Assembly: GCF_018143015.1 (NCBI RefSeq)
Contig: NC_054746.1
Span: forward strand, 42,226,201-42,290,200
Source: Lytechinus variegatus
Lineage: Eukaryota; Echinodermata; Echinoidea; Temnopleuroida; Toxopneustidae
Length of the DNA stretch: 64,000 nt
Direction: 5' to 3'
Below are positions 1-64,000 of this stretch, one piece after another; the first letter of the stretch is position 1, and each line of letters begins with the position of its first letter. The notes beneath the pieces are model-generated. The model was not told the DNA's origin and searched no databases. It saw nothing but the letters and a program-made list of their open reading frames with translations. Both the position numbers and the translations under genes were made by a program.

Positions 1-2079
1 CCAACACTTTCTCTGGTCTTACGTGCCAATTCAGTATAGTAATATGTAAAAAACATATTTTCTTGATTTTTTTTTCATGATATAAATGTGCGCAAAGTGC
101 CATGACAACCCAAAATAACAATGTTCTTGATTTTGTAATTTTGCTGTTATTTGACCTAGAAGACCTTCGTTCACAGCTCCTCTTCTTTGTAATTTGTTTT
201 AGCTTTACTGCCAAAAGTTATATATGTCCAGCCAACGAGGTTACGAAAGAAGTGTTTCATAATCTTATTCATGATATTGCTGATACAAATTATTAAACAA
301 TTCTTTATGCTTTGTTTTATTGTAATATTATTCTGATGATTGTGGATTATGTTATGGATATTTATGATTGATTGATGTGTTTTTTGTTTATATTGTAGAT
401 GTACTTGAAACTTAGTGACACAATTATTGGTTATGAATGAGAAATAGTTAAACTGGAACCTCAAAAAAACGAAAAGTTCTCTCCTTCTACCCCAGTCTCG
501 ATCAGCCATTTTGTTACGATTCATAACAAAAATGGCCGATCGAGACAGGGGTAGGAGAACTTTTTGTTTTTTGAGGTTCCAGTTTGTGCCCAGATGTCAG
601 GAAACTGCCACTCGTTAGATCTTCATCCATATAATCGTGGTAAGTGCTTGATTTCTGTTTTAACTATTTATTCGGAGAATTATTTTGACCATACTTCACA
701 CTAGTCAGCTGAGTATGGAATTACACGTAAGGTCCTGGGCTCCCGCGCCTGCCCGCGTAGCGGGCGGGAGTTCCCTGGGTTAAGTCAGACCCAGTGTCAA
801 GTCAGTCTATTAGTATTACTATTAGTATTAAGTCTAAGCATGACCCCAGATCTTTTTTTGTCTCTCCAGACATGCCAGAGTCAGAAAGCATGAAAATGCC
901 ACCAAAATTATTATTGTAAAAAAACGAAAAGAAATTCGAGTTAAAATGGGTGTGTAGAAACTCAGTCAGAAATGCTCACCATCCCCGCCTCTTTCACACT
1001 ACTCGACACTACTAGGCCTAGTTGACCTCATGGCCAGATACATCACAATCTAATGCGATTCTCATGCACACAAATTGAACAATGAAATCACGATTATCTG
1101 ATAATGTAGTTCGAATTGCACGCGAGCTGTATCGCCAGTTTATGCCACATTGGTTGTTAACCTAGAGGACTTCACCTCGCAAATGCTAATTGTTATAGGC
1201 CCAGGCCAGGGCCTACTCTGGCAAAAATATGAACTCACATGCGAGATGGAAACACAGCTATTTTATCTTTCGACATCTTGCTCCTTCTCCACTGTCTCTC
1301 GTAGTTTCAATTGGGAAATCTATGTTCCAGATCCGTCAAATTCAAAGCAACACGCAGATTTCATTAATCCCATCCAAACACGACGATTCGACGAGTCCGC
1401 TGTCGCGTGACGTGCGCATGCATGATATGCATACGGTACCGATACCGTACAGGTACCCCCCCCCCCCCCCTATAGTATACTAGCGCAGTCTATAGTCGGC
1501 GCGGTTTACAATGGGTTGCATGTACGTAACGCAGTGGTCCTAGTGCAGTGCGCTGCAACTTGCAAGGCTCTTTTGTGTTTATGATAAAGCTTTTAAATCA
1601 AATTGTTGTCGAGTTGCCGTTTCTTTCGAATCTGCAGAGTTGTTCAGTTGAGGAGAATAAAAAACTACGTTTTTGTAGGTGTTTTGTGATAAGTTGTGTG
1701 AGAACTTTAGTAGGATACCCGGTACTGTCTTCTTTTGCCGTCTACAAAAGAAGACGCAACTTTGAATATACGGGACTGGACTGTAACGTGCTGTGTGCCC
1801 TTTATCGCAGCCCAACACAGGGCCTGCGGCTGCGCCGGCCTGCTCGGGGCCGAGGGAGCTCGAATGAGCTTGAGCCTAACCCCTGTCACCTGTGTACAGT
1901 AGCTGTCACTGTCTGTTCCAGCAGCCTTAAGGGAAAAGAGTGACGCGCCGTGCGTGCGTGACTTACTTAGGCCTACTTTACTTCCAAGATACTGCCCAAC
2001 TCCCCTAAAAGGGGTCAACTTCACTGCATCTGTCAGATTTGGGTTCTTCAAGAAGTTAAAATAAGAGGCTGGATCAGAC
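1..2079. other. 5' flank of TBP, no gene recognised
   Basis: No coding exon is supported here; the open frames are short and show no family resemblance. Positions 1400-2000 are richer in CpG and lie just upstream of the TBP start, so the TBP promoter and any untranslated first exon probably sit there, but no TATA box or start site can be fixed by eye. A poly-C run lies at about 1457-1470. A hairpin repeat (450-585) and a small GC-rich hairpin at about 739-770 are the only clear structures. Confidence 0.5.
450..585. repeat. Palindromic MITE-like hairpin
   Basis: The two halves are near-perfect inverted copies. The left arm begins AAACTGGAACCTC and the right arm ends GAGGTTCCAGTTT, with a short spacer around 525. 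A related copy starts at about 20306 inside another palindromic element in ATG14 intron 1. The downstream sequence (about 732-783) also resembles the arms of that element, so both loci may hold one composite element. It contains no coding sequence. Confidence 0.75.
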
Positions 2080-5000
2080 ATGTACAATCCTAGTCAGCAA
2101 CAACATGGACAAATTGTTCCTGTGTCCGTTCACAAAAACCAGCAGGTAATAATTCTATTTCTAGCCTTTTCTAGCTCTAACATTAACGTTCTATAAACGT
2201 TTTTGTCAGCGTAGTATTACTAAGTAGTATTAGTAAGACTAAGTAAACATTCAGTTTTTGTCTCACCTGCAAAGCAAAGTGAGACTATAGGCGCCGCTTT
2301 TCCGACGGCGGCGGCGACGGCGTCAACATCAAATCTTAACCTGAGGTTAAGTTTTTGAAATGATGTCATAACTTAGAAAGTATATGGACCTAGTTAATAA
2401 AACTTGGCCATAAGGTTAATCAAGTATTACTGAACATCCTATTAGAGTTTCATGTCACATGACCAAGGTCAAAGGTCATTTAGGGTCAATGAACTTAGAC
2501 CATGTTGGAGGAATCAACATCGAAATCTTAACCTGAGGTTAAGTTTTTGAAATGTCATCATAACTTAGAAAATATATGGACCTAGTTCATGAGACTTGGA
2601 CATAAGGTTAATCAAGTATCACTGAACATCCTGCATGAGTTTCACGTCACATGACCAAGGTCAAAGGTCATTTAGGGTCAATGAACTTTGGCCGAATTGG
2701 GATATCTGTTGAATTCCCATCATAACTTTGAAAGTTTATGGATCTGATTCATGAAACTTGGACATAATAGTAATCAAGCATCACTGAACATCCTGTGCGC
2801 GTTTCAGGTCACATGACCAAGGTCAAAGGTCAATGAACTTTGGCCGAATTGGGTGTATCTGTTGAATTACCATCATAACTTTGAAAGTTTATGGATCTGA
2901 TTCATGAAACTTGTACATAAGTGTAATCAAGTATCACTGAACATCCTGTGCGAGTTTCAGGTCACATGATCAAGGTCAAAGGTCATGTAAGGTCAATGAA
3001 CTTTGGCCATGTTGGGTTTTTTGTTGAATAACCATCATATCTCTGTAAGTTTATTGGTCTAGTTCATAAAAAGTGGACATAAGAGTAACCATGTATCACT
3101 GAACATCTTGTGCGAGTTAGAGTAGTATTTAAAGTCAGCACTGCTGCTATATTGAACCGCGTGATGCAGGTGAGACGGCCAGAGGCATTCCACTTGTTCA
3201 GTTTATTTATTCAACCAATCATAAAAATTATTAGGTGACTTAGGCCTAACTTAGGTTAGGTTGTTTTAAATCGGCATTATCCTGGTTTAAGTCACCAGTC
3301 CATTAGTATTTCGTCAGCGCTGGTGTCCTTTCAACTCCCATGAACTATGTACAAAATGAGTGCACACACCTGAGAAGGGAGGTGACTTATTTAAAGGGGA
3401 AGTTCACCCTGACAACAAGTTTATTGTAAAAATAGCAGAAAAAATGATAAAAGATATTGCAGAAGGTTTGAGAAAAATTCATCAAATAATTAAAAAGTTA
3501 TTATAATTTCAATTATTTGATTTGTGATGTATTATAATTTCAATTATTTGATTTGTGACGTCATATTCGAGCAGCATTCCTACATAGCGAATGGTAAAAA
3601 ATCAATGAAATGTCATTTTCTCAGCAAATTGAAAATGGTTTTCACTGTACCTTTTGTATATCAATAGACAAATCATTTCACACCCGATCATGAATAGAAA
3701 ACAAATTTAAGTCATCAGGAACCATACAAAATTTGAAATTCATGCATTTTATATTACATAACACATGGGGCAGCTGCTCGTTTATGATGTCACAAATCCA
3801 AAACTTTGAACTCTAATAATTTCCTTATTTTATAACGAATTTTCCTCGAACCTTCACCAATATTTTTTTACTATCTTCCGGCTATTTTTACAACAAAGTT
3901 TTCTCCAGGGTGAACTTCCCCTTTAATGATTTAAAGAAGTAAGAGTCAGTTTCACACCTAACATTTAAACAACTGGAATCTGTTTGTTTTCTGTTTGGAG
4001 CATTTTTTATTAAAGTTCGATCTATCTAACGTTAGAGCCTACATTTTTTTTTCTTTTTTTACTTTAAAAAAATTGTTTTAATTTTGTATACAAGACTGTC
4101 CAGAACATTCCTATCAAAACTGGTTGTACTATTTTCTGTATAGGTATGGTTCATACATCTACATTAACTTTTGTTTCATGTAAAGTTATTGTGTTTTGTT
4201 GCAAGAATTGATGAATTGTCTGTTCAAGAATAATTATGTTAATTCATATTTAATTAGCTTGATGTAAAACCTTGTACTTCAATTACGTCTTTTATGTGGC
4301 AGTCATGGGCCACTTTTCATCATATGATGGCAACATCAGACCCAAACTAAAGAACAATCTAAAAAAAAAGTGTTAACAGACACATTAAATATACTGTATT
4401 GAAACATGCTGAATGCCCCAAGACCAAGGGGATTTACATTCATAGTGCAGTATGCATCAATGTAAATTCATTTTCAAACAGGATTTTCATAAATTTCTTT
4501 TGTTATTAGCGCAGACCTAGTTAGCACTGGTGATAATCATTATCTGTTTCTTTTTTGTGTTGTACAGGAAAATCAGGATGAAGGGCAGCAGAGGAGTCAT
4601 TATCCCCAGATAAGTTCCCAACAGAGTCAGTCCTATCTTTCTGTTCCATCCATTGGTACACCTTCTTTTGGTTCAGTTGGTAGTGTGACATCACTTGCAC
4701 CAGGTAGCAGCTTTATTCCTCCTTCCCCGATGGCTCCCTTAACACCTGCTACACCAGCGAGCAGTGAATCTTCGGGTATTGTTCCACAACTACAGTAAGT
4801 TCTATGGGTGATTTCAAGTTCACTGCTAAGGAGTAGTGTTGTTCTGTGTATCACAAACATCTATTGACAAGATAAAGCCTACATTCAGTACTATACACTC
4901 TAGACAGGAATAATCATTGTTTCTGGGGATTCATTTAACAATTTCTGGCATTATACTATAATCCCCATTCACATATTGGTGAGTGGAGCCAACACAGTTC

Positions 5001-8000
5001 AGTGGAACAACCAAAAATACAGAGACTGAAGCTTTTGGTCTTTAGAAATTCTTGCTACATTTAACTGTATACATTTGTGCACTTGGTTTTTTTTTAAAGG
5101 AATAGTGTGAGTAATGTGACAGGATTTTTTTTTTCAAACATATATTTTGAGAATGATACTGATTACTGAATGAGTTGGCTGAAGTGTGACCTGAGAACCT
5201 GTACCTGAGATCAATTTGATTTATGCTTGGATGTAGTAATTGTGTTTACTAGTATTTGTTTTTTTATTTTATGGCTATGTTTGTCATGTTCTTGTGACTA
5301 TGGGTTGCATTTCTGTATTTCCTATACTTTAAGTTACCCATTTGATGATAGTTTTAACAATCATTGTCTTTTATTTTTAATGTTTCTTTCATTTTGACCT
5401 TTCACCCTTTAGGAATATTGTGTCAACTGTAAATCTGAGTTGCAAGTTGGAACTCAAGAAAATTGCACTACATGCAAGAAATGCTGAATACAACCCAAAG
5501 GTAATATTATTAGAATGAAGTTTAAAAAAGGAAAACAAAGGAATTTACATTGAGAAATTAATTACAATGGGGATAGCTGGACTAAGTTGTTTCAAATAAG
5601 AAAGTTGTAAATATCATAGCTTGGTTAAAGAGGTGCAATATATTATATAACACAGATTATTATATGATATGATAAAGTGATAAAGATTTCTAAAGAAGAT
5701 GTATACATGTCAACAGGATTGGTCACCGAATGAAGTTCATATTCTATTTCAGGAGAAGAAAATTAACATTGGTTTGAAATCATTTTGTTATACATGTATG
5801 TAACAGAGATTTGCTGCAGTGATCATGAGAATACGTGAGCCAAGAACCACAGCTCTCATCTTTAGTTCAGGAAAGATGGTTTGTACAGGTGCTAAGAGTG
5901 AGGATGACTCTAGATTGGCTGCCAGGAAATATGCAAGAGTTGTACAGAAGTTGGGATTCGCTGTAAGTGGGGATTCTTGTTTTACTCTATTTCTTATCTA
6001 TCTTTGGAAGATGTGAAAAATGTTGGGGGTTTTTAAAGGCTCTGTAAAGGTAGATTCCATATCTTTGTTAGATGGTTATTAGTGTTGCAACAAATTCTTA
6101 TCAGATTTAATTTAGATTTGTTTGATCTTTTCCTTTCGAATTGAATTGAGTTCAGGATATATAATAATTTTTAGATAATAAGTAAGAAGCTGCCTTTCTT
6201 TGTAAAAAATGTTTTAACCATTGATTCTGCCTGATAACTTAGATTAAAATATCTCTAAACACTTCTTTGGTGGCAATGAAGATAACCAGTATAACTTCAT
6301 TAAAAATTAGTTGTAAATGATTCATAGCATAATCTCAAATGAGTTCATATCAATATGATTTACATTGTGAAATTATTCAGTTTGTCTTCAAGAATGCACC
6401 GTAAGTCAATCAAATTCAATTGTAAGGGAACAGAAGTTTAACCATTTAATTTTGGGGCACTCAAAATGTTAAAATCTGGGTGTGTGGATCTGTTCAATAT
6501 GAGCTATCCAAATGTTATTTCAATATAATGTTTCATTGACAATCATTTTGTTTTCTAATGAAAATGAGCATATTTCAGATTTTTGGAGTTGACAATTTCC
6601 TGAATCAAGCAACAATACAATTATACATATTCAGAAAGAATTTGAAGTTGATTCTTGGTTCAGAAATTCTTGAACATCATTAATGGCTATATGTCTTTTT
6701 ATGATATAAAACTTGGAATGCATGAATGTTAAACTGTAAAATTAGTTTAAACACCCACCTAGATTTTTATGCATGTACACACGGAACTAGTTCAGTTATT
6801 TGCTGAGGCGCATTTATTATATTTGCTCATCTGCTAGTATACTATCAAGGCTATTTCAAGACATTTCCTTAATGTGTTTGGCCCATAGTCTTAGCTTCAG
6901 TTTAATTTCAACTCTGGTCTAAAACTCTATATGGTTTAGATGCAGGTCCCTACGCTAACGAGCAAAAAGGCCAGATTCATCCAAATCGTCTCGTGGCTGA
7001 ATCCTTCTTGCAAAATCTTGTGATTCATGAGATTTTTTCTCTAAGAATTTACCTGATTTAACCTTAAGTCAAATGAAATATCATTGCACGATCAGATAGA
7101 GTAAATGTTACTCTTTCATATTGGCCATTTATTTTGTGAACAATATTTTGATAAATAAGTGAATTTCTGGCTTGGAAATGTGCCTCAAATTTTTCTTACT
7201 CTGTTTTCTTTTGCAAATTGTGCAAAACTTTTTATTTTGAGCCTCAATGATATATATTTATTTATAAGAACATATTTATTTAGGTACAAAAGATCAGCAT
7301 AAAACTGTTTTTCATGAATGACCTAATGGAAACATAAAGAACAACATAAATCATCATATCATACATGAAAATAAAGTCGAAATCTAAGTCAAAGATAACA
7401 ATACCTAGTAACATAAATAAACAAATATTGTTACTTAAATGATGATATGAATCAAACTAAAATATATCACCATAAAGCTGAATTTTGTACTTTCTCACAA
7501 TTCCACTCTTGATGTGCGGCACCTTTTAATTGGGTCAAGATCACACTTTTCCCACCAAGGTGCAAGACAAGATTTCTGAAATTTTGTAGTTCCATGAAAC
7601 CTAGAGTTCTGATTGGCTGGATAATGTTCACAAAACAACAGGCGCGGGTAATTTTAGGAGATTACCACATTGGAAGTGTCTCTTTGACCAATCAGAGTGC
7701 AGTATTCTTGTTTTCAAGCTGCTTTTTGTACTTGGCCAATGAAAAGTGATCTTGACCCGATTAAACCAATTCTTATTTTGAAACCTACAACTGTATACCA
7801 CACATATTCAGCTTTATCATGATCTAAAAATAATTTGGGCTCAAACAAAAATAAAATGTAAGAATAGCAGCTTTTGTCAGGTGAAAATAATTATTTTGTA
7901 GCATATTTTAGATCAAAGGTTTAACCTATATTACAAAATATTTTAATAAATTGCAAACACATGACTTAAAAGAATGTTTCTTCTTCTTTACAATGATACC

Positions 8001-10520
8001 AAAATCATGAAATTCGATGCCCAATCCGAATGAAAAGAGGTGTTTTGGTCCGCATCAAGCTCATTAAATATGCAAAACTTCTCTAGTCATGAATATTTGG
8101 ATGAAAGAAGCCAATTTCTTGGGACCTGCTGACTGACCGTAACTAACTTTGACTTTCTCAAATCTATGACTGCACAGGTTAATCCTATTGGCTTATCTCA
8201 CATTCAAATCAAAACTTTTTGGGAATAATTAACTAAATGGCTTTCTTCACTGTCAAACCACCAGGAAAGGGAACAATAAATATAAGAAACACTATGGTGT
8301 AAGCAAGACCTTTTTTTTTGCTTCTTGTATTAAACTTGAGCACAGAGTAGTACTAGCTTAAGTTAAATTGGATTTTAGAATATGTGTTTTGGGGTCTTAC
8401 TCAATCTTAAATCCTTGATTTCACTTTCGATCAACTTTGATATTGCTTCCTGTAAATAGTATTAATATTGATTTGAATAAAATTTTATGGTTAATAAGTA
8501 CATTATATTTTTATCTTTCTCCAGGCAAAGTTCTTGGATTTCAAAATCCAGAACATGGTTGGTAGTTGTGATGTTAAGTTTCCAATTCGTCTGGAAGGAT
8601 TGGTACTAACACATGGACAGTTCTCTAGGTAAGTTTAACATACATGTATGTACAGCTTACTTTGTTGTAGTACATATCATTTCAAAGACAGTGTTTTTAA
8701 GTAATACTAGTAAGACTTATGATTTCATGGAGTCAAGTAGTTTCAATTTATTTTGTAAATGGATAAAACTTTGATTGTATTCAGATTAATATATGCAAAT
8801 TATACAAATTGAAATGGTTTCAAATTCATCATGAAGCTTGGCTTATCAGCCCTTTGTCCACATTCCTTTATTAACCTGTCATATTTTGTGTCTAGCTCCC
8901 ATAACAGTTTTTTTTTATCCAATACATTTAAAACCTAGAATTTGGGGTTTTGTTTTACTTTCTCTTTATCTTACAAACTAAATTGTCAATAATTTATACA
9001 CCAAGGAACTTGTATTTCACATCGACAGGAACACTTAATTGGGTATTCATAGAAATTGTGTAACATGTGAATACATGTCTTTGTTTCATATTTTGCCATA
9101 GCACTTTTATGGATGGATGATCTGAAATTTCACTTGATTATTCTTGTGCTTTTCTGTCATTCCTTTCTATTTTTCTCCATTGATGTCTTTGATTCGCGCT
9201 CATTAGCTATGAACCAGAGCTATTTCCAGGTCTGATTTACAGAATGGTGAAACCACGCATTGTACTCCTCATCTTTGTTTCTGGAAAAGTGGTTTTAACA
9301 GGTAAACAATTCATGTAAAACAATGTTCCCTTTTTTGCATTTTGCGTTCTGCTTTTCTCTTTTCTTATATGGGAGGAGGAGATGGAGACTTCAATGTAAA
9401 TGAAATGAAACAGCATAAAAATGTTGACAAATTAATTAAACAAGTCCGGTGTGTGGATAATGCAAATTTACATGAGGAAATCCTTACATTTAAAAATTGT
9501 GATGGGGCAAAGCCAATTTCAGCCCTAGCAAAGAAAGTAAACAAGTCCCTCAGGGCACTTATCCATCTACGAACAGCAACCGTATCAACACAACACAGAT
9601 AATAGGATAGGTAGTCTTGTAGACATTTTGAAGGTGTGAATTGTTCATCTCTTTTTCTCACTCTCTCTCTCTTTGTCCTCTCTCTCTGAAACACATACAT
9701 ACCCTTTATCTCCTCCTCTCCTCCGTCAAAATAGAAACATAAAGTCAAACCAAACATTAAAGATGCTGAATAGTGGTCTAGGAATTAGACTAGTGAAAGA
9801 TGACTATTGAAGTATACAATTCCGTGAAACATTGAGATCCGACTTTGAGGCGAAACTCGGAACCCAATGAGTCAATATTTGTTCGTTCGTACGGACATGA
9901 GAACAGAGCTCATTGGGAAAAGGAGACTGAATAAAAATCATCTTGGCCTTTTCTCAGTCCTTTTCAGCTGTTCAAAGTAATATCTATCTAGGGTAACTAT
10001 CAATTTAAGAAATCTTTTTGATAAAATGAAGATGAATAATATAGCATGAAAATAAATCATATATGTCCAGAAATTCAAGCCAGTCAGAATTAATCTGCGC
10101 CTGAGGTCGAATTTCAATCCACAGCCCACCTCGGTTGATGGGCAAAGTACAGTGTAAACAATATATTTTCGCCGAATCCCCCGAGATGCAAGTCGATCAT
10201 TAGATTGTTCGTAAAAAGAATTCTCTAAAAAAGATTATTCGCTAAGTATAAAAATTCACAGGAATATTACTATTGCAATCCATGTATGTTGAATTTTAAA
10301 AAGAAGGTCATAATAAAATTATTAATATAATCATTAATCACTATATTTGAATAGTATGTGAAATCTTTTATAGATTGTCTGAAAATAAACATGAAAGATC
10401 TTTATAACTTGTTATTTTCTTTATTCTTCTCTTTCATTAGGTGCTAAAGTGAGGCAGGAGATCTATGATGCCTTCAATAACATCTACCCTATTCTGAAAT
10501 CCTTCAAAAAGACTACTTAG
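2080..10520 (+). CDS. TBP: TATA-binding protein (TBP), 7 coding exons
   Basis: TBP binds the TATA box and nucleates TFIID, TFIIIB and SL1 assembly in the nucleus. Coding exons are 2080-2145, 4568-4794, 5413-5500, 5807-5962, 8525-8628, 9207-9301 and 10441-10520. All junctions are GT/AG and all phases agree, giving 816 bases and 271 aa. Residues 1 to about 91 are a Q/S/P-rich N-terminus without the long polyglutamine run of vertebrates. About residues 92-271 form the two-repeat saddle, starting near [14 protein letters not shown]. The four phenylalanines that kink DNA are F129, F146, F220 and F237, with spacing 17/74/17 as in yeast TBP. The protein ends SFKKTT, as TBPs do. The start is the first ATG in frame, MYNPSQQQ. 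An untranslated upstream exon was not sought. Introns contain repeats but the exons look intact. TBP is distinguished from TBPL1 by near identity of the core to metazoan TBP as I remember it. Confidence 0.96.
2261..3199 (+). repeat. DR1-bearing dispersed repeat, copy 1
   Basis: It starts TCTCACCTGCA and ends near TGCAGGTGAGA then CCACTTGTT, so the ends are short inverted repeats. The inside is a degenerate tandem array of about 150-190 bp units. Typical units contain a CATCATAACTT motif, a GTTTATGGA motif, CACTGAACATCCTG, GGTCACATGA and AAGGTCAAAGGTCA. Perfect AGGTCA-A-AGGTCA direct repeats lie at 2466-2478, 2658-2670, 2820-2832 and 2973-2985. Three more copies occur in the window (starting 10820, 22595, 24512), all in the same orientation. 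No coding capacity was seen. The inverted ends suggest a non-autonomous DNA transposon, but no target duplication was established. Confidence 0.85.
3391..3926. mobile_element. TTAA-flanked MITE with long inverted ends
   Basis: The ends are TTAAAGGGGAAGTTCACCC and its reverse complement, and the inverted similarity extends for about 100 bp. TTAA at both edges (3391-3394 and 3923-3926) fits the target duplication of piggyBac-superfamily elements. No transposase is encoded, so the copy is non-autonomous. It sits in TBP intron 1. Confidence 0.88.
5963..8524 (+). other. TBP intron 4
   Basis: This is the longest TBP intron, about 2.6 kb and AT-rich. It holds one TTAA-edged MITE (7526-7764) and otherwise nothing recognised. 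Confidence 0.7.
7526..7764. mobile_element. Small TTAA-flanked MITE
   Basis: The left end is TTAATTGGGTCAAGATCACA and the right end is its near inverted copy, GTGATCTTGACCCGATTAA. Both edges carry TTAA, consistent with piggyBac-like target choice. Inner inverted segments around GATTGGCTGG and GACCAATCAG extend the palindrome. Length is 239 bp, with no coding sequence. Confidence 0.78.
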
Positions 10521-10819
10521 CACATGATTTGGTCGTATAACGTATGAAAGAGACTCTAATGAAATGGTGATCCTTGTATATTTTACCACCTGTGTTGATT
10601 TGCGATAACAGTATGTTATACAATATGTTTGAGGTGCATTATGAGACATTTCCAGAGATCAATGAGGATTACATAACATGTAAAGAGAGGAACTGTGCTT
10701 GCTTCTGGATCATTGATTCAATATCCGTTTTTTTCTACTATCAAGTTCAGCTGCCACCTTATTACGGATGGTGCATGATTCATAACTGGAGTTCAAAAGG
10801 AATATGCGTCTCCTTTTTG

Positions 10820-11806
10820 TCTCGCCTGCATAGTAGAGAGAGACTATAGGCGCCGCTTTTGCGGCGTCAACATCAAATCTTAGTCTAAGGTTAATATCGA
10901 AATCTTAGCCTAAGGTGAAGTTTTTGAAATGTCATAACTTAGAAAGTATATTGACCCAGTTCATGAAACTTACACATAAAGGTAATGAAGTATAACTATG
11001 CATCCTGCCTGAGCTTCAGGTCATATGACCAAAGGTCAAAGGTCATTTAGGGTAAATTAAATTTGGCCATTTTGGGGGTATTTGTTGAATTATTATTGTA
11101 ACGTTGAAATTTTATGGATCTAGTTCATAAAACTTGGACATAAAAGTAATCAAGTATCGCTGAACTTCCTGTGCGAGTTTCAGGTCACATGACAAAGGTT
11201 ATTTAGGGTTAATGAACTTTGGTCGTATTAGGGGTATTTTTTGATTTGCCATCTTAACTTTAAAAGTTTATGGATCTAGTTCATAAAACTTGGACATATG
11301 AGTAATCAAGTATCGCTGAACTACCTGTGCGAGTTTCAGGTAACATGACAAAGGTTATTTAGGGTCAATCAACTTTGGTCGTATTAGGGGTATTTTTTGA
11401 TTTGCCATCTTAACTTTAAAAGTTTATGGATCTAGTTCATAAAACTTGGACATATGAGTAATCAAGTATCACTGAACATCCTGTTGTGAGTTTTAGGTCA
11501 CATGAACAAGGTCAAAGGTCATTTAAGGTCGATGAACTTTGGCCATCTTGTAGGTAATTGTTGAATTGCCATCATTAATGAAAGTTTATGGATATATTTA
11601 ATAAATTGTAGACAAAGGGACAATCCAGTATCATTGCTCATCTTGCACAAGTCGTAGGTCACTTGATGTCATTTAGGGTCAGTGAACGTAGTAGCATATA
11701 TGAATGTTTTTTTTTTTTATTATTTCATAGTCATTTTCAAAGTCAGCACTGCTGCTATATTGAATCTCATGATGCAGACGAGACTGCCAGAGGCGCTCCA
11801 CTTGTT
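10820..11806 (+). repeat. DR1-bearing dispersed repeat, copy 2
   Basis: It has the same start (TCTCGCCTGCA) and end (CCAGAGGCGCTCCACTTGTT) as the other copies. Two perfect DR1 motifs remain, at 11033-11045 and 11509-11521. Other units have lost one half-site. It lies about 300 bp downstream of the TBP stop, so it may be transcribed in the TBP 3' untranslated region. Confidence 0.83.
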
Positions 11807-14417
11807 TTTTTATTGCAGTACACTAGCAAAATTTGAGGGAACATTTCCAGAGTAAAATTTGTGACTGTATATTATCAATGCTACATTGCCATTCACAATG
11901 CAGTGAAACTTGTATATGTTATTGTTTATTTTAAAGCAAGTTTGTAAAAAAATTTCTTCTGATATTTGTTTTGGAAGAGGGCATTAGAGAAAATTGTGTG
12001 GGTTTTGGGGTTGTTGAACAGATATTTCTGTCCCATCGATGTGACACTAAGGCAGATGGGCAACAATGAATATTCAAGGTTAGAATATTAATTTTCACTT
12101 GCAATGTAGATTGTAGTCTGAAAATCTAAAATAATTATGCTATATCCACAAATCCAACCCAGATTTTTGCAATCCATTAATTACGGCCAATACACGAGCA
12201 ACTGAAGCCAAGTCCAAGTCTTGGCTTAGTCTAACGTATTAGACTATATTACTATATTAGACCAAAATCATCTGATTCAGTTTTGAGCCATGTATAATCC
12301 GACTGGTCTTGACTTGAGAACTATTAAGGGGCGAAGATCTATGTCACATCTAATATTTTCATTCCATAGTTTTACAAAACTTTGTGTTAGCATATGCATG
12401 CAGCCAACTGACCCTACCTCAGCACTGACCGGGCCAGGGCGCCGGCACGGTTATGCCAGCCATGGCACTTGTATACTCAAGAGGTGGTGCTGGATTGTTT
12501 GGGCGCATTGATTTGTTGCAGCGAAATTGAAATGAAGAATGTATCAAGCTCACGTATCATTTTTATCATATTGATACCGGTATGCAAAGTCATAAAACCG
12601 TTGTCACCACCACGTAATATTTCAGTTAAAATACAGGTACAATTATTTCAGATTTTTAAGCATGATATTTGATGTAAAAACCTATCAAGCAAAAATAATG
12701 AAAAAGACGAAGTGAAAATGAATTAAATCTACAATCTACTAAAAAAGTGCTTTGAAAGGATATTCGTGGTCACAAAATGAGCTTGGCTAAATCCGGGTGA
12801 ACTTAGCGGACTGATTTATTTATGACAGAATTTAATCTTGTTTTACTGAAGATTTACAAAAAATTGAGACAATAATTTAGAAATAGTTTTGTTTCTCAAT
12901 TGTGGTACATTATTATTCTATTGTTTATATATTTTTGTTTCTATTATTTGAACCTGGTATTGTCATAATCTATTAGTTTACCTTTATTTTGCTATTACTC
13001 TGAGTGTGTTATATCAGTTCATTGTTTCGTTAGCATGACTACCAAATTGTTCTTGCACTTCAATTGTATGCACATATCGAGTTAACCTTCCTAATAGCAA
13101 CCCTGCATTTACATCTCAAAGTATTTCACCCGGAATCAAATATTTTTTTAATTTCAGTTTGAGCTGAGCCTTTTGAACAAAAACATGCAAGTGGTTAAAG
13201 TTTAAATTAAATGCCTGTAATAATTTTCTATTTTCTAACCATACAATTATGGTGTTCTTTATTTAAACAGGGAAGATGAGTGAAAATATAGAAAATGTGA
13301 ATAATGCAACCTAATTTCAGATATGATTTTTTAGTCCTCTGCTCACAAATGAGGCCCAGTGTACAGGAATTTTAAAATTTGCATAGATGAAGAAAGTATG
13401 CTATTTATGACAATGTTACATCATGTATTTTGCTTTTCTTCTTCTTGAAATCTTTTTTACCTTGTAATTTTTTTGGGGAAACTATTGATTTCATTTTTGT
13501 TGTAATGCGAAGCAAATTTATTTTCCTTAAAATCATGTCTACCCCAATAGGAAATTGAAGCTATAGAATTTAAAATTTCACTCAGTTTCACAAAACATGA
13601 CCCCCTAATGTGAACAGGTAACTCTGCCTAAGTCAAATATTTTGAGACCACAGAAATATGTTTGACTTTGAAGAAATATACCTCAGAAGAGGTATATTAT
13701 AACAAATGTTTTGAATGATCTGTTCTAAAGTATTTGATTCAACTTTGCAATTATTAGATATAAAGAAGGTCATCTTAGAGAGTTACCTGCATTTTAATTC
13801 ATTAGTTATCAAACATTACAATTTTTGTATTTTTTTTTTACAGCGGTGTGGGGGCATTGTAGTATTCAAAGTATGAAATTTATGTTCCATGTGAGCCCAT
13901 GTTATTTTCAAATTTGATTTCTACAAAAGAATTTTGGAACTTTTTGATACACTGTATCCTTGAAGAGTAATCCCTTTCAGCATCCCGGGAGTATAAACTA
14001 TAATGGAATTGTAAGTGTTTAAAGGGCCTTCATTATGAAGAAAAGATTACCAGTACACTTCAGAAGTCATAATCCATCAAATGGTCAATTATTCACATAG
14101 AGTTAGTGGATGAAACTTAGTGACTTGACTTTTATTACATTGGAATATTGGAATGGCAGTACCAATATGAAATTGCATTGTTTTTCCAAAGCCTTTTCTG
14201 TACATTTTGAATAGCCTTATGTTGGGAGTGTATGTATTGGAAAGGAAGGGTCTTTCTCAACCTCGGCATAGTTACTGCTATGGAACCCTCTCTATGTGAT
14301 ATTTTGTATTGTGTTGATGTAAATTGTATAAATGTAAATAAAAACATGAAAGTATTGATAAATAGTATTGTTTTTGTAAGTTTACTTTATTTTCCTTAGA
14401 TGTACAGTGTATTAAGA

Positions 14418-14483
14418 CTTTTGTATTATTATTATTATTGTTATTATTATTACTATTACTATCATTATTATTATTATCATTGC
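14418..14483. repeat. ATT trinucleotide microsatellite
   Basis: A run of imperfect (ATT)n with interspersed GTT and ACT triplets. Open frames crossing it on both strands encode only polyasparagine or polytyrosine and are not genes. Confidence 0.85.
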
Positions 14484-16158
14484 CATTCCTCCACCTTCTT
14501 TGTTCCTTCTTTAGTTCAGGCATCCCCACATCCCATTATGTCTCGCCCACCAGATGTGAATGCGAGACTAAGGGATCCAAATGTCTGTCCGTCCCTCACA
14601 AACATGGCACATAACTCCGCAACCGAACTTTTGTACCAAACTCAGGTTGTAGCTGTACTTAGGAGACCTACATGTTATTGTGTTCAGAAGTCACATGGTT
14701 ACGTTCATAGGTCATTTTCAGGTCAAAATTAAAGTTTAAATTATGTGCAAGACTCTTATAACAAATATTATTCCATCCCAGTTATTTTACAATAAACTTT
14801 TGATTCAATTCTGTTGCATGCCCTCACAAATCATGATATTACTGGTCACTGGGCAAGACACAACATTGCTTATGCCTTGTTTAGAAACTGTTATACAAAT
14901 AATTATTTCATTTTCACCATACATCTAGATGACATCTTGTGATAATTAATTAGAAAGAGTGATCACAGGTACCATACACATTTAATAAGCACTTGGTCCT
15001 ACATGCATTTATTTATTGGACCTGATAATGAATAACTAATTCAATATATCAAAATGCAAAGAAAAAAAAGAGTAGAGGATATGATTTCAGCTAATTTACT
15101 GCATATCTATGATTAAGCCTATATGCATAGAATTGTATACCCAGGAAAATTAAAAAGCTTAGATTTAAATTTAACTTTTTCATCTACATTTTGATGACAT
15201 TTTCAATTTTTGTGTTATTGGCATTCCAAATTTTGATCTGTGGATGTTTTATGCTGTAGACTTGACAATGACTGAACAGCTGATTGGCATCTGTATATCA
15301 GCTGGTATTTGTCTGCATTCTCTAATTATGATCAAAAGCTGATCAGCAGTTGCAAGTAAAATGGATCCCTATTTATACTCTATACTCCTCTTAAATCCTG
15401 GAAAGTAAAGAAAATATGAATATGACTTGGATTTTATTATATTTTTAACACTTTGATACAACAAAAGGGCTAATAGTTTGAAAATGAAAATACCCCCCCC
15501 CCCTAGAACTGTATTTTCATTTAAAATGATAACGTAATAATACACATTTTTTTAATGGATATTTCAAATTTTCAAGTTGGGGGAATGGTTCTCTGATTTT
15601 TCATCATTTTTCAGATGTAGGGCCTACGTAACAATAAGAACGTCAAGTAGTGTATTTGACCCCAGAATGATAATCTAGTATATCTTTGGTGTGTATTTTC
15701 TGAAGTTGATCTTGGTATATTGGAAAATTTTGGATGAAATTTACATTATGGGTAGGCCTATTTGAGGCTGTGCTTGGTACGTGTTCATGAAGAGACTGAT
15801 CTTAAGATTGTGAAAGTTCAAAGCAGGCATGATATTCCCCTCTGAAAAAAATCTGAAAAATTGTGAAGGGTCACCGCTGAACTCTGAGGCGCCCCGGTGG
15901 GGGTTACAAGCTCTTGCATAGCCTTAAAGAAATCGAAAGTGTGAATCTACATCATTGCACGATAGTTATAAAGACTCCAAAAAAAAAAAACAGTAAAAAC
16001 AGCATGAAATGTTTTTGAGGGAAGAATTCCATGGGTAAAAAAATGAATAAATAAAAAAAATAATTTAAAAAATATGTACATAAAATAATTACAAAATATA
16101 TAAATTTGGAATTCCGATTTTAGTCGGGAGACTGATCATGTCGTTTCCTAAACAAAAC

Positions 16159-16360
16159 AATCGCTAGAGGGTATTCATTTGTCTCGCAATCTACTATGGT
16201 CAACAAGGAAATTCGTGATCACTCTCGCAAAAAGTGTTCACTGGCTTTCTAGGAAATTCGTGATCACTCTCGCAAAAAGTGTTCACTAGCTTACAAGTGA
16301 TCACGAATTTCCTTGTTGACCATAGTAGATTGCGAGACAAATGAATACCCTCTAGCGATT
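16159..16360. repeat. Long-arm hairpin MITE
   Basis: The outer arms, about 66 bp each, are essentially perfect inverted copies, beginning AATCGCTAGAGGGTATTC and ending with the reverse complement. The middle holds a direct duplication of about 43 bp starting AGGAAATTCGTGATCACTC. No clear target duplication flanks it. The near identity of the arms suggests a recent arrival or gene conversion. Confidence 0.85.
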
Positions 16361-16484
16361 ATTTCAATCCGCAATAATGAACCTATTTAGTATTATTAAA
16401 ACAAAACATTTTCCTAGCCCTTAATACTCAAAAGATTTTCTTTTCTAATTTTATTAGTTTTACTCTTCACTTTCTGATCACCAG

Positions 16485-17480
16485 ATAATATAGGCGGATC
16501 CCGAGGCCCCCCCCCCCCCTATTGGCGGAGCAAAAAAGGGGGGGGAGAAATTAATGAAAAAAGAAAAAGAAGGGGAAGCATAAGAGGAGGAAGAGGAAAG
16601 AATAAAATAAGATGAGGGGAAGACTTGGAAAAAAATCATGTTACTATAAAATTTTCCCTCGCCCTTGCATTGCCTTGTAGGTGATTTACATATCTTGCTC
16701 AATCTGGAGCTTAAAATAAAAAAAAATAAAGTCAATGTACAAAACACATCAGCTCAGAAATCGAACTTTCATTATTTTGTTAGATTTTTTTTCAAAAGAG
16801 CTCTGTAAAAAAATATAATCGGTTTTATGCGTCAATCATAGGCTATCTCGCGCATAATGTCTCAAATGAAAGAAGAAAAGTTGGATATTTAAGTTATGAA
16901 GTTTCTTTTTTGAATAAGGCATGCAGAAAAAACTAACTCAAAATCGCAATTTGGTCTGAATATTAACATTTTCTGCTAGCTCTGCGCACTAGCAAAACTT
17001 GTCAGGTCCTGTATTTCATAAAGTTCTCAAAAGCAGCTAGCGCTCAGTACGTTCGCAATTTGATTGGTGCGTTATGTATATCTCAATATTAATTCTATAA
17101 CCATTAAAGTACTTAGAATCCCTAGTTCATGAGTTTAATAATCAAAAATTTTATTGATATTGAAAATATATGAACTCATGCATCTTATTCATAATTACAA
17201 AATTGCTTTAAATGTCCAGTTTTCAGGCCATAATATTTTATTTCGCGCTCTCATTAGGCTTATAAGATAATAAATAAAATATTAATTTGATATTGCCCTT
17301 TTTTCAAAATGAAATATCGACGAGTTTCATCTCTATTAGGACGAGAGAAATAGGAAGATATTCATTTTAATCATATGTTCTTATGTCCCGGTCTTAGTGT
17401 CGAAATTCTAAGTAATATTAATGAAACATATTAGCTCTTTTTAACTGTGATCCTTTTCCTACAAAGTGCTTGGCATAAAT
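16485..17480. repeat. Poly-C/GGCGGAGCAAAAAAGG repeat family
   Basis: It begins TATAGGCGGATCC, a poly-C run, then TATTGGCGGAGC and a poly-G run. The following kilobase aligns by eye with 48690-49500: shared phrases include the GCTAGC...GCACTAGC-type segments and TGTATATCTCAATATT. No coding sequence is seen. The family is not identified; boundaries are approximate. Confidence 0.6.
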
Positions 17481-17486
17481 AGCTTA

Positions 17487-18495
17487 AATCCGGGGGGAGG
17501 GGGGGGGAGGAGTCAAAATTCATTGATGTACACATGCGTGACCAAATTATTTCCAAACACCCCGAAGGACCCGAAGGACCCGTAACAATAAAACATTCCT
17601 GTACTTGTTTAGGGGTTCATTTCAGGTAATATTTGCCAAGAGTATCGTTTTGTTTCCAATACTTGTTAAGGGTAGGGTTTTACACACCAATACTTGTTAA
17701 GGGGTGCATTTTCAAAATATGGAAATTACGTGTTTACCCGGGGGGGGGGGCCACTTCCATTCACGAGTGGATACCATGCGCGACCATGGGGTCTCGAAAA
17801 GCACCCTAAACACGTAATTTCCATATTCTGAAAATGCACCCCTTAACAAGTATTGGCGTGTGAAACCCTACCCTTAACAAGTATTGGAAACAAAACGATA
17901 CTCTTGGCAAATATTCCCTGAAATGAACCCCTAAACAAGTACAGAAGTTGTTACGCCGGTTGTTACGGGTCCTTCGGTCGTCGGCTTTACCCTATTTGGT
18001 ATAGTACGACCCCAACTTCTACACCTCGCGCAAATCGGACTCTAAACACGAAGTGTTGGGGCAAAAAGGACATCCTTTTTAAAACATTTTAATTTTGTTT
18101 TATCATCCCCGCAAATTCGACCCTAAACACGTAATTTTCCTAGCGAAATAGACACCCTTTTTTCATTATTTTTGTGTTTTTGACACCCTTATCACGTTAC
18201 GTACGTAACGTGCCCTATCGTGAAAAGGACATCCTTTTTACGTGTTTTTTTGGTCGCGCATGGTATCCACTCGTCAATGTAAGTGGCCCCCCCCCCGGGC
18301 GTGTTTAGGGTGCTTTTCGAGATCCCATGGTCGCGCATGGTATCGTGAATGGAAGTGCCCCCCCGGGCTTTAGGGGTTTATTTTGCACCCGGGTTAGTGC
18401 ACACAGAAAAAAAACTCGTATAGGGGGTGTTTGGAAATGAATTGGTCACGCATGTGTACAGCAATATATTTGACTGCCCCCCCCCCCCCCGGGGG
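17487..18495. mobile_element. Outer element containing nested copies
   Basis: A pair of inverted segments frames the block. The left one carries TGTACACATGCGTGACCA then TTTCCAAACACCCC. The right one (about 18425-18495) carries the reverse complement, GGTGTTTGGAAATGAATTGG then TCACGCATGTGTACA. Within it lies an older copy of the CCACTTCCATT family (from about 17566 to 18370), and inside that copy a younger one (17737-18299). Its own target duplication was not found. Confidence 0.7.
17737..18299. mobile_element. CCACTTCCATT-family element with 8-bp duplication
   Basis: The inverted ends are CCCGGGGG...CCACTTCCATTCACGAGTGG and the matching inverted copy ending GGCCCC...CCGGG. It is flanked by the direct repeat CGTGTTTA at 17729-17736 and 18300-18307. 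That 8-bp duplication splits an older copy of the same family, whose halves read across the insertion. Eight-base duplications are typical of hAT-type transposons, but the terminal bases are not diagnostic. No transposase is encoded. Related material occurs at 36795-37591. Confidence 0.87.
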
Positions 18496-18776
18496 AGGGA
18501 GAAACAGCAAATTAACGTGTTACTGCATACATATGACATCATCTGTCATAAATATGAAGATTGTCTATCAAGAAACTCATGCGTTGCCAAGTTTTAAAAT
18601 TGTCAAAATACTGGTATTATAATACATAGATATAGGTTTAAATAATATTTTATGTAATAATAATATTATAAACAATATTTTTGAAATTATCTAATGCTCC
18701 TTAAAGGGAAAATCGATTTTGAATTTTGTTTTAATTTGTTTAATTTTCCTTGGATTGTAATAGATTAGCGTTAAAG

Positions 18777-21700
18777 ATGGCGACTTACATGGACGGCGAA
18801 GAAAATATTCCGGACGACGAAAATGGACGATTTATTCCTCATTTTGGTATTGGAGGGATGTGTATTGCATTTGAGAAGTGCCCATTGTGTTTTACTACAA
18901 GAAGGCCGTTTACATGTGAAAGATGTTTGGAGAATGGGGATTTCAGTCATTCATCAAGCAAAAGTTCCACCGAGCAGTCGGAGACTGACCCGCACCCAGA
19001 GAGGTAAACAAAACAAAAACCTGGCTTGATCAGCTGTCTGTCTGCGTGCTGCGCCTGCACTAAAGCGAATGTCGCAATGTCGTAATGACTTTGTTTGCCT
19101 GTGTTGAGCTGATGACTAATTGCATAAATGCATGACGATGGCGAGTCTGTCCCGTCTTTGCCAGGCAAAAAGTAGCATGATATACAAATTAGTAGGCCTA
19201 ATAATAAAAGTTTTGATCATGCTGATGTAAATTAGTTTCTTTCAGAACTGTCTTAATAGGGTGTCTGATCGAAGCCACACTGAGTGAAAGTGAAAAGTGC
19301 GAGTGTAGGCATAAAACAGGCTGATTTTCATTTATTTTTATAATACCGGTATGGCACATTTTTCGGAAAATTCAGGCTGCCAAAAAATGTGATATTAGTT
19401 TATTTCTAAATAATGTTTGGGATGTATGAAAAGAGAAAATTTAGGGACTTTGTACAGTATAAGGACAAGTTTTCACATGATTATTTCAAATCACTCATTC
19501 AATGAACAAGGTTATAATATAACCTTGTTCTCATCTCAGTTATATCTCCATGTGTGACAAAATAAAGGTGGCAATGTTTGGCTTATCTTTCTCTTTTTAT
19601 TCGGGGCAAATGCTTGATTTTTTTACACTGACAGTTTCCATTAGACCTGTTAATCATACCGTTTGGTTCTCATTTAAATTTGATTCTTTATATCATTTTT
19701 TCTTAATTAAAAATAGAGATCAAAAAATGAAAATTTTCTTGCCATATTACTTTCCACCAATAGAGGGCGTACACAAAAATATGCCCAAAATTCAAGTTTT
19801 TTAGCACTCTGGTGAAAACAAAAATTATTCCCACATTACTAATGATAAATAAATTGCAACTATATGGAAATTAGTAATTTTGGTCACAAAAGTGATATTT
19901 TAATGATTTTTTAAAGTGTGTGCTCTATACAGCATTGGCATACCATAGTCCTACCTGTAGATTCTCCACAGGCCAGATGGTAGCAGTGAACAAGTGTTTC
20001 AAATAAGGATTTTAGAGAAAGACGTATCCGTTTTCTCATTTTAAAATCTAGAGATTTTTGTAATCGATTCATGACATTGGATTCTAAAGGTAAGCCGTGT
20101 GGGTGTGTTGAGATTAGGGGAAATGCAGGTTTCCCTAACCCAGGGAGCCCAGGGGCTTACTGTGTATTTGGCCATAGACACGGGACTAGGGTAATTTATG
20201 GTCAAAATATTTATAAAACTGAATTGTGAAAACAGAAATTATGCATTTATTACGCCAATAATTGGTGAAGGTCTAACATGTGGCAGTATCCTGACATCGA
20301 GGCACAGACTGGAACCTCAAAAAAACAAAAAGTTCTGTCGTGATACCTTTCCTAATTCTTTAAAAATTCATAACAAAATGGCCGATCGAGACTGGGGTAG
20401 AAGGTAACTTAGTAGGAGAGAACTTTTCGTTTTATTTAGTCTATGGCTACATACACGGTAATCCCCTGGGCTCAGGCGGGAGCTTCCTGGGTTACATTTC
20501 CCCATGCATTTACTATAGCCTTGGCTTGAGTACTCCATGATGATGTTTTTTGAATATTTTGACATACTTCTTCATCATTGAGCCTTGACACTTCCCATAG
20601 ATGCGTATAAAGGTTCCAAAAATTGGTTGATAAAAAAGTTTTAAGGTTTCTTACCAGACTGATCTTGTGTAGATCCGTTTGTCAACAAAGCAAATACAAT
20701 AGATCTGACCCTTGAACCGCTTCATTGTTACGTATATTCGATTAGCAATGTTACAAAATTCCGTTTTGAAGAACAATTTATAAATACAAATTATTATTTG
20801 ACAAATACTAAAATTTAATACGTGATTATAAATTTATAAATGTATTGATTAGATCATGAAAATCACCGTTTCCTTACCAGTGATATGATCCATATACATA
20901 ATGTGTTGTATTTTTTTACACTTTCAATATTTTGTTGCAGGTATTGTGAAAAACTTGACAGACTACTAAGGCTGAGAAGTGAGAGAGACAGGTTGTTGTC
21001 AAAGTAAGTAATTTCATTTGATTTTAAAACAAGCTTGAAGTTGTGCTTGAGAGTCATTTTATTATTCAATTCTTACCTGAAGAAAACTATGATCAGAATA
21101 ATTATCACATTGCCATGTGTTTCCGCTGTGTAAGGCAGAATGCAATTAATATCTTTTGAAATTGTTCATGTGCTTTAAAAGCAGCAGTCCACCCACACAT
21201 CAAGTTGATTATGATTTTTAAAAAGGGAGAAAAGCATTATTGAAGGTTTGATGAAAGTCCATTTAAACAGAAGAAAGCTGTGAATTTTGTAGAGTTTTAT
21301 GTCAAATGCATATGGTTGCTCCATCCCAAGACCAAAATCCAATTGAAACCAGTTGGATTTCCAACTGGTTTCAATTGGTTTCAATTGGTTTTAACTGGAA
21401 TTTAACAATTTCCAGTTGAAACCAATTGAAACCAGTTGGGCAACTGGAAATCCTAACTGGAACCAGTTGGGCAACTGGAAATCCTAACTGGAACCAGTTG
21501 GGCAACTGAAAATCCTAACTGGAACCAGTTGGGTAAATGGATATGACTTCCAACTGGAAATGATTTCTAACTGGAACCAGTTGGGTAACTGGAAATCCTA
21601 ACTGGAACCAGTTGGGCAACTGGAAATCCTAACTGGAACCAGTTGGGTAACTGGAAATGACTTCCAACTGGAAATGATTTCTAACTGGAACCAGTATTGG

Positions 21701-24700
21701 AACCAGTTGGGTAACTGGAAATCCTAACTGGATCCAGTTGGGTAACTGGAAATGATTTCCAATTGGTTTCCAATTGGAAATTTTCCAGTTACCCAACTGG
21801 ATCCAATTGAAACCAGTTAATTTGCATATTTTCTGCCAGTGTGCACGGATTAATGTTTTATGAGATTCATCACAATTTACAATGTATCTATTTAATTTTT
21901 TTCAATTTGAAGTTCCACACTTTTTTCAGATAAGTGTTTCCAATACTTAGCAGTGAAAACCATGTTCATAAATATTATAGATTATAATTAAAACAGATTC
22001 AAAGATAATTAGTACACCACTAACTGTTACCAAATTACATCAAATAATAATACATATATTTGAAGAACTCCAATATGAATATATACCTATGAAAGTCTGT
22101 ATTTTATCAATGCCCTTTACATTGGTATTAATAGACAAATAACACTGCTTCTGTGTTGGCATGAGCAATAGTTAGTGCAAATGCTAATTAATTTGTAACT
22201 AATTAAGTTCATTCCAACTGGAAGTTCCAATTGGATCCAGTTGGAAACCAATTGGTTTCAACTGGTTCCAGTTGAAAACCAGTTGCCTCCAATTCGTTTC
22301 AACTGGAACCAATTGAAACCAGTTGCCTCCAATTGCATTCAACTGATTTTAATAGGGAAATTGGAACAACTGGAACCAATTGAAACCAATAGCCAACTGG
22401 TTCCAGTTGCCCAATTGGTTTTAACTGGAACCAGTTGGCAACTGGTTTTCAATTGGAACCAGTTGTTCCAATTTCCCTATTGAAACCAGTTGGCCAACTG
22501 GTTTCAATTGGTTTTGCTCTAATTGGTTTCAACTGGATTTTGGTCCTGGGATATTTGCCATGGGATATGAATACTACGGATTTTCATTTTTTTTTCTCGC
22601 CTGCATAGCAGAGCGAGGCTATCTAGGAACCGCTTTTCTGACGGCGTCGGTGTCAACATCAAATCTTAACCTAAGGTTAAGTTTTTTAAATGTCATCATA
22701 GCTTAGAAAGTATATGGACCTAGTTCATAACACTTGGACATAAGGGTAATCAAGTATCACTGAACATCCTGTGTGAATTTCAAGTCACGTGACCAAGGTC
22801 AAAGGTCAATGAACTTTTGCCATGTTGGGGGTATTGAATTACCATCATAACTTTGAAAGTTTATGGATCTGATTCATGAAACTTGGGACATAAGAGTAAT
22901 CGAGTATCACTGAACATCCTGTGCAATTTTCAGGTCACATGACCCAAGATAAATGAACTTTGGCCATGTTGGGGGTACTTATTGAATTACCATCATAATT
23001 CTGTAAGTGTATTGGTCTAGTTCATAAAACTTCAACATAAGAGTAATCAAATATCACTGAACATCTCATGCTAGTCCAGGTCACATGATCAAAGTCAAAG
23101 ATCATTTAAGATCATTGAATTTTGGCCATTTTAGAGGTAATTATTAGATGGCTGTCATAACTTTCAAAGTTTATAGATCAGTTTATAAAATGTGGATATA
23201 GGGGTAATCAAGTATAACTGACAAGTCTTAGATCACATGATCAAGTTCAAATGTCATTTATTGTAAATGAACGTAGTATTGTATCATTATATGAATGGTG
23301 TTTTTTGTGAATAATTATTTTATAGTACTTAGTTTTCAAAGTCTGCACTGCTGCTATATTGTATTGTGTGATGCAGGTGAGACTGCCAGAGGTGCTCCAC
23401 TTGTTTTTAATTCACGAGGGCAGTTAGCATGCAAAAGTTTTGGCCTTTTCAATAATGAAGATTTAATTATCTGATAAATTTTGACATAATATTCAGAAAC
23501 CTTTTTACTTTCCTTTTATTTTCTTCACTACTCATTTTTTGTTTTATTTTTGGTTTTATAATGGGGGACTTTTGGGGAACATGCCTACCCCCCATCTGTC
23601 TGCCTGTGGCTCTTCCTACATTCAACTTACCACCAGGGTAAACTGAAGTTTTCTCTCAAAATGTTTGATTGATGGATATTATATTGAATGAGTGAATGTT
23701 ATTGTTCATCTATTTCTAGACTTGCCAATAGACTTAAGGAGAGGAATTCAGTTGCTGATAAGGTATGTGTGGTATTAAATTTCTAGATAAACAATTTCCT
23801 TTGAAATTATTTCAAGTTTGCAATAATATCTATAATCTATTATTTTTTGAAGTATTATGTAATTTTCTTTTTGAAATATTTAAAATATGAAAGCAATCCA
23901 ATAACATTTTTGTTTATTGTAATTTCACCACATTCAGATTAAAGAATATAAAAAAATATACTCCATTGTATTTTATTATAAAAAAAATCTTATGTAGGCC
24001 TTATTGTATGTCACGATGAACTGATCACTCACATTGTTGATGCACATAAAATGTCAGAAACCTGAGTCAGAGCTGCCAAGTAGTACGGATTTTCAGTATT
24101 TAGTACTGAAAAATGAGAAGAATACGGATGGTTTCATGCAAAATACTGATTTCTCAAGTTTCAGTTATGTGTGTTGTCCTATGGTATTTCTTTGAAAATA
24201 CTGATTTCCTCACCAAAATACTGATTTTCAGCTTTAAAAATACTGAAATGTTCTTGTCCAGGTTGGCAGCTCTGCAGTGATTCACCTGATTCAGAAAACA
24301 TTGCTGGTCTACAGATGTATTCATTCATCTTCGACTGTAGGTTGGCTGTCATGCAAAGTGACGATAACATAGAAATCATTTGTTGAATTTATGGGTCCAT
24401 CTTAACAAAAACTAGCAGAGTTCTGAAAAGGCGGTGAGATTTGTATATTGCTTCTTTTTTCACTATTGATTGTAAAGTTACACTATTGCCTCTATAAATG
24501 TGCCATTTTTGTCTCGACTGCATATCAGAGCGAGACTATAGGCGCCGCTTTTCCGATGGCAGCGGCGACAGTGGCATCATCAACATTGTAATCTTATCCA
24601 AGGTTAAGTTCTTGAAATGTCATAATAACTGAGGAAATATATGGACCCAGTTGATGAAACTTAAACATAAGCATAATGGTAATCAAGTATTACTGAACAT

Positions 24701-27700
24701 TTTGCTGGAGTTTCAGGTCATATGACCAAGGTTAAAGGGCATTTAGTGAACTTATACCATGTTAGGGAAATTTACATCAAAATCTTAACCAAGTTTAGTT
24801 TTTGAAATGTCATAACTTGGAAAGTTTGTGTATTTAGTTCATGAAAATTGGACATGGTATACACTGAAAGTCTGTTGTGAGTTTCCAGTCACATGACCAA
24901 GCTCATAGGTCATCTTGGGTCAAACTCAGTGAACTTTGCCCATGTTGGGGGAATTTGTTGAATTGCTATCATAACTGAGAGTTTATGGATCTAGTTGATG
25001 AAATTTGGACATTAGTTGGGGTGATGGTTTAACACTGAACATCCTGTCTGAGTTTGAAGTCACATGACTAGGTCAAAGGTCATCTTGGGTCAATGAAATT
25101 TGGCCATGTTGGGTTATTTGTTGAATTGCCATCATAGCTCTGAATGTTTGATCTAGATAATGAAATTTGGATATGAGAGCAATCAAGTATCAGTGAACAT
25201 CCTGTGCAAGTTTCAGGTCACATGACCAAGGTCAAAGTTTATTTAGGGTCAAAGAACTTTGGCCAGAGGAATTTACCAAATTGCCATCATAACTTTGAAA
25301 GTTTATAGATCAAGTTTATAAAACTTAGACATAAGAGTAATCACATATCATTGAACATCCTGCATGAGATTTAGGTCACATGATCAAGGTCAAAGGTCAT
25401 TTAATGTCAATGAACATATTCTATTATATAACTTGTGTTTTTTTTTTAATTGTTCAGTAGTTGTTTTTCGAAGTCAGCACTGCTGCCATATTGAATGGTG
25501 TAATGCAGGCGAGACTGCCAGAGGCGCTCAACTTGTTATGTTAATTTTTGCTATTTTTTGTTTTTATTAATGCAGCAATGGGAGGTGTCACTCATGAAAG
25601 GAAGGTTAGAATGGACTCGAATGGCAATACAAGATGAAAGAATCATGATGGAAAAAGGTAGGTATTTTTTTCTTGTGTTTTGAAATGTGACTTTATTAAG
25701 GATAATTTATTTCCATTCATAGACTAATAATAAGTAAAATATTTCGATTAAGATTTTTCATAAAGCTGTTTTAAAAAGTTGTAAATATTAATTAATGCCT
25801 ACATGTATAGCATGACATGCCAGAATTTGAGTAAAAATTAAAAGTTAATAATAACGCAGTTCTTGTATAACGCATATCACATTATGTCATAACATCCCTA
25901 TGCGCTTCCAAAGGACTTGGATATCATTACCCTGGCTTTAGCCCCGCAGCCTTTTACAGCGCGGTGGCATTTCAAGGAATTACTTACTGCCAGGTACCCA
26001 TTTATCTCACTTGGGTTGAGTGCAGCACAACATGGATGAATTCCTTGCTGAAGAAAATTATGCCATGGCTGGGGTCGAACCCACAACCCTCTGTTTCAAA
26101 GTCAGAAGACTTATCCACTGGGCCACAAAGCTCCACAGAAGGTTGCTCTGAAATATCAAGAAATTAACTGTATTTCAATTAATCTAATGCAAGGAAGTAA
26201 AGTAAGCAACTGCCAAGAAGATGGTTTTAACAGTAAAAGTGATAACCATCAGTATCTGCATATATATATTCATTTTAAACAGAACTTCTAAGAATTATTA
26301 AAGACACTTGTTAAGCTTGCCATATATCAGTCATTGTTAAGCTTATCATAAGGAATAACTTTATGAAAAAAAAACCCTGCACACTAACATTGGAGTGTTT
26401 TGATGATTTCCTTACATATCATTTCAACATGTCTTCAGAAGAAATCTTTGTTTTTTCTGATTAATTGCTGTGATTTATCATACACTGAAGTCTAAATATT
26501 CCTTTTATCCCATCAGATAAGCAATCATTAATGAAACATCTGGATGAACTAAGAGCTTTAAAGGTCAAGAGAGAAGAACATAACAAGAAAGTGCTCAAAA
26601 TACAGAAATATCTAGGTAAAATGTGTTTCCTGTTTCACCATTGTGAATGTCGTATGTGGTTTCACCATTTAACAATTTTTATGCCCTTCTGAAATAAAGC
26701 AATTGTTATCCTTGAATATAAAAATAACAAGTTGAAATTGAACATTATGTTGTCTGTTAGTGACCAGTACAGTTTGGTATGTATAACTCAACATTGTGAT
26801 TATTCAGACATGGGGTACAACAGTTCAGCATCATGTTGTGTACAAAGTCTTGGGATGTGAAGCATATTGAATGTTGCAGAGGCAAGAGACCTTTGTTTTA
26901 TCAGCCATGCTACAATAGACCAAGTCAGTTTTGGCATTTTTTATGGTAATTTGTAATCGGGGGGGGGGGGGGGGCTTCAAGTATGCATAGAAAAAATCAT
27001 GCACTAACAAAGTACTTTTAAATGATATCTTATCCCATTGAAAGTGCTTTTATTCTTATTTAGAAGCTCCCTAATTATGGCCATCATAACGTATAGTGCT
27101 ATGAAGTCAGATTCGTCTGCATGGTGTGCAGATCAAACTCTTTCAAAAGTTATAGCACAAATTCACAAAATAAGTTTTTTAAAGAATGTACCAACAAAAT
27201 CTTTACATCATTTAACCAAAATCACAACATTGTCATTAAGTCATGTCATGATGTCTTTTGCAACTATCAACAATTTTTCATCCGTTAATTATTATTATTT
27301 TTTTATTATGTCTTATTTTACCAGGGTGACTCTGTCAGTGGGTCAACACTGGAGTACAATAATGAAAATACATTAGAAAAACAATAACAAAACGTGTACA
27401 TGAAACTTATTGTCAACTACATATAGTTCAGTAGAGTGGAGTCTGCAACCATATGGTGTCTGTTATGTGAAATTGTTTTATTATTATACTGATATTGGTG
27501 ATAATTATAGATATATATGATATATTTTACTGTATTTAGTGAATGTGAAGTAATTTACTAATGGAAATTCATGAGGGGTGTTGCATAGTTTCAGGTCACT
27601 TTCTAGAAACTTTCAGAAATGTTGGTTTAGAAGATGCCTGCCTTACATCATGCGGCCAACGATCCCACTCCACTGCACCAACATGGGAAAAAGCTTATTT

Positions 27701-30700
27701 AATAGCTATAGTGGGGTAATTTTTTCTTGCCATATACTGTGTATATGAACAAGATAAACCATATGTTGCTTGGTATTGTCACTATGTGAATGAACAAGGC
27801 TTTATTAACCAGTTGCCAACTGGAACCGGGTAATCCCTGTACAAAGTCTATGGGAATTACTTAATTCAGTATTCAACAGGTTAAAAGCAAATACAAACCA
27901 GAAGATACCTCAGGTCATCAACTACTTTACATCTTGAGATGTTCATTATGCATTATTATCAGCAATGTAGTCTTGTAAATATAAATCCACCTGAATGGTA
28001 ACACACCAATTTAATATTCATTACATCCATACCACAATGATTATGTTACTATAACACTCTATATTTTTATGATGGTTGATATATATTTTTGTAAATGTGG
28101 TAGCGTTCGATGGCATATCGAGGCAAGTGTTACAAAAAAACTTACAAACAAAGAAAGATGAGACGAGAAGGCGATAATTATTAAGTTCTGATATAGTATA
28201 TTCATTCACCCTTTCTTGATGGTAGAAAGGATGTAAGAACTACTGAAGAAGCACAAATATGGAATATCGATGAGAAGTATACAAGTGAAGAAATATGAGT
28301 AACAAAATATGAAAGCTATAGGACATTTTTAAACCAGCTATTTATGCACACAGTCAATAACAAAGCACACACAGTTCGCTCCCCCTTGAAAGGTAAACTT
28401 CAAAGTTTTCATTGCTTCATGAGTGGTCTACATCTTGCATTTCTAATTTACCGTAGCTACCAATATCTTGCAATTATATTCCAGTCATTGGTTCTGCTAT
28501 GTAATAACTATGTATCCCTCTCTTTTTAAAATGCGCTTTATTAAAACAGAGCACATAAGAACCAATATAGACAGCCGTAAGGAATCACTGGAGGAGAAAA
28601 ATGAGCAACTGAGAACAAAGAGGCAGGCAAAAGTAGAGCAGTTATTACATTATGTATTCCCCATCACTGAAATACAGCACACGTAAGTAATATTCATATG
28701 GTAAATTTGTCTATGGTAGATATCTTATTGAATTTACAGGTAAACACAAGTTAAGACAGTGCTTTATTACAATGATTGAATGTTACCATCACATCACCGA
28801 TATATAATATGAATAAGTTATGACATTATAAACCAAACACTCTGAAATGTTTGAAACCTATATGGGCTGAAAATTGCCAAGATACTATGTGCACTAGCTA
28901 TTGACCTTTCTACGATGCTTATTTTGCTTTTTACTTATATTAATCAATATTAATCAATTACTCGGCTATTGAAGATATTTCACACATTTTTATCTTTATA
29001 CATACAAGATATATAGAAAATATTTTGTTGGATTCTGTTTGGATTGTTTGATCATTACCAAATTGGAATCAGGTTTAAGATATGCAATGTTTTTCTATGC
29101 ATATCCAAGAATATTTGGATGGTCAATTATTCCATATCAGAATAGGAAGTTGAGATGCATGATGCATATAATGTAAGCAGACATAAACCTGAAATTCATG
29201 ATTAAATTAATTACTCAATTTCCAACAGAAACAACAAAATACAATTAACATGAAATCATGCCTGGCTAAGTAGATGATATTGAAATTGCAAGTGTAAAAA
29301 TCAAGAAGTGATCTTTCCACAGGACACCTAGAGAGGAGACTTGGCAGGAAGAAGTACGGCAGATGTCTGAGTCTGAAGCTGATGAGAAGTCATCAGAAGA
29401 TGAGCTAGTAGCTGCATTAGCTGAAGCCAGAAGGACATCATATGTCAGAGGTCGCTGGGTAGAAACTATCAATAATGGAGAAGCACATTATAGTATCGTC
29501 CATCCGTATGTCAGGGTACCAGCCAATGGAGATTACTCTGCTTATATAGCATGTAGTAAGTATTGTTAATTGGACCTGGTTGATAAGAACTCATTCATTT
29601 ATCTCATATTTTGGGAAAATCTTTTTTGGGGGGGAGGGTGGTGACCTAAGGCCTGTTGCAATCACATGCAACTTCAAAAATCAATGTAAGATGCATATTC
29701 GGGACTTGTACTTTATTTGGGGGGTTGCATGTATAGGGATAGTGATTTTTCCCTTTTACCAGGAAATAAAACAAATTCTGTTTGGGTCTTACACTTTTCT
29801 TGTAAAAATTCATGGAATTCACCTTTGTAAAACAGAATTGAGGTTTTTGTGGCAAAACGGAATTTCCATTTTGAGATCAAGTTGAAACGGAATACAGACT
29901 TTCAGAAACGGAAAAGACAATTTTTTAAAACGTAAATCACTGTCTCTACATGTAAACCAGTCAGATTAGTCTGATTGATTGCAAACCTTTGTGTTAGTGG
30001 GACGAGGTATCTAGAAAAAAGGGTGAATTTTCAATAAAAGTTGTATGTGAAACTTGGCTCCCATGATCTTCCCTTTGATAATGATATGAAAAATGGATCT
30101 GTTTTTTGGAGATGAAGAGTTGGATTAAATGATTATTATCTAGATATCAATGGAGAAATCAGATAATTGTTCATACATATTTGGGCTAATTGGTGTTATC
30201 ACCTTGGATCATTGATCATATTTCAGTAAGTACTGTATTTCACAAACAGATAATAAATACATTGTCTAGCACAGTTTGACTATTCTTCCTTTTTCCCCTC
30301 TGTGTTGTTCAGCTCTGACAGGTGAAACTGATGTCCCTGATCCTGATGCTGAGTTAGATCTTCAGAATCCTGGACATCAAGTATCAGCAGCTCTATGTTA
30401 TACAGCTCAATTAATCGCTCACCTTGCCAATACATTGGATGTTCCTCTTGTTAGGAAGGTTCATTTTAGGTAAGAAACATTTCAACAAACTTTCCAATGA
30501 AGTCGTTTAATTTTTCATATATAATGATATATTTATTTATTCATTTATTTATTTGTATGTTATTTATTTACTTACTTGCTTGCTTATTTATTCATTTAAT
30601 TATTTACTTACAATTTTGTTTTATCTTTTGATTATATATTTTTAAAATCATTTTCAATAAAGATACTAACTTGGCAATGTTGTTATCCAGGTTTGAACGA

Positions 30701-32710
30701 TACGATGGGTGGGTTGATATATCTATTTAATTTTCTCATCCCATCCTATTCTGTATTCATTTGTTTATCTACTTATTTGAATATTTGTTTTCATTTGTTA
30801 TTTATATTCATGATCTATTCCTGTAGATAATAGCATACCATGCAGCTTATTTGGTATTATGGTGTGTATCTTTTCCCATGTATTTGCTTTTTAAACATTT
30901 TAACACCATGAAAATAACAAACTGCATTTCTATACAAAGTATGTTATAATCCGCATTTATTTTCTGTTATTCTAAAGTCGATTCTGCAAGTCTGAACTCA
31001 GTCTTCGGGAGTTTTCCTCAGCAGTTGAGAAGCTCAATAGTAGTGTGCTCTTCCTGTGTTTTAGTCAAGTAAGACATTTTCTATTTGTTTTTATGCATAA
31101 TTTGAAGCCTGTTGTAGTCTGTTTTAAGACTTGTTTTATTTTTACACAATGGAGGAAATAATGGGTTGATTGTATACAGGATGATTTGAAATATGGCCAC
31201 GGAATTGAATGATAATTCTAACAAATCATGATAGGTAGTTATAGATATAGACTATTATCATCACCCTGACTTTAGCTTTAGCTGCCATTTCCATTGCTCA
31301 GTTCATTCAAGTAATTAATTCTACCAGATACCCCTTCGCCTCAGCTGGGTTGGGGGCAGCACGGGGTAGGTATATTTCATGCTGAAGGATCCAAGTGCAT
31401 GGAAAAGAATGGCTAAAAGACCCCATTCCTCACTGAGGGAAATATTCATATATTGGGTGATGATGAAAGCAATACTTATAAAGATGAGGAGGACACAGAA
31501 TTTGTTTTGAAAGAAATCTCATGCCAAGTCAGTCTAAGCTATAAATTTAACACTTGAAGAAGAAATCGACGGGCATGAGTTTGCCATGAAGTAGTGTTTA
31601 CATCAGAAATTGTCTCTTGTGGTTCGAAATAATGTCATCTTGCCATGTAAATTTAACAGGTATCTTGAATGAACATTAAATTTTGAAAATGGCTGAAGAA
31701 AGATGTCATTGAAACGGTATTGTTGATTTACTTAAAGATGTATGGTCAGATAATCTCTGAATAGTTTAGCCTAACTGATTTTGTTAACAGATCTTATGTA
31801 CATTCTTGTATTAATCCTAGGCTATTCCACCTGATAAGCTTCACCCTCATTATACGCTGAGAAATCTCATTACAATGGTGGACAGCAAACACCAACATTA
31901 TGGAAGGTAAGTCTTATTCATGATACAATTGATTTCTAGATAAAAACCGGTTCCATCCTCTTATAATGCCCAGCACACACCATGATGCAAAAGAAATTTT
32001 AATGGTAATTTTTGTATCACTCAAGTGGATTAAAAATAAAATCTGTTCTTTTTATTTTTAAAGAAGATTTTTTATTCTGGATATTTATCCTTATAACTTG
32101 ATTCAAGCCTTTACTAGGTACTTCTTAAATTCCAGGGAGAGAAGGCTAAAAATGGATAAGTTTTGGTAGATATTTTGTTGTATATCTTTACATAAAAATA
32201 GTTGAGCAACTGTCTGTTTATTCCACTAGTTTTTCACTGTGTAGTAAAGTATTCACATATGCATTCATTCTACATTTGTGATCTCTTGATGTTGAATTCA
32301 ATTTTGGTTCTTGAGTAAGATATACTCTACCGGTATGTGTATTTGATAGGACGGGTGATTTTGAGATACACAGCGACCTTCTCCTAGCTACATTAACCAC
32401 ACCAAACATGACCAGCATGCTGAGTGGATCAGGTAGTGAGAGCCAACAGGATTCTCCTGATGATGATGGTGCTAGCATCGGATCGGCAGACCAAGAGGAA
32501 TGGGAAACAGTTCCAACCACTCTACCCCTTCTCCCTCAAGCATGCGGTGGAGTAAGTGAGGAAGGGAACACCCCCTCACCACCAGAACCTAGTCCTTCAA
32601 TGATGAGTGCTTCCAACTTGCCACAAGCTCCTGGTGGTCTGGTATCATCGGCGGTAGCGTCCGTTGCATCACTGTGGAGAACTGCCACTAGTCAACTAGA
32701 GAAAAGATGA
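18777..32710 (+). CDS. ATG14: ATG14/Barkor autophagy protein, 11 coding exons
   Basis: ATG14 is the autophagy-specific subunit of the class III PI3-kinase complex (VPS34, VPS15, Beclin 1) and directs it to the ER and forming autophagosomes. Coding exons: 18777-19003, 20941-21003, 23720-23762, 25576-25657, 26517-26615, 28550-28682, 29323-29555, 30313-30469, 30978-31068, 31821-31906, 32350-32710. All splice sites are GT/AG with matching phase, giving 1575 bases and 524 aa (human is 492). C35, C38, C47 and C50 form the CxxC(8)CxxC head, within EKCPLCFTTRR. Exons 2-6 encode a charged heptad-like coiled coil. Exons 8-10 contain segments typical of the family, such as VSAALCYTAQL and NSSVLFLCFSQ. 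The last exon (residues 405-524) is acidic/serine-rich and ends in GLVSSAVASVASLWRTATS, like the amphipathic BATS helix. The start was set at MATYMDGEE, which has a better context than an in-frame upstream ATG at 18750. Confidence 0.95.
19004..20940 (+). other. ATG14 intron 1
   Basis: It holds one palindromic element (20117-20503) that includes a copy of the 450-585 hairpin. The rest is AT-rich with no recognisable feature. Confidence 0.65.
20117..20503. repeat. Palindromic element with 60-bp inverted ends
   Basis: The left arm begins GGGGAAATGCAGG and contains CCCAGGGAGCCCAGGGG then GGCCATAGAC. The right arm carries the inverted counterpart GTCTATGGCTACATACACGG and ends ATTTCCCC. The middle has a diverged copy of the AACTGGAACCTC hairpin also found at 450-585. 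No coding sequence. Confidence 0.78.
21324..22551. mobile_element. Foldback element with CAACTGG tandem arrays at both ends
   Basis: The left end is TCCCAAGACCAAAATCCAATT and the right end is its near inverted copy ending GGTCCTGGGA. Each terminus is an array: about 21341-21815 on the left, mostly a 31-bp unit built of AACTGGAACCAGTTGGG plus AACTGGAAATCCT, and about 22205-22540 on the right in inverted orientation. Many CCAGTT/AACTGG blocks are themselves palindromic. The central 390 bp is unrelated AT-rich sequence without a gene. It lies in ATG14 intron 2, so the pre-mRNA could fold into a long hairpin. A solo remnant of the motif occurs at about 27809. Superfamily unknown. Confidence 0.87.
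22595..23406 (+). repeat. DR1-bearing dispersed repeat, copy 3
   Basis: It starts TCTCGCCTGCATAGCAGAGC and ends CCAGAGGTGCTCCACTTGTT, directly after the foldback element. One perfect DR1 remains at 22796-22808. The other units are more decayed than in copy 1. It sits in ATG14 intron 2. Confidence 0.83.
24068..24274. mobile_element. CAGAGCTGCCAA-ended MITE
   Basis: Inverted ends CAGAGCTGCCAA and TTGGCAGCTCTG enclose 207 bp with several TACTGATTT/AAATACTGA blocks. The ends resemble hAT-type termini (CAG...CTG). No convincing 8-bp duplication is seen. It lies in ATG14 intron 3. Confidence 0.7.
24512..25537 (+). repeat. DR1-bearing dispersed repeat, copy 4
   Basis: It starts TCTCGACTGCATATCAGAGC and ends CCAGAGGCGCTCAACTTGTT. 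Perfect DR1 motifs lie at 25070-25082 and 25387-25399. It sits in ATG14 intron 3 and ends only 38 bp before exon 4, so it adjoins the splice acceptor. Confidence 0.84.
25905..26135 (-). repeat. tRNA-derived SINE
   Basis: Read on the minus strand, the head has an A box TGGCCCAGTGG and a B-box-like GGTTCGACCCC at tRNA spacing. The body contains GCACTCAACCCAAGTGAG and GGGTACCTGGCAG. The same family is at 37200-37468 and, truncated, at 31255-31400. It lies in ATG14 intron 4, antisense to the gene. Confidence 0.82.
26616..28549 (+). other. ATG14 intron 5
   Basis: A 1.9-kb AT-rich intron. A poly-G run lies near 26959-26974, and a short CAACTGG-type remnant at about 27809 resembles the foldback element in intron 2. 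Nothing else is recognised. Confidence 0.6.
31255..31400 (-). repeat. SINE fragment lacking the tRNA head
   Basis: The stretch with CAGCTGGGTTGGGGGCAGCACG followed by CATGCTGAAGGATCC matches the body of the SINE at 25905-26135 on the same strand. The tRNA-like promoter part is missing and the copy is diverged. It lies in ATG14 intron 9. Confidence 0.6.
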
Positions 32711-35575
32711 TGAAGGTTTCAAGGGGAGGAGGTAATACTCCCCTTTATCATTCTTTTGTAATACAGTTTATTATAAGCTGAAATGTGTATGAAGTGATTC
32801 CATATGTGCTGCAAATGACTATTAAAGAGAAATGGCTGAGTAAAATGCAGGAATGATTTAAAATTTGATACATTACATTTAAAATTTTTACCTTCTGTTT
32901 GGAGAAGTTACTTGCTGATAGAGCATTTTCAGAGTGAATAGAGAATATGCCCATAGATCTACATTTAAATGCACTACACATATATTTCCCATCAATGCAC
33001 ACATTACACATGCATATAGCATGTCACAATTCATTTACAAAGGAATTTGCAGGTCATGCACATATTTTCTGACAAATATTATTACAGGCAACAATTTATC
33101 ACAAACATTGCATGATAATGAAAAGCTCTTCAATATATTTAACTCTTTCACAAAAATTCCTTCTCCAAAATTTGTAACTTTAAAGAATTATATGAATGTC
33201 AAACTTAGAATGGAATTGAAATTGAGTAAGTGAGCCTCTTTATGATGACACCAGTCGAATAGGGTCCATATTTATGTTAGTGCGTCATCCAGTGTTGGAA
33301 GACACTTCTGACCATTTCTCTTTGATTGTTGAGCCATTTGCAGTATATCTGAATTCCTGCCATAAATTAAAGTACATAAAACTATTACAGTTAACATGCT
33401 TATATTACAATTTTTGTGATTGAAATGTCTGTGTTTTAAGATCTAGACCATTTGTATTTTGATAAGGGAAGTTTACATGTATGGGACAATCATAGCAGAA
33501 TTATATTAATTAAGTTTTTGTTCTGTTATTTAGTTTTATGTTTATTGCATGCAATTGAGCTTTACATATGCGGGTGTGTCAGCTTTTTCTGTATTGGCTT
33601 TGATGTACCCTGACTGTTGTATGGTGCATCTTCAAGAGAATGTTTTGTAAGTCCTGAAAGGGGAGATGGGGCTGGTATTCCTCAGCCCCTACCCCTTCCT
33701 GCAAAGCAGACCAGACATGGTTGCCATGACAAATGGAGGGATTGTTAAATATTTTATCTGACAATTATCCAACAGATACCATGGGAACTGTGCTTCTTAG
33801 CCGATCAAAATTAAAAAAAAGTTGTCAGATACAACAACTAGTCAGACAAAAATGTTGATGAAATGCTCGCCTGGATCCACCCCTGAATGTTTAACATCAT
33901 TCTTTTTCTAAGTCTCAAATGTAACAGTCAGTTGTAGTACTGATTTCAGAACGAGGTTTTACAGAATCTAACAAACTGACCACGCAGGTGTGGGTGTGTA
34001 TAAATCTATGCCAAAGTATTCCAGGAGATATTTGTAAATGCTGAGAAATTAGCAAAAGAAGCCTCATCATCATCCTAACATCAACTTGTTAGGTTTTTTC
34101 CAAACAATAATACTCTGTCCCACATGTGCTTATCTGGGTTGGTAATCTTCAGTGTAATTGTTGTCCAGCTTTATGATTTCACATATGTTACTGCACCAGA
34201 AAGAGGATGTTATAGTGACATTTTACCTTCAGATGGTTTTACAGAGTTTCCCATGAAATCAGTTTTAGTTCAACTACTTTCATTTATCTTTAATACTCTT
34301 ATCAGGCTTCCCCATAGGATTAAAGGGTAACATGCTGCACTTTTAAATTTAATCATGTGCAATTTGGAGTTTAAAGCTGAAAGAATTGTAGGATTTCTTT
34401 CCATTGTATTTCATCAGTGTTATGGAAATACAGTTGTAGAAATCCTATTCTTAACATGGATGAAATGTTCTTGTATTTCTATCTTCTTGTTTTTATCCTT
34501 ATATTGCAAGAATTTTTGTGTGTTTGTCACTTACTCAGTTAATATTATATTATTCTTATGTTGAATAGTTAATGTACATGTACTGCTTCTCAAATTAATT
34601 AATTTCCAGCTAGAAAAAGATCTTGAATAGATCAAATGCTTGTGAAAGTTTGGAATGAGTCTAACCAATGTGAATTGATGTGTGTGTTAAAAGGTCAGAA
34701 ACAAATGTTTTGTAAGAAAAATAAGAATGGTGCTATGCATGTAAAGGTATTTCCATATAATTTATATACTACTGTACAGGTATTTTGCTTATGATATTGA
34801 TTTCTTTTTAATTATTGTTAACTCCTAGCAACTTTTGTGATTCAAAATTTTGTAAAAACTGTTATGAAGATATTTGTTTAAAATTTGAAGTCACTTCTGT
34901 TCACTTTATAGCTGAACAGGATCCTCCCAGAAATAGTCTGCTTTGTCTTGGTGGCCTTTTCACCAAAGCTAGTATGTCTTGTTTTGTGACATATTTGAAA
35001 GTGTGTAATATAGCTATGAAAAAAATAGTACGTTAAGACTTCCCAAAATGGAAAGCTAAAGTCAATGTAAACGATAAATTTGTTAGAGATGAAGAGAAAA
35101 ATCAAACAATTAAACAAATCATCAAAAGCTGATGTAAAGTAAGAAATTTGTAAAATTTGAATGTTTTGCTTTAGCAGTTTTATACATTAAAATATGAAAA
35201 TGAAAAGCTGGTGATCACTAATCACAATCACTAATTCTATTGTATTTTATCAGACAAAATATGAAATAAATCAAAATTTTCTTCATGTAATTTAAATATT
35301 GTAATGCAAAAGCATTTGACTGCTGTTTGAATGTAGACTCTTGTAGAGTTGCCCATCAGTACAGGGCTCATTTATAGTGACTTTTTTATTAATCAATATA
35401 TACTTGATCAGTTCATTTGCATATCCCTTGTGGTGTAACTGTTCACAGTTCTGTCAAATGTAAGCAAAAATTTTGTTTATTATGACTTTTTATGAATTCA
35501 ATTCTACATCCAATTGTGCTGAAATTTTTGAGCATATGCTTGCTTTTCTCTATCAACTTTCTTTAAGGGTAACCT

Positions 35576-36170
35576 TTAAAGGTCAAGTCCACCCCAGAAA
35601 AAAATTTAATTTGAATAAATAGAGCAAAATAAAATTAGCATAATGCTGAAAATTTCATCAAAATCGGAGGTAATATAAAAAGCTATGACATTTTAAAGTT
35701 TGGCTTATTTTTCACAAAACAGTGATTTGCACAATTCAGTGACATGCAAATGAGACAGTCGATGATGTCCTTCACTCGCTATTTCTTCTGTTTGTTATTG
35801 TTTGAATTATACAATATATCATTTTTTTAAGTTTTGACAATAAGGAGAAACTTGACTGAACCATATTGTATTAAATTATGCTAATTCTCCATGGTCAGGG
35901 AGGTATTTGTTGTTTCATTTGACAATGGGGAGAAAATTAGAATATTTCATAGTAATAAAATACAATAGTGAGTGGATGACGTCATCCGTCTCCTCATTTG
36001 CATTCCGACCAGGATGTGCATATACATGTTTTGTGAAATTAGGAAAAACTTTAAAATGTCATAACTTTCTTATTTTAGATCCGATTTTGATGAAATTTTC
36101 ATTGTTATGCTTGTTGGATTTTTCTCTTTTTATTCAAATAAACTTTTTGTTGTGGTGGACCTGTCCTTCA
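35576..36170. mobile_element. TTAA MITE, GTCCACC family, copy A
   Basis: The left end is TTAAAGGTCAAGTCCACCCC and the right end is its inverted counterpart, GTGGTGGACCTGTCCTTCA, whose last TTAA has changed to TTCA. Inverted similarity runs deep: CAAATGAGAC...GATGATGTCC on the left, GTGGATGACGTCATCC...CATTTGCAT on the right. This uninterrupted copy serves as the reference for reading the disrupted copy at 43920-51856. Confidence 0.82.
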
Positions 36171-36794
36171 AATATCAGTTGCATTGTGGGAATACAAACA
36201 TGTATAGTAGCTTATTTTCATGTATTTATATTATTTTCTGAAGTGATAGTATTAGTTTAAAGGACCTTTTTGGTAACATTAGGTTCACTGTTACACTCAG
36301 AAACATACAAATGGAAGGAAAATCACTGATCATATTAAATGATGTCTTATATTGATTCAAATGCCATATACATATTAAGTACATGAAAAGAACAATGTTA
36401 GAAGGTTGTTATTGACTTGTAAAAAGTATTTTTAAAAAGTACCGGTAGTCATTGATTGCTTTTGGCCCAGTTTTATGGTTTGTATTTTTTAGTGGATGCA
36501 ATTGAACTGTTATTGTTTTTCTTTGTGATTGGATTTTAAATAGAAATGCATAGTGTGCTTTGAGCTAGCCAGCAGCTAAGATGTTAATTAAGAAAAGTAC
36601 TTGATTGAAGGTCGTATGCTTATATGCAATTTTGCCTTGCATGGGAAATCTTGAATGTGATAAGTTTTACAGTCATTTTATAAATTGCAGGGATAGATTG
36701 GGTGAGAGAGCTTGTGATTTCTGTGTGTGTGGTGGTGTTTTTTAATTACATTGATGTGTGAAAAATGAAAGAGAGATAAAGAATACCAGGAAGG

Positions 36795-37591
36795 GGGAGG
36801 GGGCACTTCCATTGAAGAGTGGATACCATGCGTGACCCCAAAAAACATGTGAAAAGGATCTCTTTTTCAAGATGGGGCACGTTTATGTACGTTATGTAAT
36901 AAGGGTGTCAAAAGCACTAAAATAATGAAAAAGGGTATATATTTCAATAGGAAAACAATGTGCTTACAGTCCAATTTGCAAGGCAATAAAAAGACAAATA
37001 CTTTATAAAGGATGTACTTTTTGCCCCAACACTCTGTGTTTAGGGTCCAATTTGAGCAAGGTGTGTTTGGTTGTACAAAACCTGATGAAAGTAAAGGTAA
37101 AAATGATGTCCATGATCATGTCCGTGACACGGGCAGTGACATAACAAGATATTGTTGAACTTTTTTAGGGGGTCAATTCAGGGAATACTTGTCTAGGGTG
37201 ATAATAATAATATATGGTATTTATATTGCGCACATATCTACCTTATTAGGTGCTCAAGGTGCTCCTATATTACCTGGCTAAGCGTTCATAGCGCAAACAG
37301 CTTTTTAAGGAATTACTTCCTACCAGTACCCATTTACCTCACCTGGGTTGAGTGCAGCACACTGTGGATCAATTTCTTGCTGAAGGAAATTACGCCATGG
37401 CTGGGATTCGAACCCACGATCCTCTGTTTCAAAGTGCGAAGACTAATCCAATGGGCCACAACGCTCCACTGTTTTGTTTCCAATACTTGTTAAGGGGTGC
37501 ATTTTCAGATTATGGAAAATACTTGTTTAGGGTTCTTTTCAAAACCCCATGGTCACACATGGTGTCTACTCGTTAGTGGCCCCCCCCCCCC
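36795..37591. mobile_element. CCACTTCCATT-family element carrying a SINE
   Basis: The left end GGCACTTCCATTGAAGAGTGG and the right end GGTGTCTACTCGTTAGTGGCC match the inverted termini of the element at 17737-18299. The internal phrases GTTTAGGGTCCAATTTG and CCAATACTTGTTAAGGGGTG also match. A SINE (37200-37468) interrupts it. No coding sequence. Confidence 0.8.
37200..37468 (-). repeat. tRNA-derived SINE with perfect A and B boxes
   Basis: On the minus strand the head carries A box TGGCCCATTGG and B box GGTTCGAATCC, both perfect matches to the pol III consensus. The body contains GCACTCAACCCAGGTGAGG. The 3' tail is rich in TATTATTATT. It split the host element between GGGTGAT and ACTGTTTTG. 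Confidence 0.88.
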
Positions 37592-39790
37592 TCCCTGGAA
37601 AGAGAAGTGATGAGAGAATACCAAAAAAAAAGAGATTTAATTAAGTATGGAATGTATGAAAGAGGGTTAAAGTGATATGCTTGTTTATATGAAAGTGAAC
37701 ATGTGGAAAAATAAATATTCAGTGTGTGTTTGCATGTATTGTATTGTATATGCAGCTCAAATGGCAATAGTATGCACTTACATACCCTTTAAAAGTAGCT
37801 AAGTGTATTCTGTTAATTGACTTCATTATTATTTAGGCATGATATATCTGTGGAGGAGTGTTAATGATTTTTCATTTCATATTACAAGTTTTAATTATAT
37901 TACAAAGATGCTTGGGGAAATAGCATCACTAATTATTGTGCCTCATTAAAGGGAAAACATAATAAGTATTTGTTTTCAAAAACTGTGAATGTGATTACTT
38001 GCAAGACAGATTGCATTTTATCTAGAATGTATTGAATTTTGTGTCAAGGACCATGGCTGTGGAATTCATTATGTATTCTGTCCAGTCTTTTATTGTGATT
38101 TTTAATTTAGTAATTGAATAGAAAATATTTTTGTTGTAGACTTTTACAAAGAATTTAGTTTTATTCCAGTTGTACAATATGTAAGGGAAAGCCTTTATCT
38201 ATTAATATCCCAAAGGCATGTATTAATCATCTACGCTAATATACAGTAAATATACTAAAATATATGTATGTTTGATATATGGGAAGTCAGTGCTGTAAGG
38301 TTGTCAAACAGACTGTAAGAAGTAAACCTAAGAAGTAAGAACTACTACCTGTTCTATAGAGAGCAAGGGCAGAAAGACCACTGAAGCAAAATATAAGCAG
38401 GTTATTTGTTTTGGAAAATATAGATGCTTCGTATTGTTTGATGAACAACAAATTTCCCATGTTTGCAACTTTATATGATTCAGGAAATTTTAATGCACTG
38501 TATTACTCCAAGTGCTGCAATGTGAAAACGTGAGCAGTATAAGATTTGTAAAGATTTCTCAGCAACCTCAGCTCTTTACCTGATTGCTCGGGGGTGGGGG
38601 GGTCATGCTTCCTAAGAAATGAAAACAAAAATAAAGATTCTTGCTTCCCAAGAAATGAAAAAGGATGGTATGTCAACAATCTGTGAAATGCTCTTGTTTC
38701 ACTTATTTTTCTTTTATACATCTATCATACTATTAGTTGCACTTGTATCAAATTTATTTTTCATCATGTGATAGGCATACACATATTGATTGAACCAACT
38801 TTGACTGCTATCTCAAGAAAAGCAATGGTATTCTATGATTTGTGATAATGATTTACCAAGGAGCTTATTGGCGGACTTGTGTAGTATCATCAAGTATTGA
38901 AATTGCAGTGCAGTGTATGTCATGTATGTGGAGAGCAGATATGAAACCCTGTGCAATAAACGGGATACCATTCCATATCTTACAAGATCACCATAGGCCT
39001 AACTGGCTTTTTATTTTGTGGGTTTGTTTTTTATTACTTGTTTGTAATATACAAAGTAAAAAAAAAAATAATGACAAAAATTACAATTTCATGAAAGTCC
39101 TTATATCATGAACACAAAACCATATAAAAGAATAATTTGATATCGTGATATGTAACATTTGATCTCAAATATCGGTGAGGTATATGTGCACAATGAATGA
39201 ATCCAGAATTCCAGACGTTAATGAAGTCATAGCGCTACTTGAGTTGTGTAAAACTAACATCTTTACAATTAAACTAATATTTAATCTGTACTAAAAGAAG
39301 TGTTTACCAAATAATTCTCATTTTAATTCGTTGGAAAAGATGTTTTGAAAAAAGTAGTAAGTGCAACTCTTTTAGAAACTGAAGTTTTATTTTTTTAGAA
39401 AATACTTCCAGGGTGTATATTTTTGTATATTTCTTTCATTAGGCTTAGCAGTTTATGTAAGGCAAGTGGGTGTTTTATTCACTTAACCCAGTATATCATT
39501 ACTAATATTCTTACTGCTACTGTACAAATTCATTATTACTATTTTTACTCTTTATAATTATGCCCAGGATACTTCCCTTTTGAGGAAATGCAGGCGGTAA
39601 AATCAAATACAAATTAAAAAAGTTATTATATTACCATTCAATATCACGATGTAGAGACTTCATATAGTAAAGGCCAAGAATAAGATAGTACACTTAAATG
39701 ACGTAGGCTATTTGCTTGGTTTAATATGAATTACGAATTATCGAAATTACCGCGCTAAAATTTAAATAATATCGAGATAAAATATTTGAT

Positions 39791-39799
39791 TCTTTCTTG
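39791..39799 (-). promoter_or_regulatory. Histone downstream element of H2A
   Basis: On the minus strand this reads CAAGAAAGA, the purine-rich element that base-pairs with U7 snRNA and sets 3' cleavage of sea urchin histone mRNAs. It lies 10 bases after the stem-loop. Confidence 0.93.
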
Positions 39800-39809
39800 G
39801 ATAGTTGGT

Positions 39810-39825
39810 GGCTCTGAAAAGAGCC
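39810..39825 (-). terminator. Histone mRNA 3' stem-loop of H2A
   Basis: On the minus strand it reads GGCTCTTTTCAGAGCC followed by ACCA, the canonical 6-bp stem and 4-base loop bound by SLBP. It lies about 30 bases past the H2A stop and marks a replication-type, non-polyadenylated mRNA. Confidence 0.97.
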
Positions 39826-39853
39826 GTTTGCATGAAGACGGAAGAATTCCTTC

Positions 39854-40291
<438 letters not shown>

Positions 40292-40292
40292 C

Positions 40293-40300
40293 TATTTATA
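40293..40300 (-). promoter_or_regulatory. TATA box of H2A
   Basis: The minus strand reads TATAAATA, 65-72 bases upstream of the H2A ATG, which leaves a leader of about 40 nt, usual for histone genes. Confidence 0.88.
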
Positions 40301-40434
40301 CCCCCTTGACGAATCCGCTGGACACGTACACCAATCGATATGAATAGGATACACCAATAGACGCCGAGTGTTTCTATATACCAATAAGCGTATAGCCATA
40401 CCATTTGCCCCCGTTACGGTTGGTTGGCCGCCTT

Positions 40435-40442
40435 ATTTGCAT
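40435..40442. promoter_or_regulatory. Octamer motif upstream of H2A
   Basis: ATTTGCAT on the plus strand, about 210 bases upstream of the H2A start. This is the OCT-factor site of histone promoters. Its distance makes a role here less sure than for the H2B octamers. Confidence 0.6.
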
Positions 40443-41827
40443 TTAGCGCCAATTTTATTTCCTGGTTGTCCGGTGGTCTGGCTTTGTGTCAAGACCGTGC
40501 ATATATCAGTACAAGGGAAATGTCTCACTATAAACACGTTCATAAACATTTTTAAATAAATATGTTGTCTGAACACAGAATGTCCATGGCCTGTGGCATC
40601 TAGTTTGATTACATAAATATTTATCAAATTGTTATCAAATTTCCCCGTTTTTTAATTGTTTTTGTTAATAATAATTGATTAAAGTCAATTACTAAATTTA
40701 CATCTTTATAGTTACCTGCATGGTGTATTAACTGGATTAGACGTTTTGTCTATAATTATATACGAAATAGGCAAGGTTTTTTTTCATCTAAATCTTCTTA
40801 CCGGAAATGCGAAAGGAAGTTCACCTTATTGGTTTTAGCAGAACAATATGAAGAATATTTGTGAAGGTTTGATATTAATCCTGAATAGAAAATTTTGAAT
40901 TTTCAATTGAAGTTTGTACATACATGTACACGCTTCTTATGCTAGCAGCTTCCCCATATTTCATGTATAGTAATGCAATTTCCATAATTCATTTTTTTTA
41001 ACATGATGATTGGGATGATTCGAATATTAATTTTAGTCATGTTCATTCATTCTGCACAAGACAATGATGATGGTAGAACAATTCGAGTGAACAACGTCAC
41101 TCATTATTATTATTTTTTTCATTGTTGGTCAATTTTAGTTAACAATTTTAGGGTTTATTCAAATCTTTACATTTTTTTCTTGTTTTTTCGTCATCTTGCC
41201 ATTTTCTTCCCTTTTTCTGCTTATTGAATTTCTGTAGAATCTTATATGCCGCATTTTTTCTTCCAGAGATATAGTGCCAAGTTGTACAGCAATGTATTCT
41301 TATGTAAAAAAAAAGAAAAATTATTTTGAAAGACGAGTTAAAATAGTGCATTGATATGGAATAATCGTTTAACAAAATTTACAGTCTCCAATTTCAAGTA
41401 CATTATGGTTTGAATTTTCTGTTACGATTTTGATATCGTTGTTGCCCAAAATATAGTTCTGAATTCTGATTAATCAATTCTCAAAAACTAAACCAAGAAA
41501 CAAAAAAAGTAAAATGTACATGTATGTTTTGCATTGTTTCCTCTTATTGCCTCGATGGTGAGTACCCTTAATACTTTTTATTGAGTTTTCAAGAATATAT
41601 ATTATGGTAAAATCTTTCTTTCTAAATACATTAATATATAATTTTATTAAACTTAGATTTACACTTTCGTCCGTTTGAATTGCCATTTGAATGGAAAACA
41701 GCTCCCCGCCACGATAGTGACTTATGTAGGATGTATTGTTTAGTATTTTTGTTCATACTTGTCTTGATATGCAAAATTGCATGTGAATTTCATCCCTCAG
41801 CTATGCTAGGTGTATAAAGCTCAATTT

Positions 41828-41886
41828 TTTTTTGTTTTCTTTGATTTCTTTACTACGGTAATAAAGAAATCAAAGAAAACAAAAAA
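41828..41886. repeat. Perfect 25-bp-arm hairpin
   Basis: The left arm, starting TTTTTTGTTTTCTTTGATTT, and its exact reverse complement are separated by about 9 bases around CTACGGTAA. There is no neighbouring gene end. It could be a small MITE remnant or a structured transcript; nothing decides which. Confidence 0.7.
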
Positions 41887-42473
41887 TGTGTGATTTATAA
41901 GAAACTCGTGATAACCAAATACAAATTATTCTTCTATAGCTTTAGTATTTTTTTTGTTGGGGGTGGGTTCTTATCGTTTCATTGTATAATTTTATTTTTC
42001 TCGATTAATTCCACTTCAGATTGAGTGGGCCGTCAGTGGGGCTTATATCCGCATGCTCAGTGATAGCCGGACCCTACCACAAAATTAATGGTGGTAGCAT
42101 GGTGGTATATAGTGAGCGTTTCCCCATCAGAGAGCATTGTGATTTCCCCATGCTGCAACACTATCCATCGAATTTGTGGAATCATTTTAGTGCGATCCCC
42201 ATGTTATCGAAATACAGACCCAGGCTTTTGCTTTTGGAAAAAAAATGACTCTTCGGGCCAGATCAACCCCTTCGTTGCAGCCAGCATGCCAAATAATGGG
42301 ATTGCGGAATTCGACTGCCCCCCCCCCCCAAAAAAAAAAAAGAGGGCCGAGGCGAGTTGAAAGATTTAAGAATGAGAATAAGAAAATGTGTAAAAATACT
42401 GAGCAATGAGCAAGTCCATTTTTTCTAATTCTAAAGAAATGCATATATAGCTACGAGATAAGGAACCATTGTA

Positions 42474-42482
42474 TCTTTCTTG
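42474..42482 (-). promoter_or_regulatory. Histone downstream element of H2B
   Basis: The minus strand reads CAAGAAAGA, identical to the H2A copy and at the same distance after the stem-loop. Confidence 0.93.
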
Positions 42483-42492
42483 GATATTTGGT

Positions 42493-42508
42493 GGCTCTGA
42501 AAAGAGCC
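42493..42508 (-). terminator. Histone mRNA 3' stem-loop of H2B
   Basis: The minus strand reads GGCTCTTTTCAGAGCC followed by ACCA, identical to the H2A stem-loop. It lies about 28 bases after the H2B stop. Confidence 0.97.
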
Positions 42509-42535
42509 GTTTATCGTAAAATGGTAAAGACCAAT

Positions 42536-42907
42536 TTACTTGGAGGTGGTGTATTTGGTGACGGCCTTGGTGCCCTCAGAGACGGCGTGCTTGGCCAATT
42601 CACCGGGGAGGAGGAGACGGACAGCGGTCTGGACCTCACGGCTGCTGATGGTAGACTTCTTGTTGTACTGGGCAAGACGGGAAGCCTCACCGGCAATACG
42701 TTCGAAGACATCGTTGACGAAGCTGTTCATGATGGACATAGCACGGCTTGAGATACCAGTGTCGGGATGGACCTGCTTCAGAACCTTGTAGATGTAGATT
42801 CCGTAGCTTTCCTTTCGGCGCCTTCTCCTCTTCTTGTCTCCGCTAGGCCTGGGGGCCTTAGCCTTCTTGGATCCCTTCTTTCCAGCGGTTTGTGCTTTAG
42901 CAGGCAT
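42536..42907 (-). CDS. H2B: Histone H2B, late type
   Basis: Core nucleosome protein that pairs with H2A. It is intronless and 123 aa. It starts [20 protein letters not shown], with a basic [12 protein letters not shown] stretch before the histone fold and an end in [17 protein letters not shown]. It lacks the N-terminal SPKK repeats of sperm H2B, so it is a somatic, late-type gene. An upstream in-frame ATG would add seven residues (MITSTII), but the conserved N-terminus and leader length favour 42907 as the start. The TATA box lies at 42957-42964 and two octamers lie further upstream. Confidence 0.98.
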
Positions 42908-42956
42908 GATGATTGTCGATGTGATCAACTGTGAAGTGTCACCGCGATCTGATCGC

Positions 42957-42964
42957 TATTTATA
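42957..42964 (-). promoter_or_regulatory. TATA box of H2B
   Basis: The minus strand reads TATAAATA, 50-57 bases upstream of the H2B ATG. The sequence matches the H2A box. Confidence 0.88.
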
Positions 42965-43005
42965 CCAATCCCTACCTCGCCAGGCGACCGGTAGTCAAGC
43001 GTGCA

Positions 43006-43013
43006 ATGCAAAT
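43006..43013 (-). promoter_or_regulatory. Octamer motif 1 of H2B
   Basis: The minus strand reads ATTTGCAT, about 42 bases upstream of the TATA box. Octamers are the hallmark of H2B promoters and bind OCT1-type POU factors. Confidence 0.85.
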
Positions 43014-43033
43014 GTACCGAAAGGCCGCTCGAT

Positions 43034-43041
43034 ATGCAAAT
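43034..43041 (-). promoter_or_regulatory. Octamer motif 2 of H2B
   Basis: A second ATTTGCAT on the minus strand, 28 bases from the first. Paired octamers occur in some H2B promoters. Confidence 0.8.
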
Positions 43042-43919
43042 AAGGGTCTGCCGGGAAAGCGGGGATGAACTGGTCAGGCATTGGTCATTTAGTTTGTGTT
43101 CGATATTTGTTCCATTTTCTCGGGAGAAGCTTACTACCGGCTTTTCCAGTTCGAAACACCCACACACAGTCTTGCTGAATGGTAAAAACTGCCCAAGCCT
43201 AATTGCCGTTTACTTGTATAAAAAAAGAGAGCTTTGTCTAGTTTTCTCGCAAGAGTTCAGAGGTTTCTTTACGTGATGTTTTCTAAAACTAAAATCCTTT
43301 GTTCTCAGAGTGATAAACCAACTCAAATAAAACTTGAAAAGTCATAATTAGGGTGATATTTTGTAATTACATTTTCCATTGTAATCCCAACCTATCGCTC
43401 AACCCGCTATGTACAGTACAGGGACGCACCATAGATGTCCAGGGGGGGGGGCTGGAAATTTTCCCCCAAAGAAAACTTGACATACTATAATCATGGACCC
43501 TACCACGCTATAATTATGAGCACAAAAACGAAAACATGACCCGGGAACATGACTCACCATCAGAGGAAAAAAAAACTTGGTCCACTGAAAAATCACCCGA
43601 AAGGGTCACCCCCCCCAAAAAAAATACTTGTCTCAATGGAAAAAAAAACCTTACTCAAAGAAATATATTTTTTTTGCATCAACCCAAATTCCAGCCCCCC
43701 CCCCCCCCGTGGGTATCTCATGGTGTGTCCCTTAGTCAAATTCCGTGTAAAATTATAGGTACATGGGGGTACATTTAAATTTCAAGAGGACATCTTTCGC
43801 ATTTTATTTAGTAGGCCTATACCAGCCTATACTAAGATGGCAGTAAATAATGTGTGTGTGTGTGTTTTTTTTTCTTGTGAACAAAATTCCTTTATCGCCT
43901 TGACATGCTTCGATGATAG
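43042..43919. other. H2B upstream flank
   Basis: No gene is seen. G/C runs lie at about 43441-43450, 43610 and 43696-43708, and a short TG run at about 43853-43865. The material around 43430-43720 looks like decayed poly-G/poly-C-ended transposon sequence, but its ends cannot be matched. Confidence 0.55.
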
Positions 43920-44229
43920 TTAAAGGTAAAGACTACCTCAGAAAATATGTTGATTTAAATCAATAGAGAAAAATTAGACAAGCATGATGCTGAAATTGAC
44001 ATCGAATGTAAAATAAGAAAATTATGATATTGTAAAAGTTTGCTTATTTTTCTCAAAATAGTTATGCACAATTTAAATGCAATTTAGTCACATGCAAATG
44101 AGAGACTCGATGATGTCCCTCACTCACTATTTCTTTTGTTTTTTATCGTTTGAATCGTACAATATTTTAACTTTTACAGATTTGACGGTAATTAGGACCA
44201 ACTTGACTGAACCATTAAAGTGTTGAATA

Positions 44230-47200
44230 CCTAATCCGCATACATTCGTAATTCCGAAGCTTCGTAATTCCGAAGGTTCGGTTATTCCGAAGGTTCGTAT
44301 TTCCGAAGGTTCGCAATTCCGAAGGTTCGTAATTCCGAAGGTTCGTCAATCCGAAAACGAAATAAGGTTTGTAATTCCGAAGGTTCGTTAATCCGAAAAC
44401 GAAATAAGGTTCGTAATTCCGAAGGTTCGTTAATCCGAAAACAAAATAAGGTTCGTAATTCCGAAGGTTCGTTAATCCGAAAACAAAATAAGGTTCGTAA
44501 TTCCGAAGGTTCGTTAATCCGAAAACGAAATAAGGTTCGTAATTCCGAAGGTTCGTTAATCCGAAAACGAAATAAGGTTCGTTAATCCGAAAACGAAATA
44601 AGGTTCGTTAATCCGAAAATTAAATGAGGTTCGTATTTCCGAAAATGAAAATAATTCATTTTGGTAACAAAAACGATGTTGTCATTACAAGATAACAAGA
44701 TATTATGCAATGATAGTAATAACGATCCATGATGTGTGTTGGAGACAAAGCATGTATTTCATTAAGAATGGCGCCCTGATCAAGCATAGGCTAATTTCGA
44801 TTTTATCTGAGCAATTGCTGCCTATAAGCAAATGGTTTAATTAAAGATGCAGGGGATCAAGTGTGTTGGAAGCGTGCGAGCAACCTCTAGATAATAGGAT
44901 TTGTATTGGAGGGATGTCATTTTTAATAACAGCTTCTGCTGGTAATAAAGATAAAAATAATACTAATAATGATCCTTGTGAGATGTTCAAAGCGCGAATC
45001 GCAAGCTGAAACTAGTAGACATTTCACGTAACAAGACGTGAAGTGAGCATTCGGAGCATTTTTTGTAATCGTGAGAAAGATGTGTATCTTTCTAAAGAAT
45101 TAATGCGAGGGCGAGTTGTAATTTGTTTATACATGTATACTGACCTGGGGCCCGTTGCATGAAACTTTTTACCTGAGAAAACTCAGGTTGTTTTTACAGG
45201 AGTTTTTGCCCTGTGCTAAAGTAATTGGCGGAAATCAGACTAACCTTAGTTTTCAGTTTTTACCAGAGTTTTCTCAGGTAAAAAGTTTTATGCAACAGGC
45301 TTCAGAAAGTAATCTTTTAAGGACTGCATTTAGTGACTCATGAATAGAATCTGAGAGCGCGAACCGCAAGCTTAAAATTTGTGATATTCCAACCTGAAAA
45401 CTGGACATATTTCATACTTCTTTTTGTAACCAGGAATAGAATGAGTTCCTCAATAAACAATACTTGATGCGAGCGAGAAACGTGAGCCAAATTTTTCCGA
45501 TTTTCCAACCTGAAAACTGGACATTCTATAGCATTCTTGAAAAAAAAAATTATAGCAGCGAAGAATAGTTTTCAGAACTGAAGTGGCTTCCCTGGGTAAA
45601 TGATATCTATATCAATATCATCATTCTAGGCCCACATGAAATTTCCAAAAGTCTGAGCACGATTCGCTCGCAACATCTCACAAGGATGCCCTTTTCACAG
45701 TATTGACCAAAAAGGTGAATTTTACATCTTCAGATTTGACTTTTCCCCCAAACCGCTTGCTCTCTACGCTCGCAGAAACGAAACGTAAATATATAACTTT
45801 AGCATGTTTAGTGATCATTTAAAAATTGTGCTCAATTTAGTTACTACAAAAACACACAACCTCTTTACACAGATGATAATCTAATGGTGAAAATATCTGT
45901 TTGCACCAAATTGCCCCTATTGGCCCCTTTTTTTACTTTGCCCCCCCCGAAAAAAATACGTTCCGCCGCCATTGGCTAAAACACGCATCGTCTTCATGGC
46001 TAACTGCAAAAAGTTCTTAAAATGTCCCATTTAGATCAGATCAGAGCTTATATATTTAAAAATTCTGTTCGCGCTTCTTGCTAGCAGTTATTATCTAAAT
46101 TTAGTTACATAGGCATCTCGCTTTGAAGATCACAAACATATTGCCCATCACAAAAATATAGCTCGCGCTCGCATTATTTAAAAAGGGTTTATCATGTTAT
46201 TACATATTTACTTTATTTTATAAGGATAAAGCTAATTATTGACTGCTAGGACTACCCTTTCAAAGAAACAAACAAAAATCAACTTTAAACTGCCGATCAA
46301 GGAAAATATGGCTAACCCCCCCCCCTCTATTTGACGAAAGTTGGATCCGCCGGAATGGAGGCAGGGGGCATCAAAAATGGAATAAAAAACAGGGGAATTA
46401 ATATTTTCCAAAATGGGAAAGTTCCTTTTTCAAAAATAAATATGCCGTTTTTCATGTTTTTTCGAAATAAAATACTCTTTTTAAAGTATACAAGTTAAGT
46501 TTTAAGGCTGGAATATTGAAAAATTTCAGCTTGCGCTTCGCACTCTCATTCGATTGGTGAAATATGCATCCTAAAGAGGTTACTAAATGCTTTCTTTAAC
46601 AGGTTCCTTTTCTGGTCAGTATGTTTAAGCTCGCGTTTTGCACTCGTGTTAATTCTTTAGTTAGATGCACATCTTTTTAATGACAGCAGAAATCTGCTCG
46701 GATTTTTAAAAACTAATTATCATTTTTTATTGAAATAACCTAAAGTTTAGCTTGTGATTCACGCTCGCAACACCTCGCAATAATGCCATTTTAAGAATAA
46801 CTGACCACAAAAAACGTTATACAACTTCACCTTTGAATTTGTTTTACCAAGCCGCTCGCTCATTATACTCTCTCCCGAAAAATAAAGCCTAAATATACAT
46901 TTTGCCATAATAAGAAGTCACTTCAAAAAAAGTTATTCTCTACTTAATCACTATTAAAACAGACAATGACTTCAAGCAGATGATAATCTTAAGGTGAAAA
47001 TATCACCACAGTCCCAATTTTGACGTATGAGTTTCATTTTTTGGCTTTACCCCCAACGAAAATTCGTTCGGCCGCCCTTGCCTTCCCATCCTCATATGAT
47101 AATTGAACGGCAACAGTGTCCCCCGCCCCCCTCCCCTTGCCTCTGCCTCTGCTTTCCCGGTTTTCATTTTTCGGATTAACGAACCTTATTTTGTTTTCGG

Positions 47201-47725
47201 ATTAACGAACCTTATTTTGTTTTCGGATTAACGAACCTTATTTCGTTTTCGGATTAACGAACCTTCGGAAAAACGAACCTTATTTTGTTTTCGGATTAAC
47301 GAACCTTATTACGATTTCGGATTAACGAACCTTCGGAAAAACGAACCTTATTTCGTTTTCGGATCAACGAACCTTCGGAATAACGAACCTTTTTTCGTTT
47401 TCGGATTGACGAACCTTCGGAACAACGAACCTTATTTCGTTTTCGGATTAACGAACCTTCGGAACAACGAACCTTATTTCGTTTTCGGATTAACGAACCT
47501 TCGGAACAACGAACCTTATTTCGTTTTCGGATTATCGAACCTTCGGAATAACGAATCGTCGGAATTACGCCACAAATGTTCGGATTAACGAACCCTTTTT
47601 CGTTTTCGGATTAACGAACATCGAGGTATAGGCAATTTACGTGTTTCGGAATTACGAACCTTCGGAATAAAGAACCTTCGGAATTACGAAGCTTCGGAAA
47701 TATGAAGTGTAACCGAATAATCAGG
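44230..47725. mobile_element. Foldback element with TTCCGAA tandem arrays at both ends
   Basis: The left array (about 44248-44660) repeats a 42-bp unit of GGTTCGTAATTCCGAA plus GGTTCGTTAATCCGAAAACG and AAATAA. The right array (about 47160-47705) is the same in inverted orientation. Both extremes share a variant CGAAGCTTCG block next to the array, marking matching ends. The 2.5-kb centre has no gene. It contains a small MITE (45150-45300) and sequence with recurring GCTCGCGCTTCGC-type phrases seen elsewhere in the window. Exact ends and target duplication are not resolved. Confidence 0.82.
45150..45300. mobile_element. GCCCGTTGCAT hairpin MITE
   Basis: The left arm starts GCCCGTTGCATGAAACTTTT and the right arm ends AAAGTTTTATGCAACAGGC. 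The 35-bp arms differ at two or three positions. It is nested in the centre of the TTCCGAA foldback element. Confidence 0.82.
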
Positions 47726-48504
47726 CGGGTACTTCCACATATTCAGGAAGAAATAAAACTTTCATAATACATCAAAATAAAAATACAAGAAATAGTGAGT
47801 GAGTGATGACATCAGTTCCCTCGCAGAATCCATGACACATGCTCCGGCGACGATTGCTCCGATGACAAATTCCCAAAATGCGACATTTTCTCCGCCGGCA
47901 TTTGCTCCTCGACATTTGCTCCGCCGACATTTGCTCCGCCGATATTTGCTCCGTCGACAGTTGCTCCGCCGACAGTTACTCCGCAGACAGTTGCTCCACC
48001 GACAATTGCTCCACATTTAGCGACAAATGCTACCCGAACGACACATGCTCCGGCGACAATTGCTCCGCCAATATTTGCTCCGCATGTAGGGACAGTTGCT
48101 CCACCGACATTTGCTCCGCATGTAGGGACAAATGCTCCACCGACATTTGCTCCGCATGTAGGGACAAATGCTCCGCCAATAATTGCTCCATCGACAGTTT
48201 CTCGGCATGTTACTTTAAAGTACATAAAGATAAGACCTGAGTAAAATACCTGCGACAAATACTCCTCGAATAACAATTGCCCTGCTCACGATTGTTCTAC
48301 CGTAAGTTACAAGGCCTAAAGGAAGACAAGACACTTAATTGCTCTGACGAAAATATTTGTTACATCCTTTTGCGTTACATACTTTTTTGTATTGTTTTGT
48401 TTTACCATTCAAGTTGTTGTGCCACTTTCACTAGCGTACCTACGGGGGGGGGCTGTGGAAAATCCAAGGTACGCCACTGGCCACTTTATATCATAGGCGG
48501 AACC

Positions 48505-48685
48505 TAGTCTGCAGGCACAGACCCTCATTGGAACTTTGATCAACAAGTGTGCCTCCACGCAAAGACTAGCACATAGAAAACTTGCTGTTCCAATACAGGA
48601 AGCGAGAGAGCCTTCAGTACACAAGGCATGAGTAGGCTGCACATTCAGACCCTTATTTCGAGTGAAGGGTTTGCCCAGCAGACTA
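48505..48685. mobile_element. TAGTCTGC-ended MITE with 9-bp duplication
   Basis: Ends TAGTCTGC and GCAGACTA; the inner terminal bases also match in part (GGCACAGACCCT against GGCAAACCCTTC after inversion). The direct repeat GGCGGAACC flanks it at 48496-48504 and 48686-48694. The target is the poly-G/GGCGGAGC repeat family also seen at 16485. It has the same ends and duplication length as 56993-57166. Length 181 bp, no coding sequence. Confidence 0.9.
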
Positions 48686-48689
48686 GGCG

Positions 48690-50230
48690 GAACCAGGGGG
48701 AGGGGCCCGGGTCCCCCTATTAGCGGAGCAAAAAAAAAGGGGGGTAAGGGGAAAAAACAGGGAAAAGAGAAAAAAGAAGAGAAAGACAAGTGAAAGACTT
48801 GTAAAATAAAAAGAATCTTTCATATTTCACTATATAAATTTTTTGCTCGTACTTCGTGCTCGCATTGGCTGTGTTGATTTACATAATTATCTTGTTCAAT
48901 ATGGAGCTTATATATCAAGTTTTGAAGTCAATCGAACTTTCATTATTTTGTTTGATTTACAAATTGATTGTTTTAAAAATGTTAGTTTTACGATCTGAAC
49001 ATTAATATTTTCTGCTCGTGCTGCACGCTTGCAAATGTTAACTTATCAGTTACCTTTATTATTTCGTGTATTCCATAAAGTTTTCAAAATATCCCTTTGC
49101 AGATCTGATTGTCAAAACGTATCAGCTAGCGTTGCACGCTCGCATTTTGATTGGCAAGTAATGTATGTCTCAATATTGATTATACAACAAACTTCTTAAA
49201 ATCCACATTTCGTTGACAGTCTATCAAAAGTTTCGGCTCGCGATTTGCGCTTGCATTAATTGTTAAAAATGTGTATACTCATGCATCTTATTCATAATTA
49301 CCAAAGTTCTTAAAAAGTCCAGTTGTAAGGCCATGATTTCGTGCCCTACTTAGGCATATTAGCTTAATAACTAAGATAAATAATTTTATAATTAAATTGT
49401 CCCTTTTGTTTCATCTCGCACTTAGCAAGAGGAATAGGAAGATCATGTGATGACTTGTCCTAATGATGTCCCGGTCCCTTGTCAAAACCTAAAGTAATAA
49501 TAATGAAAAATATTAGCTGTTTTTTTTTAAGTACGATCCATATTCACCACCCAATTTTCATACAAAGCTCTTCGCGCTCGCATTATTTGATTGCTGAAAT
49601 ATATAGAGTCTTCATGGCTAACTGCAAGCAGTCCTTAACAGGACCTTTACGACCAGTTCAAAACGTATATCAAAAAATTTTGCTCGCGCTTTGCGCTCGC
49701 ATTATTAGTGTTAGGAAGATCCCCAATTACTCATCCTTTATACATAATTTACAAAACGTGAATAGAGTATCTCGTTTTAGGGCTCAATCTCGAAATTTTT
49801 CATCAATTGTTTAGTTGTATACCTATCCTGTTGAAATCACAAAAAGTGCTAAGAATTTCCATTTTTTAGAAATGTCAAAAAAATTCAGCACGTGCTTCGA
49901 GCTCACATTATTTGATCGTTAAAATATGTAACTCCTTCATGGCTAACTGCAGGCAAACCTTAATAGGTACCTTTTTGATAAGTTCAAAGCGTGTATTAAC
50001 AATTTTTGCTCGCGCTTCGCATTCGTAGTTTTTATCCAGTTGCATACACATCTTTTCATGATAACATTGTCCAGAATGATCAAATTTTAGTACAAAACAC
50101 ATAAAATAAAATAAAAATTGTTCGCACTCGCGATTTCATTATTCAAATAAGGATTATGATATCATATATCTGTGTTGATTTATGACAATAAAGCAAAGAA
50201 GTGACTATTAGGACTACCCCTTCAAAGAAA
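48690..50230. repeat. Poly-C/GGCGGAGCAAAAAA repeat family, second copy
   Basis: It begins with a GGTCCCCCTATTAGCGGAGC segment and a poly-A/poly-G run, as at 16485. It continues with phrases GCTCGCGCTTTGCGCTCGC and GTATGTCTCAATATTGATT that match 16850-17300. The GCTCGCGCTTCGC phrase recurs about every 100-200 bp, and also in 45360-47060. Family unknown. Confidence 0.55.
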
Positions 50231-50249
50231 TGTTAAACAACGATAATTC

Positions 50250-50548
50250 CACATGTTCATGGACAAATAAACCTTTTTCTTACAGGAAAATGAGGAGAAA
50301 ATTTGAATATTGTATATTTCTTATAATAAAATACAAAAGAAATAGTGAGTGAGTGATGTCATCAGTTCTCTCATTTGCATACCTACCAGTATGTGCATAT
50401 AACTATTTTGTGAAATTAAGCGAAACTTTAAAATATCATAACTTTTTTATTTTACATCCGATTTCGATGAAATTTTCAGTGTTATGCTTGTTTGATTTTT
50501 CACTTTTTATTCAAATCAATTTTTTCTTGTGGTGGACATGTCCTTTAA
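50250..50548. mobile_element. GTCCACC-family TTAA MITE, right half only
   Basis: From about CCACATGTTCATGG to the terminal GTGGTGGACATGTCCTTTAA it matches the right half of copy A, including GTGAGTGATGTCATCAG. No left half is recognised, so it is truncated. It lies inside the TU-like element. Confidence 0.72.
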
Positions 50549-51856
50549 GAGGAGAGTTGCTTTCACACTGCACGTAACTGAAGGGAAAAAATAATAAAAG
50601 AAAATGGAGTGAAAGTGACAGGAAACACCTTTCTAACAAGATTGTAAAACTTTATTAGGTTTCAATTCCATTAGAGGGGGTAGGAAAAAGTTAGAAGAAT
50701 AAACAGTGAAAACAGACCAAAATAGCATTAGAGCGAGAAGAAAGAGATAGGAGAAGGGAGAGGTTGTAAAAGAAATAGGAACAGAAGTTACTAGGAATGC
50801 AGAGAAAGAGAAAGAAAAAAATAAAAAAAAACAGGAGAGAGGGACGGGGGAGGTGGTTTTCAAGGAAAGAAAGGGAGAAATAATCGAGATAAAAGCGCTG
50901 ATGGGAAATTTAATTTGAGCCAAACTATTTCTTTCCGCTGAGCAATTCAATAAGGAATGTTAAAAATATCTAGAATAATGATGACCATACAGCTTTGGAG
51001 AAGAAGCGTTGTTAGTTTGACACAAAAAAACAATTATTCGGCGGAGCTATTATCAGCGGAGCATTTGTCCCTACATGCGGAGCAAAAAATTCGGCGGAGC
51101 AACTGTCCCTACATGCGGAGCAAATATTGGCGGAGCAATTGTCGCCGGAGCATGTGTCGTTCGGGTAGCATTTGTCGCCGGAGCATTTGTCGCTAAATGT
51201 GGAGCAATTGTCGGTGGAGCAACTGTCGGCGGAGTAACTGTCGGCGGAGTAATTGTCGGCGGAGCAACTGTCGGCGGAGCAACAGTCGGCGGAGCAACAG
51301 TCGGTGGAGCAACTGTCGGCGGAGCAACAGTCGGCGGAGCAAATATCGGCGGAGCAAATGTCGGCGGAGCAAATGTCGGAGGAGCAAATGTCGAGGAGCA
51401 AATGTTGCGGAGCAGATGTCGCATTTTGGGGAGCATTTGTTACCGGAGCAATCGTCGCTGGAGCATGTGTCGGTTTACCCCCTCGCAAACCGACCGGGAT
51501 GTGCATAAAGTACCGGTATTTGGTGAAATAAAGGGATGGTCCGGGATGAAAATTTTGTGAAAACAGTTATATGCATATCGTCATGAATATAGGTGGGCTG
51601 ATGATGTCCCATCCCCATTTTTTCTTATGTTATTACAGGAAGTCATAATTGTTTCATTTTTTTTCATACATATACAATAATGATGTGTGTCCATTATAAA
51701 TTTCTCCAGCCCGAACCATTACTTTACGTGAAACTTAAAAATGTTAAAACTTTCTTATTTTACATCCGATTTTGATGAAATTTCCAGTGATATGCTTGTT
51801 GGATATTTCTCTTTTGATGCAAGTCAGCGTTTTATTGGGGTGAACTTGTCCTTTAA

Positions 51857-53109
51857 CCCTAAAAAGACTGGGGGGCCTTTTAGGCCCCCCCCCCCTGTAC
51901 ATAAATCGCGATAACTGTTTTGCGCATGAAGCGTTGGCGCCGCCATTTCTTGACTTTTTTCTCTTGAGATTTGCGCAACGTTTGATACCAAATTTGTATA
52001 CCCCCATGCCGCGGTTGCGGAGTTACGTAACATTTTCGTATCACATGTCACGTAAGAAATTGAAATTTGTATTCGTTTGTGTGTAAAGTGTATGGTATTT
52101 GAATGAATGTTATACACATTGTTTTTCTAACTACATTTTTATTTGTTTCTTTCTATATTATGTCACTTGTAAATTCAAGTAGCAGTTCTAGGATATGAAA
52201 ATAATGAAAAACATTGCATAAAAAAATAAAGAAATACATAAGAAATGCAAAATAAAGAAATACATAAGAAATTAAAATCAAAGAAAAACATAAGAAAAGT
52301 AATGCAATAAAACATGCCAATTATTTTATTTCTCTACATAACGCATGCGGAGTACTTATTTGCATATTTAGTAATTACTAAATTTGCATAAGCATATCTA
52401 ATAATTCAAGCATGAAACAACACAATTCCATGATAAACAACCTCTTCTTACAGCTGAAAACCTTGAAACAGGAATTTATGGACCGCAATAAATATCAAAA
52501 TATGAAAAATTCAATTTTTTGATAAAAATTTGCATATTCACATAATTAATTATGAATATAATTTGCATAAATTATGTGATATCTCTTATGCTTTGTTTTC
52601 ACCAGCTAGTGTACATGTAACACATCACTTGTTTATCTTCCAAGATTGCTTTGGCTCATTGCAAGAGAATGTAATGCAATAAAACATGCCAAATGTTGTA
52701 TTTCTTTACATAACGCGTGCAGAGTACTTATTTGCATATTTAGTAATTACTAATTTGCATAAGCATATCTAATAATTCAAGCACGAAATAACACAATTCC
52801 ATGATAAACAACCTCTTCTTACAGCTGAAAACCTTGAAACGGGAATTTATGGACCGCAATAGGTACCAAAGTATGAAAAATTCAATTTTTTGATAAAAAT
52901 TTGCATATTCGCATAATTAATTATGCATATATTAAAAAAATACAATGAATATCAGTATTTTGACTATGTTTTCTTTTAGAGGACATGACAAAGGATGTGT
53001 GTGCCAAATTTGGTTGCGATCGGACGACCAACGGCCGAGATCTTAGGGGGGCCAAAAAGGCCCCCCCCCCAGTTTTTCTAGCCTCCAAAATAGCCCAGTC
53101 TTTTTAGGG
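51857..53109. mobile_element. piggyBac-like non-autonomous element
   Basis: The 16-bp perfect inverted ends CCCTAAAAAGACTGGG are bounded by TTAA at 51853-51856 and 53110-53113. CCCT(A/G)-AAAG-type termini plus TTAA are typical of piggyBac. Subterminal GGGGGGCC...GGCCCCCC palindromes follow. Inside, a segment of about 255 bp is directly duplicated (about 52301-52557 and 52673-52928). There is no transposase. The left TTAA is also the right edge of copy B of the GTCCACC MITE. Confidence 0.9.
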
Positions 53110-53113
53110 TTAA

Positions 53114-54087
53114 CACAACAAAATAATTTAACTATATAAAGTAAGCTGTAAGTACCAGCTATCAGACAAATATTGAGGGATTAAAATATTTTATTTTTCT
53201 TGCAAATTTATCATTCTTCATTCCTAAGGAATACATACGGATTGATTCAGTCGAAATTGTTAATAACAGTAATGTATTTTAGATGAAATTTATATTTAAG
53301 AGTCTAAATAATTTATCTTCTAATTTCTTTATAACTTTAAATTCGTTCCCGAAAAAGACAAAGTATATACAAGATTATCACCAGCCTACGTCAGTTGATG
53401 TCTCAAACTGCAATACCGAATATTATAAATGCTCATTCATCAATATTTTTACCCTTCACTAAATTCCAACCACCCTCTCTAGTTAAAAAAAAAGAAGCTC
53501 AAATTACTATATCAAACTGTCAATGGTACTTGCATGCGTTTCAACTATACTCCAAAATTTGCATGCTTATTGTATTTCCAATACATATACGTATGGATTT
53601 TGTATACTTTTATCATTTACAAAGGGCACCCTATTATATTTAAGATAAAATTATATAAATATAAGTTGATATTCTATTTCATTATTCAGATCTTAAAATC
53701 AGAATTCAAGTTTTCTCCGTATCGAGAGTTTGTTGAAGTAAAATTCTAAAGAAAAATGGATAATTATTGGAAATATATCACAGGAAAAGTATTGTATCGT
53801 CATTATTTTTCTAGATATTATAAATGATTTTTGGTGGTGATAGCTGTACTAAGGTCACCTCCTGTAACTGAATTGAAGTTGAAATTAATTATATTGGAAA
53901 GGAGAATGAAATTAAAAGACAAAAACTATTAAAGGGAATAAGCTGGTGTATTTGTTTTACTAGTACACAGAGGCTATAGAATGACTCGCCTCAATTAATC
54001 AATATCAATCAATATTATCAATAAAATTACATGGAATGTGATATCTCCTTTTGATGTGAGGATTCATATGTTGTTGTTTTTTTCTAG
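53114..54087. other. 3' flank of the protease gene
   Basis: AT-rich. It should contain the protease 3' untranslated region on the minus strand. A TTTATT (AATAAA on the minus strand) at about 53190 is a possible signal about 0.9 kb past the stop. Nothing else is recognised. Confidence 0.5.
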
Positions 54088-57000
54088 TTAGTGATTTTCA
54101 GTGAACTTAAATGATTCGATAAAAGATTTCATATCTTCATCTTCATGTAACATATAGCTATTAACGTAATTATTATGGAGACTGTCGACAATATCAAGAT
54201 GAAGTAGTTTATTTGGAGAATCTTTGCCTCTGGATTTGACTACACCTTTGGATGATAGTTCCATCAATTTTGCTTTGATTTCGTCGTGTTTGTAGCCTCT
54301 CCCGCTGAGGACGGCGGCTGCACCTGAATAAAAATCAATAGGAATTTAATGATTATCGGGCCCAAAAACTTATTCTGGTATGATTGATTTATATCATGTT
54401 ATAGAGGGGGCAAATGATTACAATGTCACTCAAAATAATGATCAATACTAATACAAAGCGAAAGAGCAACGCAAAATAAGTAGAGTGGTTGACGTGATTG
54501 GTTCCCGGTCTGCAGTGTTTGATGACATTAAAGCCAGAGAATAACAAGGTTTGGACAGATTGTGTAAAACCAGACGAAAACGCTGAAAGTTTTATCAAAT
54601 TGGACAAGCCGAGGATTCAGGGTTTTTTTTGGGGGGGGGGGGCTTTGGAATTTGTGATGCCGAAAGACGTCTCTGCCGGGAATCGAAACCGGGCCTCTAG
54701 CTTTGAACGCCGGTGCCTTAACCACTAGACCACAGAGATGGGTAAGTGGCTAGGGCGACCCCGATCCGATTGACCGTCAGATAGACAGATTTTCGACACT
54801 ATATAATGTACCAATTATAATTTCCTTTGTCACCAATTTTTCCAAAGGGCAGATAGCTCTGGGGAACTAAAAGCTATATACGTCTACCATTGTTCTCTTC
54901 ATCCATTTCTTTCACAAAATATTTTAATAATATAGTTGCTGTTGTACATGCACAATTTCACACAATAATTGTATACTTTCTCCCATACGTATACTGTATT
55001 AAAGCAATATCCAGCAGAGGCAATGCGGCTTGTCATTGTTCAAAACCCACCTTCACACGACGCCGACAGGGGGTAAAGTCAATACCCCCAAATTTTCGGC
55101 GTAAAATGAATTCCCTTATATATATACGCATACGCAATGCAATGACGTATCAATTTATATAGACAATGAATTACCGGTACTGAAAAACAAAGAATAATTT
55201 TTAAAAAGTATATAAAACATAACAAGCTAAAGAAATGTTTGTCAGAGAAACATTGAAAATGGAAGGGGGATCTGGTAATATTACAGTAAATGTGCGGTAC
55301 TATATGTGAGTCAGTATTTTGACAAAAATAATATTTTTAGATGTTTCTTAAATGTTTTTGTTATTACAAAGAATAAAATGATTTGGTAACGAATTCCAAA
55401 TTATTGGTACAGTACATCGTGGAGATTTTTCTTCATACGTAAATAGAACTTTCCAGCGATTTCTCGTATTGTCATTGTGAATATTGAGATTTGTAGAAAA
55501 CAAAGGTTACGTGTTGTACGGAAGGAGATAATGAAAATACAAGTACCCTACTGTGTGATAAGATATAAACCCCTCAAAAAAGTTTGGAAATCTGTGTTTG
55601 GCCATTAATTTTTATCCCAACTCACAATTTTACGCAATGCATATTTTACAGCAATCGAAAGATCATTTAATTCTCTTTAAAATGATACAATGTTTGTTAT
55701 GATCAAGCTACCAGAAAAAGAGCAGGATTCAAAAGTGTTGGATGATGTCTGAATTGAAAAGCTGCAAAACAAGTAAAAAAAGGTTTGGAAATCTGAGTTT
55801 GACCATTAATTTATCCTAACTCCCAATTTTATACAATGCATTTTTGATATCATTCAAAAGATAATTTAATTCTCTTTAAAATGATACCATGCTTGTTTTG
55901 ATCATACCAAAAAAACAAAAAGAGCAGGATTCAAAAGTGTTGAATGAGGTCTGAATTGAAAAGCTGCAAAACGAGCAGAAATAGTCATGATGGGTCAATA
56001 CAGAACATGATTCGTTTGTCTATGTCAAAAGAGATGAAAATCCATTCAAATCAAGGCAAGCCCCTGCTTCTGTAGTGATGGTGCTGTGAGTCGTGGATTG
56101 AAATACCCATGCATGTTTGTTTGTTTGTTTGTTTGTTATGTTTTTGCTCGTGGTGAGGTGTGTTTCATTCCATGTTAATGGTGATGTTAAGGTGCATGAA
56201 AACATTTAACAGAAACCGCTGTGAAACTCACTCATCACCACTGAAAAAACCCCAGTAACTTTCAATATTGTGTCATTTTGCAACTTTCGAATTTTGACCT
56301 CGCCCCACATTTCAAGGCACTGCGTCTCCATGTGAACCATAATCATATCCTGTAGGGTATCACTTTAAAGAAAATTGTATTCATTAATATTAATTACACA
56401 TTGATATTAACTAAAACCGATGAGGGATTATCGATCAAAGTCAGATTTCAAACCTTTTTTTAAAGACTTTAGATCTGATATATGAAGAGAGGAGCAGAAA
56501 GGGCTGGGCAAGTTTATGGCTGTTCATGCATATTCGGAAAGATTTTTTTTCTGTAACTTAATTAAGGTATTTATTTTTAACTTGGCACAATTACCCTCAA
56601 TCACTTACACAGTATTAAATACGGCAATACAAGAATGTTATATGTAATGAAAATAAAGCACGATTCGAAAGATAGTATTTGAGTTTGAATAAGATACCAA
56701 TATATATGGATACTTTACCAATAACATGGTTTATCTGAGTATCTCATTTCAAATTGCTTTCAATATAAATTCCGACAAAAAAATCGCAGCATCTACCCTC
56801 TTTAAAGAAATTGAATCAATGTTAATAGTTAATGTGTTGTAAGTATCAGACATAATTATTATGTAAAGAAAATATCACGAGGTTAGTCTTCTTTTTATTC
56901 ATGAAATGTCTATTGACTTCAAACCAAACTTTTTACTTTTAAATTCTCTAAATTTTTAGAATAAAAGCCAGGAGAGAGTAGCAACACAAACCTAGTCTAC

Positions 57001-60000
57001 AAATGTAGACCCACATCTGCAGTGTGTGTACCTTAGCTGATTCAACGAGTCTGCATAGCAGACTAGGTCTACTGAGGCTGCAGAAGTGGAATGGCTCGCT
57101 ACGCTGCTTCGCAAACCAGTAGCAGATCCCACCTCACGAGCCATTCAGAGTCTGCATAGCAGACTAACACAAACCCTTTGTCTGATCACCAGTCCTACCC
57201 ACTCAGTGCATGCCCTCATCTACATACACCCATCAGGCCCCGAAGCATGTTAGATGAAGAATTCTCAAGCATTTGTGATTTTTTTTTTCGCTCTGACGCT
57301 ATACGCTCCCTCGCATGATATTATAAATATTTTTATATGGGTAAAGGGGTATGATCAGTATAAGGCTACCCACAATGGGCCATTTTCATTGCATTAGAAT
57401 AAACCAACGTCGAAAAATTTTCAAGCTAAAGAACCCCACCCCCCCAAAAAAATACCAGTCCAGAAAGTCCAGAACCGCGCCTTAAAAGGAATAATAATAT
57501 GACATTAAATGTTTTGTTGTGCGATTAGTTGATATCATCTCTCACTTCTTTGTTTTGCCCCCCCCCCCCCATTTTATGTATTGTATGAAATATGAAATTA
57601 TATTCCTCCGCAATCATTTTCCCACTTATAATCTAAACTTATTTTTTCGATCTCCTCACTGGCTTCCGGTACAAAATTATTCAGTAATAATCAATATGGC
57701 ACCCGAATATATACAAGACATAATCTCCCTTCGTTCTTCCTCTTCTGACTGCGGAATGGTTTTGAAGGGGGGGGGCTGACCATGCAAAATATCACAATCA
57801 GATGGTCAATTTTACGTTTTTGTACACGGTTTTGGGAAAAAAGGGGCTGAAGTCCCCCCCACCCCTCCGCGACCATATACATTCGCACCAGGAGCGGAAC
57901 TGAAGGTTTTCCAAAAAGGGGGAGCACATTTTCCCGAGGGAAATCATGACAAACTAACGAAAAAAAAAGGTTTTCAACCAAAAATTATTTCGTCCACGAA
58001 ATAAAATTGACAAGCAAAATAAGGTCTTCACTTTAAAAACGGCATTTTTACATTACAAATTTTCATTGTGCTTCTCGAAAGGGGTTGGGCACGGGCCGGC
58101 TATGCCCCTCCCCCGGATCCGCCAGTGCTCCGCTCATATTTTTCCTCAAATTCCCTCGCACGAAAACCTGATATTGTTATCGTATTTGCTGTAACAAGCT
58201 ATCCATATACAAAATGCTCGGTGGATCCAGGTTTGTCAACAAAAAGGGAGCTTTTTTAAAAATTAATGACAGTTTATGTCAAGAGAAAAAAAAGCGAATG
58301 AAATAATGAATGATCAGAAAATGTCTTCAATGTCATACTGCACGGCAAATTACCCTGTAAACTATTTCTTAAGGCGCTAAAAAGTGAAGGGGACTGGATC
58401 CGCCACTGGCTCTCTCTTCAGTAATATTCAAATTCTCTGCTTCAGACCATTCTTTTCTTAGGATTAGCGTAGTTTTTCTTTATCAATGGATCATCCATAT
58501 ACAGCGCCCTATGACTTTTATTATCATTAGTAGTAGTAGTATTAACCCTATATAAATCATTATTATTAGTATTAACCCTATATATCATTTTTTTTTTTAG
58601 ATGAACCTGGCCCCGTTTTGAAACTTTTTTTTTCAAAAAGAGTATCGACCAATATAATACCTGTTACAAAGGGCGTGGCCATTGACGTGCCGCTCATGCT
58701 CTTAACACTGTCATCGGCATGGTAATCAAGACTAAGTATATCTCGACCAGGTGCGAATATATCAACACAATGTCCGAAATCAGAGAAGAAACTTCGATGG
58801 TCATCCATATCTGTTGCCCCGACAGTGATCACCTGAAGATCAATAGAATGTATAAGAAATAATGGTATTCTAAAAAAAATATTAGGAAATTATCATGATA
58901 ATTTCAGTCCAGGGAACTTCCCTGATAAGTCAAAGTTAGAATATCTTCTGAATGCTTCATTGATCATGATGCATATTTCTAGCCTTTGGTGGCCTTACCG
59001 GGAACCTTACAATATTCTGAACCCTCAAAAACTTGTCAGAATTCATGCACATTCAGCAAGACATGCAGGTAAACAAAACTAGGCTGTCATAGATTTGTCC
59101 ATTATAGCATCCGTAATAGGTCCATGATTATAGAGAGACTATATATAAATTATTTTAAACTTTCATCTCCCGCTCGACAGTATAGGCCTACTACTGCTTT
59201 TCAGAAACGCTGTTGATATATTAAACATAAACCCTCTATCATTCAAGGTTGGGAATTAATGATGTACCTCATTTATTCTTAAGTATACTTACTTCATCTA
59301 TTCTAGCAGGGGACTTAGCACACGAATCATTATTCTCATTGCTTGCTGCCACAGACAATACACATCCGCTGTCGTAGAGGGCTTTAGCCATGGTGTCCAG
59401 TGATTTAGAACCTTTTCCACTGAACGACATTGATGCTATACAAGGACGAGATCCATTCTTTGCCACCCAGTTCATTGCTATTGACATGGAAAATATAAGA
59501 ATTTGATCCATCCGAAATATACAACTTATAATTTGAAGGAAATTGGAACCGATCATTTCCCCTAAAAATCTAAATAGGACCTTTGCGGTTGTTGTAGGCA
59601 ATAGGGCACGCGTCAAGACAGAAAAATGCCTTTTTACATTAAATATGACAGCTAATATTGCTTTTGGCCAAAATATTGTTTTTGTTTATTAGAACCTTCT
59701 ATAATCTACTTCTTTATTCTTTAATTAATTTCTTATTTCAATCTACCTACCTATCTATCTATCTATCTACCTATCTATTTTCTTTCTATTGATTTTTTTG
59801 GGGAGTTATACAGTTACAGGAGGGGTGCACATATTCACAAGGAAAATTTGACCCGAAAAAGTTGTATAATGTAAAGAACAATTCGAAAAGCAAAAAGAAA
59901 AGTCCTTATTTGTGTACAAACGACATAGTTTGTTGGCACACTTGCGTTTAAACGCCAACTTGACAGTGACATATAAAATATCGACCATGACTCTCTCTCT

Positions 60001-62977
60001 CAAAAAAGGGGGGGGGCAAGGGCCGGAAAATGCCCCCCCCCCTGGATCCACCACTGATCATGCATTACCAAAATATTGCACATTACTTACCAGTAATAAC
60101 TGCAGAGACGGATCCTTTTCGATTTTCTTTGATAACCCTAATACCATGTACAAAAGCTCGTTTTGCTACACCGTACTTGGTACCTGCTATGACTCCAGCA
60201 CAATGTGTACCATGTCCATCAATATCAGATCCCTGTCCGTTAGCAAAGAACAATTTGAAACTACAAACAAAAATTGCACCAAAAAATCTATTGATCTTTA
60301 TATTCTGTGTTTGTCTTATCATAATAATAACATTGACTCTCAATATTGTTATTCAGAGATCAAGTCAACAACAAAAAAATAAAAAAAAAACAATATTAGG
60401 GTGTCCACAACCTTACATCTGTCAATCATCATTACTTTTTTTTTTCAATGTAATTGTCCTTATCAAAACAATAACAGGAGGAAAAGAATTACTTTCCATT
60501 TGGAACAATAAAAACTTACTAAAAGAGAGAAAATGAATATCAAAACTTGCAGAATTGTGTTCTCAATAGTATAACAGGGTTTTTTTGCATCATGGCTGTA
60601 CTATAAGGATTTCCAATAGGGGCTGTATTGAATGAGCAAGGTGACCAAGTTAATTCTATCCATCATTTGGTACAGATTATTTGGAATTTCAGACGTAAAA
60701 TATAGGTGTGCAAGTTCATGGGGATGGGGAGGTTCTTGGCTTATTGTCCTTACCCCCCCCCCCGCAGTGCAAAAGACCACTCTTTTGTTAATTCTCGTCG
60801 CTCACCTGCCACCCGGTTATATGCTTTAGGCTACTTTAGGAAACAAAATGAAGTGCGGTCTCCCCTATGATTACATTATAGGAAGGGAAAAAATAAGGGG
60901 CAAAATTAAGAAAGAAAATGGAATAAAGAAGAATGGTGCGTATGATGTATGTAAATCTTACATTTCCACCGTAAGCATCAAAAGGAGCATCAGCTCTTCC
61001 TCTAATATCTTCATGTGTAGCTCGGATACCAGAATCTAGAATATAAACATGTGTTCCTTCTCCAGTACCTGTAAGAAGAGATTCGGTATTGGAACAATGG
61101 ATGGGAATGGTCAAATGGACATAATGATCTAAAATCTTAATCAGTGGCGGATCCACGGGGGGGGGTTACATCCTGCCCGTGCTTCCCCGCCATTTGAGAG
61201 CCATAATACAAAAATGTTAGTGTAGATATGCCGTTCTTACCCAAATTAATGTGCCCCCTTTTTTACGTGAGGACCTTTTTTCTTCCGAGTTCTTTTCAAA
61301 TTTTATGTTGACTAAATGACCTACAATATTTTGGTGACCCCCCCCTTTGAATCCGCCCTGATATGTAAATGAGGAAGAGGTTGAGGGGATCTGTGATGAT
61401 ATATCTTTCGTTGTTGTGTCCTTGATAGCTTGATCTCAACATTCATGTATGTGAACGTTTTTGCGAAAAATTCGAAACTCATTTTATTTTTAGGCATTGT
61501 CATGCAAATTGTGTTTTAGAAAATGTATGCTTCGGAAATTCACCAAACTTGTGGGCGACCATTGTTCGAGTGATACCAGAACCGTTCGGAAATAAAAACA
61601 TATGTTTTTTTTAATCTGCCGAACCGTAGAGACTAACCTCAAATTTTTTTCTCCAAATCTCGCTCATGTTCGGCGAACTTATCGAGCACAAAATGAGAGA
61701 ATGCACTATTGGAAGCACAGAATTTCAAAAAATCAAAATAGCTATAATAATTATAATAATAATAATGATAATAATGGTGATAATGGTGATGACACATAAT
61801 TCTCCTATAGGCTTCTCTCACCTGATATCTCAAAGCGATCATCTAGGGGTAGCTTTTCTTGGTCTATTCGATCTAGTCCCCAGTTTTCAATGGCATCCTC
61901 ATATATTTCTTCTTTATAGATTAAAACATCCGACAGAGACACAACGCCATCTTCCTCCACGTATTGTACACCTTCCATCTCACGTACCTTTTTCATATTA
62001 TGTAAACAAAAATCAAGTGTGTTCAAACAGTAAAGAAAATACATTATACTCCCATTATAATACCTTTCTAAATCGATGTGAACATTTCAAGGGCTTACAA
62101 CAATGTGTCAAAAAGTAGTTATTTCTAACTTTCCCGAAAATCCCGAGTGATCTTAATTCTCTTTCCCAAAACCAAAAATGGCACAAATTAAGATTTCATG
62201 GCATGTCTATTGTCTAGTATGAGCTGAGCTCCTTGTTTTATTAAACATTCATAAATGTTACTTTTCAATATGATATTATAGTTTCGCCCGGAATTACTAT
62301 TCACATATTTATTGTAACTTTTACAGTTATTCTACCTCTGTGGTTTGTATTGTATGATCTAATGGATCACTTTAGAAATGATTTAATTATTTATTTTTTC
62401 ATATGATTTATTAACTATTACTGATAATTTTAGTGTCATAATTATTCATAGGCGTATAGCAACAAAAGTAAGTAAACAGTACATGATTGCTGAGTACAGG
62501 GGGTTGATCTAGGCCGTCGAGTTGTATTGATCGTTAGGTGCAGCAATCATTCATAACCGTATATAGCGGGAGGGGGGTAGTAGTAGCACCCCCCCCCTGG
62601 AAATTTTAAAGACTTTCGATTTTTTTTCGAAAAAGTTTGCACGTGCTGCCCCTCCCCAGCAAAAAAAAATCTGCGAATGGCCAAGCAATCAAATATAATA
62701 CAGTCAACTATAATGTAACAAGATGGAACCAAGGGACTTTGCTATAGGCCTAAACCTACTCACCTAGAAGATTGCAAATTTCTAAATGAAGTATTTCGGT
62801 TCTCTCGATTAACTATGAAAAAAAATAGTTTAAATTGTTCCTTACATGCGAAAGAGCTTCTGGATCGAGTTCTGCTGTAAGAATTCGATCATTCTTTGTT
62901 GTTATTTTCCCATTGAATGAAGATTCACGGACATGCGAATGAAAGGTCTCCACCCAATTATCAACATCATGGTCAGC
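54088..62977 (-). CDS. Proteinase K-like S8 serine protease, 5' partial
   Basis: Predicted secreted subtilase of the proteinase K group. Exons on the minus strand: 62846-62977, 61822-61987, 60962-61068, 60091-60232, 59293-59477, 58661-58832, 54088-54323. Phases agree and give 379 residues plus a stop. Residues 1 to about 62 are the I9 inhibitor propeptide, ending near MEGVQYVEEDGVV. The S8 domain starts near ENWGLDRIDQ. The triad is D111 (YILDSG), H142 (DGHGTHCAG) and S294 (SGTSMATP); N229 in AASNEN is the likely oxyanion residue. The spacings fit proteinase K. The C-terminus extends about 40 residues past the fold and ends FKFTENH. The exon or exons for the signal peptide and propeptide start are not seen up to 64000 and probably lie beyond it. 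Nothing suggests decay: all splice sites are GT/AG and no frame is broken. Substrate unknown. Confidence 0.93.
54670..54738 (-). repeat. tRNA-Glu-like SINE head or tRNA pseudogene
   Basis: The minus strand reads as a tRNA-like fold: acceptor arms TCTCTG and CAGAGA, D-arm region GGTCTAGTGGTTAAGGC, T-arm region GGTTTCGATTCC. It resembles tRNA-Glu, whose D- and T-arm sequences are nearly the same. The anticodon stem has a mismatch and the T stem has one, and the loop would give UCA, so a working tRNA is unlikely. A SINE head or tRNA pseudogene is the best reading. Confidence 0.7.
55582..55985. repeat. 200-bp tandem duplication
   Basis: Two adjacent, diverged copies (about 55582-55782 and 55783-55985) share GTTTGGAAATCTG, TTTAATTCTCTTTAAAATGA, AGAGCAGGATTCAAAAGTGT and GAATTGAAAAGCTGCAAAAC. 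Not coding. It lies in the last protease intron. Confidence 0.82.
56993..57166. mobile_element. TAGTCTGC-ended MITE, second copy
   Basis: Ends TAGTCTAC and GCAGACTA; flanking direct repeats ACACAAACC at 56984-56992 and 57167-57175 (9 bp). Inside, GAGTCTGCATAGCAGACTA occurs twice, and GAATGGCTCG is inverted as CGAGCCATTC. Length 174 bp, not coding. Confidence 0.9.
57651..57734 (+). pseudogene. LINE reverse transcriptase C-terminal remnant
   Basis: The translation contains SPHWLPVQN, then after an apparent internal deletion NMAPEYIQDIISLRS. LHWLPV...Y(K)...GLAPEYI(S)DLI is the usual end of the reverse transcriptase ORF in CR1/L2-like LINEs. It is a short decayed fragment in the last protease intron, on the opposite strand to the gene. 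Confidence 0.6.
59741..59778. repeat. CTAT/CTAC microsatellite
   Basis: Tandem TCTA units with a few TACC variants, in a protease intron (59478-60090). Confidence 0.85.
61142..61360. mobile_element. CAGTGGCGGATCC-ended MITE
   Basis: The left end is CAGTGGCGGATCCACGGGGG and the right end is an inverted CCCCCCTTTGAATCCGCCCTG. The ends are of hAT style (CAG...CTG) with poly-G subtermini. No 8-bp duplication remains. It lies in a protease intron. Further such ends occur at about 58115, 58400 and 60045. Confidence 0.68.
61988..62845 (-). other. Protease intron between the propeptide exons
   Basis: AT-rich, with a poly-C/poly-G-ended fragment at about 62565-62660. Nothing else is recognised. Confidence 0.55.
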
Positions 62978-64000
62978 CTATGAATAGAAACAAACATGAA
63001 TTACGGCAGAGTTTACAAAAACGTGAGAACATATATAGAAAAGAGAAATAAGGAGTTGAGTGTACTTTTTTCAATGACAAAACATAACAAACAAATAAAT
63101 AGGCCTATATTAGCTAAGAATATTTAAGGTATGCTGTTCTAAAATATTCTGTGTTTCCTCAGTTTCTGTGCTTATGACTACACCCTTCTATTCCCAAAAT
63201 TTGTCAAAGTTCTTTCATAAAAAAAAACGCTGCCATAATGATTATAAGTTACACACTGTAGCATGGTATTTTTAAGATACATTTTTATATAAAATCAAAC
63301 TTTCCCAGTGTTGCAACAAAGTGGGCCGAGATTTTTAAACCCTAATTATATTTCACCAATAATTAAAAAAAATATTATGTTTTACATAATGATAAAAAAG
63401 AGGATTGGGAATAAAATAATGAGAGAATATACCCCTGGAAATATATCCCCCCCCCCCCGAAATACCCACCGAAATCTTTTCAAACCGAACCTTTCACTAT
63501 TACGTGGATCATCAGAATATGTAATTGTGGTTATAATCGTTGTTTGGATCTACCCTTTTCTCTTGTTGGGACATACCGGATTAGCAGTTTAGCACAATGA
63601 ATCGCATAATTGCTGGCTCAAACCGGTCAAAACAGTAAATCTTTTCAAAATGAATGAATCTTTGTTCACTTTTCTTCAAATATTCTTCATGTTCACTCCA
63701 CAATATTTATTTCACATTTTTGCACGTAACAACCACTTTTATGACTTGTTCTCTCATCTACACATTCTCTCCAATCACTCTATTTAATGACTATTGGCAA
63801 TTCAATGTATGTTTGCAAGTCTATAACAATAAAAGAAACAAACGGAAACAGCATTTCAATTAATACAACCATTTAATAGGAAAAACAGATCAAATAAATA
63901 TATCATACAAATCTATTTCAATTGTACGGATCAGTTCATCCTGCTGATACAAGGATTAATTTATCTTCATTTTAAAACTACATTAGGATAAATTTATCTT
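62978..64000. other. Upstream intron or flank of the protease
   Basis: The missing N-terminal exon or exons would have to end in phase 0. I could not find a signal peptide or a KYIV-type propeptide start on the minus strand here, so this is probably intron. A poly-C run lies at about 63450-63460. No other feature is seen. Confidence 0.55.

What the first reader, a model, noticed from the sequence alone, without database searches (positions are those of the whole stretch)
2261..25537. Dispersed repeat family carries nine perfect DR1 nuclear-receptor sites around TBP and ATG14
Four co-oriented copies (2261, 10820, 22595, 24512) are built of decaying units with AGGTCA-A-AGGTCA. Perfect copies lie at 2466, 2658, 2820, 2973, 11033, 11509, 22796, 25070 and 25387, often followed by a further (A/G)GGTCA. 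DR1 is the target of RXR heterodimers, HNF4 and COUP-TF. A transposon that spreads arrays of DR1 could seed hormone- or lipid-responsive control; here it sits in TBP intron 1, just past TBP, and in two ATG14 introns. The motif is read directly; the regulatory role is inference.
Basis: partly seen in the sequence, partly recalled or inferred. Interest (0 to 1): 0.75.

Follow-up and report, generated by a model that had tools for sequence, protein, structure and literature searches.

The report
Transposon that spreads hormone-receptor DNA sites
A small transposon has helped scatter about 51,000 perfect copies of a hormone-receptor binding sequence through this animal genome, and the sequence seems better protected while the element spreads than after it has landed, as if it serves the transposon more than the genes nearby.

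Summary
All nine AGGTCAAAGGTCA sites are exact, on the + strand, and inside four co-oriented copies (0.001 expected per strand). The window's own genome (869.6 Mb) has 50,969 perfect copies against 27 for the reversed control. In 20 fixed 10-kb regions, 9 of 12 DR1s lay in this repeat. The copies have most of the anatomy of a non-autonomous Helentron (HINE): 11-bp subterminal inverted repeats, a 5' hairpin, a tandem array and a fixed ...ACTTGT end in T-rich DNA. The 3' palindrome is weak and no autonomous partner with the same ends was shown. On 174 units, variants shared between elements are depleted in DR1 (8 events against 20.0 expected, p=0.001; stricter control 8 against 15.2, p=0.02). 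Single-element variants are not depleted overall (33 against 37.9), but this averages a deficit in young classes (17 against 27.8) and an excess in old ones (16 against 9.9). The best reading is constraint mainly in spreading lineages: a role in the element's own life cycle, not general host exaptation. Receptor binding is untested, and a hairpin is a live rival. Copies C and D appear to share one ATG14 intron, not two.

The parts
2260..3198 (+). Element A (HINE-like), upstream of the first placed TBP exon
   Evidence: 5' and 3' end scans; subTIRs match 11 of 11
10819..11806 (+). Element B, just downstream of TBP
   Evidence: end scans; subTIRs 10 of 11
22594..23405 (+). Element C, in an apparent ATG14 intron
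   Evidence: end scans; subTIRs 9 of 11
24511..25537 (+). Element D, same apparent ATG14 intron, ending within 40 bp of a splice-acceptor AG
   Evidence: end scans; subTIRs 10 of 11
2366..3121 (+). Core array of A, 5 units (the last stops before the DR1 block)
   Evidence: nhmmer
10932..11691 (+). Core array of B, 5 units
   Evidence: nhmmer
22694..23276 (+). Core array of C, 4 units
   Evidence: nhmmer
24621..25418 (+). Core array of D, 5 units
   Evidence: nhmmer
2466..2478 (+). perfect DR1
   Evidence: exact match
2658..2670 (+). perfect DR1
   Evidence: exact match
2820..2832 (+). perfect DR1 (unit with a 10-bp deletion)
   Evidence: exact match; alignment
2973..2985 (+). perfect DR1
   Evidence: exact match
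11033..11045 (+). perfect DR1
   Evidence: exact match
11509..11521 (+). perfect DR1
   Evidence: exact match
22796..22808 (+). perfect DR1 (unit with a 10-bp deletion)
   Evidence: exact match; alignment
25070..25082 (+). perfect DR1
   Evidence: exact match
25387..25399 (+). perfect DR1
   Evidence: exact match
2260..2285 (+). 5' subTIR GTCTCACCTGC plus inverted repeat GTGAGAC (hairpin) of A
   Evidence: DNA fold z -3.45
3166..3198 (+). 3' subTIR GCAGGTGAGAC and terminus ...CCACTTGTT of A
11774..11806 (+). 3' subTIR and terminus of B
23373..23405 (+). 3' subTIR and terminus of C
25505..25537 (+). 3' subTIR and terminus of D

Best explanation
Each copy is a non-autonomous rolling-circle transposon of the Helentron/HINE type whose central tandem array is made of units centred on a perfect DR1 among other nuclear-receptor half-sites. 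Shown here: the repeat, its ends, its abundance, and that DR1 is the least variable part of the unit between elements, while old copies do not keep it. Inferred: the DR1 works for the transposon. Host receptors that bind DR1 (HNF4, COUP-TF, RXR partners, perhaps FTZ-F1 or ERR through the YCAAGGTCA extension; names and preferences recalled) sit on the array in germ cells or early embryos, keep the DNA open or active, and so raise the chance that the element is used by transposition machinery supplied by autonomous elements. Several units per element keep at least one site working. Effects on neighbouring host genes would be a by-product at a few loci at most. I put the HINE-like identity at about 0.85 and the receptor-recruitment function for the element at about 0.4.
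For: Anatomy: subTIRs with 0, 1, 2 and 1 mismatches of 11 in A-D, the same 22-bp distance from 3' subTIR to end, T-runs at the 5' junction; 5' hairpins with z about -3.1 to -3.5 in A, B and D and -1.56 in C. Abundance: 50,969 perfect DR1 against 27 control; 6,673 exact 3'-end 17-mers, control 0; 20,505 exact copies of an extended 27-base unit context, control 0. Constraint, on 174 units that span DR1 (142 from 3'-end loci, 14 from fixed regions, 18 from the window), counting each window copy as an element: shared-variant events 8 against 20.0 expected, p=0.0013; 8 against 15.2, p=0.023, without columns that differ between unit classes. The earlier version, with the window as one locus, gave 7 against 19.6 and 7 against 14.6. 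Over all classes DR1 is the least variable of 142 13-column windows. 0 of 13 DR1 columns differ among five unit-class consensuses, against 29 of 102 upstream columns. In 22 young elements 7 of 1365 DR1 cells differ from the class consensus against 495 of 15575 elsewhere. Single-element events are 33 against 37.9. The genome holds 14 Helitron_like_N matches, 8 of them in open frames above 3,000 aa, so a possible helper exists.
Against: No binding, expression or chromatin data. The shared/single contrast is not clean: in young classes single-element events are also low (17 against 27.8, p=0.014; stricter 17 against 24.1, p=0.066), and stricter shared events there give only p=0.056; in the old group shared events are not clearly low (6 against 10.1, p=0.11) and single ones are high (16 against 9.9, p=0.036). 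By unit counts DR1 ranks 2 of 142 windows in young classes but only 32 of 142 in the old group. In young elements 2 of 139 shifted masks do as well. The other half-sites are not uniformly kept: the first AGGTCA has four versions in five class consensuses, and GGGTCA has 0.267 shared events per column, like control segments. The arm that can pair with DR1 is constrained too (0.132 against 0.090 for DR1 and 0.25-0.30 in three control segments). Window units alone are marginal (5 of 148 mask shifts as good, with indels concentrated in DR1). No ends of an autonomous element were seen, and 3' ends fold no better than shuffles. Units are related, and class consensuses came from part of the same data, so p values are approximate.
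Confidence: 0.45

Rival explanations
1. Host exaptation: the DR1 arrays are widely used as host enhancers for hormone- or lipid-responsive genes, which keeps them intact.
For: Sites are real and numerous; copies sit in or beside TBP and ATG14. In young classes single-element variants are low in DR1 (17 against 27.8, p=0.014), which selection after insertion could also give. Alu-borne DR2 and HNF4 sites are bound in human cells (PMC1785376, PMC3252374; abstracts read).
Against: Single-element variants are not depleted overall (33 against 37.9) and are in excess in old copies (16 against 9.9). In units 8-14% diverged 10 of 23 keep DR1, at 14-20% 4 of 14, beyond 20% 0 of 7. Selection on tens of thousands of separate insertions is implausible (inference).
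Confidence: 0.1
2. The constrained feature is a palindrome, not a protein site: AAGGTCAAAGGTCATT pairs with AATGAACTTTGGCC, and the hairpin matters for rolling-circle replication or array amplification.
For: A consensus of the block folds with z -3.98, and both arms have few shared events.
Against: No pair shows a compensatory change (0 of 13 pairs in 15 units), though variation is low and the test weak. The 'first' unit class changed its 3' arm at two positions while DR1 stayed exact. A 10-bp deletion class removes the loop and keeps DR1.
Confidence: 0.22
3. No function: a few successful masters happened to contain DR1, and the apparent constraint reflects few founders, conversion between units, or unit-class mixing.
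For: The stricter control weakens the effect (8 against 15.2, p=0.023); one of the two other AGGTCA-type half-sites is not constrained; the non-receptor word ATCACTGAACATC is also well kept, 28,030 genome copies.
Against: The same 13-mer is exact in five unit classes and is the least variable of 142 windows over all classes. DR1 has 1.8 times the copies of that non-receptor 13-mer, although some DR1s lie outside this repeat (3 of 12 in the fixed regions).
Confidence: 0.23

Closest known systems
HINE / DINE-1-like non-autonomous Helentrons (Thomas et al. 2014, PMC4067079; passages read)
   Same: subTIRs of 11-15 bp, inverted repeat after the 5' subTIR (DINE-1), microsatellite or central tandem repeats, T-rich insertion sites, no coding capacity.
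   Different: 3' palindrome weak here; 3' subTIR ends 22 bp from the end rather than about 38-60 as in the mite; autonomous partner with the same ends not shown.
Tsp transposons of Strongylocentrotus purpuratus (Cohen, Liebermann and Kedes 1985; not read, known only through PMC4067079, which lists it as a sea urchin DINE-1-like element)
   Same: Same kind of element in a sea urchin; probably the same superfamily (inference).
   Different: Sequence not compared; the paper is not held.
Cg_HINE elements of the Pacific oyster (PMC7492417; section 7 and passages read)
   Same: HINE ends around short satellite-like arrays.
   Different: No receptor half-sites in the parts I read; sequences not compared.
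Alu-DR2 retinoic acid response elements (PMC1785376; abstract, passages and part of the tables read)
   Same: A mobile element spreading about 100,000 consensus receptor sites.
   Different: The abstract says Alu-DR2s arose largely by deamination of a methylated CpG in a non-consensus AluS motif; here DR1 is in the consensus of five unit classes. That paper's Table 1 gives 11,230 relaxed DR1s in the human genome; here 50,969 strict ones.
HNF4alpha sites in Alu repeats (PMC3252374; abstract read)
   Same: Transposon-borne receptor sites, some bound in vivo.
   Different: Many variant sequences, described there as low-affinity sites; a different element class.

Membership tests
HINE (non-autonomous Helentron) | subTIRs of about 11 bp or more near both ends | tested here: met
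   11 of 11 in A; 10, 9 and 10 of 11 in B, C and D
HINE (non-autonomous Helentron) | inverted repeat next to the 5' subTIR (DINE-1 type) | tested here: met
   5' hairpin predicted in all four, z -3.45, -3.09, -1.56, -3.09
HINE (non-autonomous Helentron) | microsatellite and/or tandem central repeats | tested here: met
   19 units in four copies, mostly 150-164 bp apart; GGC-rich stretch after the hairpin in A
HINE (non-autonomous Helentron) | palindrome near the 3' end | tested here: inconclusive
   a 4-bp stem in B, C and D and a longer imperfect one in A; 3' ends fold no better than shuffles, z -0.48, 0.39, 0.68, 0.89
HINE (non-autonomous Helentron) | insertion between T and T without target duplication | tested here: inconclusive
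   5' flanks end in T-runs in A-D; 28 of 40 sampled 3' ends read ACTTGTT followed by differing DNA; no empty site examined
HINE (non-autonomous Helentron) | autonomous RepHel element sharing the ends | tested here: inconclusive
   14 Helitron_like_N matches, 8 with open frames above 3,000 aa; the one examined also has DUF6570; their ends were not obtained. A separate complete family copy lies near one of them
Functional DR1 response element | RGKTCA N RGKTCA sequence | tested here: met
   nine perfect sites
Functional DR1 response element | binds a nuclear receptor and alters transcription | not testable with these tools
   no binding, chromatin or reporter data

The most novel reading that the evidence does not exclude
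The DR1 block is a built-in receptor-recruiting module of a Helentron-type element, maintained by selection on transposition: host nuclear receptors in the germline or early embryo license the element. As a by-product this genome carries about 51,000 consensus DR1 sites that could act as a receptor sink or as a reservoir of latent enhancers.
Probability: 0.3. Interest if true: 0.75.

Novelty: new variant of a known kind. Interest (0 to 1): 0.53.

Why it matters
Transposons are often said to spread receptor sites by accident, as in Alu. Here the site looks like part of the element's own conserved structure, so it can be asked directly whether a DNA transposon exploits host nuclear receptors to spread. 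The number of consensus sites also matters to anyone interpreting HNF4, COUP-TF or RXR motifs in this genome: in the small sample taken, 9 of 12 perfect DR1s were this repeat.

Tried and rejected
General host-level conservation after insertion was tested and not found over all classes. Hairpin covariation was tested: no compensatory pair. A second repeat carrying DR1 (L009) first looked like independent recurrence in another family, but its exact context occurs only 45 times genome-wide, and its core has only weak similarity to this unit outside the half-sites (masked score 28; shuffles mean 18.0, maximum 31 of 300); I dropped it as a pillar. The first AGGTCA half-site was at first counted as support and is not: it differs between unit classes. 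The family was sought elsewhere: viral contigs with five patterns from this family and one from the L009 repeat and genome contigs with one gave no match. Rfam at gathering thresholds gave only a tRNA and two histone stem-loops. Literature, open-access library only: the DR1 string with Helitron, 0 papers; the string AAGGTCAAAGGTC, 3 papers, none on transposons by title; sea urchin, Helitron, nuclear receptor and two more terms, 0 papers; four of five NR/Helitron terms, 21 papers, none of the 20 listed with Helitron; two of five terms, 400 papers, none of the 40 listed with Helitron. So I found no report of DR1 in Helitrons there. A lead from memory that fish and bivalve repeats have similar GGTCA-rich cores was tested only by one viral contigs pattern and one string search of papers (0 papers).

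Rows dropped and limits of the sample. The unit test used 174 units that span the DR1 block and score at least 30 bits. Partial units, CpG columns, and columns with fewer than 5 units were left out. One search counts a variant as shared if it is in two or more units, even of one locus; require two loci (the window being one); one search requires two elements. Unit classes were built from 22 of the 40 3'-end loci that have a well-scoring unit next to the last, and the same units are in the test. Five of the 40 loci (L032, L034, L035, L042, L056) had no unit and 12 of 40 no perfect DR1. The 40 loci are all from contig C1, picked by hand from the first 100 listed 3' ends; the 20 regions are fixed round-number positions on C1-C12, not drawn at random. 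L001-L008 and L029-L031 were not used in the conservation counts.

Full report
What was checked. The nine sites are exact and co-oriented; by composition about 0.001 per strand were expected in the window. They lie only in four elements, recovered independently by scanning for their ends. Nineteen core units were found. TBP and ATG14 exons were located with recalled human probes and by reading translations.

The element. From 5' to 3': T-run; GTCTCGCCTGC or a variant (5' subTIR); a short loop and an inverted repeat, predicted to fold as a hairpin (z about -3 in three of four copies, -1.56 in C); TATAGGCGCCGC (altered in C); a GGC-rich stretch in some copies; the array; AGTCAGCACTGCTGCTATATTG; 3' subTIR GCAGGYGAGAC; 22 bp; end at ACTTGT. 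Within 80 bp of the 3'-end 17-mer, 31 of 40 sampled loci carry GCAGNNGAGAC, 28 of 40 ACTTGTT, and 19 of 40 both, by exact pattern. This is close to HINE anatomy as described for mites, flies and oysters (PMC4067079 and PMC7492417; passages and one section read). The weak points are the 3' palindrome and the unproven helper. The genome holds Helitron replication genes, 8 of 14 matches in open frames above 3,000 aa; the one I examined also has a DUF6570 domain, and a separate complete copy of this family lies near it.

Scale. Perfect DR1: 25,906 forward and 25,063 reverse in 869.6 Mb, control 16 and 11. The 3'-end 17-mer: 3,385 and 3,288, control 0. A well-kept non-receptor 13-mer of the unit: 28,030, control 16. 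An extended unit context of 27 fixed bases: 20,505, control 0. In 20 fixed 10-kb regions 12 perfect DR1s were found, close to the genome density; 9 lie in this family's units, 2 in another repeat in L009, 1 is unassigned. Relaxed half-site pairs in the 40 3'-end loci number DR1 123, IR1 122, DR4 101 and DR8 54, with the other spacings examined at 0-2. Most units are thus a lattice of half-sites and not a lone DR1.

Is DR1 conserved? Window units alone are ambiguous: base identity 0.938 in DR1 against 0.875 elsewhere, but gaps 0.171 against 0.024, and 5 of 148 shifted masks do as well. I therefore took 40 elements by their 3' end, without looking at DR1, plus the fixed regions and the window: 174 units span the block, 135 with DR1 intact in register (118 of 142, 9 of 14 and 8 of 18). 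Splitting variants by whether they recur in two or more elements gives, over all classes, 8 shared events in DR1 against 20.0 expected (p=0.0013) and 33 single ones against 37.9 (p=0.23). Dropping columns that differ between unit classes leaves 8 against 15.2 (p=0.023) and 33 against 35.0. Counting the window as one locus gives 7 against 19.6 and 34 against 38.3, and 7 against 14.6 and 34 against 35.7.

What weakens this. The single-element average hides two opposite trends: a deficit in young classes (17 against 27.8, p=0.014) and an excess in the old group (16 against 9.9, p=0.036). In young classes both kinds are low, shared ones more so (2 against 9.7). Under the stricter control the young classes alone reach only p=0.056 (shared) and 0.066 (single), and in the old group shared events are not clearly low (6 against 9.3, p=0.15). 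DR1 ranks first of 142 windows over all classes, second in young classes and 32nd in the old group. Recurrence is only a proxy for a change made before insertion; some single variants will also be older than the insertion.

Reading. A site held across the lineages that spread and lost in old landed copies is most simply doing something for the element. Receptor binding is the natural candidate because the most constrained window is a perfect DR1 and the other constrained stretch, AATGAACTTTGGCC, is DR1-like on the opposite strand (motif knowledge recalled). Not all half-sites behave so: the first AGGTCA differs between classes and GGGTCA varies like control segments. A palindrome is the main rival: the two constrained stretches pair, and the consensus block folds well. 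Covariation has little power to decide. One unit class broke pairs in the 3' arm without change in DR1, which slightly favours the protein reading.

Against known systems. Transposons that spread receptor sites are known: Alu repeats hold over 100,000 DR2 sites, which arose largely by CpG deamination (PMC1785376; abstract and passages), and HNF4 binds many Alu sequences (PMC3252374; abstract). HINEs with satellite-like arrays are known. I found no report joining the two (open-access library only, listings capped). So I file it as a new variant of a known kind, with an unusually large number of perfect sites and a pattern of variation that points to the transposon rather than the host as the beneficiary.

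Noticed in passing
L009:3245-3670 (minus strand), G000:C1: A different repeat with 13-bp inverted ends (TTATGCCTCCGCC), a GTCC microsatellite and two units with GGTCACAAGGTCAAAGGTCA sits directly against a copy of this family. Its exact DR1 context occurs 45 times genome-wide.
   Followed up: partly
25537-25575: Element D ends within 40 bp of an apparent ATG14 splice-acceptor AG, so its 3' end abuts the splice region.
   Followed up: no
units at 2718, 22694, 11098, 11250 and 22843: Deletions in the window's units concentrate among the half-sites; a 10-bp deletion leaves a perfect DR1 (2718, 22694), others destroy it, as slippage between direct repeats would.
   Followed up: partly
21430-21753 and 22224-22465: Arrays of palindromic ~31-bp units (AACCAGTTGGGCAACTGGAAATCCTAACTGG and relatives) lie just before element C.
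   Followed up: no
17499-18488: Nested inverted repeats with long G/C runs (arms 83-98% complementary).
   Followed up: no
39786-40228 and 42468-42928, minus strand: ORFs that read like histones H2A and H2B (recalled), each followed by a histone 3' stem-loop match.
   Followed up: no
47812-48276 and 51012-51560: Two minisatellite-like stretches whose frames read as repeats such as CSADICSADICS.
   Followed up: no
G000:C4:2135854-2497953: Six of the 14 Helitron_like_N matches cluster within 0.4 Mb of contig C4, four of them in open frames above 3,000 aa.
   Followed up: partly
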